Shown here: positions 1 through 64,000 of the stretch, piece by piece
Layout of the letters: every line of letters starts with the position of its first letter
How positions within the stretch are numbered: position 1 is the first letter of the stretch
From: Saccharopolyspora phatthalungensis
Lineage (GTDB): Bacteria > Actinomycetota > Actinomycetes > Mycobacteriales > Pseudonocardiaceae
Length of the DNA: 64,000 nucleotides
Direction: 5' to 3'
NCBI RefSeq assembly: GCF_014203395.1
Contig: NZ_JACHIW010000001.1
Coordinates: 2,959,501-3,023,500 of the forward strand
Notes under the pieces: generated by a model
Told to the model about the DNA's origin: nothing
The model's input: the letters and a program-made list of their open reading frames with translations, nothing else
Databases searched by the model: none
Made by a program: the position numbers and the translations under genes

Positions 1-94
1 GCGACAGCCACGGCGAAGCTCTCAGGTTCCGCAACAGAGGGGGAGGCCCAGCAACTGGCATGCCCGTGCCCCGACAGCGATGGAGCCTCCCGAG

Positions 95-466
95 ATGTCT
101 CTGCCTGCCCACCTGCGTTACACCGAAGAGCACGAGTGGCTTGAGGACCGCGACGAGCTGGTCCGGATCGGCATCACGCAACACGCCGCGCAAGCGCTCG
201 GCGACATTGTCTATGTGCAACTGCCCGAGGCCGGCAAGCAGATCGAAGCCGGCCAGGCCTGCGGCGAACTCGAGTCCACCAAATCCGTCAGCGACCTGTT
301 CGCGCCGGTGACGGGCGAGGTCGTGGCCATCAACGAGTCCGTCGTGGACGACCCGGCGCTGGTCAACGCCGACCCGTTCGGCGAGGGCTGGCTGCTCGAA
401 GTGCGCGCCACCGCAACCGGTTCGCTGCTCACCGCCGAGCAGTACGCGGACCTGGTCGCGGAGTAG
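95..466 (+). CDS. gcvH: Glycine cleavage system H protein
   Basis: This is the lipoyl carrier protein of the glycine cleavage complex, which shuttles the aminomethyl group between the P, T and L proteins. The 123-residue product has the usual family length. It begins [14 protein letters not shown] and carries the lipoylation motif ESTKSVSD with the acceptor lysine near residue 63. I chose the ATG at 95 because GGAG at 82-85 lies about 9 bp upstream. An in-frame ATG at 80 would add five residues and has no comparable ribosome site. sdaA follows after 28 bp, so the two genes probably form one operon for glycine and serine breakdown. The first 94 bases of the window are open in several frames and are too short to assign. 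Confidence 0.95.
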
Positions 467-494
467 CGGGGGCAGGCGAGGCAGGAGGCGATCA

Positions 495-1850
495 ATGGCG
501 ATCAGTGTCTTCGACCTGTTCTCGGTGGGCATCGGGCCGTCCAGTTCGCACACCGTCGGCCCGATGCGCGCAGCGAAGCTGTTCGCGCAACGCCTGCACA
601 GCGCGGGCCGGTTGCCGCAGGTCAAGAGGATCAAGGCGGAACTGTTCGGTTCGCTCGGGGCGACCGGGCACGGGCACGGCAGCCCGAAAGCGGTGTTGCT
701 TGGTCTGGAGGGGCACAGTCCCGAGACCGTCGACCCGGCGGCCGTCGAGGACCGTGTGGTGGAGATCAAGCAGACCGGGCGGCTGCGCCTCGACGGGGTG
801 CAGGAGATCCGGTTCACCGTGGACCGCGACCTGGTGATGCATCGGCGCAAGTCCCTGCCGTTGCACCCCAACGGGATGCGGTTCACCGCGACCGGCACCG
901 ACGATGCCCCGCTGGAAAGTGCGGTGTTCTATTCGGTGGGCGGCGGCTTCGTCGTCGACGAGGGAGCCAGCGGAGCCGATCGGATCAAACCGGACGAGAC
1001 CGCGGTGCGCTACCCGTTCCGCACCGGTGCTGAACTGCTGACCCGAACCGCCGAGTCAGGGCTGCCGATCAGTGGTGTCATGTTGGCGAACGAGCTGTCG
1101 TGGCGCGACGAAGACGCCGTGCACAAGGAGCTGCTAGGCATTTGGCAGGTCATGCGGGAATGCGTGGATAACGGATGCCGCAAGTCCGGCGAACTGCCCG
1201 GCGGGCTCAAGGTACGGCGTCGGGCGGCGGAACTGGCCGCTTCGCTCACCGATCGGGACGACCCGTTGGAGTGGGTCACGCTCTTCGCACTCGCAGTGAA
1301 CGAGGAGAACGCGGCCGGTGGGCGGGTGGTGACCGCGCCGACGAACGGGGCGGCGGGGATCGTGCCCGCGGTACTGCACTACTACATGCGGTTCGTGCCC
1401 GGCGCTGACGACGCCGGTGTAGTGCGGTTCCTGCTCGCGGCGGGCGCGGTCGGTGTGCTGTTCAAGGAGAACGCGTCGATCTCTGGGGCCGAGGTTGGCT
1501 GTCAGGGCGAGGTCGGATCCGCGTGCTCAATGGCCGCCGCGGGGCTCGCCGAGGTGCTCGGCGGAACCCCGAGCCAGGTGGAGAACGCCGCGGAGATCGC
1601 GATGGAGCACAATCTCGGGCTCACCTGCGACCCGATCGGTGGTCTGGTGCAGATCCCGTGCATCGAGCGCAACGCGGTCGCGTCTGTGAAGGCGATCACG
1701 GCGGCGCGGATGGCACTGCGCGGCGACGGCACCCATTTCGTCTCGCTGGACAAGGTGATCAAGACGATGCGGGAGACCGGCCGGGACATGAAGGTCAAGT
1801 ACAAGGAGACGGCACGCGGCGGTCTGGCCGTCAACGTCATCGAATGCTGA
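495..1850 (+). CDS. sdaA: L-serine ammonia-lyase (iron-sulfur type)
   Basis: The enzyme deaminates L-serine to pyruvate and ammonia in the cytosol with a [4Fe-4S] cluster. The 451-residue protein is a single-chain fusion of the beta and alpha domains. The N-terminus reads [21 protein letters not shown]. Candidate cluster cysteines lie in [20 protein letters not shown] and [18 protein letters not shown] at 483-488 is 6 bp before the ATG. It sits directly behind gcvH, which fits conversion of glycine via serine to pyruvate. A strong inverted repeat containing one copy of the dispersed 22-bp repeat starts 7 bp after the stop codon. Confidence 0.96.
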
Positions 1851-1857
1851 CCACGCC

Positions 1858-1900
1858 GCGCGACCGGTGAGCATGGGAACTTTCCTGTCACCGGTCGCGC
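1858..1900. terminator. 13-bp hairpin after sdaA enclosing a dispersed-repeat copy
   Basis: A perfect 13-bp inverted repeat (arms 1858-1870 and 1888-1900, GCGCGACCGGTGA and its complement) encloses a 17-base loop. The loop and inner stem ends are a minus-orientation copy of the dispersed repeat (1870-1891). It starts 7 bp after the sdaA stop and is likely the 3' end of that transcript. There is no T-tract, so intrinsic termination is an inference. Confidence 0.6.
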
Positions 1901-2066
1901 CCAGCACTCCTGCGGCGCGGGGAACGTTCTTGCGCCCCCGGCCTTGGCCCCGGTGAGTTTGTTCCTCGAGATCCGTTTCTCGGAGTGCAGGGCGTATCTG
2001 AAAACCCGGAAGCCGACGCCCACCTGAAGATCCGTACCCGACCCGCGTACTCGGCTCGCGGACGGT

Positions 2067-2190
2067 GTGACAGAAAGGTTCCCTTCCTCCCAGCGTCCCC
2101 GGGGTCGTGGGCTGGGTTTGGCAGGAAGGTTTTCTTGCTCGTTCGCCGGGCACCAACTCGGTGCTGGTTGACAGGAAAGTTCCCATGCTG
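2067..2190 (+). repeat. Dispersed 22-bp repeat, three direct copies
   Basis: Copies at 2067-2088 (TTCCT tip), 2120-2140 (degenerate) and 2169-2190 (ATGCT tip) all point the same way. Their starts are 53 and 49 bp apart. Confidence 0.8.
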
Positions 2191-2202
2191 TCAATCGGGA
2201 GG

Positions 2203-2242
2203 GCACAATTTGGTTGTGTGCAATTTAGTTTTGCGCTATCTT
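2203..2242 (+). promoter_or_regulatory. ohrR promoter with overlapping OhrR-like operator
   Basis: An imperfect palindrome GCACAATTTGGTTGTGTGC (2203-2221) overlaps a candidate -35 TTGTGT (2214-2219). A -10 TATCTT (2237-2242) follows 17 bp later. The GTG start at 2249 is about where transcription should begin, so the mRNA may be leaderless. OhrR proteins are known to bind AT-rich palindromes in their own promoters. Binding here is inferred. Confidence 0.55.
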
Positions 2243-2248
2243 GTTCGT

Positions 2249-2719
2249 GTGGCTGACTCGCAGTTGACCTTGGATCGGCAGGTGTGCTTTGCGCTTTACA
2301 GCGCTTCGCGGGCGTTCACCGGCCTGTACCGGCCGTTGCTGGCCGAGCTCGGCCTGACGTATCCGCAGTACCTGGTGATGTTGGTGCTGTGGGAGCGCGG
2401 GTTGGTCACGGTGAAAGAGCTCGGCGCCGCGCTGCGGCTGGATTCCGGCACGTTGTCGCCCTTGCTGAAGCGGCTAGAGGCACGCGGTTTGATCACGCGG
2501 CAACGCAGCGCTACGGACGAGAGGTCTGTGGCCGTGGCATTGACAACGGACGGCTCGGAGCTGCGGGAGCGGGCTCAGCGCATCCCCGACCGGATGGTGT
2601 CCGGGACCGGGCTGGAGGTCGACGAACTGGCCCAGTTGCGGTCCACATTGGAGCGCCTGACGGTCGCGCTGGATGCGGCACAGCGAGAGGCGGAAGGCAA
2701 GCAGGAGGTAGGACGATGA
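2249..2719 (+). CDS. ohrR: MarR-family organic peroxide sensor OhrR
   Basis: This 156-residue MarR-family repressor is likely to sense organic hydroperoxides and control ohr. The N-terminus reads LTLDRQVCFALYSASRA. Cys13 sits where OhrR proteins carry the reactive cysteine. The winged helix spans about residues 30-105 (VKELGAALRLDSGTLSPLLKRLE and the wing RSATDERS). I chose GTG at 2249 because the OhrR family starts here and a -10 box lies just upstream. Longer in-frame starts would run through repeat copies. Its stop overlaps the ohr start (ATGA), so the pair is translationally coupled. Confidence 0.88.
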   Translation: MADSQLTLDRQVCFALYSASRAFTGLYRPLLAELGLTYPQYLVMLVLWERGLVTVKELGAALRLDSGTLSPLLKRLEARGLITRQRSATDERSVAVALTTDGSELRERAQRIPDRMVSGTGLEVDELAQLRSTLERLTVALDAAQREAEGKQEVGR

Positions 2720-3132
2720 CAGTGCTCTACACGGCAGAAGCGACGGCGACCGGTGCCGGTCGGGACGGGCGGACTCGTTCCTCGGACGGGGTTATCGACC
2801 TCGACCTCGCGGTGCCTAAGGAACTGGGTGGCGCCGGTGGCGCCGCGACCAACCCCGAGCAGCTCTTCGCCGCCGGGTACGCGGCGTGCTTCCACAGTGC
2901 GCTGCAACTGGTGGCGCGCCGAGCCAAGGCCGATATCGCCGATTCGTCGGTCACGGCCCAGGTCGGCATCGGGCGCAACGGCGGCGGATTCGGCCTCAGC
3001 GTTGCTCTGGTAGTCGACCTCCCCGGCGTGCCGCGCGAGCAGGCGCAGGAACTCGCCGCCGCAGCTGACGAGGTCTGCCCGTACTCGAACGCGATTCGCG
3101 GCAATGTCGAGATCGAACTGCGGGTGGCCTGA
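2716..3132 (+). CDS. ohr: Organic hydroperoxide resistance protein Ohr
   Basis: Ohr is a cytosolic thiol peroxidase that reduces organic hydroperoxides. The 138-residue protein has the family length and both catalytic cysteines, in AACFHSAL (about residue 56) and EVCPYSNAIRGN (about residue 120). It starts at ATG 2716, overlapping the ohrR stop by four bases, with AGGAGG at 2703-2708. It ends one base before a convergent DUF202 gene, with no visible terminator between them. Confidence 0.95.
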   Translation: MTVLYTAEATATGAGRDGRTRSSDGVIDLDLAVPKELGGAGGAATNPEQLFAAGYAACFHSALQLVARRAKADIADSSVTAQVGIGRNGGGFGLSVALVVDLPGVPREQAQELAAAADEVCPYSNAIRGNVEIELRVA

Positions 3133-3133
3133 T

Positions 3134-3463
3134 TCAAGCGAACAGCACGTAGATCAGGCCAGAGCAGCCGGCCAGCACCGAAAGGGCGGCCACCGCGGCG
3201 GGCAGCGCGCCGCCTGGCAGCGGGGTCTCCGCGTGCAGCCTGCGTTCGTTGCGGAGGTGTCGGCGCCAGACAAGCCAGCTGATGGTGATCCCGAGCGGCA
3301 GCGTGAGCACACCGCAGGCCGCGGCCGCGATCGTGCTTTCGTGTCCGATTAGCCGCAGCAGCACCAGCATGCCGGCGACGAAGGCAAGCGTGGTGCGCAG
3401 CCAGGCCAGGGTGGTGCGCTCGACCTGCAGCCCGGGATCCCAGGGGCCAGTGGGGCGCTCCAC
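3134..3463 (-). CDS. DUF202 membrane protein
   Basis: This 109-residue protein has the DUF202 signature (VERTTLAWLRTTLAF) followed by three predicted membrane segments at about residues 20-38, 45-65 and 88-108. The molecular function of the family is not established. It starts with GTG one base after the stop of the upstream DUF202 gene, so the two form an operon of small membrane proteins. Confidence 0.8.
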   Translation of the reverse strand: MERPTGPWDPGLQVERTTLAWLRTTLAFVAGMLVLLRLIGHESTIAAAACGVLTLPLGITISWLVWRRHLRNERRLHAETPLPGGALPAAVAALSVLAGCSGLIYVLFA

Positions 3464-3464
3464 G

Positions 3465-3857
3465 TCAGAGTCCCGTCACGAACAGCAGGACGCAGGCGGC
3501 GACGCCGACCGCACCGAGCCCGTAGCCGAGCACCGGTGCCAGCCGTGGCGCGGGCAGCGGCCGTCCGCGCCGCAGGGCTCGTTCTGTGACCATCCACCGC
3601 GTGAAAGCCGTTGCGCTGCTAAGCACCCCGGCGAGTAGCAGTAAGATCGCCAACGCGGTCCGGAATGGACTCGGTCGGTCGGTGACCGCGTTCAGGGCCT
3701 CGATGCCCACACCGCCCGCCATCAGGGCGAGTGCGGTGCGGATCCAGGCCAGGAAGGTGCGTTCGTTGGCGAGGGTGAATCGGGGATCGGGCTCGGAGCC
3801 GTCCCGGTACAACCGTCGTGGCCAGCGCGAATCGCAGTCTTCTGGGTCGGTCGCCAT
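3465..3857 (-). CDS. DUF202 (YidH-like) membrane protein
   Basis: This 130-residue protein carries the sequence FTLANERTFLAWIRTALALMAGG, typical of YidH/DUF202, and has three membrane helices. I took the internal ATG at 3857 (MATDPEDCDSRW) as the start because the family's N-terminus begins nearby. A longer in-frame start at 3932 would add 25 residues of low complexity. It is paired with the second DUF202 gene downstream. Function is unknown. Confidence 0.78.
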   Translation of the reverse strand: MATDPEDCDSRWPRRLYRDGSEPDPRFTLANERTFLAWIRTALALMAGGVGIEALNAVTDRPSPFRTALAILLLLAGVLSSATAFTRWMVTERALRRGRPLPAPRLAPVLGYGLGAVGVAACVLLFVTGL

Positions 3858-3918
3858 GAGTTCACGGTAACGCTCCCGGATGGTGGAACGAGAGCGGTCC
3901 TCGCGGGTCACGGCCGGT

Positions 3919-3946
3919 GGCGGGCCCCGCACGAACGGGGCCCGCC
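3919..3946 (-). terminator. GC-rich hairpin downstream of the SSI-like gene
   Basis: A perfect 11-bp inverted repeat (3919-3929 and 3936-3946, GGCGGGCCCCG and its complement) has a 6-base loop. It lies 8 bp past the stop of the minus-strand inhibitor gene and is a likely terminator for it. Confidence 0.65.
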
Positions 3947-3953
3947 GGTGCTG

Positions 3954-4364
3954 TCAGAAGGAGAACACCTTCCCGGTCGCCGCCTTGGCCACGCATTCGT
4001 TGGAGTAGGTCTTCTCGAAGGTGACCGGTTGACCGCGCCAGTTACCTGTCGCGATCAGTGTCACCGGCCGGTGGTCCAGTTGACATATGGAGTGACCGCC
4101 ACTGAGCTGGTTGAAGTCGCCCTTCACGTTGCTGAGCTCTTGGCAGGCGTCGGTTGCGAACGGGTGCGAGCCGCCCGTCGGTTCGCAGGTCAAGAAGGCG
4201 GTGCGGGTGCCATCACCGCGCAGTTCGCCCCGGACCGAGAGGTTCATCATGGTGCCGGTCGTTGCCGACGCGGGTTGCGCGTGGGCGAGCGCCGGTGCCA
4301 GAGCGGTGCCGACCAGAGTTGCGGCGGCAAGGAGCGTTCGGCCGATCAGCTGTTGTGCAGCCAT
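3954..4364 (-). CDS. Secreted subtilisin-inhibitor-like (SSI) protein
   Basis: This 136-residue secreted protein matches the Streptomyces subtilisin inhibitor family. It has a signal peptide (residues 1-29, ending APALAHA), then LTCEPTGGSHP, DACQEL, SICQLDHRPV and SNECVA. These supply the four cysteines expected for two disulfides, and the protein ends in KVFSF. By alignment with SSI, the reactive-site P1-P1' pair in the loop after the third cysteine would be Leu-Asp. ATG 4364 is chosen because AGGAGG lies 8 bp upstream. It probably restrains extracellular serine proteases. A hairpin terminator follows. Confidence 0.85.
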   Translation of the reverse strand: MAAQQLIGRTLLAAATLVGTALAPALAHAQPASATTGTMMNLSVRGELRGDGTRTAFLTCEPTGGSHPFATDACQELSNVKGDFNQLSGGHSICQLDHRPVTLIATGNWRGQPVTFEKTYSNECVAKAATGKVFSF

Positions 4365-4699
4365 CTCGTCAATCCTCCTGGATGGTTGAGCAGACGATTC
4401 GCTTTCCTTTATCGCCGCAGCCGCGTCAATCGCCGCACCTTCGTCCCGTAGATCGCTGAAAAGTGTTTCGCCCGAACCGGTTTCAATCACGACGTGTCAC
4501 AACATGGTGCAGCCCGGCTGGGCCGGAAGTCGCCCATAAGCGGTGAGCTGCTCGATAAGGTGGTGAACCGATCGTCGATCATTGGCGTTGTTGTCCGGGA
4601 CCACGCGACGTCGGGCGGACTGCTTGCGGCTCTCCCCGATTCGGCGTTGTGATCCACAACACAATTCGGGCAGTGTGTCCGCAACAGCAAGGAGGCCTG
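4365..4699. other. Divergent intergenic region SSI-like / MHS transporter
   Basis: This 335-bp divergent promoter region has no gene. It contains the palindrome at 4646-4660 described separately. Confidence 0.6.
4646..4660 (+). promoter_or_regulatory. Palindromic operator candidate GTTGTGATCCACAAC
   Basis: A perfect 6-bp-arm palindrome with a 3-base centre lies 40 bp before the transporter start. Its form (TTGT-N-ACAA) resembles sites of GntR/FadR-type regulators. The cognate regulator is unknown. Confidence 0.45.
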
Positions 4700-6016
4700 A
4701 TGGCGACGGTACCCACGGGGCCGGACAGCGCCACGGTGCGCAAGGCGGCGTTCGCCAGCGCGGTGGGCAACACCATCGAGCTTTACGACTTTCTGATCTA
4801 CGGCACCGCTGCGGCCGTGGTGTTCAAAAAGTTGTTCTTCCCCGCCGATGGCCCGTGGGTGGGGGAGTTGCTGGCGTTCGCCACGTTCGGCGCCGGGTTC
4901 CTGGCGCGGCCGATGGGGGCCGGCGTGATCGGGCATTTCGGTGACGTGGTCGGCCGCAAGCTGATACTGGTCATCACGCTGAGCGTGACCGGCGTGTGCA
5001 CTGCGGCGATCGGACTGCTGCCCACCTACCAGGAGGTCGGCGTCTGGGCACCGGTAATGCTCGTGGTGCTGCGGCTGGTGCAGGGCTTCTTCCTCGGCGG
5101 CGAGCAGGGGGGCGCGGTGCTGATGGCCGTCGAACACGCGCCGCCGCACCGGCACGGGTGGTACGGCGGGTGGACCTTCCTGGGATCGCCGAGCGGCCTG
5201 TTCCTGGCCACCGGAGCGTTCGCCGGCGCCACGGCGATCTCCGGCGACGCGTTCCTCACCTGGGGATGGCGGGTGCCGTTTCTGGTGAGCCTGGTGCTGG
5301 TGGGGGTGGGCCTGTACGTGCGGCTGAGGCTGGCCGAAAGCCCCGAGTTCACGAAGATCCGGCAGCGCGGCGAGCGGGCCCGGCTGCCGGTCGCCGAGGC
5401 GTTCGCCCGTTCTTGGCGGCAAATTCTGCTGTCGGCCGGGGTAAACCTGGGGTTCAACACGTTCATCTTCATCCTGACCACCTTCCTGCTGACCTACGGC
5501 ACCGAGAAGCTCGGCGTGACCCGCGACGTCATGCTGCTCGGCAGCCTCTGCGGGTCGGCCGCGCAGATCGCCGGGATCCTGCTGTTCTCCCACCTCTCGG
5601 ACCGGCTCGGCCGCCCCCGCGTGATGCTGGGCGGCGGGATTTTCCTCGCGGTGTACGCGTTTCCGATGTTCTGGCTGCTGGACACCGCGAGCCCGGCGCT
5701 GATCGTGCTGGCGATGACGCTGGGATACGCCGGCTCGGCGGCGGTTTTCGGGCCGATGGCGGCATTCTGCGCCGAACTGTTCGCCACGAAGGTCCGCTAC
5801 ACCGGGGTGTCCTTGGGCTACCAGAGCGGTTCTGTTCTGGGCGGCGGCTTGTCCCCGGTAGTGGCGACAGCACTGCTCACCCTCTCGGGCGGGCAGTCCT
5901 GGCCCATCGCGGCGTACCTGGTGATCGGCGCGTTGATCACAGTCACCTGCCTGGTCATCACCGGTGAACCCACCCGCTGGGCCCGCGCGGACGAAACCGA
6001 GCCCGCGACGGCCTGA
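4700..6016 (+). CDS. MFS transporter, metabolite:H+ symporter (MHS) type
   Basis: This 438-residue, 12-helix permease belongs to the MHS branch of the major facilitator superfamily (ShiA/ProP/citrate type). Diagnostic stretches are GNTIELYDFLIYGTAA at the first helix, GAGFLARPMGAGVIGHFGDVVGRK at the helix 2-3 loop, and RLVQGFFLGGEQGGAVL. The substrate is probably an organic acid or osmolyte and cannot be told from sequence. I chose ATG 4700 because AAGGAGG ends 4 bp upstream. A longer open frame from 4649 lacks a ribosome site. It converges on the acyl-CoA synthetase gene with 28 bp between the stops. Confidence 0.88.
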   Translation: MATVPTGPDSATVRKAAFASAVGNTIELYDFLIYGTAAAVVFKKLFFPADGPWVGELLAFATFGAGFLARPMGAGVIGHFGDVVGRKLILVITLSVTGVCTAAIGLLPTYQEVGVWAPVMLVVLRLVQGFFLGGEQGGAVLMAVEHAPPHRHGWYGGWTFLGSPSGLFLATGAFAGATAISGDAFLTWGWRVPFLVSLVLVGVGLYVRLRLAESPEFTKIRQRGERARLPVAEAFARSWRQILLSAGVNLGFNTFIFILTTFLLTYGTEKLGVTRDVMLLGSLCGSAAQIAGILLFSHLSDRLGRPRVMLGGGIFLAVYAFPMFWLLDTASPALIVLAMTLGYAGSAAVFGPMAAFCAELFATKVRYTGVSLGYQSGSVLGGGLSPVVATALLTLSGGQSWPIAAYLVIGALITVTCLVITGEPTRWARADETEPATA

Positions 6017-6021
6017 GCCGT

Positions 6022-6047
6022 CAGCATGGCAACCTTGCGTGCGGTCA
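6022..6047 (-). repeat. Degenerate dispersed-repeat copy between convergent genes
   Basis: AGCATGGCAACCTTGCG followed by GGTCAC resembles the reverse form of the repeat with several mismatches and a 4-base insertion. It fills the gap between two convergent stop codons. Confidence 0.45.
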
Positions 6048-7760
6048 CTCGCCGTAGAGTTGGTCGATGATGTCGGCGTACTTCTCGTGGATTACCCGGC
6101 GCTTGAGCTTCAACGTCGGCGTCAGTTCGCCGCCTTCGATGCCCCAGGGCTGGTCGAGGATCCGGTAGCGTTTGACCTGCGCGGACGGGTTCAGCCGGTC
6201 GTTCGCGGCCCGTACTGCCTCTTCCACTTCGGATCGGACGGCGGGGTGCTCGGCCAGCTCGGTGCGGTCCAGGAAGGTGATGCCCCGCTCGCGAGCCCAT
6301 TGCGGCGCGGTGTCCTCGTCGAGCACCAGCAGCGCGACGAGGTACGGGCGGCCGTCGCCGAACACCAGCACGTGCCCGATCAACGGATGGGCCCGGAGCG
6401 CTCTCTCCACTGAGGCGGGCGCGATGTTTTTGCCCTCGGCCGAGATGATCAGCTCCTTCTTGCGGTCGGTGATGGTCAGGAAGCCGTCGTCAAGTGCCCC
6501 GACATCACCGGTGTGCAGCCACCCGTCGGCATCGGCGGCCGGCCGGATCACCCCGTCCGGTTGCAGGTAACCCGCGCACACCAGCGGCCCGCGCACCAGC
6601 ACTTCCCCATCCGCCGCGACGCACACCTCCACGCCCGGCACGGCCCGGCCGACGGTGCCCGGACGGCGGGCACCCGCACGGTTGGTGGTGACGCAGCCGG
6701 TGGTTTCGGTCAGACCCCAGAGTTCGAAGATGTCCACGCCGACGGTGCTGAAGAACTCCAGTACGGAGTTATCGATCGGGGCGGCGCCGCTGGAGGGCCA
6801 CACGGCGCGGTCCAGCCCGATGCGTGCTCGTAGCTCGCGCAGCCCTTGTGGACTGGTGTTTTGTTCGGTCGGGACCTCCTGCAGCGCGGCGGCAAGCTTC
6901 TCCCACGTCCTCGGGACAGCGAAGAACTGCGTCGGCCGGGCGCGGGTCAGGGCTGCGAGAATTCGTCCTTGATCGGCGCAGAAATGCACGTGGGCGACGT
7001 CGTGGATCGCCGTGTAGAGACCGACCATCCGCTCCGCGATGTGCGCCAGCGGCAGATAGCACAGCCTCGGCGCGTGCCGTTCGGGCTGCGTGACCTGGTG
7101 CTGCGCGGCGGCGGCGAAGCAGATGTTGCGGTGGGTGAGCACCACGCCTTTTTGGTCACCGGTGGTGCCGGAGGTGTAGAGGATCGCGGCCGGGTGTTCG
7201 GGCGTGACGGCGCTCCAGGCTCGCCGCACCAGCTCGGGATCGTCCCGCAAACGCTGCTCTCCCAGCAGCCGCAGGCGTTCCCAGGTCCGGAACCGATGAT
7301 CGGCGCCCACCATCGCCGCCTCATCGAGTACCACGATGTGTTCGACGGTGGACGCGTTGCGCAGGACCTTGGAGAAGCGCCGAAGTTGATCGGCCCCATC
7401 GAGCACGACCACCCTGGCCCGGCTGTGCTGGGCAATGTAGTGCACCTGGTCCTGGCTGAGCGTGGGATACAGGGTGCTGGGCACCGCGCCAAGATGGGTG
7501 GCCGCGACATCGATCAGCCAGTGTTCGGCACGGTTCGCCATCATGATCAACATAGTTTGGCCGCGTTGCAGCCCGAGCGCCGCGAGCCCGGCGGCTAGCG
7601 TGTGAACCTCGCGCTGCGCTTCGGCCCAGGTCCAGGTGCGCGGTTCGCGTCCGGCATCGGTCAGCGCCGGACGCTGCGGGAACTCCGCGGCGTTGCGTGA
7701 GAACAGTTGCGGAACGGTCGTTTCCAGCGCGGCGGTGACCCAGGCTTCCGAAGCGCTCAT
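6045..7760 (-). CDS. Long-chain fatty-acid-CoA ligase (AMP-forming)
   Basis: This 571-residue acyl-CoA synthetase activates fatty acids to acyl-CoA through an acyl-adenylate. The AMP-binding P-loop is YTSGTTGDQKGVVLTH (about residue 180). The ELWGLTETTGC and LHTGDVGALDDGFLTITDRKKELIISAEGKNI motifs follow, and the C-terminal domain ends LTPTLKLKRRVI. This pattern is typical of bacterial FadD15-like enzymes of about 600 residues. The ATG at 7760 gives the family N-terminus and has GGGGAG about 11 bp upstream. The neighbours (MerR, acyl-CoA racemase, acyl-CoA dehydrogenase) suggest branched or long-chain acyl-CoA catabolism. Confidence 0.92.
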   Translation of the reverse strand: MSASEAWVTAALETTVPQLFSRNAAEFPQRPALTDAGREPRTWTWAEAQREVHTLAAGLAALGLQRGQTMLIMMANRAEHWLIDVAATHLGAVPSTLYPTLSQDQVHYIAQHSRARVVVLDGADQLRRFSKVLRNASTVEHIVVLDEAAMVGADHRFRTWERLRLLGEQRLRDDPELVRRAWSAVTPEHPAAILYTSGTTGDQKGVVLTHRNICFAAAAQHQVTQPERHAPRLCYLPLAHIAERMVGLYTAIHDVAHVHFCADQGRILAALTRARPTQFFAVPRTWEKLAAALQEVPTEQNTSPQGLRELRARIGLDRAVWPSSGAAPIDNSVLEFFSTVGVDIFELWGLTETTGCVTTNRAGARRPGTVGRAVPGVEVCVAADGEVLVRGPLVCAGYLQPDGVIRPAADADGWLHTGDVGALDDGFLTITDRKKELIISAEGKNIAPASVERALRAHPLIGHVLVFGDGRPYLVALLVLDEDTAPQWARERGITFLDRTELAEHPAVRSEVEEAVRAANDRLNPSAQVKRYRILDQPWGIEGGELTPTLKLKRRVIHEKYADIIDQLYGE

Positions 7761-7892
7761 CGCAGCTGGTCTCCCCTCAGTGGGTACTTGGAAGTGACAT
7801 GCGCCACGACGCGATGAAACCTCATCGCGGTCCTCGTTGGCCAGCATCAAATGCTGGAATCGAGCGCCGTTCGCTCACTCGATCCGGTCGAA

Positions 7893-8609
7893 TCAGACGT
7901 GGTCGCGGATCACGTCGTTGACGGCACGCTGAAATCCGTTGACCAAGACCTGGATGGTCAGTGGTCGCAACTGATCGGTCGCGGCGCGAACCCGCTCGCG
8001 CTCGTCCTCCGGCCGACCGTGCTCGACGTACGGGCGCAGTACGTTCGCGGCGAACAACTCGCGCAGTTCGGCGGCGATCTGCGCGGTGTGCTGTTCGACG
8101 ATTCCCTTGGCCTGCACCAGCATTTCCAACGGCAAGTCGAGATCGAGGATCTGTAGCCCAGCGCCCAGCATCGCGGGTGCGGGCAGCCGCAGCCGAGTGG
8201 AGTCCGGAATTCGTTGCAGGATACCGAGTTCGATCAGCTGATCGACCAGCCTGTCGTCGAGGTGCTGACCGGCGCGGCGGTCGACTTCGTGCCGCTCCAG
8301 GTCCTCGGCGTGGTCGTCGGTCCACGGCGCGATCAGCGCGCGCTGCAACGCGAGCTCGTCGGGCGAGGCGTCGGCGGGGATGCGTTCCAGGTGGCGTTCG
8401 ATCGCCGACAACGTGAAACCGAGCGCCTGCAGTTCGCGGATCAGGTCGAGCCGGGCCAGATGATCGCGGCCATAAAGGCCAAGCCTGCCGCGCAGTCGGG
8501 GCGGCGGCAACAGGCCACGCGAGGAATAGAACCGGACGGTGCGCACGGTGACTCCGGCGCGGGCGGCCAGTTCGTCGATGGTGAGCTCTTCGTCCGCAGT
8601 TCGGAGCAT
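7893..8609 (-). CDS. MerR-family regulator of an acyl-CoA pathway (inferred)
   Basis: This 238-residue MerR-type activator/repressor has its winged helix at residues 9-75 (TIDELAARAGVTVRTVRFYSSRGLLPPP). A long C-terminal effector domain of about 150 residues lacks the cysteine pattern of metal-sensing MerR proteins, so an organic or acyl-CoA ligand is likelier. It is divergent from the alpha-methylacyl-CoA racemase gene. A palindrome at 8635-8655 between them is nearly identical to one before fadA at 19956-19976. I infer that this protein controls both units. ATG 8609 is the family-like start. No strong ribosome site is seen. Confidence 0.82.
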   Translation of the reverse strand: MLRTADEELTIDELAARAGVTVRTVRFYSSRGLLPPPRLRGRLGLYGRDHLARLDLIRELQALGFTLSAIERHLERIPADASPDELALQRALIAPWTDDHAEDLERHEVDRRAGQHLDDRLVDQLIELGILQRIPDSTRLRLPAPAMLGAGLQILDLDLPLEMLVQAKGIVEQHTAQIAAELRELFAANVLRPYVEHGRPEDERERVRAATDQLRPLTIQVLVNGFQRAVNDVIRDHV

Positions 8610-8634
8610 GCCCGAAACGTTACTCCTTGACCGC

Positions 8635-8655
8635 TGTGACACAAACGGTGTAACA
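8635..8655. promoter_or_regulatory. Palindromic operator shared with fadA (MerR site candidate)
   Basis: TGTGACAC-AAACG-GTGTAACA pairs in 7 of 8 arm positions. Aligned with the fadA upstream palindrome it agrees at TGTGACA, CGGTGT and ACA. A TTGACC hexamer lies just left of it (8627-8632). Confidence 0.6.
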
Positions 8656-8709
8656 CTGATTGCGTCGTGATTCTTGTGGTGCGCGACACAGGCTGCGGAG
8701 AGGTGTGGC

Positions 8710-9843
8710 GTGACGGGAACAGGCGGACCGCTCGCCGGGACCAAGGTTGTCGAGCTGGCCGGTATCGGCCCGGCGCCGTTCTGCGCGATGTTGCTGGCCG
8801 ACCTCGGCGCCGACGTGGTGCGAGTGGACCGGCCCACGGCTGCGCGCGGCAAGACGGACCTGCTCAATCGGGGCAAGCGTTCCGTGCAGGTCGACCTCAA
8901 GCACGAGCGCGGCGCCGATGCGGTGCTATCGCTGGTCGAGCGCGCCGACGCGCTGTTGGAGGGGTTGCGCCCCGGTGTCGCCGAACGGCTGGGTGTCGGG
9001 CCGGAACAGTGCTGGGCGGTCAACCCGAAGCTGGTTTACGGGCGGATGACCGGCTGGGGCCAGCAGGGTCCGCTGGCGTCCACCGCGGGCCACGACATCG
9101 ACTACATCGCGCTCACGGGCATGCTGCACGCGATCGGCCGCGAGGGCGGCCCGCCGCAGGTCCCGGCGAACCTGCTCGGTGATTTCGGCGGCGGCGCGAT
9201 GTACCTGGCGGTCGGCGTGCTCGCCGCGCTGCTGGAAGCCCGCACCAGTGGTCTCGGCCAGGTCGTGGATGCGGCCATTGTGGACGGTGCGGCACACCTG
9301 GGCACCATGCTTTTCGGATTCCTGGTCACCCGCGACTGGAGCACCGAGCGCGGCACGAATCTGCTCGACACCGGCGCCCCCTTCTACGACGTCTACGAAA
9401 CCGCCGACGGTGCCTACGTTTCGGTCGGCGCGCTGGAGCCGCAGTTCTATGCCGAGCTGCTGGACCGGCTGGGACTGGCGGGCGAAATGCCCGATCGTGA
9501 CGACAGGGCGAACTGGCCAGAGCTGCGCGAGCGGTTCGCCGAGACCTTCCGGCAACGCACCCGGCAGGAATGGACCGAGGTGTTCGCCGGCTCCGATGCG
9601 TGCGTTGCTCCGGTGCTTTCGATGGCGGAGGCCGAATCGCACCCGCACATCGAGGCCCGGGAAACCCTGGTGCGGCGCGACGGCACCTTGCAGCCGGCGC
9701 CCGCGCCGCGGTTCAGCCGCACCCCCAACCCGCCGCCCGGGCCGGTGGCCGAGCCGGGCGCCGACGCGGAGGCGGTGCTGCGGGACTGGGCGGTCCCGCC
9801 CGAACTGGTCGAATCCGGTGCTTTCGGGGCGGGCGAGTCATGA
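8710..9843 (+). CDS. mcr: Alpha-methylacyl-CoA racemase (CaiB/BaiF family III)
   Basis: The enzyme interconverts 2R and 2S methyl-branched acyl-CoAs so that they can enter beta-oxidation. Family landmarks are LAGIGPAPFCAMLLADLGADVVRVDRP near the start, NRGKRSVQVDLK, YGRMTGWGQQGPLA, then AGHDIDYIAL and NLLGDFGGG. The last two contain the His and Asp that act as acid/base in the characterised racemases. NLLDTGAPFYDVYETADG and EPQFYAELL follow. GTG 8710 is chosen because GGAGAGG lies about 6 bp upstream, giving 377 residues. An earlier in-frame ATG at 8674 would add 12 atypical residues. It is transcribed away from the MerR gene. Confidence 0.88.
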   Translation: MTGTGGPLAGTKVVELAGIGPAPFCAMLLADLGADVVRVDRPTAARGKTDLLNRGKRSVQVDLKHERGADAVLSLVERADALLEGLRPGVAERLGVGPEQCWAVNPKLVYGRMTGWGQQGPLASTAGHDIDYIALTGMLHAIGREGGPPQVPANLLGDFGGGAMYLAVGVLAALLEARTSGLGQVVDAAIVDGAAHLGTMLFGFLVTRDWSTERGTNLLDTGAPFYDVYETADGAYVSVGALEPQFYAELLDRLGLAGEMPDRDDRANWPELRERFAETFRQRTRQEWTEVFAGSDACVAPVLSMAEAESHPHIEARETLVRRDGTLQPAPAPRFSRTPNPPPGPVAEPGADAEAVLRDWAVPPELVESGAFGAGES

Positions 9844-9882
9844 GCGGCGCAGCCGCGGACGCCCGCCGAGCGGGAGAAGGAT

Positions 9883-10025
9883 GGCAGGAAGGTTCCCTTC
9901 CTCGCAGCCAACCGCACCCGAGTGCCGGGCGGAGTACCGGAGCATGCCTCGGGTCGGCGGGTGACAGGAAGGTTCCCATGCTGCGGCTTTGCCGGGGCTG
10001 CGGTGACAGGAAGGTTCCCTTCCTC
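9883..10025 (+). repeat. Dispersed 22-bp repeat, three direct copies
   Basis: Copies at 9883-9903 (TTCCT tip), 9961-9982 (ATGCT tip) and 10003-10025 (TTCCT tip) are all forward. They lie between the racemase stop and the acyl-CoA dehydrogenase start. The last two start 42 bp apart. Confidence 0.85.
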
Positions 10026-10063
10026 GCATGATCGGCACGAACACCGAAAGGAGGCGTGAACCG

Positions 10064-11206
10064 ATGCGCAGGGAACTGTTCGAGCCCGAGCATGAGGCGT
10101 TCCGCGAGACGGTGCGCACCTTCGTCAACAAGGAACTCGTGCCGCACGTCGAGGAGTGGGAAGCCGCCGGAATGGTCAGCCGCGAGTCGTGGCGGGCCGC
10201 CGGGGAACACGGGCTGCTGGGCTTCGCCGTCGATGAGCGCTACGGCGGCGGTGGCGTCGACGACTTCCGGTTCAACACCGTCTTCGACGAGGAGCTCGTC
10301 AACGCGGGCATCTCCGGCTTCGGTTCCCCGCTGCACAACGACATCATCGCGCCGTACCTGAGCAAACTGGCCAACGACGAGCAGAAGCAGCGTTGGCTGC
10401 CCGGGTTCTGCCGGGGCGAGATCATCACCGCGATCGCCATGACCGAACCGGGCGCCGGCAGCGACCTGCAGGGCATCCGCACCACAGCAGTACGCGACGG
10501 CGACGACTACGTCCTCAACGGGCAGAAGACGTTCATCAGTAACGGCATCCTCGCCGACCTGGTGATCGCGGTGGCCCGTACCGCCCCGGACGCGGGCCAC
10601 CAAGGCATCAGCCTGCTGGTCGTGGAGCGCGGCATGCCCGGCTTCGAACGCGGGCGCAACCTCGACAAGATCGGCCAGAAGGCGCAGGACACCGCCGAAC
10701 TGTTCTTCAACGATGTGCGGGTGCCGGCACGCAACCTGCTCGGCGAGGAAGGCAAGGGCTTCATCTACCTGATGCAGAACCTGCCGCAGGAGCGGCTGTC
10801 GATCGCGGTGGCCTCGGCCGCCGCCGCCGAGAAGATCCTGGCGATCACCAAGGACTACTGCCGGGATCGCACCGCGTTCGGACGCCCCATCGGCACGTTC
10901 CAGCACATCCGGTTCGAGCTGGCAGAGATGGCCACGGAGGTCGAGATCGGCCGCGTGTTCACCGATCGTTGCGTCCAGGACCACGTTCGCGGTGAACTGG
11001 ACGCTGAGCACGCCGCAATGGCGAAGTGGTGGCTCAGCGAACTGAACAAGCGGGTCGTGGACCGCTGCCTGCAACTGCATGGCGGCTACGGCTACATGAC
11101 GGAATACCCGGTCGCCAAGGCGTATTTGGATTCCCGGATCCAGACGATCTACGGCGGCACCACCGAGATCATGAAGGAGATCATCGGGCGGTCGATGGGA
11201 TTCTGA
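10064..11206 (+). CDS. Acyl-CoA dehydrogenase
   Basis: This 380-residue flavoprotein catalyses the first, alpha-beta dehydrogenating step of acyl-CoA oxidation. It has the family signatures AMTEPGAGSDLQGIRTTA (FAD/substrate loop), NGQKTFISNG and QLHGGYGYMTEYPVAK near the C-terminus. It ends YGGTTEIMKEIIGRSMGF. AAAGGAGG 9 bp before ATG 10064 fixes the start. It follows the racemase with three repeat copies in the gap, so co-transcription is possible but uncertain. A gene for a phosphodiesterase-like protein comes next at 57 bp. Confidence 0.94.
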   Translation: MRRELFEPEHEAFRETVRTFVNKELVPHVEEWEAAGMVSRESWRAAGEHGLLGFAVDERYGGGGVDDFRFNTVFDEELVNAGISGFGSPLHNDIIAPYLSKLANDEQKQRWLPGFCRGEIITAIAMTEPGAGSDLQGIRTTAVRDGDDYVLNGQKTFISNGILADLVIAVARTAPDAGHQGISLLVVERGMPGFERGRNLDKIGQKAQDTAELFFNDVRVPARNLLGEEGKGFIYLMQNLPQERLSIAVASAAAAEKILAITKDYCRDRTAFGRPIGTFQHIRFELAEMATEVEIGRVFTDRCVQDHVRGELDAEHAAMAKWWLSELNKRVVDRCLQLHGGYGYMTEYPVAKAYLDSRIQTIYGGTTEIMKEIIGRSMGF

Positions 11207-11262
11207 CAGTCGGGCTCCGGCCCGATCGCGCGACCACGCGGGCGGAGGGGAGACAGGGTGCC

Positions 11263-12426
11263 ATGGACTGGATCGTCGCTCCTGATCACGACGGGCGAGC
11301 GCTGCCCGACGTCCTGCCGTCGCTGCTCGGCGCGATGGGCGTGGCGGGGTTCGCCGACACCATCGGATTCCCGGACTGCCGAACCGCCGGTGTCCTGTTG
11401 ATCGACGGACTCGGCCGGGACCTGCTGCGCGAGCACGCCGCGGATGCCCCGTTCATGGCGAGTCTGCTGACCCTGCCGCCCCTGAAGGCGGGCTTTCCGA
11501 CCACGACGGTCACCAGCATCACCTCGCTGGGCACGGGACTCTGCGCCGGGGAGCACGGTCTCGTCGGCTACAGCTTCGCCGAACCCTCCGGCGGCCTGCT
11601 GCACCCGTTGAGCTGGGCAACGCATGGCACGGTGGGCGACTCCGCCGGAAGCCGTCGCAGCCTGCTCGACCAATGGCCACCGGAGCAGGCCCAGCCGACC
11701 CCGACGATGCTGGAACGAGCGGCCGCAGCAGGCGTTGACGTCCGAACTGCCGTGCCTGCGGAATTCAAGAACACCGGACTGACCAGGGCGGCGTTTCGCG
11801 GCGCTGTTTTCCGGGGCCTGCACGCCTTGGGTGATCTCGCCGCCGAACTCCTCACAGCGCTCGGTGCCGACGGTCCGGGGTTGTGCTACGGCTACCACGG
11901 GCACCTCGACCTGCTCGGGCACATGCACGGCCCCGGATCGCTGCCGTGGCGCCTGCAACTGACGCTGCTGGACCAGTTGGTGGCGACGTTGGCCGAGCGA
12001 CTACCGCCCGCAGCGGTGCTGACGGTGATCGCCGATCACGGCATGGTCCAGGTCGACCCGGCCGAAGCAGTCGACGCCGACACCGATCCCGCACTGCAAG
12101 CCGGTGTCCGGCTGCTCGGCGGCGAAGTCCGCGCCCGCCACGTCTACGTCGAGCCCGGTGCGCTGACCGATGTTCATTCCGCGTGGCAGGAGACGATCGG
12201 CGAGCGAGGCGTGGTGCTCACCGGTGAGCAGGCGATCGACGAGGGCTGGTTCGGTCCCGTCGTAGCCGATTCGGTGCGCCCGCGCATCGGCGATGTGCTG
12301 GCGATCATGCGTGATTCCGGGGTGATCCGTTCGGTGGTCGAACCGGGCGAGTCCGCGCTGCGCGGGCATCACGGCTCGCTTACCTCGGCCGAACAGTTAG
12401 TACCGGTGCTGGTGTTGGGTGGGTGA
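11263..12426 (+). CDS. Alkaline phosphatase family / nucleotide pyrophosphatase-like protein
   Basis: This 387-residue protein fits the AP superfamily of phosphodiesterases. It has GVLLIDGLGRDLL near residue 45, FPTTTVTSITSLGTG with the probable nucleophile Thr near residue 88, YHGHLDLLGHMHGPGS and VIADHGMVQVD. The last two supply typical metal-binding Asp and His residues. The C-terminus contains the family's GHHGSLTSAEQLVPVLV. No signal peptide is seen, so it is likely cytosolic. The substrate is unknown. GGAGGGG lies about 12 bp before ATG 11263. The next gene begins 7 bp after its stop. Confidence 0.82.
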   Translation: MDWIVAPDHDGRALPDVLPSLLGAMGVAGFADTIGFPDCRTAGVLLIDGLGRDLLREHAADAPFMASLLTLPPLKAGFPTTTVTSITSLGTGLCAGEHGLVGYSFAEPSGGLLHPLSWATHGTVGDSAGSRRSLLDQWPPEQAQPTPTMLERAAAAGVDVRTAVPAEFKNTGLTRAAFRGAVFRGLHALGDLAAELLTALGADGPGLCYGYHGHLDLLGHMHGPGSLPWRLQLTLLDQLVATLAERLPPAAVLTVIADHGMVQVDPAEAVDADTDPALQAGVRLLGGEVRARHVYVEPGALTDVHSAWQETIGERGVVLTGEQAIDEGWFGPVVADSVRPRIGDVLAIMRDSGVIRSVVEPGESALRGHHGSLTSAEQLVPVLVLGG

Positions 12427-12432
12427 GCACCG

Positions 12433-13269
12433 GTGCGTGACGAAGGGCTATTCGGGCCGCAGACCGTGACCTGGCAGCTGCACGCCGATCCGACGATGTG
12501 GATCGCCGGAATCTGCGGCCTGTACTTGCAGGCACTGCATCCCCTGGCGGTGGCGGCGGTCGTGCAGAATTCCCGGTTTCGGGAAGACCCGCTGGGACGC
12601 CTGATGCGCACCGCAAACTTCGTCGCCGCAACCACCTACGGTACGACTGCCGAAGCCGAGTCCGTCGCCGCACGGGTCCGCCAGGTGCACCGCACGCTCC
12701 GCGCGACCGACCGGCGAACCGTGCCCAGATCCGCCTGGACGATCCGGACCTGTTGCGCTGGGTGCATTGCGCCGAGATCGCCTCGTTCGCCGGCGTGGTG
12801 CGGCATGCGGGATTCCCGCTGACCGACGCGCAACTCGACCGGTACTTCGACGAGCAGCGTCGCATTGCCGCCTTGGTCGGGCTCGACCCGGCGGAGGTGC
12901 CGGGAACCAGCCGCGAAATGGCGGAGTACTTCAAGCAGGTCCGGCCCGAGCTGCGGCGAACGGCCGATTCCGAGCTGGTCTACCGCTTCCTGCACCAACC
13001 ATTCGCGTCGTGGTGGCTCCTGCCGGCGAACGGCTACCTGCCGCTCTGTCACTTGGCGTACTCGGCGCTGCCGGCCTGGGCGCGCAAGCTGCACGGCCGC
13101 CCGGCGTTCCCGGCCCCGGTGGTTGCGACCGGGCTGTATGGACTCCGCGCCGCAGGACTCGCGGCGCCGGGCAAGGTGCTTCCGCTATCCGGAAGGCACC
13201 TACAGCGTGCCGTGGACCCGCCTGGGCGAGAGGGCCCTGCCGTCGATCAAAGCCCTCGCCCACCTGTAG
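12433..13269 (+). pseudogene. DUF2236 (MpaB/Lcp-like oxygenase) gene with two frameshifts
   Basis: The family is heme-containing oxygenase-like (DUF2236). Residues GLFGPQTVTWQLHADP through TTYGTTAEAE are encoded from GTG 12433 in one frame. From about 12720 the match moves to the next frame (LDDPDLLRWVH, PAEVPGTSREMAEYF, PAWARKLHG). Near 13150-13185 it returns to the first frame (CFRYPEGTYSVPWTR, ending ALPSIKALAHL). The two shifts are -1 then +1 and compensate each other. About 150 residues between them are read correctly only in the shifted frame. As it stands the gene makes a truncated product. Base errors are the alternative explanation. It follows the phosphodiesterase gene by 7 bp. Confidence 0.75.
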
Positions 13270-13291
13270 CGCGACGGGTCGAACGCCTCGG

Positions 13292-13356
13292 GAGCAAGGG
13301 AACCTTCCTGTCATGCCTGGCGCGCGGGGAGTGCGAGGATGGGAACTTTCCTGTCA
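13292..13356 (-). repeat. Dispersed 22-bp repeat, two direct copies
   Basis: Reverse copies at 13292-13313 and 13335-13356 have starts 43 bp apart. They begin 23 bp past the DUF2236 stop. Confidence 0.85.
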
Positions 13357-13721
13357 CCACCCCGCGTCAGCGGGCCTCTGCGACATTGGCCTAGCAGGCG
13401 GTTGGAGCTGTCCGCGCAGTCGATGCGGACGAACAGGTCGTCGGGTGAAAGGTCGGGCCAAGCAGCACATCGCGGATCGACCACCTTGTTCTTCCTGCGA
13501 TCACGTAACCCCGCGGCGCTGCGCAACTGATCGGCTTGCTGGACTTGCGCCTCGAAGGGGCACAGCGTCTCCTGGACGGCGTTCGGAAGCGCTCGGCATC
13601 TGGGGGCCTCTCTTACGGGTGCCTGCCGGTTCGGAGCGAAGTCCGCGAAAGATCGTCTCGAATCCGGGCCACGGGGCACAATCGGGACGAAGAGGCCAAG
13701 TTGTCCGACTCTTGTATCTAT

Positions 13722-13776
13722 GTTGTGAACAACCTATGGTTCCCGATGACCGGAACGGATTTTCCGTAAAACGGAA
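13722..13776 (+). promoter_or_regulatory. Two palindromes upstream of glcD
   Basis: GTTGTGAACAAC (13722-13733, 5-bp arms) and TTCCGTAAAACGGAA (13762-13776, perfect 6-bp arms) lie 62 and 19 bp before the glcD start. The second abuts the ribosome site and could be a repressor site. The form of the first suits a GntR-type regulator. Neither regulator is identified. Confidence 0.45.
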
Positions 13777-13795
13777 TTCACCCGGGAGGCTGAGC

Positions 13796-15298
13796 ATGCA
13801 GTCGACCAGCGTCGAAGCCGAGCAAACAGCGCTCGTACGGCGCGCGCTCGATCAAGTCGTTCAGCGGTTCCACGCGGCACTGCCGCCGAACGCGGTGATC
13901 ACCGATCCCCAGAGACTGCGCACCTACGAGTGCGACGGGCTGGCGAGCTATCGGGTCGTGCCCGCCGTCGTGGTGCTGCCGGAGACCGCCGAGCAGGTCC
14001 GCGAGATCGTCCGGATCTGCGCCGAGCACCAGGTCCCGTTCGTGGCCCGAGGATCCGGCACGGGCCTGTCCGGCGGGGCGTTGCCGCACGCTTCGGGCGT
14101 GCTGGTCGTGACCTCGAGGATGCGGCGAATCCTGGAGATCGACCTCGCCAATGAGCGGGCCGTCGTGGAACCCGGCGTCACCAATCTCGACGTCACGAAA
14201 GCTGTCGCCGCGCAGGGGTACTACTTCGCACCCGACCCCTCCAGCCAACAGGTGTGCTCGGTGGGCGGCAATGTCGCGGAGAACTCCGGCGGCGCACACT
14301 GCCTGAAGTACGGCTTCACCACCAACCACATCCTCGCGCTGGAAGTGGTCACGCCGGACGGCGACTTCGTCGAACTCGGCGGCACGGCGCGCGACACTCC
14401 CGGATACGACCTGCTGGGCGCGTTCATCGGCAGTGAAGGCACGCTCGGCGTGGCCACCAAGATCACCGTGCGGCTCCTGCGTAAACCCGAGGTGGTGCAG
14501 ACCCTGCTGGCGGGGTTCCCGTCGACCGACGAGGCGGGTGCGGCGGTGTCGGCGATCATCGCCGACGGGGTCACGCCGGCGGCGATCGAGATGATGGACG
14601 CGCTGGCCATCGAGGCCGCCGAACAGGCCGTGCAGTGCGGCTACCCGGAAGGCGCGGGGGCGGTGCTGGTCGTCGAACTGGACGGCCCGGCCGCCGAGGT
14701 CGAGCACACCTTCGACGAGGTCAAGCGGCACTGCGACGAGCACGGTGCGTTCGAAATCCGGGTCGCCGCGGACGACCACGAGCGGGCAATGATCTGGAAA
14801 GGACGCAAATCCGCCTTCGCTGCAGTAGGCCGCATCAGCCCCGACTACATCGTGCAAGACGGGGTGATTCCGCGCACCGCGCTGCCCGAGGTGCTCGGCC
14901 GCATCTCCCGGCTGTCGGCCGAATCCGGCGTGCGGGTCGCGAACGTCTTCCACGCCGGCGACGGCAACCTGCACCCGCTGGTGCTCTTCGACGATGCCGA
15001 ACCGGGCGCAAACGAGCGGGCCGAGGCCGTCTCCGCCGCGATCCTCGATCTGTGCATCGAGCACGGCGGCTCGATCACCGGCGAACACGGCGTCGGTGCG
15101 GACAAGGTCAAGTACATGGGCCGGATGTTCACCGCAGACGACCTCGACACCATGCAGCGCGTGCGCTGCGCCTTCGACCCGGTCGGGATCTGCAACCCGG
15201 GCAAGGTTTTCCCGACGCCGAGGCTCTGCGGCGAGGTGCCCGGGCCCCGGCGTGGCGTGCACCCACTGACCGAAGCGGGATTGGCGGACCAGTTCTGA
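13796..15298 (+). CDS. glcD: Glycolate/D-lactate oxidase FAD subunit
   Basis: This 500-residue FAD-linked oxidase subunit resembles GlcD. It has the PCMH FAD-binding fold (ARGSGTGLSGGALP, VGGNVAENSGGAHCLKYG, GYDLLGAFIGSEGTLGV) and the C-terminal oxidase domain (NVFHAGDGNLHP, ITGEHGVGADKVKYM, FDPVGICNPGKVFP). GGGAGG 6 bp before ATG 13796 fixes the start. Its stop overlaps the glcE start by one base, so D, E and F are translationally coupled. Together they oxidise glycolate or D-lactate and pass electrons to the respiratory chain. Confidence 0.9.
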   Translation: MQSTSVEAEQTALVRRALDQVVQRFHAALPPNAVITDPQRLRTYECDGLASYRVVPAVVVLPETAEQVREIVRICAEHQVPFVARGSGTGLSGGALPHASGVLVVTSRMRRILEIDLANERAVVEPGVTNLDVTKAVAAQGYYFAPDPSSQQVCSVGGNVAENSGGAHCLKYGFTTNHILALEVVTPDGDFVELGGTARDTPGYDLLGAFIGSEGTLGVATKITVRLLRKPEVVQTLLAGFPSTDEAGAAVSAIIADGVTPAAIEMMDALAIEAAEQAVQCGYPEGAGAVLVVELDGPAAEVEHTFDEVKRHCDEHGAFEIRVAADDHERAMIWKGRKSAFAAVGRISPDYIVQDGVIPRTALPEVLGRISRLSAESGVRVANVFHAGDGNLHPLVLFDDAEPGANERAEAVSAAILDLCIEHGGSITGEHGVGADKVKYMGRMFTADDLDTMQRVRCAFDPVGICNPGKVFPTPRLCGEVPGPRRGVHPLTEAGLADQF

Positions 15299-16554
15299 TG
15301 CCCACAACCACGAAGGACACCGCGCACGAAGCACTGGTCGCCGCGCTGGGCGCCGACTGCGTGCGGGAAGCGACGAAGGCCGACGCCGTGTCCGGCGTCC
15401 ATCCGCAATGGGTGGCCACTGTGGACGGAACCGAGCGGACGTCGATAGCGATGCGGATCGCCGCCGAGCACGGCCTGCGCGTGGTGCCCAGAGGGTCGGG
15501 CAGCAAACTCGACTGGGGCAGGGCGCCGGGCGCGGTGGATCTGCTGCTCGATGTGTCGGCCGCCGACGATGTTGTCGACCACGCCGCGGGCGACTTAGTG
15601 GTGCATGCGCTGGCGGGAACTCCGATCGCCAAGGTCAACAACACGGTCTGCGCCGCCGGGCAGCAGTTGGCGATCGACCAGCCGCTGCCGACCGCGACGC
15701 TGGGCGGTGTCATCGCCACCGGCACCGCGGGACCGTGTCGGCACCTTTTCGGCGGGGTGCGCGACCTGCTCATCGGCATCACGGTCGTGCGGGCCGATGG
15801 CACGGTGACCACCGCGGGCGGCAAGGTCGTCAAGAACGTCGCCGGCTACGACCTCGGCAAGCTCTACACCGGCTCCTTCGGCACGCTCGGCGTGATCACC
15901 GAGGCGGTGTTCCGGTTGCACCCGGTCGCCGCAGAACACCGCTGGATCACCATCACCGCCGATACCCACGAGGATTCGGCGGCCGCCGCCGACGTCGTGC
16001 GCCACTCCCAGGCGATGGCCACCGCCATCGAACTCGACCGGGCCGAACCCGACGGGCCGATCACGGTGTGCGCGCAGCTCGAAGGCAGGCCCTCCGCCAC
16101 GCACGATCGCGCGCTCAAGCTCGCCGCCGCCCTCGGGCACGGCGCAGAGGTGCTGGAGCAGGCTCCGTCGTGGTGGGGCCGCTACCCCTTCGACCCGGAC
16201 AACGGCATCGGCCTGCGCCTGGGCGCCGAACCGACGGCGCTTCCCCAGCTCCTCACCGCTGCGCAAGAAGCTGCCGCGACGAGCGGCCTGCCGTTGGCGA
16301 TCCGTGGCGCCGCTGGGCTCGGCGTGCTGCACGCCGGGTTGCCCGGCGATGCCGATGCGGCCGCCATCGCCGAACTCGTCAAGTCACTACGCGCTGCCTG
16401 CGAGTACGCGGTGCTGGTCCGGGCGCCGCAGGATGCCGTCATCGACCTTTGGGGGCCGATCGCACCCGGTTTGCTGACGCTGATGCGTCGGACCAAGGAC
16501 CAGTTCGATCCGGAGCACCGGCTCGCCCCTGGCCGGTTCGTGGGAGGAATCTGA
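15298..16554 (+). CDS. glcE: Glycolate oxidase FAD-binding subunit
   Basis: This 418-residue GlcE-type subunit has a second FAD-binding (PCMH) domain (VPRGSGSKLDWGRAPG, TLGGVIATGTAGPCRHLFGG, KVVKNVAGYDLGKLYTGSFGTLGVI). It ends KDQFDPEHRLAPGRFVGG. The ATG overlaps the glcD stop (TGATG) and its own stop overlaps the glcF ATG. It is the non-catalytic or auxiliary flavin subunit of the GlcDEF complex. Confidence 0.9.
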   Translation: MPTTTKDTAHEALVAALGADCVREATKADAVSGVHPQWVATVDGTERTSIAMRIAAEHGLRVVPRGSGSKLDWGRAPGAVDLLLDVSAADDVVDHAAGDLVVHALAGTPIAKVNNTVCAAGQQLAIDQPLPTATLGGVIATGTAGPCRHLFGGVRDLLIGITVVRADGTVTTAGGKVVKNVAGYDLGKLYTGSFGTLGVITEAVFRLHPVAAEHRWITITADTHEDSAAAADVVRHSQAMATAIELDRAEPDGPITVCAQLEGRPSATHDRALKLAAALGHGAEVLEQAPSWWGRYPFDPDNGIGLRLGAEPTALPQLLTAAQEAAATSGLPLAIRGAAGLGVLHAGLPGDADAAAIAELVKSLRAACEYAVLVRAPQDAVIDLWGPIAPGLLTLMRRTKDQFDPEHRLAPGRFVGGI

Positions 16555-17873
16555 TGAGCGAGACCCCCGCCCGCCCGGGCGCCTTCGACGCCCTGCACCC
16601 GCCGCAGCGCGAGCTCGTCGACGACTGCGTCCACTGCGGATTCTGCTTGCCCAGCTGCCCGACCTATGACCTGTGGGGCGAGGAGATGGACTCGCCGCGC
16701 GGACGCATTTACCTGATGAAGGAGGGGTTGGAAGGCGAGCCCCTGACCGACTCCATGGTCGGGCACTTCGACGCATGCCTTGGTTGCATGGCGTGCGTGA
16801 CCGCCTGCCCGTCTGGGGTGCAGTACGGCACGCTGATCACCGAGACGCGGGCGCAGGTCCAGCGGCATCACCAACGCGGCCGTTGGGAACGACTACTGCG
16901 CACGGCGATCTTCACGCTGTTCCCGTACCCGCGTCGCCTCAAAGCGATGCGCGGACCGCTCGCGCTTTACCAGCGGCTCGGCATCGGAGCCCTGCTCAAG
17001 CGGTCCGGACTGCTGGCGAAGCTGCCGGCGGGGCTACAGGTGATGGAGTCCCTGGCGCCGCCGATCACCCGGGTGCCGAAGCTGGGGCACCGGGTCCCCG
17101 CACGGGGCAAGCGCCGCGCGGTCGTCGGGATGATCACCGGCTGCGTGCAGAGCGCCTTCTTCCCCGACGTCAACGCGGCAACGGCCCGCATCCTCGCCGC
17201 CGAAGGCTGCGACGTCGTGATCCCACCAGCGCAAGGGTGCTGCGGCGCGCTCAGCGAGCACGCCGGGCGCGAAGCCGAAGCGGTCAAGTTCGCCCGCGAC
17301 CTGATGGACACCTTCGAGGAATCCGGTGTGGACTATGTCGTCGTCAACTCGGCTGGCTGCGGCTCCACGTTGAAGGAGTACCCGCGCCTGTTGCAAGACG
17401 ACCCCGAATACGCCGAGCGCGCGGAGCGGTTCTCCGCTCGGGTGCGCGATATCGCCGAAGTACTCGTCGAACTCGGCCCCGTCGCAGAGCGGCACCCGCT
17501 GCCCGTTCGGATCGCCTACCACGACGCCTGCCATCTGGCGCACGGGCAAGGTATCCGATCGCAGCCGCGAGAACTGCTGCGGGCGATCCCCGGACTGGAG
17601 GTGCGGGAGATCAACCGCGGTGAACTGTGCTGTGGTTCCGCAGGGGTCTACAACCTGCTCCAACCGGAGGCCGCGCGTGAACTGGGCGACCGCAAGGCCG
17701 AGAACGTGCTGGACACCGGGGCGATGCTGCTGGTGACGGCGAACCCCGGGTGTTCGATGCAGATTCGCACCGCACTGGAGCGCCGGGGTGAGCACCTCGC
17801 GATGGCGCACACCGCGCAAGTGCTCGACGCGTCGATCCGGGGTCAGGGCGTCGAAACGCTGCTGCGCGGCTGA
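16554..17873 (+). CDS. glcF: Glycolate oxidase iron-sulfur subunit
   Basis: This 439-residue electron-transfer subunit has two 4Fe-4S ferredoxin motifs, CVHCGFCLPSCP (about residues 25-36) and CLGCMACVTACP (about 76-87). Two CCG domains follow, with cysteine clusters PPAQGCCGALSEH, NSAGCGSTLKEY, YHDACHLAHGQG and GELCCGSAGVYN. GGGAGGA precedes ATG 16554, which overlaps the glcE stop. It completes the glcDEF operon. No terminator is obvious before the convergent trpD. Confidence 0.93.
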   Translation: MSETPARPGAFDALHPPQRELVDDCVHCGFCLPSCPTYDLWGEEMDSPRGRIYLMKEGLEGEPLTDSMVGHFDACLGCMACVTACPSGVQYGTLITETRAQVQRHHQRGRWERLLRTAIFTLFPYPRRLKAMRGPLALYQRLGIGALLKRSGLLAKLPAGLQVMESLAPPITRVPKLGHRVPARGKRRAVVGMITGCVQSAFFPDVNAATARILAAEGCDVVIPPAQGCCGALSEHAGREAEAVKFARDLMDTFEESGVDYVVVNSAGCGSTLKEYPRLLQDDPEYAERAERFSARVRDIAEVLVELGPVAERHPLPVRIAYHDACHLAHGQGIRSQPRELLRAIPGLEVREINRGELCCGSAGVYNLLQPEAARELGDRKAENVLDTGAMLLVTANPGCSMQIRTALERRGEHLAMAHTAQVLDASIRGQGVETLLRG

Positions 17874-17970
17874 CCGAGGGCCATGCGTGGTCGATTGCCG
17901 GCCCGCATCTTTCTAACGCCGTATCAAGCAATGTTGACTGGTAAGCGAGGACTGAAGATGCCGCGCGAGA

Positions 17971-19080
17971 TCATGTGTCGGCTTTGGTCGTCTCGCGAGT
18001 CACGGTGATCCACCGATTCAAAGTCGCCTTGGCTGCTCCGGAATCGACGGCTTCGGCACACTGCGCCATCCCAGCGGCGAGTTGCTCGATGAGGCAGGCT
18101 CCGGAAGGGGCGACGGCCACGAGAGCTGCCGCGGCGTTGAGGAGTACCACATCACGCACCGGCCCGTGTTGCCCGTTGAGCAGATTTCGGACGATGCGGG
18201 CGTTGCTGGCCGCCCCGCCGCCGCGCAGCGCTGCGGGCTCGACGCGAGGAACACCCAGTTCACGAGGGTCGAGCAGAGTCGCCCTCGCGATGCCATCGCG
18301 CACTATCCAGACCTGGGAGGTGGCCGCCGTGGTGAGCTTGTCGAGACCGTCCTGACCCCGGACGACCAAGGCGGAGCAGCCGCGTGCCGCTAGGACGTCG
18401 GCGAGCACCGGCATCATCCTCGCATCGGCGACGCCGACCACCTGATGCCCAGGATTTGCGGGGTTGATCACCGGCCCCAGGATGTTGAAGACCGTCGGTA
18501 CCGCGAGTTCCCGACGCACGGCGGCGACGTGGTGCAGAGCTGGGCTGTAGATCGGCGCGAATAGAAACGTGATGCCGGCCTCGGCCGCTATCCGCGCGGC
18601 CTGACTCGGGGTCAGTTCCAGCGATACGCCGAGTTGTTCCACCAGGTCGGCCGCGCCGCACGAAGACGATGACGCGGCTCGGCCGCCGTGCTTGACGACG
18701 GTCACCCCGGTGGCGGCCGCGACGATGGCGGCCATCGTGGAAATGTTGACCGCGCCGGTACGATCGCCCCCGGTGCCGACAATGTCGACGGTCGGTCCCG
18801 GGATCGTGACCTTCGTGCCGTACCTGGCGAGAGCATTCACCAGGCCGCAAACCTCTGAGCTGGTCTCGGTTTTGGCCCGAAGCGCGGTCAGGAAACCAGC
18901 GATCTGGGCGGTTGTCGCCTCGCCGCGGACCACCTGATCCATGACCCACGCTGTGTTCGCGTCGGTCAGGTCTCGGCCATCGAGCAGGCCGGAAAGTAAT
19001 TCAGCCCATGAACGCGTGACTGGGCTTGCTGCGCGAGGGGAGTCGGTCGCGGCGGCGGTAGGGGGCGGTGTCGATGTCAC
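17971..19080 (-). CDS. trpD: Anthranilate phosphoribosyltransferase, divergent and stand-alone
   Basis: The 369-residue protein transfers the phosphoribosyl group of PRPP to anthranilate. The PRPP loop DIVGTGGDRTGAVNIST is present, as are FAPIYSPALHHVAAVRREL and NILGPVINPANPGHQVVGV. The normally conserved KHGNRA...SGSAD region reads KHGGRAASSSSCGAAD, so the enzyme is divergent at the anthranilate/PRPP site. I chose GTG 19080 because GAGGAG ends 4 bp upstream. An ATG at 19131 lacks this. There are no other trp genes nearby, so it may be a second copy for specialised metabolism. A 12-bp inverted repeat lies upstream. Confidence 0.83.
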   Translation of the reverse strand: MTSTPPPTAAATDSPRAASPVTRSWAELLSGLLDGRDLTDANTAWVMDQVVRGEATTAQIAGFLTALRAKTETSSEVCGLVNALARYGTKVTIPGPTVDIVGTGGDRTGAVNISTMAAIVAAATGVTVVKHGGRAASSSSCGAADLVEQLGVSLELTPSQAARIAAEAGITFLFAPIYSPALHHVAAVRRELAVPTVFNILGPVINPANPGHQVVGVADARMMPVLADVLAARGCSALVVRGQDGLDKLTTAATSQVWIVRDGIARATLLDPRELGVPRVEPAALRGGGAASNARIVRNLLNGQHGPVRDVVLLNAAAALVAVAPSGACLIEQLAAGMAQCAEAVDSGAAKATLNRWITVTRETTKADT

Positions 19081-19125
19081 AGCACTCCTCGGGTAGTCGG
19101 CCGTACCCGGCGAGGCCGCGTATCT

Positions 19126-19170
19126 CGACATGACAACGGTGGCCCCGTCGAGGCGGCTGTTGTCATATCG
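19126..19170 (-). promoter_or_regulatory. 12-bp inverted repeat upstream of trpD
   Basis: CGACATGACAAC (19126-19137) and GTTGTCATATCG (19159-19170) pair with one G-T. They lie 46-90 bp before the trpD GTG. It could be an operator or a leader-RNA stem. No tryptophan-rich leader peptide is visible. Confidence 0.4.
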
Positions 19171-19445
19171 CGCAAGAACAGAGGCCGCCTAGGAGGCCGG
19201 CCACCAGCCGTTCAAACGCGTGATCACAAAGGGACTCTAAAGGGATCCCAGAGCCTTCAGCCAGTGATTTTTGCCAAGCACTCCTTCAACTCTCTGAACC
19301 GGACGGGCTCCTCGGCCCCGGAGGGACACTACTCCGGCGGAGGCGACTACTTCGGCCTGCTGGCGTTCGGGCACCTTTCCTCCTGCTGCCGCGAGCAGGA
19401 CCCGGCATCGCCAGCCGCCCCCGCCAGAGCTCCTGGCAGGGCGCG

Positions 19446-19467
19446 AGCATGGGAACCTTCCTGTCAC
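19446..19467 (-). repeat. Dispersed 22-bp repeat, single copy
   Basis: A full reverse consensus copy with ATGCT tip sits in an intergenic region with no partner within 300 bp. Confidence 0.85.
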
Positions 19468-19816
19468 TTTGTATCGGCGCGCGCAGGTCTGCGGAGGGCT
19501 CGATCCGGCCCGGTCGGCGGTCGGTAAAGGAACGGGGTCGCCTCTTGTCCTGAATGGACGAATCTCGCGCATCTTGCGAGCTACACCGCGTCATCGGCGA
19601 TGTACATGGTCGTGGCAGTGCTCGGGCCAAGAACCTTCCGCGAAGGAGCCTACTTCGCGAGGAACTCCCGTCCGGCCAACGCCGCTTCGGTGTAGCGCAG
19701 GACAGCCCTCGTCAGCGAGGCGGCGTGGCACACGGGCCGGCCGCCGGCGCGGGTGCCGTGCACCGGAGACGTGATCTTCGCGGAAAAAGGCTGTCGCTGG
19801 GCTCGCCCGGGCTGCG

Positions 19817-19894
19817 TGTGACAGGAAGGTTCCCTTGCTCTCGTCAGACGCGCGGATCCGGAGCCGCAAGCGATGACAGAAAGGTTCCCATGCT
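19817..19894 (+). repeat. Dispersed 22-bp repeat, two direct copies
   Basis: Forward copies at 19817-19839 (TTGCT tip) and 19873-19894 (ATGCT tip) start 56 bp apart, upstream of the fadA operator. Confidence 0.85.
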
Positions 19895-19955
19895 CGCGCC
19901 ACCACCCCCCGCAAGGGTGCAACTGACCACTCGGCAGGCGCCGTCGGCCATTGAC

Positions 19956-19976
19956 TGTGACAGTGTCGGTGTCACA
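19956..19976 (+). promoter_or_regulatory. fadA operator, matching the MerR promoter palindrome
   Basis: TGTGACA-N7-TGTCACA is a perfect 7-bp-arm palindrome, 43 bp before the fadA ATG. A TTGACT hexamer (19951-19956) abuts it, and the palindrome occupies the -35/-10 spacer position. That is the usual location for MerR-family sites. It matches 8635-8655. Confidence 0.62.
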
Positions 19977-20018
19977 CTTTGTGTGGAGCACCCGCCGCAA
20001 TGAGGAGGCACGCCACAC

Positions 20019-21233
20019 ATGTCCGAGGCGTTCGTCTACGACGCGATCCGCACACCACGCGGTCGCGGCAAGAAAACCGGGTCGCTGCACGGGGTCAAGC
20101 CGATCAGCCTGGTCGTGGGCCTCATCCGGGAACTGCAGCGGCGCCATCCGCAGCTGGATCCCGCACTGATCGACGACATCGTGCTGGGCGTGGTCTCGCC
20201 GGTCGCCGACCAGGGCGGCGACATCGCCAAGACCGCAGCGCTGGCCGCGGGCCTGCCCGAGACCGTCAGCGGCGTGCAGCTCAACCGCTTCTGCGCGTCC
20301 GGACTCGAAGCGGTCAACATCGCCGCCCAGAAAGTGCGCTCCGGCTGGGAGGACGCCGTGCTGGCCGGAGGCGTCGAGTCGATGTCCCGGGTCGCCATGG
20401 GTTCCGACGGCGGCGCCTGGGCGATGGACCCCGAGACCAACTTCGCCACCTCCTTCGTGCCGCAGGGCATCGGCGCCGACCTCATCGCCACCATCGAGGG
20501 TTTCGACCGGACCACTGTGGACGCCTTCGCCGCCGAGTCGCAGACCCGCGCCGCCAAGGCATGGGCCGACGGCCGCTTCGCCCGTTCGGTCGTGCCGGTC
20601 ACCGACCGCAATGGCATCACCATCCTCGACCGCGACGAACACATCCGCGCGAACACCACCGTGGACAGCCTCGGCGAGCTGAAGTCGTCATTCGGCGATA
20701 TCGGCGAACTCGGTGGGTTCGACGCCTTTGCGCTGCAGAAGTACCACTGGGTGGAGCGCATCGACCACGTGCACACCGCCGGCAACTCCTCCGGAATCGT
20801 CGACGGCGCCGCGCTGGTGTTGATCGGCGGCGAGTCCCTTGGCGAGCGCACCGGGCTGCGCCCGCGCGCCCGGATCGTCGCCGCAGCGCTCAGTGGCGCC
20901 GACCCGACGATCATGTTGACCGGCCCCGGCCCGGCTGTGCGCAAAGCGCTCGGCAAGGCCGATCTCAGCATCGACCAGATCGACCTGATCGAAATCAACG
21001 AGGCCTTCGCTTCGGTGCCGCTGAAGTTCATGAAGGAATTCGGTGTCGGCCACGAGAAGGTCAACGTCAACGGCGGGGCCATTGCCATGGGCCACCCGCT
21101 GGGCGCCACTGGGGCGATGATCCTGGGCACCCTCATTGACGAGCTGGAACGCCGCAACCTGCGCTACGGCCTGGTCACGCTGTGCATTGGCGGCGGTATG
21201 GGGATTGCGACTGTCGTCGAACGGATCGGCTGA
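20019..21233 (+). CDS. fadA: Acetyl-CoA C-acyltransferase (beta-oxidation thiolase)
   Basis: This 404-residue thiolase cleaves 3-ketoacyl-CoA with CoA to acetyl-CoA and a shortened acyl-CoA. The nucleophilic Cys lies in [12 protein letters not shown] (about residue 92). [12 protein letters not shown], the histidine motif [15 protein letters not shown] and the second catalytic Cys in LCIGGGMG are all present. GAGGAGG lies 10 bp before the ATG. It is followed after 14 bp by fadB, so the pair encodes the trifunctional-type beta-oxidation complex. A palindrome upstream suggests control by the MerR regulator at 7893-8609. Confidence 0.94.
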
Positions 21234-21247
21234 AGGACACATCACAC

Positions 21248-23464
21248 ATGAGCGAGCAGCACACCATCCGCTGGGAGTCCGACGCCGACGGCATCGTCGT
21301 GCTGACCCTGGACGACCCGAAGCAGCAGGCCAACACCATGAACGAGCGCTACCGGCGCGCCATGGAACAAACCCTGCAGCGCCTGGAATCCGAGCTCGAC
21401 AACATCACCGGCGTGGTCCTCACCTCGGCGAAGAGCACCTTCTTCGCCGGCGGTGACCTGCGGGACCTGATCCGGGCCCGGACCGGCGACGCCGAGCTGG
21501 TCAACGAGATCACCACCGGCATCAAGCGGGGGCTGCGCCGCCTCGAAACGCTCGGCGTGCCGGTGGTCGCAGCGCTAAACGGCACCGCACTGGGCGGCGG
21601 GCTGGAGATCGCGCTGGCTTGTCACCACCGCATCGCGCTGAACAATCCCAACGCCCGCTTCGGTCTCCCCGAGGTCACCCTCGGCCTGCTGCCCGGAGGG
21701 GGCGGCATCGTCCGCACCGTTCGCATGCTGGGCATTGCCGACGCGCTGCTTAACGTACTGCTACAGGGCCAACGGCTGGCTCCGGCGAAGGCCGCGGAGA
21801 TCGGCATCATCGACGAATTGGTCGACTCGCCGGAACAGCTCCTGACGGCCGCCAAGGACTGGATCAAGGCCAACCCCCAGGCGACGCAGCCCTGGGACCG
21901 CCCCGGACACAAGATTCCCGGCGGCGACCCATCGAATCCGAAGTTCGCCGCCAATCTCCCGGCGTTCCCGGCCAACCTCCGCAAGCAGCTCAAAGGCGCA
22001 CCGCTGCCCGCGCCGCGCAACATCCTGGCCGCCGCAGTGGAGGGCGCTCAAGTCGACTTCGACACGGCGCTCACCATCGAGGGCCGCTACTTCGTGGACC
22101 TGGTCTGCGGCCAAACCGCGAAGAACATGAGCAAGGCGTTCTTCTTCGACCTCCAGCACATCAACTCCGGCGGGAGCCGACCCATCGGCGAACCCGCCTG
22201 GCAAGCGAAGAAGGTCGCGGTGCTCGGCGGTGGCATGATGGGCGCGGGCATCGCCTACGTGTGCGCCAAGGCCGGGATGCAGGTCGTGCTTAAAGACATC
22301 TCCCTGGCTGCGGCTGAGAAAGGCAAGGAGTACTCGGTGAAGCTCCTGGAGAAGGCCATTGCCAAGGGCCGCTCCACGCAGGACGAGGCCGACGAACTGC
22401 TGGCCCGGATCACGCCCACCGACCAGCTTGAGCCGCTGACCGGCTGCGACCTGGTCATCGAGGCCGTCTTCGAGGACCCGAAGATCAAGCGGCAGGTGTA
22501 TGCGGAGGTGCAGGATGTCGTCGACGGTGACGCGCTGATCGCCTCCAACACCTCCACGCTGCCGATCACCAGCCTCGCCGAGGGCGTGCGCCGCCGGGAG
22601 GACTTCATTGGCCTGCACTTCTTCTCCCCGGTCGACAAGATGCCGCTCGTGGAGATCATTCGCGGCGAGCACACCAGCGACCGCGCTCTGGCGCGCGCGT
22701 TCGACGTGGTTCAGCAGATCAACAAGACGCCCATCGTGGTCAACGACAGCCGCGGCTTCTTCACTAGCCGGGTCATCGGCACCTTCGTCAACGAAGGCGT
22801 GTCGATGCTCGCCGAAGGCATTCACCCGGCGTCCATCGAGCAGGCCTCAGCGCAGGCCGGATTCCCGGCCCCCGTCTTGCAGCTGTTCGATGAGCTGACC
22901 TTGACGCTGCCGCGCAAGATCCGCGACGAGACCAAGCGGGCCGTTGAGGCTGCCGGTGGAACCTGGACCCCCCACCCTGCGGAGCGGGTGCTGGACCGCA
23001 TGGTCGACGAGTTCGATCGCAAGGGACGTTCCAGCGGCGCGGGTTTCTACGACTACGTCGACGGCAAGCGGGTCGGGCTGTGGCCAGGGCTGGTCGAGCA
23101 TTTCGGCGCGTCCGGGCGCAACCCGGCCGAGGTGAGCCTGACCGATCTCAAGGAGCGGATGCTGTTCGTGGAGGCGCTGGAAACCGTCAAGTGCCTCGAT
23201 GAAGGCGTGCTGCGGTCGGTGCCGGACGCCAACATCGGTTCGATCCTCGGCATCGGGTTCCCGGCCTGGACCGGCGGAGTCGTGCAGTACATGAACGGCT
23301 ACGCAGGCGGGCTGCCCGGATTCGTCGCGCGCGCCAGGGAACTGGCCGAACGGTACGGGCCGCGGTTTGAGCCGCCGACCTCGCTGGTTCACCGGGCCGA
23401 GGCGGGAGAGCCGTTCGACATGGGCGAACCCGACGTGGAGATCGTGGCCGCTACGGCAGCGTGA
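21248..23464 (+). CDS. fadB: Multifunctional enoyl-CoA hydratase / 3-hydroxyacyl-CoA dehydrogenase
   Basis: This 738-residue fusion has an N-terminal crotonase domain (residues about 10-200, with the oxyanion-hole stretches FFAGGDLRDL and NGTALGGGLEIALACHH). A central NAD-binding domain follows (VAVLGGGMMGAGIAYVCAKAG near 325). The dehydrogenase C-terminal domains contain GLHFFSPVDKMPLVEII and NDSRGFFTSRV. It performs the hydration and NAD-dependent oxidation steps of beta-oxidation, and the partner thiolase lies just upstream. A strong hairpin follows its stop at 49 bp. Confidence 0.94.
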   Translation: MSEQHTIRWESDADGIVVLTLDDPKQQANTMNERYRRAMEQTLQRLESELDNITGVVLTSAKSTFFAGGDLRDLIRARTGDAELVNEITTGIKRGLRRLETLGVPVVAALNGTALGGGLEIALACHHRIALNNPNARFGLPEVTLGLLPGGGGIVRTVRMLGIADALLNVLLQGQRLAPAKAAEIGIIDELVDSPEQLLTAAKDWIKANPQATQPWDRPGHKIPGGDPSNPKFAANLPAFPANLRKQLKGAPLPAPRNILAAAVEGAQVDFDTALTIEGRYFVDLVCGQTAKNMSKAFFFDLQHINSGGSRPIGEPAWQAKKVAVLGGGMMGAGIAYVCAKAGMQVVLKDISLAAAEKGKEYSVKLLEKAIAKGRSTQDEADELLARITPTDQLEPLTGCDLVIEAVFEDPKIKRQVYAEVQDVVDGDALIASNTSTLPITSLAEGVRRREDFIGLHFFSPVDKMPLVEIIRGEHTSDRALARAFDVVQQINKTPIVVNDSRGFFTSRVIGTFVNEGVSMLAEGIHPASIEQASAQAGFPAPVLQLFDELTLTLPRKIRDETKRAVEAAGGTWTPHPAERVLDRMVDEFDRKGRSSGAGFYDYVDGKRVGLWPGLVEHFGASGRNPAEVSLTDLKERMLFVEALETVKCLDEGVLRSVPDANIGSILGIGFPAWTGGVVQYMNGYAGGLPGFVARARELAERYGPRFEPPTSLVHRAEAGEPFDMGEPDVEIVAATAA

Positions 23465-23512
23465 TGCGCAAGGTGGTGTAGACGCCGCAGCGGTCCGTGA
23501 CAAGGCATGCAG

Positions 23513-23551
23513 GCCGGGGTGAACACGGTCATCGACCGCGTTCACCCCGGC
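23513..23551 (+). terminator. 18-bp hairpin after the fadAB operon
   Basis: GCCGGGGTGAACACGGTC (23513-23530) pairs with 23534-23551 with one mismatch and a 3-base loop. It lies 49 bp after the fadB stop and is a probable terminator. No T-tract follows. Confidence 0.65.
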
Positions 23552-24121
23552 GGTGCCCAGGCAGCAGGCGTGACGGAGCCGCCTGCCAGTGGCGGCGCCC
23601 GGGTCGTCGGTGAGCGCCACGGTTGTCACACCTGGCGTTTCGCCCAGCCGAAGGCCCGACCGTGTCCGCGCTGTATCGGTGGATGGAGATCGCGACGAAG
23701 CAGTCCCGTTGCGGACGCGCCGCAGCTCGTCAGTGAGCATGTCGGGTTCTGCGCTAGCGACGCAACGTCGTCGCACCACTGCTTGGCCGGTCCACCTGGG
23801 ACGGCCTGCGTGCGCACTTCCGGCCGGTCATATGTCAGCCGGCCTTGGGGTGGTCGACGAACGGCGCGTTGAGCCACTTGTCGGCCTGCGGGGAAAGGGC
23901 CGGGACGACGACCCCCGATTACGGCGGCATTGTCGCCTTAAGCCTGCACCGGGACCGCTCTGGCGTTGTTTTCAATGCCGTTGCCCTCGGGCCAGCGAAC
24001 GCGCGGCAGCGTCTGGGACATGCGTTTCGCAAGATCGAACCCCGGTGGCCGTTTTCGGCCAAGCTCCAGCAATGAGACGAAGAGTCCATTATGGAATTAT
24101 TCGTTGTTGCGCATCCCGCAA

Positions 24122-24153
24122 AAGTGGTCCCGGAAAGGCTTCCGGGACCACTT
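24122..24153 (-). terminator. Intrinsic terminator of the secreted-protein gene
   Basis: A perfect 14-bp stem (24122-24135 and 24140-24153, AAGTGGTCCCGGAA and complement) has a 4-base loop. It lies 15 bp past the minus-strand stop at 24168. On the minus strand it ends in CTTTTGC, a short T-run. Confidence 0.75.
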
Positions 24154-24167
24154 GATCCGATCTTCGA

Positions 24168-25007
24168 TCAGCCCAGCACGCCGGTGACGCTGTCGGTCGC
24201 CGGAAGCTGTCCGGTGACTCGGTGCACCGGGGCCTGCGGGACGCTGCCGGCGACCTGCCTCGCGACATCCTTCGCCGTTGCGCTAACGCTGTTGTCCAGC
24301 CTGGGCGTAGCCGGCAGCTTGCCGGTTGCCGGCAGGATCTTCTCCGGTTGTGGCAGGGTCATCGGCTCACCCGAGGTTTGCAGCGGGTTGTTCGCCAGGG
24401 TGGGAGCGACCATGCCGACGGGGTCCGTCAGCGGTGCGGTGTCGTAGCCCTGCGCGGCGGTCAGGTCGATCGCGGTGTCGAGCGCCGAGGTGCCCTGGTG
24501 ACCGGGCTGACGCGGTCCGACCTCGGTGTTCAGGAGCGCAGCGTCTGGCACGCGTTCGGTGACCACGCCGAGGTGGTCGGGGATCACCGAGCCGCCGACG
24601 GTGGGGCGTGTCTTGGTGAGCTGCGCGGCGCGGGTGGTCTCGGCGAAGACATGGCCGAGAACTCGGTTCGGCTTGCCGGGCGTGAGCATCGGACGGCCGT
24701 CCTGCAGTTCACCACCCACCCCGTATGCGGTGGTGGTGATGTCCGCGCCCACCTTCTTGACCAGATTCGGGGTGTTCGCGTGCAGCTGGGTGTCCGCGCA
24801 CGGCGCCTTGGTCGGTCCGTATCCGGGACCGTCCTGCGCCTGGCAGGCGTTCACCGGGGCGAGGAATCCGACGTCGTCCGGAACGGACGACAGGTCAGGC
24901 TTGGGGATCTCGGCGTTCTCCGAGGCAGAGGCGGCACCTGTCCCGACTGCGGCGAACCCCGCGGCCACAACGGCTGCCTGTACTGTGCGCGTGGTCCAGG
25001 GACGCAA
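24168..25007 (-). CDS. Secreted hypothetical protein
   Basis: This 279-residue protein is not recognised as a characterised family. A signal peptide (RPWTTRTVQAAVVAAGFAAV, cleavage after ASA near residue 28) is followed by a proline- and threonine-rich extracellular chain without further membrane segments. It has two cysteines (NACQAQ and APCADT) and short repeats such as LPATGKLPATPRL near the C-terminus. I chose TTG 25007 because AAGGAG lies about 8 bp upstream and the signal peptide begins there. A longer ATG start would bury it. It is probably wall-associated or released. A terminator follows. Confidence 0.6.
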   Translation of the reverse strand: MRPWTTRTVQAAVVAAGFAAVGTGAASASENAEIPKPDLSSVPDDVGFLAPVNACQAQDGPGYGPTKAPCADTQLHANTPNLVKKVGADITTTAYGVGGELQDGRPMLTPGKPNRVLGHVFAETTRAAQLTKTRPTVGGSVIPDHLGVVTERVPDAALLNTEVGPRQPGHQGTSALDTAIDLTAAQGYDTAPLTDPVGMVAPTLANNPLQTSGEPMTLPQPEKILPATGKLPATPRLDNSVSATAKDVARQVAGSVPQAPVHRVTGQLPATDSVTGVLG

Positions 25008-25401
25008 GATTTGTTCTCCTTGGGTCGAATTTGTTGGCACGGCTGCCTCGGTATCGGAGAAGCCCCCAACGATCTTGACCCCGAAGATCCGCACACCGCC
25101 TGAACGAGTGAATGCGACGCGGGCGGATGCGAAGCACTCGCCGACGAAATCTTGTCACCACCGCCCGATCGTTCCCAGCCATCCACACCCGGCATTTCCG
25201 CCTCCACTGCACCAAGCAGGTCACCCCAGCCTGGCTGTGAGTGACAGGAAGGTTCCCATGCTGCAAAGACGGACCCCTTCGGCCAGACGTGAGTGACAGG
25301 AAAGTTCCCATGCTCGCAGCTGCGATCCGGGCTCTTTGGGGATTCGCGGCAGAGCCAGGTGTCTGTGCTCGTGCGCGGCTGGCGCCGCTTAGTGGGTAGC
25401 G
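25008..25401. other. Intergenic region with two repeat copies
   Basis: This 394-bp gap lies between two minus-strand genes. It holds two forward repeat copies and no gene. Confidence 0.6.
25241..25315 (+). repeat. Dispersed 22-bp repeat, two direct copies
   Basis: Forward copies at 25241-25262 and 25293-25315 (both ATGCT tips) start 52 bp apart. They are downstream of the minus-strand TetR gene, so they read as the usual post-stop orientation for that gene. Confidence 0.85.
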
Positions 25402-26022
25402 CTAGAGGTTCTGGGCGAGGCTGGGGGCGAACAGCGCCAGCAGGTGTTCGGTTGCCTGTTCCGCGGTGATGTCCGGGCGGCGGTCTCGCCACAACGCGAG
25501 TCGCTCGCAGGCGCCGATGATCGCCTCTGCGAACGCCTCCAGCTGCACCGGATCGAGGTCGGCGCGCGAGGTTCCCAGCAATCCGGCGGTGAACTCGATC
25601 TGCTGCGTGCGGATCTCTTCCAGCTCGGAGCTCACCGAAGCGTTGGGTACCGCGGACTCGTTTCGCAGCAGCGCCCAGGCTTGGGCATACTCGTCGCCGA
25701 ACTTAAAGAAGGCCAGCAGGCAGTCGTGCAGCAGCTGCGCGGGCGTGCTGGCTCCGGCGGCCGCCACTGTCGTGGCTTTCAGCAGTTCGCGCTTGGACCG
25801 CTGCAGGCAGGCGAGCAGCAGTCCCTCCTTTGAGCCGAAGTACTCGTAGAGCATCGGCTTGGACAGGCCGACCCGTGCCGCTATGTCGTCCATCGACGCT
25901 CCCTGGTAGCCGTCGGCGGCGAAAACGTGCTCTGCGACGGCGAGGATCTGCCGTTCCCGCTCGGCTCGGGGCAACCGCTTGCGTCCGGCGGCCGTTGCCT
26001 GCTGTGTCTCCACGGGGAACAC
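25402..26022 (-). CDS. TetR-family repressor
   Basis: This 206-residue regulator has the TetR helix-turn-helix at residues about 22-65 (ILAVAEHVFAADGYQGASMDDIAARVGLSKPMLYEYFGSKEGLLLACL) and a C-terminal ligand domain of the TetR type. It is divergent from the Baeyer-Villiger monooxygenase gene. A 25-bp palindrome between them, 10 bp before its GTG, makes local control of both genes likely. The start is GTG 26022, close to the operator, so the mRNA leader is very short. Confidence 0.88.
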   Translation of the reverse strand: MFPVETQQATAAGRKRLPRAERERQILAVAEHVFAADGYQGASMDDIAARVGLSKPMLYEYFGSKEGLLLACLQRSKRELLKATTVAAAGASTPAQLLHDCLLAFFKFGDEYAQAWALLRNESAVPNASVSSELEEIRTQQIEFTAGLLGTSRADLDPVQLEAFAEAIIGACERLALWRDRRPDITAEQATEHLLALFAPSLAQNL

Positions 26023-26031
26023 CCTACCGCA

Positions 26032-26056
26032 AGTAACCTACTCGTAGTAGGCTACT
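26032..26056. promoter_or_regulatory. TetR-type operator between divergent genes
   Basis: AGTAACCTACT-CGT-AGTAGGCTACT has arms matching at 10 of 11 positions. It sits 10 bp from the TetR start and 45 bp from the monooxygenase start, where a single repressor could block both promoters. Confidence 0.68.
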
Positions 26057-26100
26057 GCGCGGTAGTCGAGTCGTGCCGGTGTCCGAGGAGGAGCCTGAAG

Positions 26101-27594
26101 GTGCAACGGCAAACGCGGGACCAGCGCAGACACCAAACCTCAGTGATCATCGTGGGAAGCGGTTTCGCCGGGCTCGGGATGGCGATCCAGCTCAAGCAGG
26201 CCGGGATCGACGACTTCATCGTGCTGGAGAAGGCTGTCGATCTCGGTGGTACCTGGCGGGACAATACCTATCCCGGCTGCGCCTGCGACGTGCCGTCCCT
26301 CATGTACTCCTTCTCCTTCGAGCAGAACCCGGCCTGGTCCCGGATGTTCGCCAGGCACGACGAGATCTCTGACTACCTGCAGCACTGTGCGGATAAGTAC
26401 TGGGTGCGCGACCACATCCACTACGGCGTGGTGTTCACCGGCGCCGAGTACGACGAGAAGGCCAGCGCCTGGCGGGTCTCCACGGCGGACGGGACCGAAT
26501 ACGTCGGCCGCGCGCTGGTGTCCGGCGTCGGTGTCCTCCACATCCCGAGCTATCCGGAACTGCCCGGCGTGGAACGCTTCGCGGGAGAGGTCTTCCACTC
26601 CGCGGAGTGGAACCACGAGCTCGACCTCGCAGGCAAACGGGTTGCGGTGATCGGAACCGGGGCCAGTGCGATCCAGTTCGTGCCGCGCATCGCTACGAAA
26701 GTCGCCCGGCTGCACCTGTTCCAGCGCACTCCGCCGTGGATCCAGCCGAAACCCGACCTGCCCATCCCGGGCGTTTTCCAGCGCTGGTTCCGCCGCGTTC
26801 CACTGCTCCAACGTGCTGCCCGCGCGGCACTGTACTGGATGCTGGAGGCTCGCTACTTCGTGGTGTTCAATCGCCGCCTCGGCGGGTTCTTCGAGCAGTT
26901 GTCCAAGCGCTACATCCGCAAGGTCGTCAAGGACCCGGGGGTGCGCGCTGCCGTGACGCCGGACTATGCCATGGGTTGCAAGCGGATCCTGCTCTCCAGT
27001 GATTACTACCCGGCGCTGAACAGATCCAATGTGGACCTAGTGACCAGTGGAGTGGGGGAGGTCCGGCCACGATCCGTGGTCACCGGTGACGGCCAGGAAC
27101 ACCCGGTGGACGCGATCATCTACGCCACCGGCTTCCACGTGACCGACGCATTCGCGCACCTGAGCATCGTCGGCCGCGACGGGCGAAAGCTGCAAGATGC
27201 CTGGCGCAACGGGATGGAGGCATACCTCGGCATCGCCGTCTCCGGTTTCCCGAACCTGTTCTTCTTACTGGGGCCCAACACGGGGCTCGGCCACAACTCC
27301 GTCGTGTTCATGATCGAGTCGCAGATCAACTACGTACTCGGCTTCCTGCGGTCGATCTGCCGCGACGAGGTGAGTCAGATCGACGTGCGACAGTCGGTTC
27401 AGGACTCCTTCAACGCCGAGATCCAGTCCAAACTCGCCGGCGCGGTGTGGTCGGTCGGCGGCTGCCGGAGCTGGTACCTGGACGAGAACGGCGTCAACCG
27501 CGCCATCTGGCCCGGGTTCACCTGGAAGTACTGGCTGCGCACCAGGAAAGCGGACATGGCCGACTACGAGACGACCGTCGGCCGATCCCGTTGA
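26101..27594 (+). CDS. FAD-dependent Baeyer-Villiger-type monooxygenase
   Basis: This 497-residue flavin monooxygenase has the FAD Rossmann motif IIVGSGFAGLGMA near residue 20. GGTWRDNTYPGCACDVPS, the Baeyer-Villiger fingerprint FAGEVFHSAEW and the NADPH Rossmann motif VAVIGTGASA follow. It would insert oxygen into ketones or hydroxylate nucleophilic substrates. The substrate is unknown. GTG 26101 is chosen because GAGGAGGAG lies 7 bp upstream. It is divergent from a TetR gene with a shared operator. Confidence 0.92.
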   Translation: MQRQTRDQRRHQTSVIIVGSGFAGLGMAIQLKQAGIDDFIVLEKAVDLGGTWRDNTYPGCACDVPSLMYSFSFEQNPAWSRMFARHDEISDYLQHCADKYWVRDHIHYGVVFTGAEYDEKASAWRVSTADGTEYVGRALVSGVGVLHIPSYPELPGVERFAGEVFHSAEWNHELDLAGKRVAVIGTGASAIQFVPRIATKVARLHLFQRTPPWIQPKPDLPIPGVFQRWFRRVPLLQRAARAALYWMLEARYFVVFNRRLGGFFEQLSKRYIRKVVKDPGVRAAVTPDYAMGCKRILLSSDYYPALNRSNVDLVTSGVGEVRPRSVVTGDGQEHPVDAIIYATGFHVTDAFAHLSIVGRDGRKLQDAWRNGMEAYLGIAVSGFPNLFFLLGPNTGLGHNSVVFMIESQINYVLGFLRSICRDEVSQIDVRQSVQDSFNAEIQSKLAGAVWSVGGCRSWYLDENGVNRAIWPGFTWKYWLRTRKADMADYETTVGRSR

Positions 27595-27676
27595 AGTTTC
27601 GCACGAGCGTTCGATATAGTGGTGTTGTCACTGTCGAACAGCCCCAACGGGGCTCGCCCTTGAGCAAGGGGTGACG

Positions 27677-28387
27677 ATGTCACCGCTGTCGTCTGACGAG
27701 CTGCGCGAAATCCGCGAGGAACTGACCGCCGGAACCACCCCGACGGTGTGGTTCACCGGTTCGGCCGTGGGCGTGCAGGAAGGCCGCTCCGGCAAGGTCA
27801 TCGCGCTCGGCGAACCGGCCGAGGGCGACTTCATCCAGGTCCGCCCGGCCGGTTCGAAAGACGTGCTGTCCTTCTCGGTCGCGGAGGTCACGAAGGTCAA
27901 ACCGTCCCGCAAGCGAACAACGCCACCCGAGCCACCGGCGAAACCCGCAGCCAAGCCTCGGGCGGCTGCTCCGGCCAAGCCCGTCGCTGGGCAGGCGAAG
28001 CCGTCGGCTCCCGCGAAGCCTCGGGCCGCTGCGGCTTCCACTCCCGCTCCGGCGACTGCCTCGGCGTCCGCGAAGCCGACCGGAGGTGCGGCGGCCCGAC
28101 GCAAACCGCGGCAGGCGAAGCCGATCGGTGGTGCGACGGTGACGTTGACAGCGGACCAGGAAGGGCAGTGGAGCGTCGAGGTCAGCACCGGAAAGAAGCG
28201 CGTAGTGCGCTCGACGCCGGTCGCGGCGAACGCTGTGGCGCAGGCGGCGAAAGCGCTGCACGCCGACGTTGCGGCGGCGGTGGAGCCACTGATCGATGCT
28301 GCCCGCGAACAGCAGCGGGCCCGAGTCGAACAGCTGCGCGAGGAGCTCGCCGCAGCGCAGGCGGCGCTCGACGAGCTCGCGAACTGA
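27677..28387 (+). CDS. DUF6319-like protein with Ala/Pro/Lys-rich linker
   Basis: This 236-residue cytosolic protein has a conserved N-terminal domain (residues 1-78, containing TPTVWFTGSAVGVQEGRSGKV and GDFIQVRPAGSKDVLSFS). A low-complexity Ala/Pro/Lys linker (about 80-150) precedes a C-terminal helical, coiled-coil-like segment (about 195-235). The N-terminus resembles the actinobacterial DUF6319 family as I remember it. No function is established. ATG 27677 has AAGGGG 6 bp upstream. Confidence 0.65.
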   Translation: MSPLSSDELREIREELTAGTTPTVWFTGSAVGVQEGRSGKVIALGEPAEGDFIQVRPAGSKDVLSFSVAEVTKVKPSRKRTTPPEPPAKPAAKPRAAAPAKPVAGQAKPSAPAKPRAAAASTPAPATASASAKPTGGAAARRKPRQAKPIGGATVTLTADQEGQWSVEVSTGKKRVVRSTPVAANAVAQAAKALHADVAAAVEPLIDAAREQQRARVEQLREELAAAQAALDELAN

Positions 28388-28813
28388 GCTTTTGGGCCAC
28401 GTCTTGCAAGGCCGGAGGACGTCAGAAGCACCTTTGCGATCGGGGCAGGGACTGCAGAACCGCGACTGGGCCCACAGGATCGCATGACTGTGTTATTGGG
28501 CTGCTGAACGCTGCTCTGAGCTGTGGGCCTCGCCACCACACGAGCGATCAACCCGGACCGGCACATTCTGATCTCTACCCGCGCCCCACCCGGGTGCGCT
28601 CGAAGCAAGGGAACCTTCCTGTCATCCGTGCTCGTGGCCGGGCTGCGTTTCCGCAGCATGGGAACCTTCCTGTCACGCAGCGTTCGGTTTCTCGCCCCTG
28701 GGGCGTCTTGATCGCCGAACCCTACCGATTCGAGGAATCGGGTCTGCGCCGCGTGGGGCTCGCCGCCGTGTAGACGACGCTCGGCGAGTTCCGGTGTGGG
28801 CTGAGCCGCCTGG
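28388..28813. other. Intergenic region with two repeat copies
   Basis: This is a 426-bp gap between convergent genes. Apart from two reverse repeat copies nothing is recognised. Confidence 0.6.
28603..28676 (-). repeat. Dispersed 22-bp repeat, two direct copies
   Basis: Reverse copies at 28603-28624 (TTGCT tip) and 28655-28676 (ATGCT tip) start 52 bp apart. Confidence 0.85.
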
Positions 28814-29968
28814 TCAGAATTCAAAGTCCGTGACGTCAGTTGTGGTTCGCTGGCCGCGGTCGGTCAGCGGAATCCGGTCATAGGCGGCGGGATCGAGCTG
28901 GTTGACCTGGCCGCTGGCGATCGACGACAGGATTCCGTCGAGTCCGATGTAGACGGCTTGGGTCAGCATCTCCCGATGCTGCTGACCGAGGGTCTGGGTC
29001 TGGCCGCGCACCTCGAACAACACCGCGCCGCTGCCGTTGAGCTGGAACGAACCGAGGCCGGTGCACGGCAGGTCGATGTCTTGCGGGTAGAGCGTGATGT
29101 TGCCGAAGTCGGGGTTCTGGATAGCTGCGACCTGCAGTGCGTTGTACGCGGCGACGTTGAGTCGCTGGGAGTACTCCGGCCGGTAAGTGTCGGCGAAATC
29201 GGCGTACTCGGCGCCAGCTGGAGTGGCAGGGTCGGTGACGAACTTGCCGGACAGGCTCATGGTCACGTACCGGTCGGTGCCGGCAACCGTGTAGCAGGCG
29301 CCTTGGTGGTGCAGGTCGATGTAGGTGTCGACTGCGCCGAACTCCGCCTGCAACGAGCGGTAGACGTCGCGCACCGCCTGCGTCTCCGGGCTGACGAACC
29401 ATCCTGGCTGATCGCTGGCACCGGGGAAGTCCTGCGGCTGGTAATCGAGGTTGGGGTTGTAGTCGCGGTTGATGTCGAAACCGGGCCGTTGCGAGTAGTC
29501 GTCGCCCTGCCGAGTATCGGTGTAGTAGTTCCACGCTGGCTGCGCATTCAGCAATTGCGGAAGGCGTGCCTGCACTTCCTGCCAGGTCATGTCGTTACCG
29601 CGTCGGTCTAGCGCCGACCCGTCCGGGTTGATCTTCGGCATCGCCACCACGGTCAGCTGATCGCGGACCTGCTTGGCTCGACTGGAATCCGAGGTGCCCA
29701 GGTAGTCAAGCAGCTCCAGGACGGCATCAGGGCCGGTTTTCTCGTTGCCGTGGATTTCGGCAGCGATGAGCACGACCTTGGGGCCGCTGCCGACAGTCGC
29801 GACGAACATGTCGCGTCCGCGGCTGGATTGACCGATGGTTTCCACCGCGATACGCCCCGCGCTGACCCGTTTGATCCGATCGAGCTCGACCAGGAGTTCG
29901 TCATAGCTGGTGAGCTCGGTGATGGGGTTCTCGCGTCGTTCCTCGCTGCACGGTGGCGGGGCCGCCAT
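28814..29968 (-). CDS. M14 zinc carboxypeptidase; signal peptide lies in another frame
   Basis: The catalytic domain is a metallocarboxypeptidase. Zinc ligands lie in EIHGNEKTG (His and Glu) and TYIDLHHQG (His), the substrate loop in GFDINRDYNP, and the catalytic Glu in LFEVRGQ. Read from ATG 29968 it has 384 residues and no export signal. Just upstream, starting at 30053 behind AAGGAG, another frame encodes MHRMRALALTTVVVGSAFV and then TTGTAPLHDGG, an obvious signal peptide. Skipping one base between about 29940 and 29985 would join the two. The true gene is therefore probably 28814-30053 and secreted, with a +1 frameshift or a base error. Confidence 0.8.
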   Translation of the reverse strand: MAAPPPCSEERRENPITELTSYDELLVELDRIKRVSAGRIAVETIGQSSRGRDMFVATVGSGPKVVLIAAEIHGNEKTGPDAVLELLDYLGTSDSSRAKQVRDQLTVVAMPKINPDGSALDRRGNDMTWQEVQARLPQLLNAQPAWNYYTDTRQGDDYSQRPGFDINRDYNPNLDYQPQDFPGASDQPGWFVSPETQAVRDVYRSLQAEFGAVDTYIDLHHQGACYTVAGTDRYVTMSLSGKFVTDPATPAGAEYADFADTYRPEYSQRLNVAAYNALQVAAIQNPDFGNITLYPQDIDLPCTGLGSFQLNGSGAVLFEVRGQTQTLGQQHREMLTQAVYIGLDGILSSIASGQVNQLDPAAYDRIPLTDRGQRTTTDVTDFEF

Positions 29969-30153
29969 CGTGCAGCGGCGCGGTGCCGGTCGTGGGAACG
30001 AACGCCGATCCCACTACCACGGTTGTCAGTGCCAGCGCTCGCATCCGGTGCATGCGGAACTCCTTGCCATCGCAGCAACGGCCCCAGCCAAGTCGATCTA
30101 CACCAAAGCCGCAAATTGGAAAGAAGTGGGTATCTCGGGCCTTTGGCTCCGGA

Positions 30154-30183
30154 TGGACAGATGACCGGTGCCGGGCCTATTAA
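30154..30183 (+). promoter_or_regulatory. Leaderless promoter of the MFS gene
   Basis: TGGACA (30154-30159), an 18-bp spacer and TATTAA (30178-30183) end 6 bp before the ATG at 30190. Transcription would start at or next to the start codon. Confidence 0.5.
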
Positions 30184-30189
30184 GAACAG

Positions 30190-31341
30190 ATGCGAGTCTC
30201 GGTCGAATCCGGTACCAGGGGCAGGACACCGTTGCAACTTCGGTCTTTTCGACTGTTGCTGGCGGCAACTGCAGGTGGCTTCGCCGGGTATGCGCTGCTG
30301 CTGCCGGTCGTCCCGTTGTGGGCGGTCGAGGGAGGCGCGGGTGAGGTTGCGGCAGGCGCAACGAACGCCGTCTTCATGCTCGTCACCGTGCTTACCCAAC
30401 TGAGCATGCCGTGGCTGCTCAAGCGCCTGGACCACCGCGTTGCTTTCGCGTTGGGCACGATGCTGATCGGCATACCGAGCCCGCTGTACGTTTTGTCCCG
30501 TGAGCTATGGCTGTTGCTCGGCGTTTCGGGTTTGCGAGGAGTCGGCTTCGGTCTGCTCACCGTGACTGGTGCAGCACTGGTGGCCGAGCTCGTACCCGCT
30601 GCTCAACGCGCCCGAGCAGCCGGCCTCTACGGATTGTCGGTCGGCTTGCCGAATGTTCTTTTCCTCCCAGTTGGTGTGTGGCTGACCCAGCAGATCGGTT
30701 TCGGTCCGCTGTTCTGGATCGCCGGGGCATTGCCTGTGGCTGCGGCCGCCGCAGTGCTGGGAATGTCGCGAGTGCGGGCCCGGGCCGCCGAGCCGGCTGG
30801 CACCTCTGCGTTCCCCCTCGCGTTGTTGCCGACTTGGACCGTTATGACCGCAGCAGCGGTCGCGGCAGGTGGCCTCGTCGCCTTCCTGCCGCTGGCTGTG
30901 GCCGGATCGGTGGCCCCGGCAGCACTGATGGCCTTCGGCGCCGCGACGATGCTGGGCCGTTGGGTCGCAGGGCGACTCGGCGACCGGCTAGGCCAACATC
31001 GGGTACTGGTCCCTGCCGTGGTGCTGAGCGGCTTGGGTACCGGCGTACTGGCGGTCGCAGCGTGGGGCGCCGATCCGTTGGCCTTGCTCGGCGCGGCTGT
31101 CTTCGGAGCCGGGTTCGGCGCGGTGCAGAACATCACCCTGGTCGTGATGTTCGAACAAACCGAGTCCGGGCCTGCCAGCACCGCCTGGAACATTGCCTAC
31201 GACGCGGGCCAGGGCCTCGGCTCGATCGGCTTCGGCATCCTGGTCACCCTGTCGGGATATCCACTGACCTTCGCGATCGCGGCGATCCTCGTCACCGTCT
31301 GCCTCCCCCTGGCCACAGCCCGCTGGGCCCGTAGGTGCTGA
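30190..31341 (+). CDS. MFS transporter
   Basis: This 383-residue major facilitator protein has about 12 predicted helices. Family-like stretches are LLLPVVPLWAVEGGAG after helix 1, ALVAELVPAAQRARAAGLYGLSVGLPN at the helix 4-5 region, and LGRWVAGRLGDRLGQHRVLV in the second half. It resembles small drug/metabolite exporters. The substrate is unknown. No ribosome site is visible and a -10 box ends 6 bp before the ATG, so it is probably translated from a leaderless mRNA. A reverse repeat copy starts 2 bp after its stop. Confidence 0.82.
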   Translation: MRVSVESGTRGRTPLQLRSFRLLLAATAGGFAGYALLLPVVPLWAVEGGAGEVAAGATNAVFMLVTVLTQLSMPWLLKRLDHRVAFALGTMLIGIPSPLYVLSRELWLLLGVSGLRGVGFGLLTVTGAALVAELVPAAQRARAAGLYGLSVGLPNVLFLPVGVWLTQQIGFGPLFWIAGALPVAAAAAVLGMSRVRARAAEPAGTSAFPLALLPTWTVMTAAAVAAGGLVAFLPLAVAGSVAPAALMAFGAATMLGRWVAGRLGDRLGQHRVLVPAVVLSGLGTGVLAVAAWGADPLALLGAAVFGAGFGAVQNITLVVMFEQTESGPASTAWNIAYDAGQGLGSIGFGILVTLSGYPLTFAIAAILVTVCLPLATARWARRC

Positions 31342-31681
31342 GAGCAAGGGAACCTTTCTGTCACCCGTGTCAGTCCAGCCGCCCGCGATCGGACCTGAGC
31401 GCCGCAGCATGGGAACCTTCCTGTCACTCATGTCCGCCTTGCTGTCGTTCACGGAGGTTCGGGGCAGGGGAAGCTTCCTCCGCCGATGTCGGGTGGAGGC
31501 GCATGCCTGCAGCGCAGTAAGGGAACCTTCCTGGCACCGCCCGGTGCGGTAGTGGTGTGTTTTTGAACACAAGTGAGGCTTGTTTTCCACCGGGGCGGAT
31601 TGCACTTCGGGAGGTGGATGTGAACAAGCTGGGACGACGCCCCGCCGCCCCAGCGGCTCAGAACCACCTAGAATCCGACGT
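31342..31681. other. Intergenic region with repeat cluster
   Basis: This 340-bp gap holds three reverse repeat copies plus a degenerate one, and the -10 box of the next gene (TAGAAT, 31669-31674). No gene is seen. Confidence 0.6.
31343..31537 (-). repeat. Dispersed 22-bp repeat, three to four direct copies
   Basis: Reverse copies lie at 31343-31364 (TTGCT tip), 31406-31427 (ATGCT tip) and 31516-31537, with a degenerate one near 31463-31480. Spacing between starts is about 54-63 bp. Confidence 0.82.
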
Positions 31682-32104
31682 GTGTTCCGCAGCCTGTTGA
31701 CCCCGCGTTGGCTGCTTCTGCATGTCCTGTTCGTCGTGGCCACGATCGCCACCGGTTTTCTGGCCGTGTGGCAATGGGACCGCGCGCACGAAGCCGGGGG
31801 AAGCTTTCAGAATCTCGGATACGCCCTGCAGTGGCCGCTATTCGGTGTGTTCACGATCTTCCTGTGGATCCGGCTGATGCGCATGGAAGGGAACCGTCAC
31901 CTGGGCGAAGGAGAACCGGAAACCGCCGCAGCGGCGACCCACGAGGGATCGGTTGGTGATGCGGAGACCGCGCCCGCGACGCGCCGGAAGCGGCCGCTGG
32001 TGCCGCCACCAGCGGCGCCGGTGGATGCTGAGGAGGATCCGGAGCTCGCCGCATACAACCAGTACTTGGCAGCATTGAACGAGACGGATCGGCGCGCTAG
32101 CTGA
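31682..32104 (+). CDS. Small actinobacterial membrane protein
   Basis: This 140-residue protein has two predicted membrane segments (LLHVLFVVATIATGFLAVW at about 11-29 and WPLFGVFTIFLWIRL at about 48-62). They are joined by QNLGYALQ, and an acidic, proline-rich cytosolic tail ends DPELAAYNQYLAALN. The N-terminus (RSLLTPRWLLLH) is reminiscent of SURF1-type proteins, but the rest is too short. A -10 box TAGAAT ends 7 bp before GTG 31682, so translation may be leaderless. Its 3' end overlaps the convergent gene by 8 bp. Confidence 0.7.
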   Translation: MFRSLLTPRWLLLHVLFVVATIATGFLAVWQWDRAHEAGGSFQNLGYALQWPLFGVFTIFLWIRLMRMEGNRHLGEGEPETAAAATHEGSVGDAETAPATRRKRPLVPPPAAPVDAEEDPELAAYNQYLAALNETDRRAS

Positions 32105-32477
32105 ACGTGATGTTGCCCTTGATCTCGCGGGCTTGGACCAGGTTGTTGACCTTGCCGTTGTTCACGTTCACCACGCTGTCGTCGGCGGCTGAAATTGCTT
32201 TGTGCACCTCAGCGCCCTGTGTGTGCAGCTGATCGGCGAACGTGGCGTCCTCGGTGCATACCTGATCCAACCGTTCGGCCAGGGCTGTGATTTGTGGCGG
32301 TCCCGCTGAGGGCTGCTCTGCGGCTTCGAGCGCGGCCTTCGTTTCGGGATCGTTCTGTGACCTTCGGCGCAGGAGCTCGCGGACTTTCGCCAGCGCCTGG
32401 GTTCCGGCTGCGCCCAGCGCGGTGGCGACCTGGCCGGCAAGGGCGGTGGCCAGGGAATCCAGGAACGGGTCGGTCAT
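32097..32477 (-). CDS. Putative Bell-type protein with C-terminal RHIM-like amyloid motif (BASS3-like)
   Basis: This 126-residue protein has two parts. Residues 1-95 form an alanine-rich helical domain (DSLATALAGQVATALG, VRELLRRRSQNDPETKAALE, ITALAERLDQV). The tail (about 103-126) contains VVNVNNGKVNNLVQAREIKG followed by NITF. That tail fits the Asn/Gly-rich, VQA-centred motif described for bacterial amyloid signalling sequences of RHIM-like type. The N-terminal part resembles the Bell domains that accompany them. By analogy it could be a cell-death effector seeded by an NLR-like partner, but no such partner is in the window. ATG 32477 has GGAGG 5 bp upstream. Confidence 0.62.
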   Translation of the reverse strand: MTDPFLDSLATALAGQVATALGAAGTQALAKVRELLRRRSQNDPETKAALEAAEQPSAGPPQITALAERLDQVCTEDATFADQLHTQGAEVHKAISAADDSVVNVNNGKVNNLVQAREIKGNITFS

Positions 32478-32755
32478 TTTTCCTCCGCGTGATCGACTCC
32501 GGTGGTCACCAAGTGTAGTGATCTGATCTGGGATCGTGGAGGAGTTGTTCCGGGCTAAGCCATTCGGTGCAACGTCACGTCGACCGGAGGATGTGATATC
32601 AACGAACCGACTGACAGCAAAGAGAGGCAAGTGCCGACTGGTTCCGCGAGGGCGAGTGTCGACGGGAGGCTCTCCAGCCGGTCGGTGGACTGGCGAGACG
32701 GGTCCTGGGTGGGCACTGCGACCCGCAGTCGGTCGTCAAGTTGTGTGGACACTTG

Positions 32756-34861
32756 GTGATTGGGGCTGGCGTGCGCAGCGGCGTGCTGTTGAAGATGTTC
32801 GGGCTGTGCGTCCTGGCCGGCGTGCTGGTGGCGGCGTTGCTGCTGCCGATGGCGACGGGTGCCGGGGCGATGGTCAACCAAACGACCGAGTCCATGTCCA
32901 AAATGTCGAGTTCCTTGGCCAGGCGGGACATGCCGCAGGTGTCGACCGTCACGGACAAGGACGGCAAACCGATTGCGTACTTCTTCAAGGACTACCGCAT
33001 CGAAACGCCGCCCAATCAAATCGCGGCCACCATGAAGGCCGCGATCACTGCGGTTGAGGACAAACGCTTCTGGGACCACGGTGGCGTCGACTGGCACGGC
33101 ACCATGCGGGCGCTTGCGACCAACGTCAGCAGTGGTGAAGCTGCGCAGGGTGCGTCCACGATCACCCAGCAGTACGTGAAGAACTACCTCGTGCACGTCG
33201 CGGCGAGCAACGCGGTGGAGGCCGAGAAGGCCAAGGAGTCCACGATCGCCCGCAAGCTTCGCGAGGCGAAGATCGCCGTCGAACTCGAGCACACCATGTC
33301 GAAGGAGGAGATCCTCACCGGATACCTCAACGTGGTGCCCTTCGGCAACCAGACTTTCGGCGTCGGTGCGGCCGCCCAGACCTATTTCGGCACCACGCCC
33401 GACAAGCTGACCATCGCCCAGGCCGCTTTGCTCGCCGCGATCGTGAATCAGCCCGGGTCGCTGAACCCCAACAGCAACCCGCAAGACGCGATGCAGCGGC
33501 GCAACCTCGTGATCGACCTGATGGCGGATCCGAACAACAACATCCGCATCACGAAGGAAGACGCGGAGATCGCCAAGCGGGAACCGCTGGGCGTCCTGTC
33601 GCCGCTCGGACGCCCGCCGAACGGCTGCATCGGCGTCGGCGACGGCACCACCGACGGTTTCTTCTGCACTTACGTCGTGGATTACCTCGAGCGGCTCGGC
33701 ATTGATAGCGACAATCTGAAGACCGGCGGCTACACCATCCGCACCACGCTCGACCGCAAGTCCACGGACGCGGCCAAGGCCGCCGCCGAAGCTCAGGTGC
33801 CAACCCAGACCGACGGCATCGCCAACGCGATGGCGGTCGTTGAACCTGGCAAGGACAAACACAAGGTGCGGGCACTGGTCGCCAACCGCGACTTCGGCAA
33901 CGACTCGAGCAAAGGCCAGACGGCCTACGACATCGTCAGCAGGGTGCAACCCTTCGGCGCCGGCTCGATCTACAAGGTGTTCACCGCTGGCGCCGCGATC
34001 GAGCAGGGCATGAGCATCTTCGAAACGCTCGACGTACCGCCGTCCTACACATCTCGCGTGTACAAGAACGGTTCCGCCCCGTACACCGTCAACAACGCCG
34101 AGGGCGTGCAACCCGGGCCGCGGACGTTGCAGATGGCGTTGGCCACGTCCCCGAACACGGCCTTCGTGGCGTTGCAGGAAAGGGTCGGTCTCAACAACGT
34201 CGTCGACATGGCCTCGCGCCTGGGGCTGCGGATCGGCATGAACAGGGTCAACACCAGCGGTCAGACCCTGAAGTCGGACGGTTCGAACGGCCTATCCCAG
34301 GCGGACGCGATCAAGAAAGGCAACCGGGGCGCATTCACCCTTGGGTACTCCCCAACCAGCGTGCTGGAGTTGTCCAACGTCGCCGCGACGATCATGAGTG
34401 GCGGTGTTTATTGCCCGCCGACGCCGATCGAAGAGGTCAAGGACCGGCACGGCAATCCGCTGCCGCTCAACGACGCCCCATGCGAGCAGGCCATTTCACC
34501 GCAGGTCGCGGCGGCGCTGGCCCAAGGGATGAGCAAGGACGACACGGACGGCACGTCCCGGACGGCAGCGCAGGCCGCTGGCTGGACCCGCCCCATGATC
34601 GGCAAGACCGGAACCACCCAGGAGCACAAGTCCGCCGCGTTCCTCGCCGCCACGCCCCAGATGGCTGGCGCGGTCCTCACCTACGCTGACGGCAGCAGCC
34701 CTGAGGGCATCTGTGACAGCGGTGGTGACGCCCCCCCGTTCCTCTGCGGCAAGAGCGGCGGCAACATCTACGGTGGCAAGGTGCCGGCTCGAACCTGGTT
34801 CGCGGCGATGACCAAAATCCACGAGGGTCTACCGGTAGCCCCGCTGCCGGGCACCCCCTGA
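32756..34861 (+). CDS. Class A penicillin-binding protein (bifunctional transglycosylase/transpeptidase)
   Basis: This protein of about 701 residues polymerises and cross-links peptidoglycan outside the membrane. A single membrane anchor lies near residues 14-35. The GT51 domain contains AVEDKRFWDHGGVDWHG and the QGASTITQQYVKN motif. The transpeptidase motifs are SIYK (in PFGAGSIYKVF), SPN (in LATSPNTAFVAL) and KTG (in IGKTGTTQEHKSAAF). Several extra cysteines sit in the periplasmic half. The start is uncertain. GTG 32756 or GTG 32771 keeps the anchor, and neither has a strong ribosome site. A perfect hairpin of two facing repeat copies follows the stop. Confidence 0.9.
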   Translation: MIGAGVRSGVLLKMFGLCVLAGVLVAALLLPMATGAGAMVNQTTESMSKMSSSLARRDMPQVSTVTDKDGKPIAYFFKDYRIETPPNQIAATMKAAITAVEDKRFWDHGGVDWHGTMRALATNVSSGEAAQGASTITQQYVKNYLVHVAASNAVEAEKAKESTIARKLREAKIAVELEHTMSKEEILTGYLNVVPFGNQTFGVGAAAQTYFGTTPDKLTIAQAALLAAIVNQPGSLNPNSNPQDAMQRRNLVIDLMADPNNNIRITKEDAEIAKREPLGVLSPLGRPPNGCIGVGDGTTDGFFCTYVVDYLERLGIDSDNLKTGGYTIRTTLDRKSTDAAKAAAEAQVPTQTDGIANAMAVVEPGKDKHKVRALVANRDFGNDSSKGQTAYDIVSRVQPFGAGSIYKVFTAGAAIEQGMSIFETLDVPPSYTSRVYKNGSAPYTVNNAEGVQPGPRTLQMALATSPNTAFVALQERVGLNNVVDMASRLGLRIGMNRVNTSGQTLKSDGSNGLSQADAIKKGNRGAFTLGYSPTSVLELSNVAATIMSGGVYCPPTPIEEVKDRHGNPLPLNDAPCEQAISPQVAAALAQGMSKDDTDGTSRTAAQAAGWTRPMIGKTGTTQEHKSAAFLAATPQMAGAVLTYADGSSPEGICDSGGDAPPFLCGKSGGNIYGGKVPARTWFAAMTKIHEGLPVAPLPGTP

Positions 34862-34877
34862 CTTTAGCCAAAACCGC

Positions 34878-34924
34878 AGCAAGGGAACCTTCCGGTCGGC
34901 CGCAGACCGGAAGGTTCCCTTCAT
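34878..34924. repeat. Facing repeat pair forming a perfect 17-bp hairpin
   Basis: AAGGGAACCTTCCGGTC (34881-34897) and its exact complement (34905-34921) flank a 7-base loop. It starts 20 bp after the PBP stop and probably acts as its terminator. Both copies share the unusual CCGGTC inner end and the AAGGG/CCCTT outer end. Confidence 0.85.
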
Positions 34925-35009
34925 CGTCTCCGGCTGAGGTATCGAGCGCCATTGCTCGCCGTTGTCCGGTACTCAGCAGACATTCAGCAAGAGTTGGCAA
35001 AATGCCGAC

Positions 35010-35966
35010 GTGAGTACCGACAGTGAACGTGTCGATGTCCGGGGCGTTGTCAGTTTCGTCGCGATTGCCTATGCCCCGGCGTGGCTGCTGACCTTGCCGC
35101 TCTGGTTAACCGGCGAAGGGCTGTCGTGGGCCTGGTCGCCACTCGTTCTCGTCCTCATGATGTTCATGCCTGCAACGGCGGCGTTCGTGGTCAACAAGTG
35201 GATCAGTCCGCAACCGAAGTTACTGCGCAGCATCGGAATCACCAACCCGGGCGGCATCAAGAAGTGGTGGTCATATGTCCTGATTGCCTGGTTAGGGCCA
35301 CCACTGGCGGTAACCATCGCATTACTGTCGGCTTATCTGCTGGGGGTGTATCAAGCCGACTGGACGGGATTTTCCGGATTGGCCGAGCAGTCCCGTACCG
35401 CAGTGGAGGGTTCGCCTCCTCAGACATCACCCGGGACGCTTGCGCTCACCCAAATCGCTCAAGTCTTCGCGTTGGGCTGGCTGCAGACCATCCCGGCGTT
35501 CGGTGAAGAGCTGGGGTGGCGCGGCTACCTGACTCAAGCGCTCCTGCCCCTCGGTCAGCCTGGTGCGTTTCTCACGACTGGCGTGCTCTGGGGGCTTTGG
35601 CATGCACCCGTGCTGATCCTCGGCTACAACTACCCGACGGTCCCGATAGTGGTCGCTTTGATCATGATGGTGTGTTTCTGCACCCTGGTGGGGACGTTGC
35701 TCGGCTGGCTCAGGCTCGTTTCGGGAAGTGTCTGGCCGCCGGCGATCGCGCATGGATTCCTCAATACAGCAGGTGGTTTGGCCACCATCTTCAGCATGGC
35801 TGGGCATCCGGTCGACAATGCATCGGTGGGTCTTCTCGGCTGGACCGGATGGATCGTGCTGGCCCTGCTCATCTTGATACTCGTCATGATCGGGAAACTT
35901 CCGGTGCGGCTTCCGGCGGAGAAAGTCGGGATCTCCCGCGGAGTCAACCGCCGCAGCCGACGCTGA
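35010..35966 (+). CDS. CPBP-family (CAAX-like) intramembrane metalloprotease
   Basis: This 318-residue polytopic protein carries the CPBP motifs GEELGWRGYL (two Glu and Arg), LWGLWHAPV (His) and AIAHGFLN (His). It has about eight membrane helices. Family members cleave peptides in the membrane or modify bacteriocin immunity. The substrate here is unknown. GTG 35010 (STDSERVDVRG) is preferred over an upstream ATG at 34962, which would start within the previous gene's terminator neighbourhood. A repeat copy begins 13 bp after the stop. Confidence 0.8.
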   Translation: MSTDSERVDVRGVVSFVAIAYAPAWLLTLPLWLTGEGLSWAWSPLVLVLMMFMPATAAFVVNKWISPQPKLLRSIGITNPGGIKKWWSYVLIAWLGPPLAVTIALLSAYLLGVYQADWTGFSGLAEQSRTAVEGSPPQTSPGTLALTQIAQVFALGWLQTIPAFGEELGWRGYLTQALLPLGQPGAFLTTGVLWGLWHAPVLILGYNYPTVPIVVALIMMVCFCTLVGTLLGWLRLVSGSVWPPAIAHGFLNTAGGLATIFSMAGHPVDNASVGLLGWTGWIVLALLILILVMIGKLPVRLPAEKVGISRGVNRRSRR

Positions 35967-35978
35967 GGGCCCGGCGAG

Positions 35979-36000
35979 AGCATGGGAACCTTCCTGTCAC
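35979..36000 (-). repeat. Dispersed 22-bp repeat, single copy
   Basis: A full reverse consensus copy lies 13 bp after the CPBP gene stop. Confidence 0.85.
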
Positions 36001-36079
36001 TCATCATGGACGCGCTGACTACCACCAGCGGCACCCGAATGATCCCACCCGCGTTCTATCCGGGTGGAAACATGGGGGC

Positions 36080-37438
36080 ATGACGAGTCTGCTGCCCTCC
36101 ACCCAGCGCGCTTTGTTGCGACGTCTGGCGATGGAGCAGAGTGAGAACCGCGTTCCCTCGTTGATTGCTGGGTTGATCCGTGACGGCGAGACGATCTGGG
36201 TGGACGCCCGTGGACAGGTCGCCGGACAGCCCCCCACAACGGACACGCAATACAGGATCGGTTCGATCACGAAAACCTTCATCGCGGTGCTGGTGATGCG
36301 GCTTCGCGATGAAGGTCGGCTCGACCTCGTCGACAAGCTCGACGAGTACGTGCCGGGAACTTCGATCGGAAAAAGGAACATCGGCGAGATCCTTTCGCAT
36401 TCAAGTGGCTTGTCTGCGGAACCCGCCGGGCAGTGGTGGGAGCGAACCCCAGGCGGCAGCGCCGACGAACTCCTGTCCAACATCGACGAACACGCACTTC
36501 GTCCACCACCCCGTCACGTCTTCCACTACTCCAACGTGGGTTTCGGTGTGCTGGGGGAGCTGGTGTCCCGGCTGCGTGGAGCACCTTGGGACGAGATGTT
36601 GCGACGCGAGATCCTCGAGCCGCTCGGAATGAAGCGCACCACTCTGCGCCCTGTCGCGCCGCACGCAGATGGGTTCGCCGTGCATCCGTGGGCGGACGTG
36701 GTGCTGCCGGAGCCGGCCGACGACGCCGGAGCGATGGCCCCTGCTGGCCAGTTGTGGTCGACATTCGACGACATGGCCAGGTGGATGCGCTTCGTGGCCG
36801 GAGACACCGGGGAGGTGCTGCACCCGGACACGGTTTCCGAGATGCGCTTCCCCGGGGCGGTCGACGATGGTCCCGAATGGCGAGGCGGATATGGGCTCGG
36901 GATCCAGTTGCTCCGGCACCGAGGACGGCGGTTGGCTGGACACAGTGGTTCGATGCCCGGTTTCCTGGCGTCCGTCTGGGCAGACCCCGCCGAGGCCACT
37001 GGCGTGATCTTCATGGCCAACACCACAGCAGGTGTCACAGGTGTGTTCGCGACTGACCTGCTGGACCTGCTTGCGGAGCATGAACCACGAATTCCGGCCC
37101 CTTGGGAGCCCCGGGGTGACGTGAACCTGCGACTCCTGGAGCTCACTGGCCAGTGGTACTGGGGTCCGACGCCATATGTGTTGCGGGTCCGCCCCGATGG
37201 CATGCTCGATCTTTCGCCCTGGCAGGGGCGCGGGCGAGCATCCCGATTCCGGGGTAACGCGGACGGCACCTGGACTGGCCTGGACGGCTACTACGCGGGA
37301 GAAATCCTACGGGTCGGTCGGAACGCGAACGGTGTTCCGGCCCATCTCGACCTCAACACCTTCATCTTCACGCGCACGCCGTACGACTCCGACGCACCGG
37401 TCCCCGGCGGCGTGGTCAACTGGCGCCCAGCCCGGTAA
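36080..37438 (+). CDS. Serine beta-lactamase-like hydrolase (class C/peptidase S12 fold)
   Basis: This 452-residue protein has the three active-site motifs of the family: SITK (in YRIGSITKTF, about residue 63), YSN (in FHYSNVGFG, about 153) and HSG (in AGHSGSMPG, about 295). A C-terminal lipocalin-like beta domain of about 100 residues follows (LTGQWYWGPTPYVLRV). No signal peptide is present, so it is likely a cytosolic esterase or peptidase rather than a secreted beta-lactamase. ATG 36080 follows GGGGG. A facing repeat pair starts 18 bp after the stop. Confidence 0.86.
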   Translation: MTSLLPSTQRALLRRLAMEQSENRVPSLIAGLIRDGETIWVDARGQVAGQPPTTDTQYRIGSITKTFIAVLVMRLRDEGRLDLVDKLDEYVPGTSIGKRNIGEILSHSSGLSAEPAGQWWERTPGGSADELLSNIDEHALRPPPRHVFHYSNVGFGVLGELVSRLRGAPWDEMLRREILEPLGMKRTTLRPVAPHADGFAVHPWADVVLPEPADDAGAMAPAGQLWSTFDDMARWMRFVAGDTGEVLHPDTVSEMRFPGAVDDGPEWRGGYGLGIQLLRHRGRRLAGHSGSMPGFLASVWADPAEATGVIFMANTTAGVTGVFATDLLDLLAEHEPRIPAPWEPRGDVNLRLLELTGQWYWGPTPYVLRVRPDGMLDLSPWQGRGRASRFRGNADGTWTGLDGYYAGEILRVGRNANGVPAHLDLNTFIFTRTPYDSDAPVPGGVVNWRPAR

Positions 37439-37455
37439 TCGCCAGCGCGGAGTGA

Positions 37456-37505
37456 AAGCATGGGAACTTTCCTGTCACCGACGTGGCGGGAAGGTTCCCA
37501 TGCTT
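37456..37505. repeat. Facing repeat pair, 23-bp hairpin with 4-base loop
   Basis: Arms 37456-37478 and 37483-37505 pair over 23 positions if G-T wobbles are allowed (three wobbles, no mismatch). Both outer ends read AAGCATGGG/CCCATGCTT. It lies 18 bp after the hydrolase stop, so it is a terminator candidate. Confidence 0.85.
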
Positions 37506-37586
37506 CAACTGCTCGGGCGGTTCCTGGCCCGATTTGTCCAGTGGGTGTCGCTGCGGGTCGTGTCGAAGCGGCGTGAGGCACCCTGA
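37500..37586 (+). CDS. Possible 28-codon leader ORF before arfB
   Basis: The right arm of the repeat hairpin contains GGGAAGG, 5 bases, then ATG. From it a 28-residue frame runs MLQLLGRFLARFVQWVSLRV then VSKRREAP and stops 5 bp before arfB. The peptide would be amphipathic and basic. It may be chance in high-GC DNA. It is listed because the ribosome site, the start and the junction with arfB are all well spaced. Confidence 0.22.
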   Translation: MLQLLGRFLARFVQWVSLRVVSKRREAP

Positions 37587-37591
37587 TTGGT

Positions 37592-38026
37592 ATGGCCGCA
37601 GACTTGCCCGTCACCAGCCGCTGGACCGTCCCCGCTGCCGAACTTTCCGAGCGTTTTTCACGATCTCCTGGTCCTGGTGGGCAAGGTGTTAACACGACGG
37701 ACTCACGAGTCGAACTTTCCTTCGACCTCGCACGCTCACAGTCACTTCCCGAGTTCCTGCGGCAGCGGGCGATGGAGCGACTTGGCCGTCGCCTTGTCGA
37801 CGGCGTGATCACGGTTTCGGCTTCGGAGCATCGAACGCAGCTGGCCAACCGACAAGCTGCGCGGGAACGGTTGACCAACCTGCTGGCCGAATCCGTTGCC
37901 CCGCCCGCTCCCAAGCGGCGGCGCACCAAACCGACCAAGGGCTCGCAGCAGCGCCGCCTCGCGGGTAAGAAGCGGCGCGCCGAGGTGAAACGACAACGCC
38001 GTCGAGGTGATCCCGGCGACGCTTGA
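37592..38026 (+). CDS. arfB: Ribosome-rescue peptidyl-tRNA hydrolase ArfB
   Basis: This 144-residue protein has the release-factor GGQ motif in SRSPGPGGQGVNTTDSRVEL (about residues 24-43) and a strongly basic C-terminal tail (KRRRTKPTKGSQQRRLAGKK) that in ArfB enters the empty mRNA channel. It releases peptides from ribosomes stalled without a stop codon. Length and architecture fit the family. No clear ribosome site precedes the ATG, and the small frame ending 5 bp upstream could couple translation. Confidence 0.9.
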   Translation: MAADLPVTSRWTVPAAELSERFSRSPGPGGQGVNTTDSRVELSFDLARSQSLPEFLRQRAMERLGRRLVDGVITVSASEHRTQLANRQAARERLTNLLAESVAPPAPKRRRTKPTKGSQQRRLAGKKRRAEVKRQRRRGDPGDA

Positions 38027-38088
38027 CTAGTGGCGGCGATTTTCCCGGCTAGCCTCGGAGTCAAGACGAAAGCAGAAGGGACATGCTG

Positions 38089-39039
38089 ATGCGCACGGCG
38101 TGGGTCTTGCCGGGTGGCTCCACTTTTGGTGCAATCCAGGCTGGCCTGGTTACGGCATTGTTCGAAGCCGGCGTTGAACCCGATTTGCTTGTCGGGACGT
38201 CCGCGGGCTCGCTGAATGCTGCGTGGCTCGCTGGTGACCCCACGCCCCGCGGTGCGGCAAAGCTCCGCGAGCTGTGGGTGTCGATGCGTCGCACAGACGT
38301 ATTCCCAATCCAGCCAACGCGGATACTTGCCGGGAAGCTCGGTTTGTCGAACCACGTCATGAGCAACCACGGTCTAGCGCGCTGGCTCCACAACAACCTG
38401 CCGTTTCGCCGGTTGGAGCATGCGCAGATCCCCTTGACCGTGACGGCAACAGACTTGGACACCGGCGAACCCGTGTACTTCGAGCGCGGCCCCGCGCTTC
38501 CGCCGCTAGTGGCTTCGTGCTCGATCCCCGGAATGTTCCCGCCAGTGAAGGTCGGGGATCGCTGGCTGGTCGATGGGGGCCCAGCTGCGTTCATGCCGAT
38601 AAGCCGCGCTGTCGAGCAAGGCGCAGAACGTGTTTTCGTGCTCCCGTGCGGGGGCACCGAGCCTTTTGAATTCAACCACCCGAGACGCGGAATCGGTTCG
38701 ATCGCGACCTGGCCACCGCCGAGGACGCCACCCAGGTCGGTCGGCGGAGTCAACGGGGCAGCACTCGGTGCGGCGATGGTGTCTGCTGCACGACTAGACC
38801 TGCAGTTGAATGCGACGCGCTGCGAACTCTACGTCGTTCCCGCTCCATCGGTGGTGGGGCTGTCACCGTATTCCTTCGCCCATGCCGAGGCTCTGATCAA
38901 CGCCTCTTGGGAAATCGCCAAGCGATGGCACCCCACCGCTAAGCCGGTCCCGCCCGGACCAGTTGACATCGGTGGCCACCCGATTACCAGCGGTCGGTTC
39001 GGGGTCTCCGAATCGGCTCCGGCGCACAATGACCGGTGA
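38089..39039 (+). CDS. Patatin-like phospholipase
   Basis: This 316-residue lipid acyl hydrolase has the oxyanion loop GGSTFGAIQAG near the start, the nucleophile elbow GTSAGSLNA and the catalytic Asp in VDGGPA (about residue 163). ATG 38089 is preferred to ATG 38083 because AAGGG then lies 8 bp away. No signal peptide is present. The product likely acts on membrane or storage lipids in the cytosol. A facing repeat pair separates it from the convergent symporter gene. Confidence 0.88.
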   Translation: MRTAWVLPGGSTFGAIQAGLVTALFEAGVEPDLLVGTSAGSLNAAWLAGDPTPRGAAKLRELWVSMRRTDVFPIQPTRILAGKLGLSNHVMSNHGLARWLHNNLPFRRLEHAQIPLTVTATDLDTGEPVYFERGPALPPLVASCSIPGMFPPVKVGDRWLVDGGPAAFMPISRAVEQGAERVFVLPCGGTEPFEFNHPRRGIGSIATWPPPRTPPRSVGGVNGAALGAAMVSAARLDLQLNATRCELYVVPAPSVVGLSPYSFAHAEALINASWEIAKRWHPTAKPVPPGPVDIGGHPITSGRFGVSESAPAHNDR

Positions 39040-39045
39040 GGAGAG

Positions 39046-39086
39046 CCGGGGAATCTTCCTGCCACGCTGACAGGAAGGTTCCCCAC
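39046..39086. repeat. Facing repeat pair between convergent genes
   Basis: Arms about 39048-39064 and 39067-39083 pair with one wobble and one mismatch. Both outer ends carry GGGG/CCCC, a variant not seen elsewhere in the window. It begins 7 bp after the patatin stop and 11 bp before the symporter stop, so it could end both transcripts. Confidence 0.82.
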
Positions 39087-39096
39087 CTTTCGACAG

Positions 39097-40575
39097 TTAG
39101 ATCCGGGCTGAGGATGCCTCCGACAGTTCATCCACTGCGAGCCGCTCCGGCGGCACGGCGGCGGGATGCGCGAGGGTCACTGCGACGTTGACTAGGACGT
39201 TGACCGCAAGCCCGAGCAAACCGGTGTTGATCCCGAGCCACGGGTCGTTGCCAGTACTGACGAGCACGCCGACGACAATCACGCCCGCGCCTAGCCCCGC
39301 AGCAGCCCCAGCTGTGGACATCCGCTTCCAAAGCAAGCTGATCAACACCACCGGTAGAAGTTGCGCCAACCCCTGGTACGACAACACCGACAACTGCACC
39401 AGCGTGCTCGGCGAAATGAATGTGAACAACAACGCCACAAGCCCAACGAGGAAAGTGACCAGTTGGGACAGCTGCTTCTGATGTGGCGCAGTTCGGGTAT
39501 GCACGCCCAGGACCGAACGCCCCCACATCGTGCCGATCACGAGCATGAAGACCGCCATTGGAACGATCGATGACAATGCGCCAGCGACGCCAACGAGGCC
39601 GACGAGCCAAGCCGGCATGGAATCGACGACGAGTTCGAACATCGCTAGGTTCGAATCGTCAAGCCCCGGAACCACGAAAACCGCGGCCAAGCCCAGGAGA
39701 ATCGGGACGAACAACAAGACCTGGTAGAAGGGCATGAGGATCGCATTGCGGCGCAGCACGCCCGGGCTCTTGGCCCCCAGGTAGCCGGCGACAGTGGTCG
39801 GGAAGATCGTGTAGACGACGCCGTTGAGCAGCCCGGTCGTGGCAAACCACAGCATGCCGAGCGACTCCTTACCGTGGCCCGGCAGCACTAGCCACTCCGG
39901 CCGTTGCGCTACAAGTCGATCCAGCATCGGGCCGAGCCCGCCGAAGTAGTGCACTGGCACGTAGATGAAGACGATCAGCAACGTGATGATGACCAGACTG
40001 TCCTTGAGGATGGACACCCAGGCACTCCCGCGAAGACCTGAAAAGATGATGAACGCCTCGGTCACCACGAAGGCGATGAGATAACCCGCTCCCAAGCCGA
40101 TCGTGCCATAGCTGATCGTGGACACTACCACGCCCATGCCGGTTATCTGGAGCTGAATGTAGGGCAGCAGGAACACCGTCGTGAGGATTGCGACCGCTGC
40201 GCCGAACCAAGGAGCGTTGAAGCGGTACGCGGTGATGTCGGTAATGTTGTGCAGATTGTTGCGATGGGCATAATGCCACAGGATCGGCCCGACGACGTAG
40301 CCTACAGCGAAGCCGATTGCCAGATACGCCAGGAGGTAGAACACCGGCATCCCGTAGTTGTAGGACCAGCCAGCGGCGCCGAGGTAACTGAAGCTCGTGT
40401 AGGTCTCTCCCGCCATGAGAACGAAGATCAACACAACGTCGAGACCGCGGTCACCAATCGACCATTCGGCGAGATTCGCCCGGTCCCGTCCGCGCAGCGA
40501 AAGCAGACCCAAGACGACTGCGGCGAGCATGAACGCAGCGAAGATGCCGACCGAGACTTCCGCGTTGGCGCTCAT
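39097..40575 (-). CDS. Sodium:solute symporter (SSS family), monocarboxylate-type
   Basis: This 492-residue, 13-helix permease of the SSS family contains GETYTSFSYLGAAGWSYNYG, NITDITAYRFN and the sodium-site region GLLNGVVYTIFPTTVAGYLGAKSPG. Pairing with a DUF3311 protein is typical of bacterial monocarboxylate or amino-acid SSS permeases. Its start overlaps the DUF3311 stop (ATGA). The exact substrate is not readable from sequence. Confidence 0.88.
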   Translation of the reverse strand: MSANAEVSVGIFAAFMLAAVVLGLLSLRGRDRANLAEWSIGDRGLDVVLIFVLMAGETYTSFSYLGAAGWSYNYGMPVFYLLAYLAIGFAVGYVVGPILWHYAHRNNLHNITDITAYRFNAPWFGAAVAILTTVFLLPYIQLQITGMGVVVSTISYGTIGLGAGYLIAFVVTEAFIIFSGLRGSAWVSILKDSLVIITLLIVFIYVPVHYFGGLGPMLDRLVAQRPEWLVLPGHGKESLGMLWFATTGLLNGVVYTIFPTTVAGYLGAKSPGVLRRNAILMPFYQVLLFVPILLGLAAVFVVPGLDDSNLAMFELVVDSMPAWLVGLVGVAGALSSIVPMAVFMLVIGTMWGRSVLGVHTRTAPHQKQLSQLVTFLVGLVALLFTFISPSTLVQLSVLSYQGLAQLLPVVLISLLWKRMSTAGAAAGLGAGVIVVGVLVSTGNDPWLGINTGLLGLAVNVLVNVAVTLAHPAAVPPERLAVDELSEASSARI

Positions 40576-40799
40576 TCGACATCACGCCGTCCACGCTCAC
40601 GGTCGGCTCGCCACAACGGATCCTTACGGGCAGCGAGCCAGATGCACGCCGGGGTCAGTAACGTTGCCAACAGTGTCCAGAACATGAAGAACGGCAGGCC
40701 AAGAACAACTGGGTCGATCCTGTTGTAAAGGGGGAGCGCCAGCACGTAAAGCACGACTGGCCCGAACAACCACCACAGCGATTTTCGTTTCTTCAGCAC
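40572..40799 (-). CDS. DUF3311 small membrane protein
   Basis: This 75-residue protein has two helices (WWLFGPVVLYVLALPLY and FFMFWTLLATLLTPACIWLA) and the DUF3311 pattern between them (NRIDPVVLGLPFF). It is the small partner encoded before SSS symporters and may stabilise them. GTG 40799 has GGAGGG 5 bp upstream. The stop overlaps the symporter ATG by four bases. Confidence 0.85.
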   Translation of the reverse strand: MLKKRKSLWWLFGPVVLYVLALPLYNRIDPVVLGLPFFMFWTLLATLLTPACIWLAARKDPLWRADRERGRRDVE

Positions 40800-40828
40800 A
40801 TGTCCCTCCGCGCCGTTGCATCTGAGTC

Positions 40829-40876
40829 TGCAAGGGAACCTTCGTTGCGCAGATGACCGGAAGGTTCCCATGCTCT
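40829..40876. repeat. Facing repeat pair, imperfect
   Basis: A reverse half copy (40829-40843, AAGGG tip) and a forward copy (40854-40876, ATGCT tip) pair over 10 bp (GGGAACCTTC) with a 16-base loop. This is the only pair whose outer tips disagree. It lies upstream of the DUF3311 gene. Confidence 0.7.
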
Positions 40877-40916
40877 CCCCGATCAGGCCAGGGTGATGTT
40901 CGCCTACTCCGGTGCT

Positions 40917-41621
40917 GCGTTCAGTGTTGGTGGCAGGTTCGCAGCTCTGGTCGTCTTGTCGAGAGTCGTGGCGGATCCTCCTCGGCGTGCCACACCGGCT
41001 CTCCACCGACCCAAAATTTGGCGAACCTCGATTTGCGGAAGGCGTTTCGGGTCGATTGCGAGCCGATCGTCGGACAGCAGGGCGAAGTCCAACAGCTTGC
41101 CGGTCACACAAGTCCCCTTCACCGCAGCGTCGCCAGCTGCCGCTGCTGTGCCTCCTGCAGCAACGCCAACTCGTTGGGACCGACCATAGCGTTGCCGACA
41201 CTCGTGATTCCTGCGGCATTCAGTTCCCGAAGGGCGCTCGTCAGCTGCGGCAAGGCGGTTTCGGTGTTCCTGAGCAGGACGACCACGTAAGACTGATGGA
41301 TATGCCAGGCCGGACAGTGCTTGTGCATGCGCCATCCGGGTGAGGCAAACCGCAGCATCTCGGGTGAGCCCAGCTGGTTCGCGGCCATCATCGTTTGCTG
41401 CTGGTGAGCATCATGACGCTGGGCGCGATTGTGGCATCGCGGACGTCGATAAGGTCGGCTTTGGGCATGCGGCGGCGCAGGTCACCGAGGTCACCGACGT
41501 CGACAATCCACTTGCCCTGGATTGCCAGCGCTGGCCGGGCCGCGCTTAACTGCGGATGGTCGGCCATTGTGATGATCTTGCTAGCAGTAACCAGAGTTGG
41601 TGGTTGTCCAACGCTTGCCAC
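40917..41621 (-). pseudogene. Relic of a YtcJ-like amidohydrolase (amidohydrolase family 3)
   Basis: Three fragments of one metal-dependent hydrolase lie in order. The N-terminal strand region (ITMADHPQLSAA, then LGDLRRRMPKADLIDVRDATIAP) is at about 41390-41610. A middle part (LGSPEMLRFASPGWRMHKHC, RELNAAGITSVGNAMVGPNE) is at about 41120-41390 in another frame. The C-terminal end (GKLLDFALLSDDRLAIDPKRLP, then after a further frameshift VGGEPVWHAEEDPPRLSTRR) is at about 40917-41110. About 550 residues are expected and roughly 230 remain, so most of the barrel is deleted. The gene is dead. Confidence 0.7.
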
Positions 41622-41708
41622 AGCACCTCCCGCGACAGCGGTCGATGCCTGGGATGCTGCCTGGTAAACCTGTCGAACACCAGCCCGCTACGCAATGCTG
41701 TGAATCGT

Positions 41709-42368
41709 TCAGGCCGCGTTGCGTTGAGGTGGAGTCTTCGATGGGGCATCTCGCGGCGGAAGTTCTCGGAGCGGGGTGGGAGCACCCTTGAACGAGCGCA
41801 GAATCGCACGTGGCACCGCTGTCCCTCTCCGGCTGCCGAGCTCCATCTCGATGATCAACTCCTTGATTCGGCAGAAGTTTTCACATTGAACCGCCTCGAA
41901 CAACAGACTCTTCGTGACGGCCCAGGGCTGCCAGGTACGGGCACCGTCCATGACGGCCCGCACCGGCGGTGCGACGGGAATGCCGTTGATGTAAATGGGT
42001 TTTGGCAGCCGGGTGGTGCGTTCGAAGTTAGTCCCGGGATAGCTCTGGATCTTGCGGCCGTGCGGTATCAGGACGTGAACATCCGCATCTACCGGGGGAG
42101 TTTCCAGCCCGAGCAGGCGTGCGGCTTGCAATCCCGTGATCATTGCGCCCGGCCCGGCACGCAGCAGCGCAGCGTTGATTCGATCTTCGATTGTCGGTGG
42201 CCCAGGTACTATGAGCAGGACGCCAGGAGCGAGTCGCGTCCAAGGCCCACCCGGGCGGGCCCGCCGGTACGACTTCGACTGCGAGATTCCGAGCTTCTCC
42301 AGTTCGACGACGCGAAAGACACGCCGACCGTTGTAAGGCACGGCGGAAGCAGCGATCGTTGTATGCAT
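41709..42368 (-). CDS. AbiEi/DUF559-like winged-helix protein
   Basis: This 219-residue protein resembles the N-terminal and middle parts of actinobacterial type IV antitoxin (AbiEi-like) and DUF559 proteins. It has a winged-helix start (VFRVVELEKLGISQSKSYRRA), the RLAPGVLLIVPGPPT turn, ITGLQAARLLGL and a VHVLIPHGRKIQSY strand pair. A C-terminal nuclease-like domain is not present. No toxin gene is adjacent, so a toxin-antitoxin role is only a possibility. The start at 42368 has no clear ribosome site. Confidence 0.5.
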   Translation of the reverse strand: MHTTIAASAVPYNGRRVFRVVELEKLGISQSKSYRRARPGGPWTRLAPGVLLIVPGPPTIEDRINAALLRAGPGAMITGLQAARLLGLETPPVDADVHVLIPHGRKIQSYPGTNFERTTRLPKPIYINGIPVAPPVRAVMDGARTWQPWAVTKSLLFEAVQCENFCRIKELIIEMELGSRRGTAVPRAILRSFKGAPTPLRELPPRDAPSKTPPQRNAA

Positions 42369-42467
42369 ATCAAGCACTATCCGGCATGCGAAGCTCATAG
42401 CCGTTGATATGTCCAGCTTTGGGACTGTGTCGGGCACCCCTTTTTCGTCGACGACCGCTAGCGCGTG

Positions 42468-42511
42468 AGCATGGGAACCTTTCTGTCAACCGGCGAACGA
42501 AGGTTCCCATG
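42468..42511. repeat. Facing repeat pair
   Basis: A reverse copy at 42468-42489 and a forward half copy at 42497-42511 pair over 11 bp (ATGGGAACCTT, 42471-42481 and 42500-42510). Outer tips agree. It lies between divergent genes, about 100 bp before htrA. Confidence 0.78.
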
Positions 42512-42608
42512 GTTGCAATCGTCGTGAGTCGGTCGCCGGGATGGTTTCCGAGGAAGTCAACAGCTGGCGCCAAGGTAGTTCTCAGCTTCGCGGGGCACTG
42601 TCGACGTC

Positions 42609-43901
42609 ATGACAGCAGCTGGTCCCGGCGACGCGCCGGAGTACAGAGATGGCATGCAGCAAGCCCGGCGGCAGGAAACCGTGCCTGCAGGATCTTTTGG
42701 CCACGAGCACAGACCGTTGTCGGGGCCCTCAACCACTTACCCCGGTTGGCCCCAAACCGTAAAACATCGGCCTTGGAAAGGTGTGATCGCCGCCGCACTG
42801 ATCGCCGGTGTGATCGGGGGCGGTGTCGGGATCGGCGGTGGAATGCTGTTCGCCGACGGAAGTAGCGCCGATCCGGTGATCTCACAGCATGACCCTGTCA
42901 CAGGCACGCAGATCAATGCGGAGACCGGCACCGTGCAGTACGCGGCAGGCAAGGCATCATCGAGCACAGTGGACATCGCGGTTCGGGGTAGTCGAAGCAG
43001 TTCGGAAGGAACTGGCGTGGTGTTGACCTCAGACGGAAATGTGTTGACCAACAACCATGTGGTCAGTTCAGGTGGTGAGATCACCGTTACCTTGCCCGGT
43101 GGGACGAAGAAGACCGCGCACGTTGTGGGCACCTCGCCCTCATATGACCTTGCAGCAATCAAAATCGACGGGGCTACCGGGCTTAACCCGGCTGAGCTCG
43201 GAAAGTCCTCGGCGCTGACGGTCGGCCAGTCCGTAGTCGCCATCGGCTCACCACTTGGGCTGGAAGGCACCGTCACCTCAGGCATCATCAGCGCTCTGAA
43301 CCGAACCGTCCAAGTGTCGGGAGACAACGGCCAAACTGTCATCTACAACGGCATTCAGACCGATGCGTCGATCAACTCTGGCAACTCGGGCGGACCGCTG
43401 GTCAACCTGGACGGCCAGGTGATCGGAATCAACAGCAGCATCGTGTCCAACAGCGGCGCTTCGGGCAACATCGGGTTAGGATTCGCGATCCCGATCGATA
43501 CGGCGAGCCGCGTCGCAAACGAGCTCATCAGCAGCGGAGTGGCAACAAAGCCCCAACTCGGCGTTACCGGCACCGACAGCCAGTCGGGTGCGGCGACAAT
43601 CAGTTCGGTCGTGGGCGGTTCCGCCGCGGACCAAGCCGGGCTCAAGACCGGGGAGACCATTGTGAAGGTCGGAAACCGGTCCGTTAGCAGCTTCGCGGAC
43701 CTGGTTGCCCAGATCAGTGCGAACGCACCCAGATCGAAGATCACCCTGACCGTGGCGGACTCGGCGGGAGGCAACCAGCGGGAGGTCGAGGTCACCTTGG
43801 GCAGCGAACAGGACAAGACGGCCGAAACCGCCGACGACGCAAGCGTCCAGCAGCAGAGTCCTTTCACGTGGCCGAACGGTCGGCTGCCGAGTGACAGGTG
43901 A
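42609..43901 (+). CDS. HtrA/DegP-like membrane-anchored serine protease
   Basis: This 430-residue protease has a disordered cytosolic N-terminus, one membrane helix (about 58-80, VIAAALIAGVIGGGVGIGGG), a trypsin-like domain and a C-terminal PDZ domain. The catalytic triad is visible as His in LTNNHVVSSGG, Asp in PSYDLAAIK and Ser in SINSGNSGGPLVNL. It handles misfolded proteins outside the membrane and is usually stress-induced. It stops 27 bp before another repeat copy. Confidence 0.92.
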   Translation: MTAAGPGDAPEYRDGMQQARRQETVPAGSFGHEHRPLSGPSTTYPGWPQTVKHRPWKGVIAAALIAGVIGGGVGIGGGMLFADGSSADPVISQHDPVTGTQINAETGTVQYAAGKASSSTVDIAVRGSRSSSEGTGVVLTSDGNVLTNNHVVSSGGEITVTLPGGTKKTAHVVGTSPSYDLAAIKIDGATGLNPAELGKSSALTVGQSVVAIGSPLGLEGTVTSGIISALNRTVQVSGDNGQTVIYNGIQTDASINSGNSGGPLVNLDGQVIGINSSIVSNSGASGNIGLGFAIPIDTASRVANELISSGVATKPQLGVTGTDSQSGAATISSVVGGSAADQAGLKTGETIVKVGNRSVSSFADLVAQISANAPRSKITLTVADSAGGNQREVEVTLGSEQDKTAETADDASVQQQSPFTWPNGRLPSDR

Positions 43902-43928
43902 GAACGTCGGCGGGCTTTCCTGCCGGAG

Positions 43929-43950
43929 ATGACAGAAAGGTTCCCTTGCT
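43929..43950 (+). repeat. Dispersed 22-bp repeat, single copy
   Basis: A forward copy with TTGCT tip lies 27 bp after the htrA stop. A degenerate reverse remnant (CTTTCCTGCC, 43915-43924) precedes it. Confidence 0.8.
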
Positions 43951-43954
43951 GTCC

Positions 43955-44456
43955 TTAGCCGGTGCGTTGGTTGCATCCACCATTGCATCGCGTATATTCG
44001 GCAATCTTGATCAAAACTTGGTTGGTAGATTCGAGGTTTCGCGCATCGCAGGTGACGATCGGGACATCAGTTGGGGTCGCGATGGCCTCGCGGACCTGCC
44101 GGATGCGCGATGGCGAAGAGCCCTGTAGAAGCAGTTGAGGTCCACAATTAGGGCAGCCGGCATTCCCTGACGAGGTCGATGGCCGAGACGCAGTCCGCGA
44201 GGCGCAGCGTGTCGACAAGCAACATGGTGGCCGATCGCGCCGCGGACCACGTCGTCCCACATGAACCAGGAGCGCTGCTGGCCCCGGGGCGCCGAACAAG
44301 GTAGAGGACCAGATCGGAAGCCAGCAACAACCGGCCGAAATACATGGCGATCGTCATAGTGCTTCTGTTCGGCGTGGCCCGCACGCCGTCGATGCCGTTG
44401 CTGGCCTCGGTCATGACGGCTGCAGTGGTCAGCGGCACGATCTCCGACACCAACAA
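43955..44456 (-). pseudogene. cvnD: Relic of conservon GTPase cvnD (N-terminus lost, several frameshifts)
   Basis: Fragments of the small Ras-like GTPase that normally follows DUF742 genes are present in order but in different frames: SEIVPLTTAAVMTEASNGID, MTIAMYFGRLLLASDLVLYL, then WFMWDDVVRGAIG, LLVDTLRLADCVSAIDL and VPIVTCDARNLESTNQVLIK. The P-loop region expected just before SEIVPLT is missing. At least three frame changes occur in about 500 bp. The conservon therefore lacks a working GTPase here. An intact paralogue elsewhere in the genome is possible. Confidence 0.8.
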
Positions 44457-44639
44457 CTAGTGTCACTCTCCGGCCCGAAGCCAGTCACCGATCTTCGTCG
44501 AAGCCGAGGTCGGTGACTGACTGGCGTACGTAGGCCGGGGTCGGTTCCAGGTGTCATGTCTGCCCACTTCAGTTATCGAGTCAAGCTGGTGTCTGCGGCT
44601 CCCGTCCGCTTCGCAAAGACCCGCTCGGAGCCGAGCAGG

Positions 44640-45239
44640 TCAAAGCTCGCGAAGCCCACTCAGAACCCTCTCCATCAACGACAAATGCGACGTGCTGCCG
44701 TTCTCGCTCACAGTTCGGTGCACTGTGATCAGGCCTAGGTCGGCCATGTCGCCGAGCAGGACCTTCGCCACTCCAAGCGGCACGCTGAGCAGCGCACCGA
44801 TCTCGGCAACCGAACGTGGATTCTGGCACAGGCCCGCGATCGAGTGGTGTTCGAGCCGCTGCAATAGACCTGGTTGGCAAAGCTCGCTGGTGGACACCAG
44901 GGTCTCCAGTTCCAGCCGGTGATTCGATCGTGTGCGACCACCCGTCCAGGCGTACGGCCGGATATACGTGGCTGCCGATTCGACCTCCTGCGAATGAGGC
45001 TCTTCAGACATCGGTTCCAGGGCCGCGGTTTGAGCCGATTCGGACGACGGCCAGGACGGACTTGACGTCGGCAGTGCCGAGACCTGCGGTTCGGGTTCGT
45101 CAGGCATCCCCTTGCGGCGCCGCCCACGGCGGCCGCTGTCGAGGGTGAACCGATTGAAAACCTCGGCCATGGCGTCACCTTCGGGTGACTCGCGGTCGCC
45201 CCAGCGGTGCCGCCCGGATGATTCCGGACCTGTGCTCAT
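44640..45239 (-). CDS. cvnC: Conservon DUF742 protein CvnC
   Basis: This 199-residue protein has a disordered, acidic N-terminal half and the DUF742 domain from about residue 90 (YIRPYAWTGGRTRSNHRLEL, SIAGLCQNPRSVAEIGALLS, VAKVLLGDMADLGLITVH), a winged-helix-like fold. In conservons it works with the sensor kinase CvnA, the roadblock protein CvnB and the GTPase CvnD as a signalling module at the membrane. It starts 7 bp after the roadblock gene. Confidence 0.9.
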   Translation of the reverse strand: MSTGPESSGRHRWGDRESPEGDAMAEVFNRFTLDSGRRGRRRKGMPDEPEPQVSALPTSSPSWPSSESAQTAALEPMSEEPHSQEVESAATYIRPYAWTGGRTRSNHRLELETLVSTSELCQPGLLQRLEHHSIAGLCQNPRSVAEIGALLSVPLGVAKVLLGDMADLGLITVHRTVSENGSTSHLSLMERVLSGLREL

Positions 45240-45246
45240 GCCGTCC

Positions 45247-45687
45247 TCACACCGACTGACCGGTCATTACGCGGTTCTTGCCCTGCAATCTGGAGCGTAG
45301 TTCCGGGGTCAGGATCTGACCGACTCGTTCCACGAGCAAGGCCATCTCGTAGGCGATCAGCCCCATGTCGCAGTGCGGTGCGGCCAGCACCGTCAGGCAC
45401 GAGCCATCGCTGATCGCCATCTGCAGCATGAGGCCGCGTTCCATTTCAACCACGGTTTCGGTCACGGCTCCTGCCTCGAAGCAGCGAGCCGCGCCTTGGG
45501 TGAGGCTGAGCAGCCCCGACGCGACCGCTGCGAGTTGGTCGGCCCGGTCGGTAGGCAGTTTTGCCGATGCGGTCAGCAAGAGCCCATCGGCTGAGACGAC
45601 CACGGCGTGCGCCACGCCAGGAACTCGTTCGGTGAAGTCGGTGACCAGCCAGCCGAACTGGCTGGGTCGGGAATTTTGGGGGTTCAT
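45247..45687 (-). CDS. cvnB: Conservon roadblock/LC7 protein CvnB
   Basis: This 146-residue protein has the roadblock/LC7 fold (GWLVTDFTERVPGVAHAVVVSADGLLLTAS and GSCLTVLAAPHCDMGLIAYEM). Such proteins usually act as GTPase partners, here presumably of CvnD. ATG 45687 has AGGAGG 5 bp upstream. It lies 32 bp after cvnA. Confidence 0.92.
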   Translation of the reverse strand: MNPQNSRPSQFGWLVTDFTERVPGVAHAVVVSADGLLLTASAKLPTDRADQLAAVASGLLSLTQGAARCFEAGAVTETVVEMERGLMLQMAISDGSCLTVLAAPHCDMGLIAYEMALLVERVGQILTPELRSRLQGKNRVMTGQSV

Positions 45688-45719
45688 TGGCCCTCCTGTC
45701 TTCTCACTGATTCGGGCCG

Positions 45720-48704
45720 TCACCGGCGCTCGTCCGCCGAATGCGGGTCGCGGAGGCTGTGTTTGCCTTCGTGGATGCCGCGTTGGAAGCTGGCCAGCCG
45801 ACCGCGCATGAGATCTGCGTCGCGTCGCGGCTTGACAGCCTGCTCAGTGGCCATTGCCGGTAACAGTGCCGCTTTTGGGGTTCGCCGGGGCAGCCCGGCT
45901 GGGGTGTAGTCGATGGTCTCCTGGTCGACCGGCGGTTCTGGCGTCTCGATGCCGCTTTTGGCGCGCGGATTTTGGTCCCTTGGCGGCGGCCCTGCTCCCG
46001 TCGGTGGGGTGGCGTTGTGGGAGACCAACTGCTGGCGGTGGCGCCCACGCTTGACCCCTGCTTGGAAGCTCGCCAACCGTCCGCGTGCAACATTCGGATC
46101 GCGGGGTGGGCGTGCTCGCTCCTCTGGGGCGAGATCGGCACTGCCCGCTACCAGGTTCGCCTGTGGAACTCGCAGCGGAAGACCCGCCGAGGTGTAGTCG
46201 GAGGGCTCTGCCGCCGCAACTTCCTCGGCCCTTCGCCGGGCCTGATCGCTGTTGAAGCTCCACCTGTTCTGGCCGCCGTGCCCATTGCGTGCCGACTGCG
46301 AGGAAGGGAACTTTCCTGTCGGTGGTGACAGAAAGGTTCCCTTCCTCGCAGCACTTGCCGGAGGGGTGGGCCAGCGGATGGCGGGGCGGGTGGCAGAGTG
46401 CGGGGTGGACGTTGACACCTGGAACCACGCGGACGCGAGGTCGTCGAAGATCGGTGTTGGAGCGGTAGCGCCGTTGGGATGCTCAGGCGCGCGCTGCGGT
46501 TCTAGGGTGATCTCTTCGGTGTTGAGCAGGTCGCTTCGTGGGGTCTGCGGGTCACCATTGGTGGAGGACCGAAGCAGGTGGAAACCGTTGCGCATGGGAT
46601 GGCGTTGGGTAGCCGCGTCCTGTTCGGCCGCCTCCCAATCGAACTCCTCGACCATTGACTCGGCGTCGCGACCGTTGGGCATGATGTCGTCGGCCCGGGG
46701 CACGACCGGGGCCACACAGGCAGCATCGACCAACAGCTCGGGGCCCATGCTGACCGCAACGCGCACCCCGACCTCTTCGGTACCGGGATGTAGCTCGACC
46801 CGGATGCCGTGGCGGGTGGCGAGCCTACCGACGACGAACAGACCCATGCGCCGGGACGTCGACAACTTGATTTCGTCGTCACTGGTCAGCCGCTGGTTGA
46901 CCGCAGCGAGGTCATCGTGGCTCATACCGATGCCGTGATCCACGATCTCGATGTCCAGCGATCCGTCGCCATGTCGATGCCCGGAAACAGTGACCTGGGT
47001 TTCCGGCGCGGAGAAGTTAGCGGCGTTGTCGAGCAGTTCGGCCAGCAGCCGCACCAGGTCGCTGGCCGCGTAGCCGACGATCTTGACGTCCGGCAGCGGC
47101 TGCACCATCACCCGCGGGTAGTGCTCGATCTCCGACACCGCGGCGCGGAGCAGATCCGCCGGCGATGTCGGTTGGGTGAACCGGCGGGCAAGGTCCGCCC
47201 CAGAGAGCACCATGAGGTTCTCATTGTTGCGGCGCATCCGGGTGGCCAGGTGGTCCAGCTGGAACAGGGTCGCCAGCTGGTCGGGATCTTCCTCGTCGCG
47301 TTCGAGCTGCTCGAACAGCCGGAGCTGTCGCTCCAGCAGGCTCTGGCTGCGCCGCGACACGTTGATGAACGAGTCGCTGTAGCTGCGGCGGACTTCGGCC
47401 TGCTCGGTGGCGAGGTTGACGGCCTGGGTGTGCACGTCATCGAACGCCCGCGCCACATCGCCGATCTCGTCGGCGCTGTCCACCGGCACCTGCTGGACGC
47501 GGGCTCGGGTGGGGTTTCCGGCACGGATATCGGCGACCGCCTGCGGCAGCTGGTAGTTCGCCGTGTCCAGCGCGCTGCGCCGCAGCAGGTCGAGGGACCT
47601 GAGCAGGTGCCTGGCGACAACGACGACAATCGCGCCCGCAATCAGCAGCGCCGACAGCAGGATCACCGACTCCAGCCCTGCCATGTTGCTCGCGGTGTCC
47701 TGCAGGGTGAATGCGGTGTCGTGCAGTTGCCGGTCCAGGTGCGCTTGGAGCGCGTGGAGGGCTTCGAGCGACGTGCGCGACTGGGTTTTCCAAGTTGAGG
47801 TCGACACCGGCAGCGGCGAGATCTGAGTCGGGGTGTTGCCGCGCTCGGCCATCGCTAGCTGCACCGAGGTTTCCCGTGCCGGGACCTCGGGATTGGTGTA
47901 GAGCTGGTCGTAGCGCATCCGCTGTTGTGGTGTGGCGGCCGCCCGGAACTCCTTGACTGCGGCGGTGCGGCGGGATTCGCTGGCCGCGAGCCGGGCGAGG
48001 TTGTCGTTGGTGAAGTTGCCGCGAGTCAGGCCGGTGAGCACTAGTGCCTGCTGGAGTTGCACCTCTTCGCTGATCTGGGCCAGCTCGTGGGCGGTGGTCG
48101 CGGTCGACACAAGTTGTGATGACGAGATCTGGCTGATCAGCGTGCGGTCGAGTGCCAGCAGGACCCCGATGAGCTCTGTGTAGGAATTGATCGCCACCCC
48201 CGGATCCGCGTGGGTACCCAGCACCTGCTGGCGGACCGGCGCGAGCCCGGTGAGCTGCCGATCGGTTTCCTGTCGGGCGAACCGGACCGCCTCGCTGTCC
48301 GGGACGGTATGCAGCAGGCGATGGATGTCGTCGAGGAGCCGGTCGGAGGCGGTGAACCGGTTCTGCATTTCGGGTGCGGAAACCGGCCCGTGCACCAGGA
48401 ATTCGGCCGCCTGGCTGCGTTCTTCCTGCAGGCTGTCAACCGCATTGCGCACCGCGCTGCCGACCGCGACCACTCGATCCAGCTTGGCGTATTCGTTGGC
48501 CTGGTGGGTCTGGCCGCGGATCTGCAGCACGCCGAGCGCCAGGGCGAAGATCACCGGAACGAGTACGACGGCGGTGATCTTGACTGGTAGTTTCCAGTTT
48601 CGCCATTTGGTGATTCGCTTGGTGGTCTTCGGTGTGGTGTGCGACCACGCGGACTCCCGGGTCACGGTCACGGTCGCGGGCGTGTCGCCGAGTCCGCTGC
48701 TCAC
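45720..48704 (-). CDS. cvnA: Conservon sensor histidine kinase CvnA with duplicated C-terminal motif and internal repeat hairpin
   Basis: This 994-residue membrane kinase has its first helix at about 38-58, an extracytoplasmic nitrate/nitrite-sensor-like helical domain (about 60-335), a second helix (about 345-368), a HAMP domain, and a HATPase domain with LLDNAANFSAP (N box) and DHGIGMSHDDL (G1). A disordered tail of about 330 residues follows. The tail carries two copies of a GLPxRxPxAxL ... RGRLASFQxG unit (near 835-895 and 940-985). At residues about 786-803 it is interrupted by RKGTFLSPPTGKFPSSQS, the in-frame translation of a facing repeat pair at 46298-46349. GTG 48704 is chosen because AAAGGA lies 7 bp upstream. 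Confidence 0.88.
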   Translation of the reverse strand: MSSGLGDTPATVTVTRESAWSHTTPKTTKRITKWRNWKLPVKITAVVLVPVIFALALGVLQIRGQTHQANEYAKLDRVVAVGSAVRNAVDSLQEERSQAAEFLVHGPVSAPEMQNRFTASDRLLDDIHRLLHTVPDSEAVRFARQETDRQLTGLAPVRQQVLGTHADPGVAINSYTELIGVLLALDRTLISQISSSQLVSTATTAHELAQISEEVQLQQALVLTGLTRGNFTNDNLARLAASESRRTAAVKEFRAAATPQQRMRYDQLYTNPEVPARETSVQLAMAERGNTPTQISPLPVSTSTWKTQSRTSLEALHALQAHLDRQLHDTAFTLQDTASNMAGLESVILLSALLIAGAIVVVVARHLLRSLDLLRRSALDTANYQLPQAVADIRAGNPTRARVQQVPVDSADEIGDVARAFDDVHTQAVNLATEQAEVRRSYSDSFINVSRRSQSLLERQLRLFEQLERDEEDPDQLATLFQLDHLATRMRRNNENLMVLSGADLARRFTQPTSPADLLRAAVSEIEHYPRVMVQPLPDVKIVGYAASDLVRLLAELLDNAANFSAPETQVTVSGHRHGDGSLDIEIVDHGIGMSHDDLAAVNQRLTSDDEIKLSTSRRMGLFVVGRLATRHGIRVELHPGTEEVGVRVAVSMGPELLVDAACVAPVVPRADDIMPNGRDAESMVEEFDWEAAEQDAATQRHPMRNGFHLLRSSTNGDPQTPRSDLLNTEEITLEPQRAPEHPNGATAPTPIFDDLASAWFQVSTSTPHSATRPAIRWPTPPASAARKGTFLSPPTGKFPSSQSARNGHGGQNRWSFNSDQARRRAEEVAAAEPSDYTSAGLPLRVPQANLVAGSADLAPEERARPPRDPNVARGRLASFQAGVKRGRHRQQLVSHNATPPTGAGPPPRDQNPRAKSGIETPEPPVDQETIDYTPAGLPRRTPKAALLPAMATEQAVKPRRDADLMRGRLASFQRGIHEGKHSLRDPHSADERR
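46298..46349. repeat. Facing repeat pair inside the cvnA coding sequence
   Basis: Arms 46298-46320 and 46327-46349 pair over 23 positions with one mismatch and one wobble around a 6-base loop. Outer ends agree (GCGAGGAAGGG/CCCTTCCTCGC). This is the only copy of the family in this window that lies in an intact gene. The reading frame stays open through it. Confidence 0.88.
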
Positions 48705-49536
48705 GACGCAGTCCTTTCCCACGCGGTCGAAGCCTTGGTTGCCGACGGCGCGTTCGTATGGTGGGCAGCATGGGCCCGTCTGTGGTTTGCGCGGCAGCTG
48801 TTGCTTGGCTGGCATCGCTGCTTGCGGCCAGGGTTTCGCCGATGGCCGGTGCGGTCGTCGACACCGGCGTCAGGTGCCTGCGCGGGCGGAGGTGGTCGCG
48901 GCGGGCCGGATTTGTTGTCGCCGGGTGTCGGTTGCAGAACCTTACCGCAGCGAAATGATCTCCTTTTCTTCTGATGTTCAGGTTGCTGACCAGCGAAATC
49001 GACTCAGATTGAGCTGATTTCGCGGTCGTGTTGTCAGCTCAGGGAAGCCGTGAACACTGATCGTGTTCATTGAGGCGATGCGGAGACGTGCTTTTGTCGC
49101 CCGATGGGTAGATGTTGATGTTACGAATGACTACTCTGCTGCGGCACCTCCGCGTCGTTTTCCCTGGTCTTCCTGCGAAATCATCGGTGGTATTGCTGAC
49201 CAGCTGAAACTGTCCGTGTGACAAGGTGTTCCGGCTCATGAGCGGCGGGTCTGGCAGTGGTCCATCGGGCTCCCAAACCATCGCCTTGGCCACATTCCGT
49301 GATCATGAGTTCATCAATGTGTGTGCTGCGTTGTTGCGAGGGCGTGTGGGCACCGTTTCACCGATTAGACTTCCGATCCGCTTGGCAGCGCAGGCAGTGC
49401 GGTCTGCCGATGCCTGGATTGCGACCCATCGATTTCGCCGGATCGATGCGAACCAAGGTGATCGGCCATGGGAGCAGGGGACCCGAAGTATCGACCACCC
49501 ACGTCGATGCGATTGCTCGACTGTTTGGAAGGACGC
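48705..49536. other. Intergenic region cvnA / DUF485
   Basis: This 832-bp divergent region has no recognised gene. It contains a nested 31-base palindrome at 48993-49023 (arms GCGAAATC/GATTTCGC around CTCA-GAT-TGAG). A 12-base direct repeat TTGCTGACCAGC lies at about 48983 and 49195. Confidence 0.55.
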
Positions 49537-49956
49537 ATGCTCAACGCAACCCAGCCGCCACCCCGGCGACTGTCCGATGGCCGGACCACGTCGACACCCA
49601 CGTTCGGTGAGATCGACAAGTCCGCGGCCCGATATGCCCGCCCGGCGCCCGACTACCCCGGTATAGCGCGCAGCCCCGAGTTCCGCGACCTGCGTGCCAG
49701 GCTGCGCCGCTTCGTCTTCCCGATGAGCGCGTTGTTCCTCATCTGGTACCTCGGCTATGTCGTCATCGCGGCCTACCTGCCCGAGTTCATGAGCATTCGG
49801 CTCGTCGGCGCGGTCAACATCGGCTTGATCATGGGCATCGGACAGTTCGTGACCACGATCCTGATCACCGTCCTCTATCTCCGGTACGCGGCTCGCCAGA
49901 TCGACCCGCGAGTGCTCAGGCTGTACCGGAACGCGACCGGGGAGGAGCCTCGATGA
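49537..49956 (+). CDS. DUF485 membrane protein (ActP partner)
   Basis: This 139-residue protein has a disordered N-terminus and two helices (FVFPMSALFLIWYLGYVVIA and INIGLIMGIGQFVTTILITVLY-like) with the DUF485 pattern SPEFRDLRARLRRFVFP. It is the usual small partner of acetate/monocarboxylate permeases. I chose ATG 49537 with GGAAGGA upstream. Its stop overlaps the permease ATG (ATGA). Confidence 0.87.
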   Translation: MLNATQPPPRRLSDGRTTSTPTFGEIDKSAARYARPAPDYPGIARSPEFRDLRARLRRFVFPMSALFLIWYLGYVVIAAYLPEFMSIRLVGAVNIGLIMGIGQFVTTILITVLYLRYAARQIDPRVLRLYRNATGEEPR

Positions 49957-51521
49957 TCGACGCCCACCCAGTGCTCAACGTGAGCATCTTCGGCGTATTC
50001 GTGCTGATCACGCTGTACATGGTCAACCGCGCGAGCAGCGTCGGCACCGCGACCGACTATTTCGCCGCCGGCGGCCGGTTCACCGGCGCGCAGAACGGCA
50101 TCGCTCTGTCGGGGGATTTCTTGTCGGCGGCGTCGTTCCTAGGAATCGCCGGGGCGATCGCGGTGCACGGCTACGACGGCTTCCTGTACTCGATCGGTTT
50201 CCTCGTCGGCTGGCTGGTCAACCTCCTGCTGATCGCCGAACAGTTGCGCAATACCGGCCGTTTCACCATGGGCGATGTGCTGAGCTTCCGGATGCGGCAA
50301 CGTCCGGTTCGCGCTGCGGCCGCGGTGTCCACGTTGGTGATCTCCTTCGTATACATGATCGCCCAGATGGCCGGTGCTGGAAGTTTGGTGGCGTTGCTGC
50401 TCAACGTGCACGACGCCAACGGTCAGGCGTTGGTGATCGGCGGTGTTGGCGTGGTGATGGTCGCCTATGTGCTGGTCGGGGGCATGAAGGGAACGACCTG
50501 GGTGCAGATCGTCAAGGCGGGCATGCTCATGTTGTGCGGGGTCATGATGGCCTTGTTCCTGATGGGCAAGTTCGGCTTCAGCCTGACGTCACTGCTCCAG
50601 CAAGCGGCGCAGCAGAACCCGTTGGGTGAGCGGATCTTCTCGCCCGGAGCGAAGTACGGGAAGGACGAACTGACCAAACTGGACTTCGTGTCGTTGTCGC
50701 TGGCGTTGGTGCTGGGTGTTGCCGGGCTGCCGCATGTCCTGATGCGTTTCTACACCGTGCCGAATGCGTTCCAGGCTCGGCGTTCCGTGGTCTGGGCGAC
50801 CTGCACGATGGCCGTGTTCTACCTGTGCACCCTTGTGATCGGGTACGGGGCCGCGGCGGTCAATGGCACTGAAGCGATTCTCGCGGCGCCGGGTGGCGAG
50901 AACTCCGCCGCGCCACTGCTGGCCTTCCGCATCGGGGGCACGGTACTGCTGGGTGTCGTGGCCGCGGTCGCCTTCGCGACCATCCTTGCCGTTGTCGCCG
51001 GGCTGACGCTCACCGCGTCCGCGTCGTTCGCCCACGACGTGTATGCCAGCGTCGTGAAGCGCGGCAAGGCCGATCCGGACTCGGAGGTTCGGGTTGCCCG
51101 GTTGACTGCCGTCGTGATCGGTGCGGCATCGATCCTCGGAGGGATCCTCGTCAACGGCCAGAACGTCGCATTCCTGGTTTCGCTCGCGTTCGCATTCGCT
51201 GCTTCGGCGAACCTGTCGACGCTGCTGTTCTCGCTGTTCTGGCGGAGGTTCAATACTCTAGGCACGCTCTGGGGTATCTACGGCGGGCTGGGCTCCTGCC
51301 TGGTGCTGGTCATCTTCTCGCCGGTGGTGTCGGGGTCACCGGACTCGATCCTGCCCGGCGTGGACTTCGCGTGGTTCCCGCTGAGCAATCCCGGCATCGT
51401 GTCGATCCCCGTCTCGTTCCTGGGCGGCTACGTGGGCACGCTGCTCGGGCGCGGCCAGGTGAGCGAGAAACGGTCCGCCGAGATGGAAGTCCGATCTCTC
51501 ACCGGCATCGGAGCGTCGTGA
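49953..51521 (+). CDS. actP: Cation/acetate symporter (SSS family)
   Basis: This 522-residue, 13-helix sodium:solute symporter has the ActP-like motifs TDYFAAGGRFTGAQNG, SGDFLSAASFLGIAGAIAV, MIAQMAGAGSLVALLL and LPHVLMRFYTVPNAFQARRS. It probably imports acetate or another short monocarboxylate, which fits the DUF485 partner. The start overlaps the DUF485 stop. A reverse repeat copy begins 9 bp after its stop. Confidence 0.9.
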   Translation: MIDAHPVLNVSIFGVFVLITLYMVNRASSVGTATDYFAAGGRFTGAQNGIALSGDFLSAASFLGIAGAIAVHGYDGFLYSIGFLVGWLVNLLLIAEQLRNTGRFTMGDVLSFRMRQRPVRAAAAVSTLVISFVYMIAQMAGAGSLVALLLNVHDANGQALVIGGVGVVMVAYVLVGGMKGTTWVQIVKAGMLMLCGVMMALFLMGKFGFSLTSLLQQAAQQNPLGERIFSPGAKYGKDELTKLDFVSLSLALVLGVAGLPHVLMRFYTVPNAFQARRSVVWATCTMAVFYLCTLVIGYGAAAVNGTEAILAAPGGENSAAPLLAFRIGGTVLLGVVAAVAFATILAVVAGLTLTASASFAHDVYASVVKRGKADPDSEVRVARLTAVVIGAASILGGILVNGQNVAFLVSLAFAFAASANLSTLLFSLFWRRFNTLGTLWGIYGGLGSCLVLVIFSPVVSGSPDSILPGVDFAWFPLSNPGIVSIPVSFLGGYVGTLLGRGQVSEKRSAEMEVRSLTGIGAS

Positions 51522-51529
51522 AGTCTGGA

Positions 51530-51551
51530 AGCATGGGAACCTTCCTGTCAC
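51530..51551 (-). repeat. Dispersed 22-bp repeat, single copy
   Basis: A full reverse consensus copy lies 9 bp after the actP stop. Confidence 0.88.
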
Positions 51552-51887
51552 TTCTGTCGTCCCGCAAGTGACATCGCGTCGATCAAGCGCACCTCGTGGG
51601 GACGAATAGATACACGACTCGAAGCGGGACGTGCAGTCGATGCCGGAAGTCATATTTATGTTGGATTAGAAGGTCGATCAACTCGTGCTGTTTTCGCAGG
51701 TGGGAGGGGTCTTTTCTGGTTGCTCAAAATTGCCGGTCGTAAAGATCGTTGGCGGAGGCGGCAAATGGGCCTTAACTGCAAAATCCTGCCCTTCTTGTAG
51801 ATGTTCGCGACAGTATTCATTCTCTGCCTTTGTTTTCGCCGCAACTTCGTGGCGGTGCAAGAGGGCCTGCTGGTCGTCCGGTGGTTG

Positions 51888-52025
51888 GTGACAGAAAGGT
51901 TCCCATGCTTCCGCAGTGCGGCGTCCTCGGCGGCTTGCCAGGTGGTGAGCTGTCACCAGCTACCGCGTCTTGGGCCTGGCGCAGCAGCCGTGTCGCTGGG
52001 TGGAGCATGGGAACCTTCCTGTCGC
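51888..52025. repeat. Two dispersed-repeat copies in opposite directions
   Basis: A forward copy at 51888-51909 and a reverse copy at 52004-52025 point away from each other's ATGCT ends and are 95 bp apart. The second starts about 26 bp past the GNAT stop. Confidence 0.8.
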
Positions 52026-52050
52026 CGTTGGGCTGGCGTCGGGGGTGGGT

Positions 52051-52602
52051 TCAGCGCGGGATCGGGATCTCGAAGTGGACAGACGGACTGTGCTGCCGGT
52101 CTCCACGTGCATCGTGGATCTGCTTTGCGACCGCGTGCCAGAACGGCTCGGCACCTTCGATTGCCGGGTTGGTGTGCAGATAGATCGCGGAATAACCCTC
52201 GGTGGCTGCGACGAAGTCGCAGGCCATCGAGACAAGGGCGCGCGCGAGACCGTGCCGGCGGTGTGCCCGGTCGACATACACCCGGAACAGCTGGGCGGTT
52301 TCGCCGCTCGGGTAGCGGTCGGCTATCCATTGTGGATGCGGCGGGCTGCTGGGCCCATTGGCTCGCACCGCTGTGGTCGCTACGACCTCGCCCTCGCGGA
52401 CCGCGATGAACAAGCCGTGCCGAGGCTCTTGTAGATAAGTTCCCTCGATGTCGATCACGTCCGCGTGCCATGTCGAGTCGTAGCCGTGTCCGAACTCTTT
52501 GTAGAAGGTGTCGAGCATGACCTTTCGTGCGCCGTCGGCATCGGATGGTCGAGCCGTTCGAACGACATAGTCGCCGATGCGGTGTTCGATGTTGTGCTGC
52601 AT
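52051..52602 (-). CDS. GNAT-family N-acetyltransferase
   Basis: This 183-residue acetyltransferase has an N-terminal IGDYVVRTARPSDADGARKV, the acetyl-CoA binding strand and loop FRVYVDRAHRRHGLARALV (the RRxGLA motif) and the YLHTNPAIEGAEPFWHAV end. The acceptor is unknown. ATG 52602 has GAAGGGA 5 bp upstream. An iron-box-like sequence lies about 100 bp upstream, so metal-dependent control is possible. Confidence 0.82.
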   Translation of the reverse strand: MQHNIEHRIGDYVVRTARPSDADGARKVMLDTFYKEFGHGYDSTWHADVIDIEGTYLQEPRHGLFIAVREGEVVATTAVRANGPSSPPHPQWIADRYPSGETAQLFRVYVDRAHRRHGLARALVSMACDFVAATEGYSAIYLHTNPAIEGAEPFWHAVAKQIHDARGDRQHSPSVHFEIPIPR

Positions 52603-52645
52603 TGCATCCCTTCTGGGTGATCCGGAGGTGCGTGATCGTTTCGGA

Positions 52646-52790
52646 GTGACAGGAAGGTTCCCTTGCTGTGAGTCCGAGGCGACCGAAACCCGAGCCATGC
52701 AATGATAATCATTTTCAATTGAACGGATGGTAGTGCCCCTGGTTTCGGGCTGGGTTACCAAGGCTCGATGACAGGAAGGTTCCCATGCTT
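52646..52790 (+). repeat. Dispersed 22-bp repeat, two direct copies
   Basis: Forward copies lie at 52646-52667 (TTGCT tip) and 52769-52790 (ATGCT tip), flanking the metal-box-like site. Confidence 0.85.
52701..52717 (-). promoter_or_regulatory. Fur/Zur-type metal box candidate
   Basis: AATGATAATCATTTTCA differs at one position from the classical iron-box half AATGATAATCATTATC. It is strikingly AT-rich for this genome. It lies 98-115 bp upstream of the GNAT start. Confidence 0.5.
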
Positions 52791-53084
52791 CAGCCGCGGC
52801 ACGCGTGTCGGCGACAGCGCCGATGCGGGTACACGGTGTACGACAAGCTCGTTCCCTGATTAGGTTTCGCTGAAATTGGGTGCGTCTCCGGTGGAGGCCG
52901 GTGGCTTCAAGTTGCTCAACGAGGCTCCTGGCGGCCGGTTTGCTTGGCTGGGCTGACGTCGAAATCCACGATTCGGCGCTCGCTGCGCGAGTTGGAATGG
53001 ACGATGCGCGGTTGACACCGGACAGCAGCGGACGACGCCCGTAAGGCGAGACGCCCAGGCATAACCGGAGAACCGAGGAGAAGC

Positions 53085-53790
53085 GTGAGTTCCGCAAGTC
53101 GAAGCTCATGGGAGCCGGTGCGGTTCGCACCTACGAGCAGGTCCTGGCGCAGATCGAGCAGCGCATGCTGGACGGGCTGCTCGCACCGGACAGGCTGCCG
53201 GTGAACAGGAGCTCTCGCAACTCCTCGGCGTCAGCCGCCCGTCACTGCGCGTGCTGGAAGCGCTTGGCATCGTCGAAGTTCACTCGGTCGCGGTCCCGGA
53301 AGCGGGACCGTATTCGTCGGCCGCCCCGGGGAGGCTTCGCGATCCTGCTGAAGATGCAGTTGGCGCTTGGGCATTTCAGCGACACCGATGTGCTCCGCAC
53401 CCGGCTGATGTTGGAAGAGTGGGTCGCAGACGCGGCGCGCTATGCAACGGCCGAGGACTACGAGGCACTGCGGGGCATCCTGGACCAGATGGACGGGCTG
53501 GAGCTGACTGCCCGGGACTTCAACCGGCTGGACACCGAATTCCAAGTGCGAATTGCGGAATTCACCGGCAATTCGCTGGACTCCTATTTGATGAGCTCGC
53601 TGCGCAGGCCATTCACCGCAGATGATCGATGCCTACGAGCGGTTGGCCGATTGGCGTGCGACCGCGAAGGCCGTGCGGGCTGAACACCGAAACATACTGC
53701 CTGCTATCGAGGAGCACGACGTGCTGCGGGCTGTCGATCTCGCGGCGCTACCGCGCACATCAGGGCACCGCACGGGGCCGAACTGATACA
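53085..53790 (+). pseudogene. Broken FadR-type GntR regulator
   Basis: Pieces of an FCD-domain GntR protein appear in order but in changing frames. There is an N-terminal SSASRSSWEPVR start behind GAGGAG (GTG 53085), then TYEQVLAQIEQRMLDGLLA, a damaged helix-turn-helix (SQLLGVSRPSLR and LEALGIVEVH), and the FCD domain LLKMQLALGHFSDTDVLRTR to NSLDSYLMSSLRRP. A C-terminal MIDAYERLADWRATAKAVRA lies in a further frame. At least four frame changes rule out function. It ends next to the convergent kynureninase gene and may have been its regulator. Confidence 0.75.
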
Positions 53791-53808
53791 CCTGCCCAAA
53801 CCGCCTGG

Positions 53809-55034
53809 TCACCGGCTTCCGGCGGCGAGGGTGCGGATCACGTCCATGGCGCGCCAGGTTCCGGCAAAACCTGTGGTCAGCGGCGACAGGCCGACCCGGA
53901 TACCGTCCGGCGGCCGGAAGTCGATGATGACCCCCACCTCGATCAGCCGCCGAGACAACTCGGTGCCGTCCGCACGAGCATGGTCACGTGCGCGCCGCGT
54001 TGCTCAGGGTCTCGCGGCGAGGCGATGCGCATTCCTTGCGGCACAAGCCAATGCTCGGCGAGCGAGGTGACCATTTCGGTGAGCGCCACGGCTTTTGCCC
54101 GGATGCTGCCGATACCCGCCTCAGCGACAAGCGCCACGCCCTCTTCGGCACCGACCATGCTGATGATCGGCGGGGTCCAGGACAGGGCCAGGCGCACCCC
54201 TGGGGCCGGGGCGTACGCGTGCTCCATGTCGAACGGATACGCACCACCCATCCAACCCCAAATTGGTTGGCGGAATGTGTCTTGATGCTTCTCGCGCACG
54301 TACAGGAAAGCGGGCGCGCCGGGGCCGGTGTTGAGGAATTTGTAGGTGCATCCGACCGCGAAATCTACGCCCGCAGCGTCCAGTTGGATGGGGACGCAAC
54401 CCGCGCTGTGGCACAGGTCCCACACCACCAGCGCGCCGTGTTCGTGGGCGAGCGCGGTGAGGGCGGGCATGTCGGCGATGTAGGCCGAGAGGTAGGCGAC
54501 GTGCGAGAGGGCGACCACCGCGGTCCGCTCACTGAGCTCGGTCGCTAGCTGCTCGGCCGTCACCCCGGCGTCCGGTGCGCTGTCGATCCACCGCACCGTC
54601 AGGCCAAGTTCGCCGGCGATGCCCTGCACGACGTAGCCGTCGGTGGGAAAATTGTGCCGGTCGGTGATGATCTCGGTGCGGTCGGGGCGCAGGGCCACGG
54701 CGGCCAGGAGCAGCTTGTAGAGGCAGACGCTGGTGGAGTCGGCGATAATCACTTGGCCTGCTGCGGCGCCAAGGGCGGCCTCGCCGAGCCGATCGCCGAT
54801 ATGTGCCGGTAGCTCCATCCAGCCTGCGGACCACGACCGGATCAGCCCAGTGCCCCAGTCCTCGCGTACCAGCGAGTCGAGCCGCGCCAGCGTCGCCTTC
54901 GGCGGCCGACCTAGCGAATTGCCGTCCAAGTAGGCGACGATGCCGTCGTCGGCCGGGGAGATGAAGCGCTTCCGGAAGTCCGCGAGCGGGTCCTGCTCGT
55001 CGAGCGCGCGGGCATCTTCGAAGGTGATGGTCAC
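53809..55034 (-). pseudogene. kynU: Kynureninase with a C-terminal frameshift
   Basis: Kynureninase cleaves kynurenine to anthranilate and alanine with PLP. From GTG 55034 (behind GAGGAG) the frame contains YLDGNSLGRPPKAT, VVWDLCHSAGC and the PLP-lysine segment CTYKFLNTGPGAPAFLYV, and runs to RGAHVTMLVRT. There it shifts and stops at 53943, giving 363 residues. The missing end, ELSRRLIEVGVIIDFRPPDG then LTTGFAGTWRAMDVIRTL, is encoded in the next frame to 53809. One lost base near 53955-53975 explains it. The truncated protein lacks about 55 C-terminal residues and may be inactive, or the base may be an error. Confidence 0.8.
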
Positions 55035-55365
55035 GAGAATCTCCTCCATATTCAACATATTTCGGCGAATAGACGGTATTTCCGGGAAGAACGTGAGATC
55101 CAGGGCCGTTTTGAGGGCCGCCACCTCGGTGGATCCGCCGCCCGCTTGAAGCTGGTGACCTGGCTGGCGGTCTTCAGACGCAGACCGGCCGCAGACTGGT
55201 ACCTGACATCGATTGCGACCGCTCCTAGCCGGTCTCGCCCGCCGCCGAATGCCGGTCCGGGTTCTCGTAACTCGGTGGGACTCAGGGGCTCCAGCACCGG
55301 CTACTTCTCGGTCCCGTTGGCAGAAGTGTCCCGTCGATGTGTCGAGCGCTGTTTCGGTTGGAGGA
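55035..55365. other. Intergenic region kynU-O-methyltransferase
   Basis: This 331-bp gap lies between two minus-strand genes. Nothing definite is seen. A minus-strand frame at about 55140-55297 (LSPTELREPGPAFGGGRDRL) looks coding in style but matches no family I know. Confidence 0.45.
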
Positions 55366-56394
55366 TCAGGTCTTTTCCCGTGGTTCGGCGATGCCGAACT
55401 CCAGCAGCGTGCGCTCGTCGGCCACCCGCCTGGTGTCCCGGAGCTCCAAGCCGCAGTCCCCCGCAAGCGCGGTGATTTCTTCGATGGTCCGCTCACGTCC
55501 CCCAAAGAACACGACCATGGACAGGTCGATAGCAGTGTTGAACCCCTGCCCGGGCAACCCTTCCCGGAGCACCTCGATCACGAGAACCAGGCCGTGTGCG
55601 GCGGCGGCCCGCGTGCATTCGGTCAGAATCGCTCTGGCGTTGTCGTCGTCCCAGTCATGCAAAATGTCGGAAAGCACGTAGGCGTCTGCGCCTCCAGGCA
55701 GCGGCTCGAAGAAGCTGCCTGCCACCGCGTCGGCGCGCTCGCCCCATCCAGCCTCGGCGAATCTCTCCGTGGCAGCTGCAGCGGTGGTTGGCACATCCAG
55801 CACACTGCCTCGTACTTTTGGGTGAGTACGTAGTATCCGGTCGAGCAAAGTGCCGTCGCCGCCACCTACGTCAACGATATGGCTGAAGCGACCCCAGTCG
55901 AATCGCTGCGCAATCTGTGTCGCCTGAACCTCGAACCGCCTGTTCATCTTGGCGTCGAACGACTTGCGCAACTGCGGCGTGGCTGCGAGGTCTGCCCAGA
56001 AGCCGCGCCCATAGCGACGCGAGTAGCCGAGCTCACCAGTCCTGACGGTGTGCAGCAGCTCAACAAAGGCGAGCTCAGCACGTCCTAGCCACCCAGTGAT
56101 ATCAAGGTCGGCGCGGAGTCCGCCGGGATCATCATCGCGCAACCCTCGGCCGAAGTCCGTGACTCGGTAGCGGCCGGTCTCGACATCGCGATCGAACACC
56201 CCGACGGTGACCAGATGGTCGAGCAGCCGGCGCAGCACAGACGCGGAGGCGCCGGTTTGCCGGGCGAGGCTTTCTGCGGTCGCTCCGGTCTGACCCGCGC
56301 GGTCGGCCAGGCCGAGCGTTGCGGCCACCCGTAGAGACATTGGGGTCACCAGATCTGCCAACGACCGCAACGACGAATCTGTGTACTCGCTCAA
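55366..56394 (-). CDS. SAM-dependent O-methyltransferase (small-molecule, plant/DnrK type)
   Basis: This 342-residue methyltransferase has an N-terminal winged-helix dimerisation domain (LADLVTPMSLRVAATLGLAD, ASASVLRRLLDHLVTVGVF), the SAM motif HIVDVGGGDGTLLDRIL near residue 175, and the active-site region LSDILHDWDDDNARAIL with the probable catalytic His. Relatives methylate polyketide or aromatic natural products. It lies upstream of kynU on the same strand, so the pair could once have modified an anthranilate-type metabolite. Confidence 0.88.
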   Translation of the reverse strand: MSEYTDSSLRSLADLVTPMSLRVAATLGLADRAGQTGATAESLARQTGASASVLRRLLDHLVTVGVFDRDVETGRYRVTDFGRGLRDDDPGGLRADLDITGWLGRAELAFVELLHTVRTGELGYSRRYGRGFWADLAATPQLRKSFDAKMNRRFEVQATQIAQRFDWGRFSHIVDVGGGDGTLLDRILRTHPKVRGSVLDVPTTAAAATERFAEAGWGERADAVAGSFFEPLPGGADAYVLSDILHDWDDDNARAILTECTRAAAAHGLVLVIEVLREGLPGQGFNTAIDLSMVVFFGGRERTIEEITALAGDCGLELRDTRRVADERTLLEFGIAEPREKT

Positions 56395-56560
56395 GCATCT
56401 GCCCCTTGGTGCCGAGTGATCAATGCAGGTATCAGTGATTGCAGTCGGTCAACACTTCAGCGGCCCCCGTCGCTCGCTGGAAATAGTCAGGCAGAACAAA
56501 AAACCACCCGCCTTACCTGTCTGATGCAGGAGGAGAGTGGTTTTGCTAGTCACTGCTGTG

Positions 56561-56633
56561 CGCCCTCGACAGGACTCGAACCTGTGACACCTGCCTCCGG
56601 AGGGCAGTGCTCTATCCGCTGAGCTACGAGGGC
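56561..56633 (-). tRNA. tRNA-Arg (anticodon CCG)
   Basis: The minus strand reads a complete cloverleaf. The acceptor stem is GCCCTCG/CGAGGGC, the D arm contains TAGCTCAGCGGATAGAGCA, the anticodon stem-loop CTGCC-CTCCGGA-GGCAG has anticodon CCG, and the T arm contains GGTTCGAGTCC. CCA is not encoded. It decodes CGG arginine codons. Confidence 0.96.
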
Positions 56634-56737
56634 TTGTCGCTGCGGACGATCGTTAGCTTAGCGCACCCGACGGGACCGCTTCGACGGGGGTCGGGATAAC
56701 CGCTTCCCGCGGTTGCCACACCTGCACAGGCGAGGCG

Positions 56738-56785
56738 GAGCATGGGAACTTTCCTGTCAAAGGTGACAGGAAAGTTCCCATGCTC
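56738..56785. repeat. Facing repeat pair, perfect 22-bp hairpin
   Basis: Arms 56738-56759 and 56764-56785 are exact complements around the loop AAGG. Both carry the CTTT/AAAG inner variant and the GAGCATG outer end. It lies between tRNA-Arg and the CDF gene, which diverge. Confidence 0.9.
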
Positions 56786-56809
56786 ACGCCCGTCCGGGTG
56801 TCGTTCGGG

Positions 56810-56840
56810 TTGACATGTGCATGCATGCATACTTCACTAT
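56810..56840 (+). promoter_or_regulatory. CDF promoter with TGCATGCATGCA palindrome
   Basis: A consensus -35 TTGACA (56810-56815) is followed by the perfect 12-bp palindrome TGCATGCATGCA (56818-56829). A possible -10 CACTAT (56835-56840) follows at a long 19-bp spacing. A metal-responsive ArsR or MerR-type regulator could bind here. This is an inference. Confidence 0.45.
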
Positions 56841-56868
56841 GTAACTGAGAGGCATTAGGAGGACGTCT

Positions 56869-57786
56869 ATGGGTCAGGGGCACGGGCACGGCTCCGCCGC
56901 CGATGCGGTCAGTGCATCCGGTCGCTACGTGCGGCGGTTGGCCGCGTCGTTCGCGATCTTGCTCGCGTTCTTCGTCCTGGAGGCTGTCGTCGGGTTTCTG
57001 ACGTCCTCGCTTTCGCTGCTATCCGACGCCGGGCACATGCTCACCGACGTACTCGGCGTCGGCATGGCGCTGGCCGCGATCACGGCTGCCCGGCGACCGG
57101 CCGAGGACAAGCGGACTTTCGGGCTCTACCGCATGGAGGTGTTGGCCGCGCTCGCCAACGCCGTGCTGTTGTTCGGCGTCGCCGGTTACATCCTCTACGA
57201 GTCCATCGCTCGGTTCCGGGAGCCGCCGGAGGTCGCCGGCGTGCCGATGATGTTGACGGCCGCCGCCGGGCTCGCCGCCAACCTCGTGGTGTTCGCGCTG
57301 CTGCGGCGGGGTGCCAACGAGAGCCTGAACGTGCGCGGCGCCTACCTGGAGGTGCTCGCCGACACCATCGGTTCCGTCGGTGTGCTGATTGGCGGCGCGG
57401 TGACCTGGGCCTTCGGTTGGTATCTTGCCGACCCGATCGTCGCCGTCGCCGTCGGGCTCTTCGTGCTGCCGCGTACCTGGAAGCTGGCCCGCCAGGCACT
57501 GCGGATCCTCGTCCAGCAGGCACCCGAGGGCGTGGACGTGCTGAAGCTGCGGGCCGATCTCGCCGCGCTCCCGTCGGTCACCGAAGTGCACGACCTGCAC
57601 GTGTGGACCCTCACCTCGGGCATGGAGGTCGCCTCAGCCCACCTGACCACCGGCGCCGACGCCGACCACGGCGGCGTGCTGGTCGCGGCGCAGCGGGTGC
57701 TGGCCGAGCGCTACCACATCGACCACGCGACCCTGCAGGTCGAACCCGTCGAGTGCGCTAAGCGCTGCCAGGCCCTGACCTGGTGA
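56869..57786 (+). CDS. Cation diffusion facilitator (zinc/cobalt exporter)
   Basis: This 305-residue, 6-helix CDF exporter has a His-rich N-terminus (GQGHGHGS). Metal-site motifs are SDAGHMLTD in helix 2 (HxxxD) and LADTIGSVGV in helix 5. The cytosolic C-terminal domain contains VHDLHVWTLTSGMEVASAHL. It exports divalent metals in exchange for protons. AGGAGG precedes ATG 56869. A repeat copy starts 15 bp after the stop. Confidence 0.92.
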   Translation: MGQGHGHGSAADAVSASGRYVRRLAASFAILLAFFVLEAVVGFLTSSLSLLSDAGHMLTDVLGVGMALAAITAARRPAEDKRTFGLYRMEVLAALANAVLLFGVAGYILYESIARFREPPEVAGVPMMLTAAAGLAANLVVFALLRRGANESLNVRGAYLEVLADTIGSVGVLIGGAVTWAFGWYLADPIVAVAVGLFVLPRTWKLARQALRILVQQAPEGVDVLKLRADLAALPSVTEVHDLHVWTLTSGMEVASAHLTTGADADHGGVLVAAQRVLAERYHIDHATLQVEPVECAKRCQALTW

Positions 57787-57800
57787 TTCCCGAGCGCCCG

Positions 57801-57823
57801 GTGACAGGAAGGTTCCCATGCTC
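57801..57823 (+). repeat. Dispersed 22-bp repeat between convergent genes
   Basis: A full forward copy lies between the CDF stop (15 bp left) and the DUF305 stop (4 bp right). It is bordered by a 5-bp CGAGC/GCTCG complement. Confidence 0.85.
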
Positions 57824-57826
57824 GCA

Positions 57827-58495
57827 TCAGCGCAGCGGTTGGGCTCTTCGTTCGGTGAGCATGGTGCGCATGAGATCGGCCTCGTTGCGCTGCGAGGCGA
57901 GCATGTTTTGCGCCAGCTGGTGGACCGCTGGGACGGCCGCGTGCGTTGCCCCGTACTCGGCCATCGGGGCACCGCCCTCGTGGTGGCGCAGCATCAGCTG
58001 CAGGAAGTAGACGTCGAACTCTGGGCCGCGCAGTGACTGCAGCCGGGACATCTCCGCGCTGCTGGCCATGCCGGGCATCGGGGCACCCGAAGGCGCACCG
58101 GTTGCGGAGGGCCGGTGGTCGTGGCCGCCGTCTGCGGTCATCCACGTCATGACCGGTCCAGTCGCCTGCGCGGGCTGGCCCCACAGGCTGAGCCAGCCCT
58201 GCATCCGGCCGATTTGGTCGCGCTGGTTGGTTTCGATGTCGAACGCCAACTGGCGCACCGCGACGTCGGCGGCGCGCTCGCGCGCGAGCGTCGCCATGGT
58301 CACCGCCTGTTGGTGGTGCATGGACATGTCCTGCGCGAACCCGATGTCCACCGCCGTCGGCTGCGGTTCGGCGCTGTCGAAGGACGGCACCCGGATCAGC
58401 AGACCGAGCGCCGCACCGAGCAGCAGCAGGGCGACCGCCGACGCGAGGGCCACGAAGATGCGGGCTGCTAGCGGCCGCCTGGTCTCACCTGGCAT
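57827..58495 (-). CDS. DUF305 membrane-anchored protein
   Basis: This 222-residue protein has one N-terminal helix (ARIFVALASAVALLLLGAALG) and the duplicated DUF305 motifs DMSMHHQQAVTMATLA (about 56-71) and LQLMLRHHEGGAPMAEY (about 167-183). It has ferritin-like helical pairs rich in His and Met. Copper-related roles have been suggested for the family. It follows a DUF3105 gene by 3 bp, a common actinobacterial pair. Confidence 0.88.
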   Translation of the reverse strand: MPGETRRPLAARIFVALASAVALLLLGAALGLLIRVPSFDSAEPQPTAVDIGFAQDMSMHHQQAVTMATLARERAADVAVRQLAFDIETNQRDQIGRMQGWLSLWGQPAQATGPVMTWMTADGGHDHRPSATGAPSGAPMPGMASSAEMSRLQSLRGPEFDVYFLQLMLRHHEGGAPMAEYGATHAAVPAVHQLAQNMLASQRNEADLMRTMLTERRAQPLR

Positions 58496-58498
58496 CGG

Positions 58499-59284
58499 TC
58501 ACTGGCCCATCGCACCGCTGGCCGCAGTGGCGCCGCGGCCGTCCATGGTGACCGCGTCCGGGCCGGGCGGGGTCGGGTCGAACTTCGGCGGGTTGTTCGT
58601 GTCGAACGCGCCGGGGTAGGCCTGGCAGGAGCCGCCGATCTCCGGGTAGACGCCGTTGTTGTTCACCCGCAGAGCAGTGATGAACTGATCGATGCGCTGG
58701 TCGTTTGCGTTGTCGACCTTGAGCTGGTGGCCCCAGGACTGCAGCGAGATCGGGCTGTCCATTCCCGGGAACGGCGACATCATCGTGTAGGGCTTGCCCG
58801 CGACGCGGGCCTTGAGCCGATCCAGGCCCGCCTCGTCGACCCGGTTCGGGTTGTAGGCGATCCACACCGCGCCGTGTTCCAGCGAGTGGACCATGTTCTC
58901 GGTGCGCACCGGCTCCGGGTAGACCACGCCGGTGCAGTCGGCCCAGACACCATCGTGCGGGCCGCCGAAGGGTGGCATGTGGTCGTAGGCGACGCGTTGC
59001 TTGGACGTCACGTGCTGCTGTGCGGCGTATTGGGCGACCGTGATGCCGGGGATCGTCTTGGACGGGTCCGGGTTCTGGGGCGACGGCTTGAACGCCGCAC
59101 TGGCCTTCTCCGCTTCGGCCTGGGCTTGCCGGACGGATTCCTGCGCCGACCACCGGGTGAACACATACCCGAAGATAACGGCCGCGAATACCGCTACGAC
59201 GGTGACGCCGGAGATCAGCATCCAGGGGATCGACCGCTGACGCACCACGGTGCCGCGTACGGCTTTGTTCTTCCTGCTCGCCAT
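58499..59284 (-). CDS. DUF3105 membrane-anchored protein
   Basis: This 261-residue protein has a membrane helix at about 22-42 (WMLISGVTVVAVFAAVIFGYV) and the DUF3105 signature VAYDHMPPFGGPHDGVWADC with VHSLEHGAVWIAYNP. The conserved His and Cys residues suggest metal or redox function, which is not established. The ATG at 59284 has only a weak upstream purine run. Its stop is 3 bp from the DUF305 start. Confidence 0.88.
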   Translation of the reverse strand: MASRKNKAVRGTVVRQRSIPWMLISGVTVVAVFAAVIFGYVFTRWSAQESVRQAQAEAEKASAAFKPSPQNPDPSKTIPGITVAQYAAQQHVTSKQRVAYDHMPPFGGPHDGVWADCTGVVYPEPVRTENMVHSLEHGAVWIAYNPNRVDEAGLDRLKARVAGKPYTMMSPFPGMDSPISLQSWGHQLKVDNANDQRIDQFITALRVNNNGVYPEIGGSCQAYPGAFDTNNPPKFDPTPPGPDAVTMDGRGATAASGAMGQ

Positions 59285-59483
59285 GCTGTTCGCAAACCTC
59301 GTCTCGCCAAGAATCACCGGGGGGACCCGGCCCGCCAGTGTAGAGATTGCGGGCGCGTCGGGTGGCCAGTCGTCGAATGCTCGACACCACGTTCTCACAT
59401 CTGCGTGACGAACTGATCACGCGGAGTGGCCTATCGGGCGAATGCCTGTCCAACCCGTTGGCTGAGCAGCGGTGACGCTTCCT

Positions 59484-59489
59484 TAGACT
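59484..59489 (+). promoter_or_regulatory. -10 box of a leaderless argS transcript
   Basis: TAGACT ends 7 bp before GTG 59497, so transcription would start at the codon. No good -35 is seen at standard spacing. Confidence 0.4.
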
Positions 59490-59496
59490 GCATAGG

Positions 59497-61158
59497 GTGA
59501 CCCCCGCCGCGCTCGCAGAACTGGTTCGCAACACCGCCGTCGAGGTGCTCTCCGCGAGGGACCTGGATGCCTCCGTGCTACCCGAGGTGGTGACGGTCGA
59601 GCGACCCCGGAACCCGGAGCACGGTGATTACGCGACCAACGTCGCGATGCAGGTGGCCAAGAAGATCGGCGTTTCCCCCCGCGATCTCGCGGGCTGGCTG
59701 GCCGAGGCACTGACCGGCCAGGAAGCCGTCGATTCCGTCGACGTTGCCGGGCCGGGATTCCTCAACCTGCGGCTGGCCGCCGACGCGCAGGGCCAGATCG
59801 TGCGCGAGGTGCTGAACCGGTCCGCCGACTACGGGCGCGGCGAGTTGTACCCGGCGCTGAAGGTCAACCTGGAGTTCGTCTCAGCCAACCCGACCGGCCC
59901 CATCCACCTGGGCGGCACCCGGTGGGCGGCGGTCGGCGACGCGCTCGGCCGGGTGCTGGCCGCGCAGGGCGCCGAGGTGACCCGCGAGTACTACTTCAAT
60001 GACGCGGGCGCGCAGATCGACCGGTTCGTCCGGTCCCTGATCGCCGCCGCGAAGGGCGAACCGGCCCCGGAGGACGGCTACGGCGGCGACTACATCGCCG
60101 ACATCGCGGCCGCGGTGCTCAAGGCCGAGCCGAACGCCCTGCAACTGCCCGCCGACGAACAGCACGAGACGTTCCGCCGCATCGGCGTCGGGTTGATGTT
60201 CGACGAGATCAAGCAGAGCCTGCACGAGTTCGGCACCGACTTCGACGTGTTCTTCCACGAGGACTCGCTGCACACCTCCGGCGCGGTCGCCGAGTGCGTG
60301 GAGGAGCTGAAGAAGTCCGGCCACCTGTACTTCGCCGACGGTGCCTGGTGGCTGCGCTCCACGGAGTACGGCGACGACAAGGACCGGGTGCTGATCAAGA
60401 GCGACGGGGCCCCCGCCTACATCGCCGGTGACGTCGCCTACCTGCGGGACAAGCGCAGCCGCGGCTTCGACCTGTGCATCTACATGCTGGGTGCCGACCA
60501 CCACGGCTACATCGCCCGGCTGAAGGCCGCTGCCGCGGCCCTGGGCGACGACCCGGCGGTGGTCGAGGTCCTCATCGGACAGATGGTGAACCTCGTTCGC
60601 GAGGGCAAGCCGGTGCGGATGAGCAAGCGCGCGGGCACCATCGTCACGATGGAGGATCTCGTTGACGCGGTGGGCGTGGACGCCGCCCGCTATTCGTTGA
60701 TCCGGTCCTCCGCGGACTCCGCGGTGGACATCGACCTGGACCTGATCAGCAAACGCACCAACGAGAACCCGGTCTTCTACGTGCAATATGCGCACGCTCG
60801 GCTGGCCTCGTTGCAGCGCAACGCGGCCTCGCTGGGGATCGAGCGGGGCGCGGTGGAGAATGCCGACCTGTCGCTGCTCACCCACGAACGTGAGGGCGAC
60901 CTGATCCGCACCCTCGGCGAGTTCCCGCGCGTGGTGCGATCGGCTGCCCAGCTGCGGGAACCGCACCGGGTGGCCCGCTACCTGGAGGACGTGGCCGCCG
61001 CGTACCACAAGTTCTACGACGCGTGCCGCGTGCTGCAGCCCGGTGACGACCAGGCGAGCCCGTTGACCATCGCCCGGCTGCAGTTGTGCGAGGCGACCCG
61101 CCAGGTTCTCGCCAACGGCCTGGGACTGCTCGGCGTCAGCGCTCCGGACAAGATGTAG
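59497..61158 (+). CDS. argS: Arginyl-tRNA synthetase
   Basis: This 553-residue class I synthetase charges tRNA-Arg. It has an N-terminal Add-1 domain, the HIGH-type motif [18 protein letters not shown] (about 130), [14 protein letters not shown], the KMSKS-like [16 protein letters not shown] and the C-terminal DALR anticodon-binding domain. Length and motifs are normal. A tRNA-Arg gene lies 2.9 kb away on the other strand. lysA follows after 66 bp. Confidence 0.96.
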
Positions 61159-61224
61159 GGCGCCCGCGAGCAGATGACCGCAACAATGGCCTGTCCAGCG
61201 GCAGGCTGCGCGAAGGAGTTGTAG

Positions 61225-62643
61225 ATGCGCGCCCATCCCGCCGGGCCGCGGCACGCCGATGTCGTGCCGCCCGGCAACACCGCAGGACTCGTTCCGGCCA
61301 CCACCGAAGAGCTCGACCTGTTGCACTCGCATGTGTGGCCACGCAACAGTGAGCGCGGCTCCGACGGCGTCGTCCGGTTCGCCGGGATCGACGTCCGAGA
61401 GATCGTCGAGCAGTTCGACACGCCGCTGTTCGTCCTCGACGAGGACGACTTCCGGTCGCGCTGCCGCGACTATGCCGAAGCCTTCGGCGACCCGGCCGCG
61501 GTGCACTACGCCTCGAAGGCGTTCCTGTGCACCGAAATCGCCAAGTGGGTCGCCGAAGAGGGCCTGAGCCTGGACGTCTGCAGCGGCGGCGAGCTCGCCG
61601 TGGCGTTGCGGGCCGGCTTCCCGCCGGAGCGGATCACCTTTCACGGCAACAACAAGTCCGTCGCCGAGCTGACCGCCGCGGTTGAGGCCGGGGTCGGCTC
61701 CGTAGTGCTCGATTCCTTCCACGAGATCGCCCGGCTCGACCACATCGCCACCGAACGCGGCATCTGGCAGCAGGTGCTGGTGCGCATCACCGTCGGCGTG
61801 GAAGCGCACACCCACGAGTTCATCGCGACCGCGCACGAGGACCAGAAGTTCGGTTTCTCGTTGGCGAACGGGCAGGCCGCCGAGGCGGTGCACCGGGTGC
61901 TCAAGGCCGATTCGCTGGTGCTGGTCGGCCTGCACAGCCATATCGGCTCGCAGATCTTCGACGTGGACGGCTTCGAGCTCGCCGCGCACCGGGTGGTCCG
62001 GCTGCTGGCCGAGCTGCGCGAGGAGCACGGCGCCGACGCGCTGGCCAGTGTGTCCACTGTGGACCTCGGTGGTGGGCTGGGCATTGCATACACCGCCGAG
62101 GACGACCCGCTGCCGCCTTCGCAGCTGGCCGTCCGGCTGCACGAGATCGTCGGCAAGGAGGCGGAGAACGCGGGCATCCCGGTGCCCAAGATCGCCGTCG
62201 AACCCGGCCGCGCGATCGTCGGTCCGGGCATGGTGACCGTCTACGAGGTCGGCACCGTCAAGGACGTGGCGCTGGGCAGCGACGTGGAGCGCAGGTACGT
62301 CAGCGTGGACGGCGGCATGAGCGACAACATTCGCACCTCGCTCTACGACGCCGTCTACGACTGCCGGCTGGTCTCCCGCGGCGCCGAAGCGCCCGCCGTG
62401 CTGTCCCGCATAGTGGGCAAACACTGTGAATCCGGTGACGTAGTGGTGCGGGATTGCTGGCTCCCGGAGGACATTGCACCGGGAGACCTGCTCGCGGTGG
62501 CCGCCACCGGCGCGTACTGCTACGTGATGGCCAGCAACTACAACCGCCTGCCCAAGCCGCCCGTGGTGGCGGTTCGCAATGGTCAGGCGCGGTTGCTGCT
62601 GCGCAGGGAGACCGAGGATGATCTGCTCCGGCTGGAGGTGTGA
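61225..62643 (+). CDS. lysA: Diaminopimelate decarboxylase
   Basis: This 472-residue PLP enzyme makes L-lysine from meso-diaminopimelate. The PLP lysine lies in [16 protein letters not shown] (about residue 94). [43 protein letters not shown] and the [22 protein letters not shown] block are all present. AAGGAG is 8 bp before the ATG. It overlaps neither neighbour. hom starts directly after its stop. Confidence 0.96.
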
Positions 62644-63948
62644 GTGATCCAGGACCGTGAACCGATCAGGGTCGCGCTGTTGGGGTGCGGCACCGTCGGT
62701 ACCGAGGTGCTGCGACTGTTGCAGGACCAACCGGAGGAATTCGCCGCGCGCACCGGCGCGCCGATGCTGGTGACCGGGGTGGCGGTGCGCCGCCCGCATA
62801 AGCACCCCGAGGTGCCCGAACACCTGCTCACCACCGACGCGCACGCGTTGGTGGAGGGCAATGTCGACGTCATCGTGGAGCTGATCGGCGGTATCGAACC
62901 GGCCCGCTCGCTGCTGCTGACCGCGCTGAAGTCTGGCAAGTCGGTGGTGACCGCGAACAAGGCGCTGCTGGCCGAGCACGGTTCCGAGCTGTACGCGGCG
63001 GCCGATGCCGCCGGCGCCGACATCTACTTCGAGGCGGCCGTGGCGGGGGCGATCCCGCTGCTGCGCCCATTGCGGGAGTCGCTGGCCGGAGACCGGATCA
63101 ACCGGGTCATGGGCATCGTCAACGGCACCACGAACTACATCCTGTCCGCGATGGATTCCACCGGCGCCGGCTACTCCGAGACGCTGGACGAGGCCGGGCG
63201 GCTCGGCTACGCCGAGGCCGACCCGACCGCCGACGTGGACGGCTTCGACGCCGCCGCGAAGGCAGCCATCCTGGCCTCGCTGGCCTTCCACACCCGCGTC
63301 ACCGCCAGCGACGTGCACCGGGAGGGCATCTCCGCGGTGACGCCCGGCGACATCGCCGCCGCGCGCACCCTGGACCGCACGGTGAAGCTGCTGGCGATCT
63401 GCGAGCGGGTGGTCGACGAGGACGGCACCGAGTCGGTGTCCGCCCGCGTGCACCCTGCGATGATCCCGCGCAGCCACCCGCTGGCCGGCGTCGGCGACGC
63501 TTTCAACGCGGTGTTCGTGGAGGCCGAGGCGGCCGGGCAGCTGATGTTCTACGGGCGGGGTGCCGGGGGTGCGCCGACCGCCAGCGCGGTCCTCGGCGAC
63601 CTCGTCGCGGTGGCTCGTAACCTGGTCGTGGCGGGCAAGGGACCCCGCGAGTCGGCGCACGCGCAGTTGCCGATGCGCCCGATGGGCAAGACCCCGACTC
63701 GTTACCACATCAGCCTCGACGTGGCCGACAAACCGGGCGTGCTGTCGCAGGTCGCGGCCACGTTCAACGAGAACGATGTGAGCATTTCGGTGGTGCGTCA
63801 GCAGGGTCGGGGCGCGGAGGCCAGCCTCGTGGTGGTCACCCACACCGCCTCCGACGCGGCATTAAGGTCCACAGTGGACAAGATCGCGCAGCTACCGGTG
63901 GTGCGCGAGGTGGTCAGCGTGATGCGCGTGGAAGGTGAATCGTCGTGA
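62644..63948 (+). CDS. hom: Homoserine dehydrogenase
   Basis: This 434-residue enzyme reduces aspartate semialdehyde to homoserine. It has the NAD(P) motif VALLGCGTVGTEVLRLL, the catalytic core SVVTANKALLAEHG, MGIVNGTTNYILSAMD and GRLGYAEADPTADVDGFDAA. A C-terminal ACT domain (about 355-430) probably gives threonine feedback. GTG 62644 follows the lysA stop with no gap, so the genes are coupled. Confidence 0.96.
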   Translation: MIQDREPIRVALLGCGTVGTEVLRLLQDQPEEFAARTGAPMLVTGVAVRRPHKHPEVPEHLLTTDAHALVEGNVDVIVELIGGIEPARSLLLTALKSGKSVVTANKALLAEHGSELYAAADAAGADIYFEAAVAGAIPLLRPLRESLAGDRINRVMGIVNGTTNYILSAMDSTGAGYSETLDEAGRLGYAEADPTADVDGFDAAAKAAILASLAFHTRVTASDVHREGISAVTPGDIAAARTLDRTVKLLAICERVVDEDGTESVSARVHPAMIPRSHPLAGVGDAFNAVFVEAEAAGQLMFYGRGAGGAPTASAVLGDLVAVARNLVVAGKGPRESAHAQLPMRPMGKTPTRYHISLDVADKPGVLSQVAATFNENDVSISVVRQQGRGAEASLVVVTHTASDAALRSTVDKIAQLPVVREVVSVMRVEGESS

Positions 63949-64000
63949 CGAACATCCAGGGTGTGCCGGTGCGGATCGGCGCCGGATGGCCCGGCCTGAT
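63945..64000 (+). CDS. thrC: Threonine synthase, 5' end only
   Basis: GTG 63945 overlaps the hom stop (GTGA), with GGAAGG upstream. The 18 codons visible (TNIQGVPVRIGAGWPGLI) fit the start of actinobacterial ThrC, where hom-thrC-thrB is the usual order. The gene runs out of the window. Confidence 0.7.
   Translation, partial: MTNIQGVPVRIGAGWPGL

Follow-up and report, generated by a model that had tools for sequence, protein, structure and literature searches.

A palindromic site family confined to one chromosome segment

In the genome of Saccharopolyspora phatthalungensis, a family of short palindromic tags is confined to a single segment of the chromosome: all 103 genome matches (≤3 mismatches) lie within 202 kb (C1:2,909,804-3,112,002). 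We tentatively regard these tags as putative sites of a dimeric DNA-binding protein that marks or organises this segment, a reading to which we assign a probability of about 0.48. The segment is located ~0.88-1.08 Mb from dnaA in the 8.54-Mb genome, and the 64,000 nucleotides analyzed here (“the window”, positions 1..64000, corresponding to C1:2,959,501-3,023,500, i.e. window position equals C1 coordinate minus 2,959,500) represent its middle part. In total, the domain holds ~110 tag copies, about one site per 1.8 kb, spread over 36 intergenic gaps and ~200 kb; ten 40-kb samples from the rest of the genome contained 0 sites. A preliminary description of the window had proposed a genome-wide family and had named copies confined to this region as the opposing outcome, which is the one found. 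This confinement is the most unusual aspect of the tag family and not a mark of ordinariness.

The same pattern was observed in six mapped relatives from the own genus and two sister genera (G003, G006, G021, G034, G443, G445), so that each of the seven genomes, including this one, carries its sites in one segment of 122-231 kb. In G034 (4.83 Mb), the segment spans 165 kb at 0.83-1.0 Mb from dnaA; 380 kb beyond the domain contained 0 sites and a further 20 kb a single pair, at 4,711,759, after a PhoX-like gene. An outlier site in G006 is located within a coding SDR-like gene (both genes named by eye). No regulator was found beside the G006 outlier or the G034 pair, and the candidate of an autoregulated binder gene at such out-of-domain sites was therefore rejected.

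Unit sequence and sites within the window

Each tag is imperfectly palindromic over ~25 bp and reads TGACAGGAAGG-TTC-CCWTS-CTCGCA or -CTGTCA. The window contains 36 matches at ≤3 mismatches, compared to 0.01 expected, and a position-weight matrix (PWM) scan identified 39 sites between 1869 and 57823 besides a few degenerate half-copies, which agrees fairly well with the about 42 copies counted previously. The outer-end variants reported earlier (ATGCT, TTGCT, TTCCT) are real as well: among the 103 sites, tag position 15 is A in 52, T in 50, C once and never G, and position 17 is G in 84 and C in 17. We interpret the A/T choice at position 15 as the kind of degeneracy that minor-groove readout of duplex DNA may leave. 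The information content is 38 bits per site, where ~17 bits would suffice to locate 110 sites; as such a surplus is also expected from copying, it counts against the binding-array reading.

All window sites given below derive from the PWM scan, with close pairs additionally defined by spacing. The first cluster comprises four sites (1869..2190; 1869-1890 on the minus strand, 2068-2089, 2119-2140 and 2169-2190 on the plus strand) and is followed by three plus-strand sites at 9882..10025 (9882-9903, 9962-9983, 10004-10025), a gap whose orthologues in G006 and G021 also hold three plus sites. Two minus-strand sites 43 bp apart occupy 13292..13356 (13292-13313, 13335-13356), and three sites are found at 19445..19895 (19445-19466 minus, 19819-19840 and 19874-19895 plus). 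Further doublets are located at 25242..25315 (plus, 52 bp apart; 25242-25263, 25294-25315) and 28603..28675 (minus, 51 bp apart; 28603-28624, 28654-28675), followed by three minus-strand sites at 31342..31536 (31342-31363, 31405-31426, 31515-31536). Inverted pairs, minus before plus, were detected at 34877..34925 (34877-34898, 34904-34925), 37456..37505 (37456-37477, 37484-37505) and, in degenerate form, 39043..39089 (39043-39064, 39068-39089), with a lone minus site at 35978..35999. Three scattered sites cover 40854..43951 (40854-40875 plus, 42467-42488 minus, 43930-43951 plus). Three more lie at 51529..52024 (51529-51550 minus, 51889-51910 plus, 52003-52024 minus) and two plus-strand sites at 52647..52790 (52647-52668, 52769-52790). 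An inverted pair with identical arms and a 4-nt spacer is located at 56738..56785 (56738-56759 minus, 56764-56785 plus). The final window site (57802..57823, plus) lies in a gap that is also occupied, in plus orientation, in G006 and G021.

Only one pair lies in an intact gene, as described before: the inverted pair at 46300..46347, in the 3' part of a NIT/histidine-kinase-like gene (45720-48815, minus strand). Likewise, the PWM scan placed no sites in argS-lysA-hom or in the block termed glcDEF (gene names by eye). Across four genomes, 14/372 sites fall inside called genes, though the domains are 77-85% coding. The placement near stop codons stressed in the preliminary description is indeed common; it is not a rule, as every type of gap is occupied. 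Site orientation relative to replication showed an approximately 2:1 excess of plus by site, but 19:12 by cluster, which is not convincing as a direction bias. The ~200-kb block as a whole holds ATP-synthase, argS-lysA-hom-thr-rho and kgd-like genes (named by eye).

These positions bear on two alternative readings of the tags. The first, that they are transcript terminators or 3'-UTR hairpins acting at the RNA level, draws on the many copies directly after stop codons, on the long hairpins that inverted pairs could form, and on a weak excess of wobble-tolerant transition mismatches between arms in ++/-- gaps (22 tolerated in the likely transcript versus 14 not). However, a terminator scan of 40000-58000 gave none at its two inverted pairs, an Rfam search of the window matched nothing but a tRNA, direct tandem arrays and arrays in divergent gaps are present, and terminators would not be expected to keep to one segment, which makes this explanation very unlikely. 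The second, that a regional transcription regulator or silencer uses them as operators to set the expression of the ~200-kb block, would suit palindromic operator-like units in gaps and the genes just listed. We nevertheless consider it improbable, since the divergent, promoter-containing gaps have the lowest site density in 3/5 genomes (G006, G021 and G443, the exceptions being G034 and the present genome), sites often follow stop codons or lie in convergent gaps, and the non-carrier G442 keeps much the same genes and order without them.

Spacing of neighbouring sites

The arrangement of neighbouring sites is strikingly regular. In G034, 32/32 close inverted pairs show an offset of 26; in G443, the same offset is found in 22/22 pairs, and 29/30 direct spacings of ≤35 bp equal 29. 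All of these spacings, in two genera, correspond to 29 bp between palindrome centres. In the own genus, the spacings peak at 29-31, 41-43 and 51-54 (about 30/42/52 bp centre to centre), with a periodicity (R 0.49) exceeding the highest value among 500 jittered sets (0.30) and a best period of 11.3 rather than 10.5. The tags thus combine a palindrome with fixed or helically phased spacing, as in dimeric operator arrays, and this combination points to a dimeric DNA-binding protein. We suggest that one protein dimer would sit on each palindrome, that adjacent dimers may touch along the DNA, and that the segment could thereby be drawn into a nucleoprotein domain serving compaction, anchoring or segregation, by analogy with MatP/matS and with centromere-binding proteins on tandem arrays. 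The W and S letters of the two pair arms covary; a history of copied pairs would explain this as well, which argues against the binding-array reading.

Distribution and conservation among relatives

Beyond this genome, 19/21 genomes of the own genus are rich in the site. Synteny of the segment was shown in five of the six mapped relatives, by gene order in G006, G021, G034 and G443 and by hom inside the segment in G445, with G003 outside this comparison. Among testable orthologous gaps, 15/15 were co-occupied in G006 and 19/21 (p 2.7e-17) in G021, a relative with 85% protein identity, with identical orientation in 14/14. Between genera, gap occupancy was likewise associated, with an odds ratio of 9 (p 0.002) in one comparison and 16 (p 0.0003) in the other. 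Moreover, site identity in two comparisons (8 alignable gaps each) was 0.91 and 0.89 compared to 0.73 and 0.49 for the flanks, the latter values (89% versus 49%) belonging to the relative at 85% protein identity. Together with the count in the window, this conservation between species bears out the view of a real, selected, intergenic repeat family, whereas the idea that it is “actively spreading” is rejected, given the retained gaps and orientations. One border gap is common to this genome (G000), G021 and G443, and G034 ends within ~1.5 kb of it. The right border varies, as the sites of G034 (family A) end ~12 kb before the own-genus border, which counts against the binding-array reading.

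One match each was found in G033 (taken as S. erythraea), G072, G013, G442 and G066; these relatives of carriers are nearly site-free, suggesting that the function is dispensable or replaced, a further point against the binding array. A replacement motif was not found at the equivalent locus in G442, G033 and G013 (60 kb only in G013). Using a home-made gene caller and with G033 partly covered, we found no gene in the domain that is present in all compared carriers and absent from the non-carriers G442 and G033. A protein reading the tags was thus not identified, which also weighs against the binding array. G442 has largely the same genes in the same order as the carriers, and occupied G443 gaps are mostly longer than their G442 orthologues (median +82 bp at 16 two-site gaps; 5/28 shorter). 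Such pairs of carriers and non-carriers represent a natural control.

These comparisons are also where a BIME/REP-like intergenic repeat without host function must be weighed, whose units would have multiplied through recombination or an enzyme since lost, and whose confinement would reflect local spread in an ancestor followed by inheritance. In its favour, the units are palindromic, intergenic and arranged as inverted pairs or tandem arrays, most occupied gaps of G443 are longer, W/S letters agree between arms, the right border differs across genera, and G034 has another palindromic family with a much wider distribution. On the other hand, it does not readily explain why the same gaps and orientations are so strongly retained, sites more identical than their flanks, the shared border gap with G034 nearby, or the turn-like spacing. 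A mobilising enzyme was also sought. PF01797 (Y1, RAYT-type), whose orphan form had been suggested as a search target, matched 13/33 genomes and 8/25 carriers, with no match in G000, G014, G021, G034 and G443-G446, so that RAYT/Y1 mobilisation is not supported given the 17/25 carriers without it. At 54 pairs (32 in G034, 22 in G443), flanks of 2-10 bp matched no better than re-paired flanks save isolated single matches (one of 7 bp), and a MITE with target-site duplication was rejected accordingly. Overall, we regard such a repeat as a genuine contender, though a rather unlikely one.

Comparison with known systems

MatP/matS is a system of short palindromic sites confined to the Ter macrodomain of E. 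coli and read by MatP. The tags resemble it as palindromes restricted to one chromosome domain (103/103 in 202 kb), but their segment lies ~0.9-1.1 Mb from dnaA and not at the terminus, their sequence is unrelated, and, at about one per 1.8 kb, they often form spacing-fixed arrays. MatP (PF06303) was detected in 0/9 genomes, with a positive E. coli control. Our best reading is therefore that the tags may work in a MatP/matS-like manner while not belonging to that system (no MatP, not terminal). Centromeres provide a second parallel: sopC is a 43-bp tandem array with an inverted repeat per unit, and own-genus tags are likewise tandem at 40-43 bp spacing with an inverted repeat per unit; in contrast to sopC and parS clusters, they are scattered over 200 kb and 36 gaps. 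The parS-type sites are separate, located beside dnaA in G034 and G000, and differ from the tag sequence, so the tags are not a ParB-parS set. With REP, BIME and REPIN elements, the tags share intergenic palindromes, fixed-spacer inverted pairs and tandem mosaics; they differ in occupying one segment, in the RAYT-type result above and in positions kept between species. RacA/ram and Noc/SlmA are regionally biased site sets of nucleoid proteins; the tags share this bias, whereas those sets are ori-centred or exclude ter.

Phage stoperators are also dense dispersed sites, and this likeness would fit an integrated element, phage or plasmid remnant with its own stoperator- or centromere-like sites. 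The segment, however, belongs to the core chromosome and keeps its synteny in relatives without the sites, which largely refutes such an origin, and GACAGGAARGTTCCCWTSCT has no exact match in the viral collection; we consider it scarcely credible. As stated in the preliminary description, no named family matches, at least in the searches made. Literature searches yielded no description of such tags, and the part of PMC3610266 considered makes no mention of such sites.

It is unexpected to find dense conserved sites in a single segment midway along a replichore in an actinobacterium. To our knowledge, domain-specific site sets lie around the origin or terminus. Should a protein recognise the tags, it would define a chromosome domain with testable borders, packing and purpose; should none do so, the tags would be a striking repeat family that has kept to a single territory through genus-level divergence.

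Further repeat families in G034

Two more families were identified in G034. Family B (GGCGAACGGCAC...TTCGCC) is palindromic, with 421 matches over most of the chromosome outside the family A segment, which it flanks on both sides, nearly skipping the A core. Family C is an ordinary repeat with 142 matches over the whole chromosome, including the A segment. It is conceivable, although unlikely, that on the chromosomes of this group tag families with the same ~29-30 bp unit spacing and different sequences form a territorial address code, in which related nucleoid proteins would read the labels of different segments. Next to the RNase HI gene, the intergenic gap contains a B array in G034 and 11 A sites in the own genome.

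Family A is confined to one chromosome segment

The dispersed repeat was present in the window as first described, with 36 matches at up to three mismatches to GACAGGAAGGTTCCCATGCT against 0.01 expected, and a position-weight matrix placed 39 sites of this family (family A) between window positions 1869 and 57823. Matrix scores across the surrounding 400 kb were bimodal, with 110 sites above 12 bits compared to 0 expected from shuffles. The motif, TGRCAGRAARGTTCCCWTSCTY, carries about 38 bits across 22 columns, about double the ~17 bits that would single out 110 places in the 8.54-Mb genome. Based on genes called with a simple script, which missed some low-GC genes, 3 of 111 matrix hits (one a weak outlier) lie inside genes, in a domain that is 79% coding.

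Density had suggested a genome-wide element. However, the whole genome of S. phatthalungensis yielded 103 matches at up to three mismatches (reversed-pattern control: 1), and a count of 103 was also obtained from the 400 kb surrounding the window, where all of them fall within 2,909,804–3,112,002 of the contig. This segment of 202 kb is referred to as the A domain. Apart from one weak in-gene matrix hit, no sites were found in the 90 kb to its left or the 108 kb to its right, and ten samples of 40 kb from other parts of the contig contained no sites at all. The domain lies 0.88–1.08 Mb from dnaA (2,032,853). In the samples, the sign of the GC skew flips near dnaA, and its values remain at or above zero as far as 5.7 Mb, so the domain is not located at the terminus.

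In mid-domain (window 32000–52000), G+C is lower (0.61–0.66 per 4 kb) and several inverted pairs are degenerate. The minus strand carries DUF742, roadblock and NIT-domain histidine-kinase-like genes at 44640–48815, a set which we take to be conservon-like, and a tRNA gene at 56561–56633.

Family A in related genomes

Among 390 genomes of the bacterial family, high counts were limited to the own genus, the single genome of genus g14 (G034) and four of six genomes of genus g46. Of the 21 other Saccharopolyspora genomes, 19 had 43–135 matches; G013 had 2 and G020, which seems to carry a drifted form, had 9. The low-count members of g46, G066 and G442, had one match each, and the remaining genomes at most five, apart from G266 (genus g16) with 15. 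Those listed for G266 lie on three contigs, several of them arranged as inverted pairs, and have a differing core (GACAGGAAAGTCCCC); they look like a genome-wide REP-like family. No such family was found in the syntenic region of G033; G072, of the same genus as G033, had one match. In a collection of 84,980 named species, the exact inverted-pair pattern occurred in 22 stretches, all Saccharopolyspora.

The domain is syntenic by gene order in G006 (231 kb, 95 sites) and G021 (201 kb, 94 matches, 92 strong) of the own genus, in G034 (165 kb, 72 sites) and in G443 of g46 (180 kb, 98 sites), and by hom position in G445 of g46 (122 kb); that of G003, own genus, spans 203 kb. Few outliers lie beyond the domain: a single coding match in G006, a pair in G034, and three matches with one mismatch in G003 and one in G445. 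The 380 kb examined outside the G034 domain held no sites. At the left border, the gap adjoining the gene at 2,909,265 contains the outermost A cluster in S. phatthalungensis and G443; G021 has a cluster there and one further cluster besides. In G034, ~1.4 kb separates the last A site from the orthologue of this gene. On the right, S. phatthalungensis, G006 and G021 share a border gap that follows the RNase HI gene; in G034 family A ends ~12 kb earlier, and the gap at RNase HI holds an array of another repeat, family B, instead.

Conservation of sites in place

S. phatthalungensis has 36 occupied gaps, and the comparison covered the subset of these with orthologous neighbours in the relative. 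All 15 such gaps were shared with G006 and 19 of 21 with G021, with two and three more occupied in the relative only, and single-orientation gaps kept their orientation throughout (9/9 and 14/14). Sharing across genera was weaker than within the own genus, yet clear, with 6/11 for G443 (odds ratio 9, p 0.002) and 7/11 for G034 (odds ratio 16, p 0.0003). In alignable gaps with equal site numbers (8 per species), site identity was 0.91 (G006) and 0.89 (G021) versus 0.73 and 0.49 in the flanks; one of 16 comparisons was reversed (0.64 vs 0.67). Since gaps and orientations are shared and sites outmatch their flanks, the sites are of old origin, passed on by descent and maintained by selection. The preliminary description had suggested an actively spreading or selected element; the sites are not spreading now.

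G443 and G442 have 120 adjacent gene pairs in common, with no sites in G442. Compared to G442, G443 gaps were longer by a median of 82 bp with two sites (16 gaps) and 256 bp with seven (2 gaps), versus a median difference of 0 without sites (92 gaps); 5 of 28 occupied gaps were shorter than their counterparts. Tandem arrays do vary in copy number. Because carriers in three genera have overlapping occupied gaps, we favour an old origin of family A with several losses.

Site anatomy and putative mechanism

Conservation extends beyond the 22 bases in G034 and G443, with TGACAG or TGCGAG at one end and CTGTCA or CTCGCA at the other, which makes the unit an imperfect palindrome of ~25 bp, with TGACAGGAAGG-TTC-CCTTCCTGTCA as the most symmetric form. 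Centres of close palindromes lie 29 bp apart in G034, where 32/32 close inverted pairs show an offset of 26, and in both arrangements in G443 (22/22 close inverted pairs at 26; among direct spacings of no more than 35 bp, 29/30 at 29). Spacings in the own genus peak at 29–31, 41–43 and 51–54 bp. For 143 spacings from three own-genus genomes (duplicated spacers removed), which are not independent owing to shared ancestry, R was 0.49 at a period of ~11.3, where none of 500 jittered sets exceeded 0.30, and 0.39 at exactly 10.5. Between the arms of 79 inverted pairs, the variable A/T letters match in 73 and the G/C letters in 64, with permutations reaching no more than 61 and 50; at the majority of inner positions the arms do not match. 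A TGC-type half-site (TGCGCG, TGCACG or TGCGTG) occurs in one arm of 17/32 pairs in G034 and in both arms of none.

The spacing of the palindromes is fixed or turn-like, and in G443 direct copies share it with inverted ones, which speaks for protein dimers bound to duplex DNA over RNA hairpins. A terminator scan and Rfam gave no support for an RNA role; among the mismatches tallied between arms, wobble-tolerant ones were in weak excess (22 vs 14). Family A is a real, conserved and confined repeat, for which we infer a function: a putative nucleoid or segregation protein would gather the A-domain segment. Such a system would work like macrodomain or centromere-like tag sets and like MatP/matS, but by the membership test for MatP/matS it does not belong there, and none of the named families tested is one whose definition family A fits in full. 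A search for a candidate binder gene inside the A domain found none. Neither RAYT-type mobilisation nor target duplications at the sites were supported.

Other repeat families

Family B of G034, seen for example at 3.74–3.82 Mb and 4.02–4.10 Mb, is likewise palindromic (GGCGAACGGCACTYTCGCC), with 421 genome-wide matches at up to one mismatch and both tandem and inverted units 30 bp centre to centre. With up to three mismatches allowed, B units number 22 and 27 in the 80 kb on either side of the A domain, versus a single match (3,867,978) and no array between A sites 3,836,458 and 3,968,325. On the right-hand side, B arrays (3,979,716–3,993,757) separate the dense A part from the last A cluster (4,001,818–4,001,948), and beyond this cluster comes a B pair at 4,003,292. 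Among 84 exact plus-strand matches listed, none falls in 1.54–3.01 Mb or 3.81–3.99 Mb; a 60-kb sample at 2.40–2.46 Mb contains one array of 8, so family B is thinner rather than absent in the 1.54–3.01 Mb stretch. No second tag family appeared in the samples taken from S. phatthalungensis, and the idea that separate tag families label separate chromosome segments therefore rests on one genome, G034.

A further G034 repeat, C (GGTCCGGTACCGCCGCCC, 142 matches), is spread evenly across the whole chromosome among the matches listed, occurs within the A domain too (3,849,340, 3,950,445 and 3,959,251), and is probably an ordinary MITE-like element. In S. phatthalungensis, the palindromic word ATTTC....GAAAT occurs at ~6 intergenic places in the 40 kb at 5,700,001–5,740,000. 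Intergenic words of CGCGGGGATGGACC type, with 12–17 repeats, were seen in G194 (C1, 2,800,001–2,940,000) and are possibly a CRISPR array.
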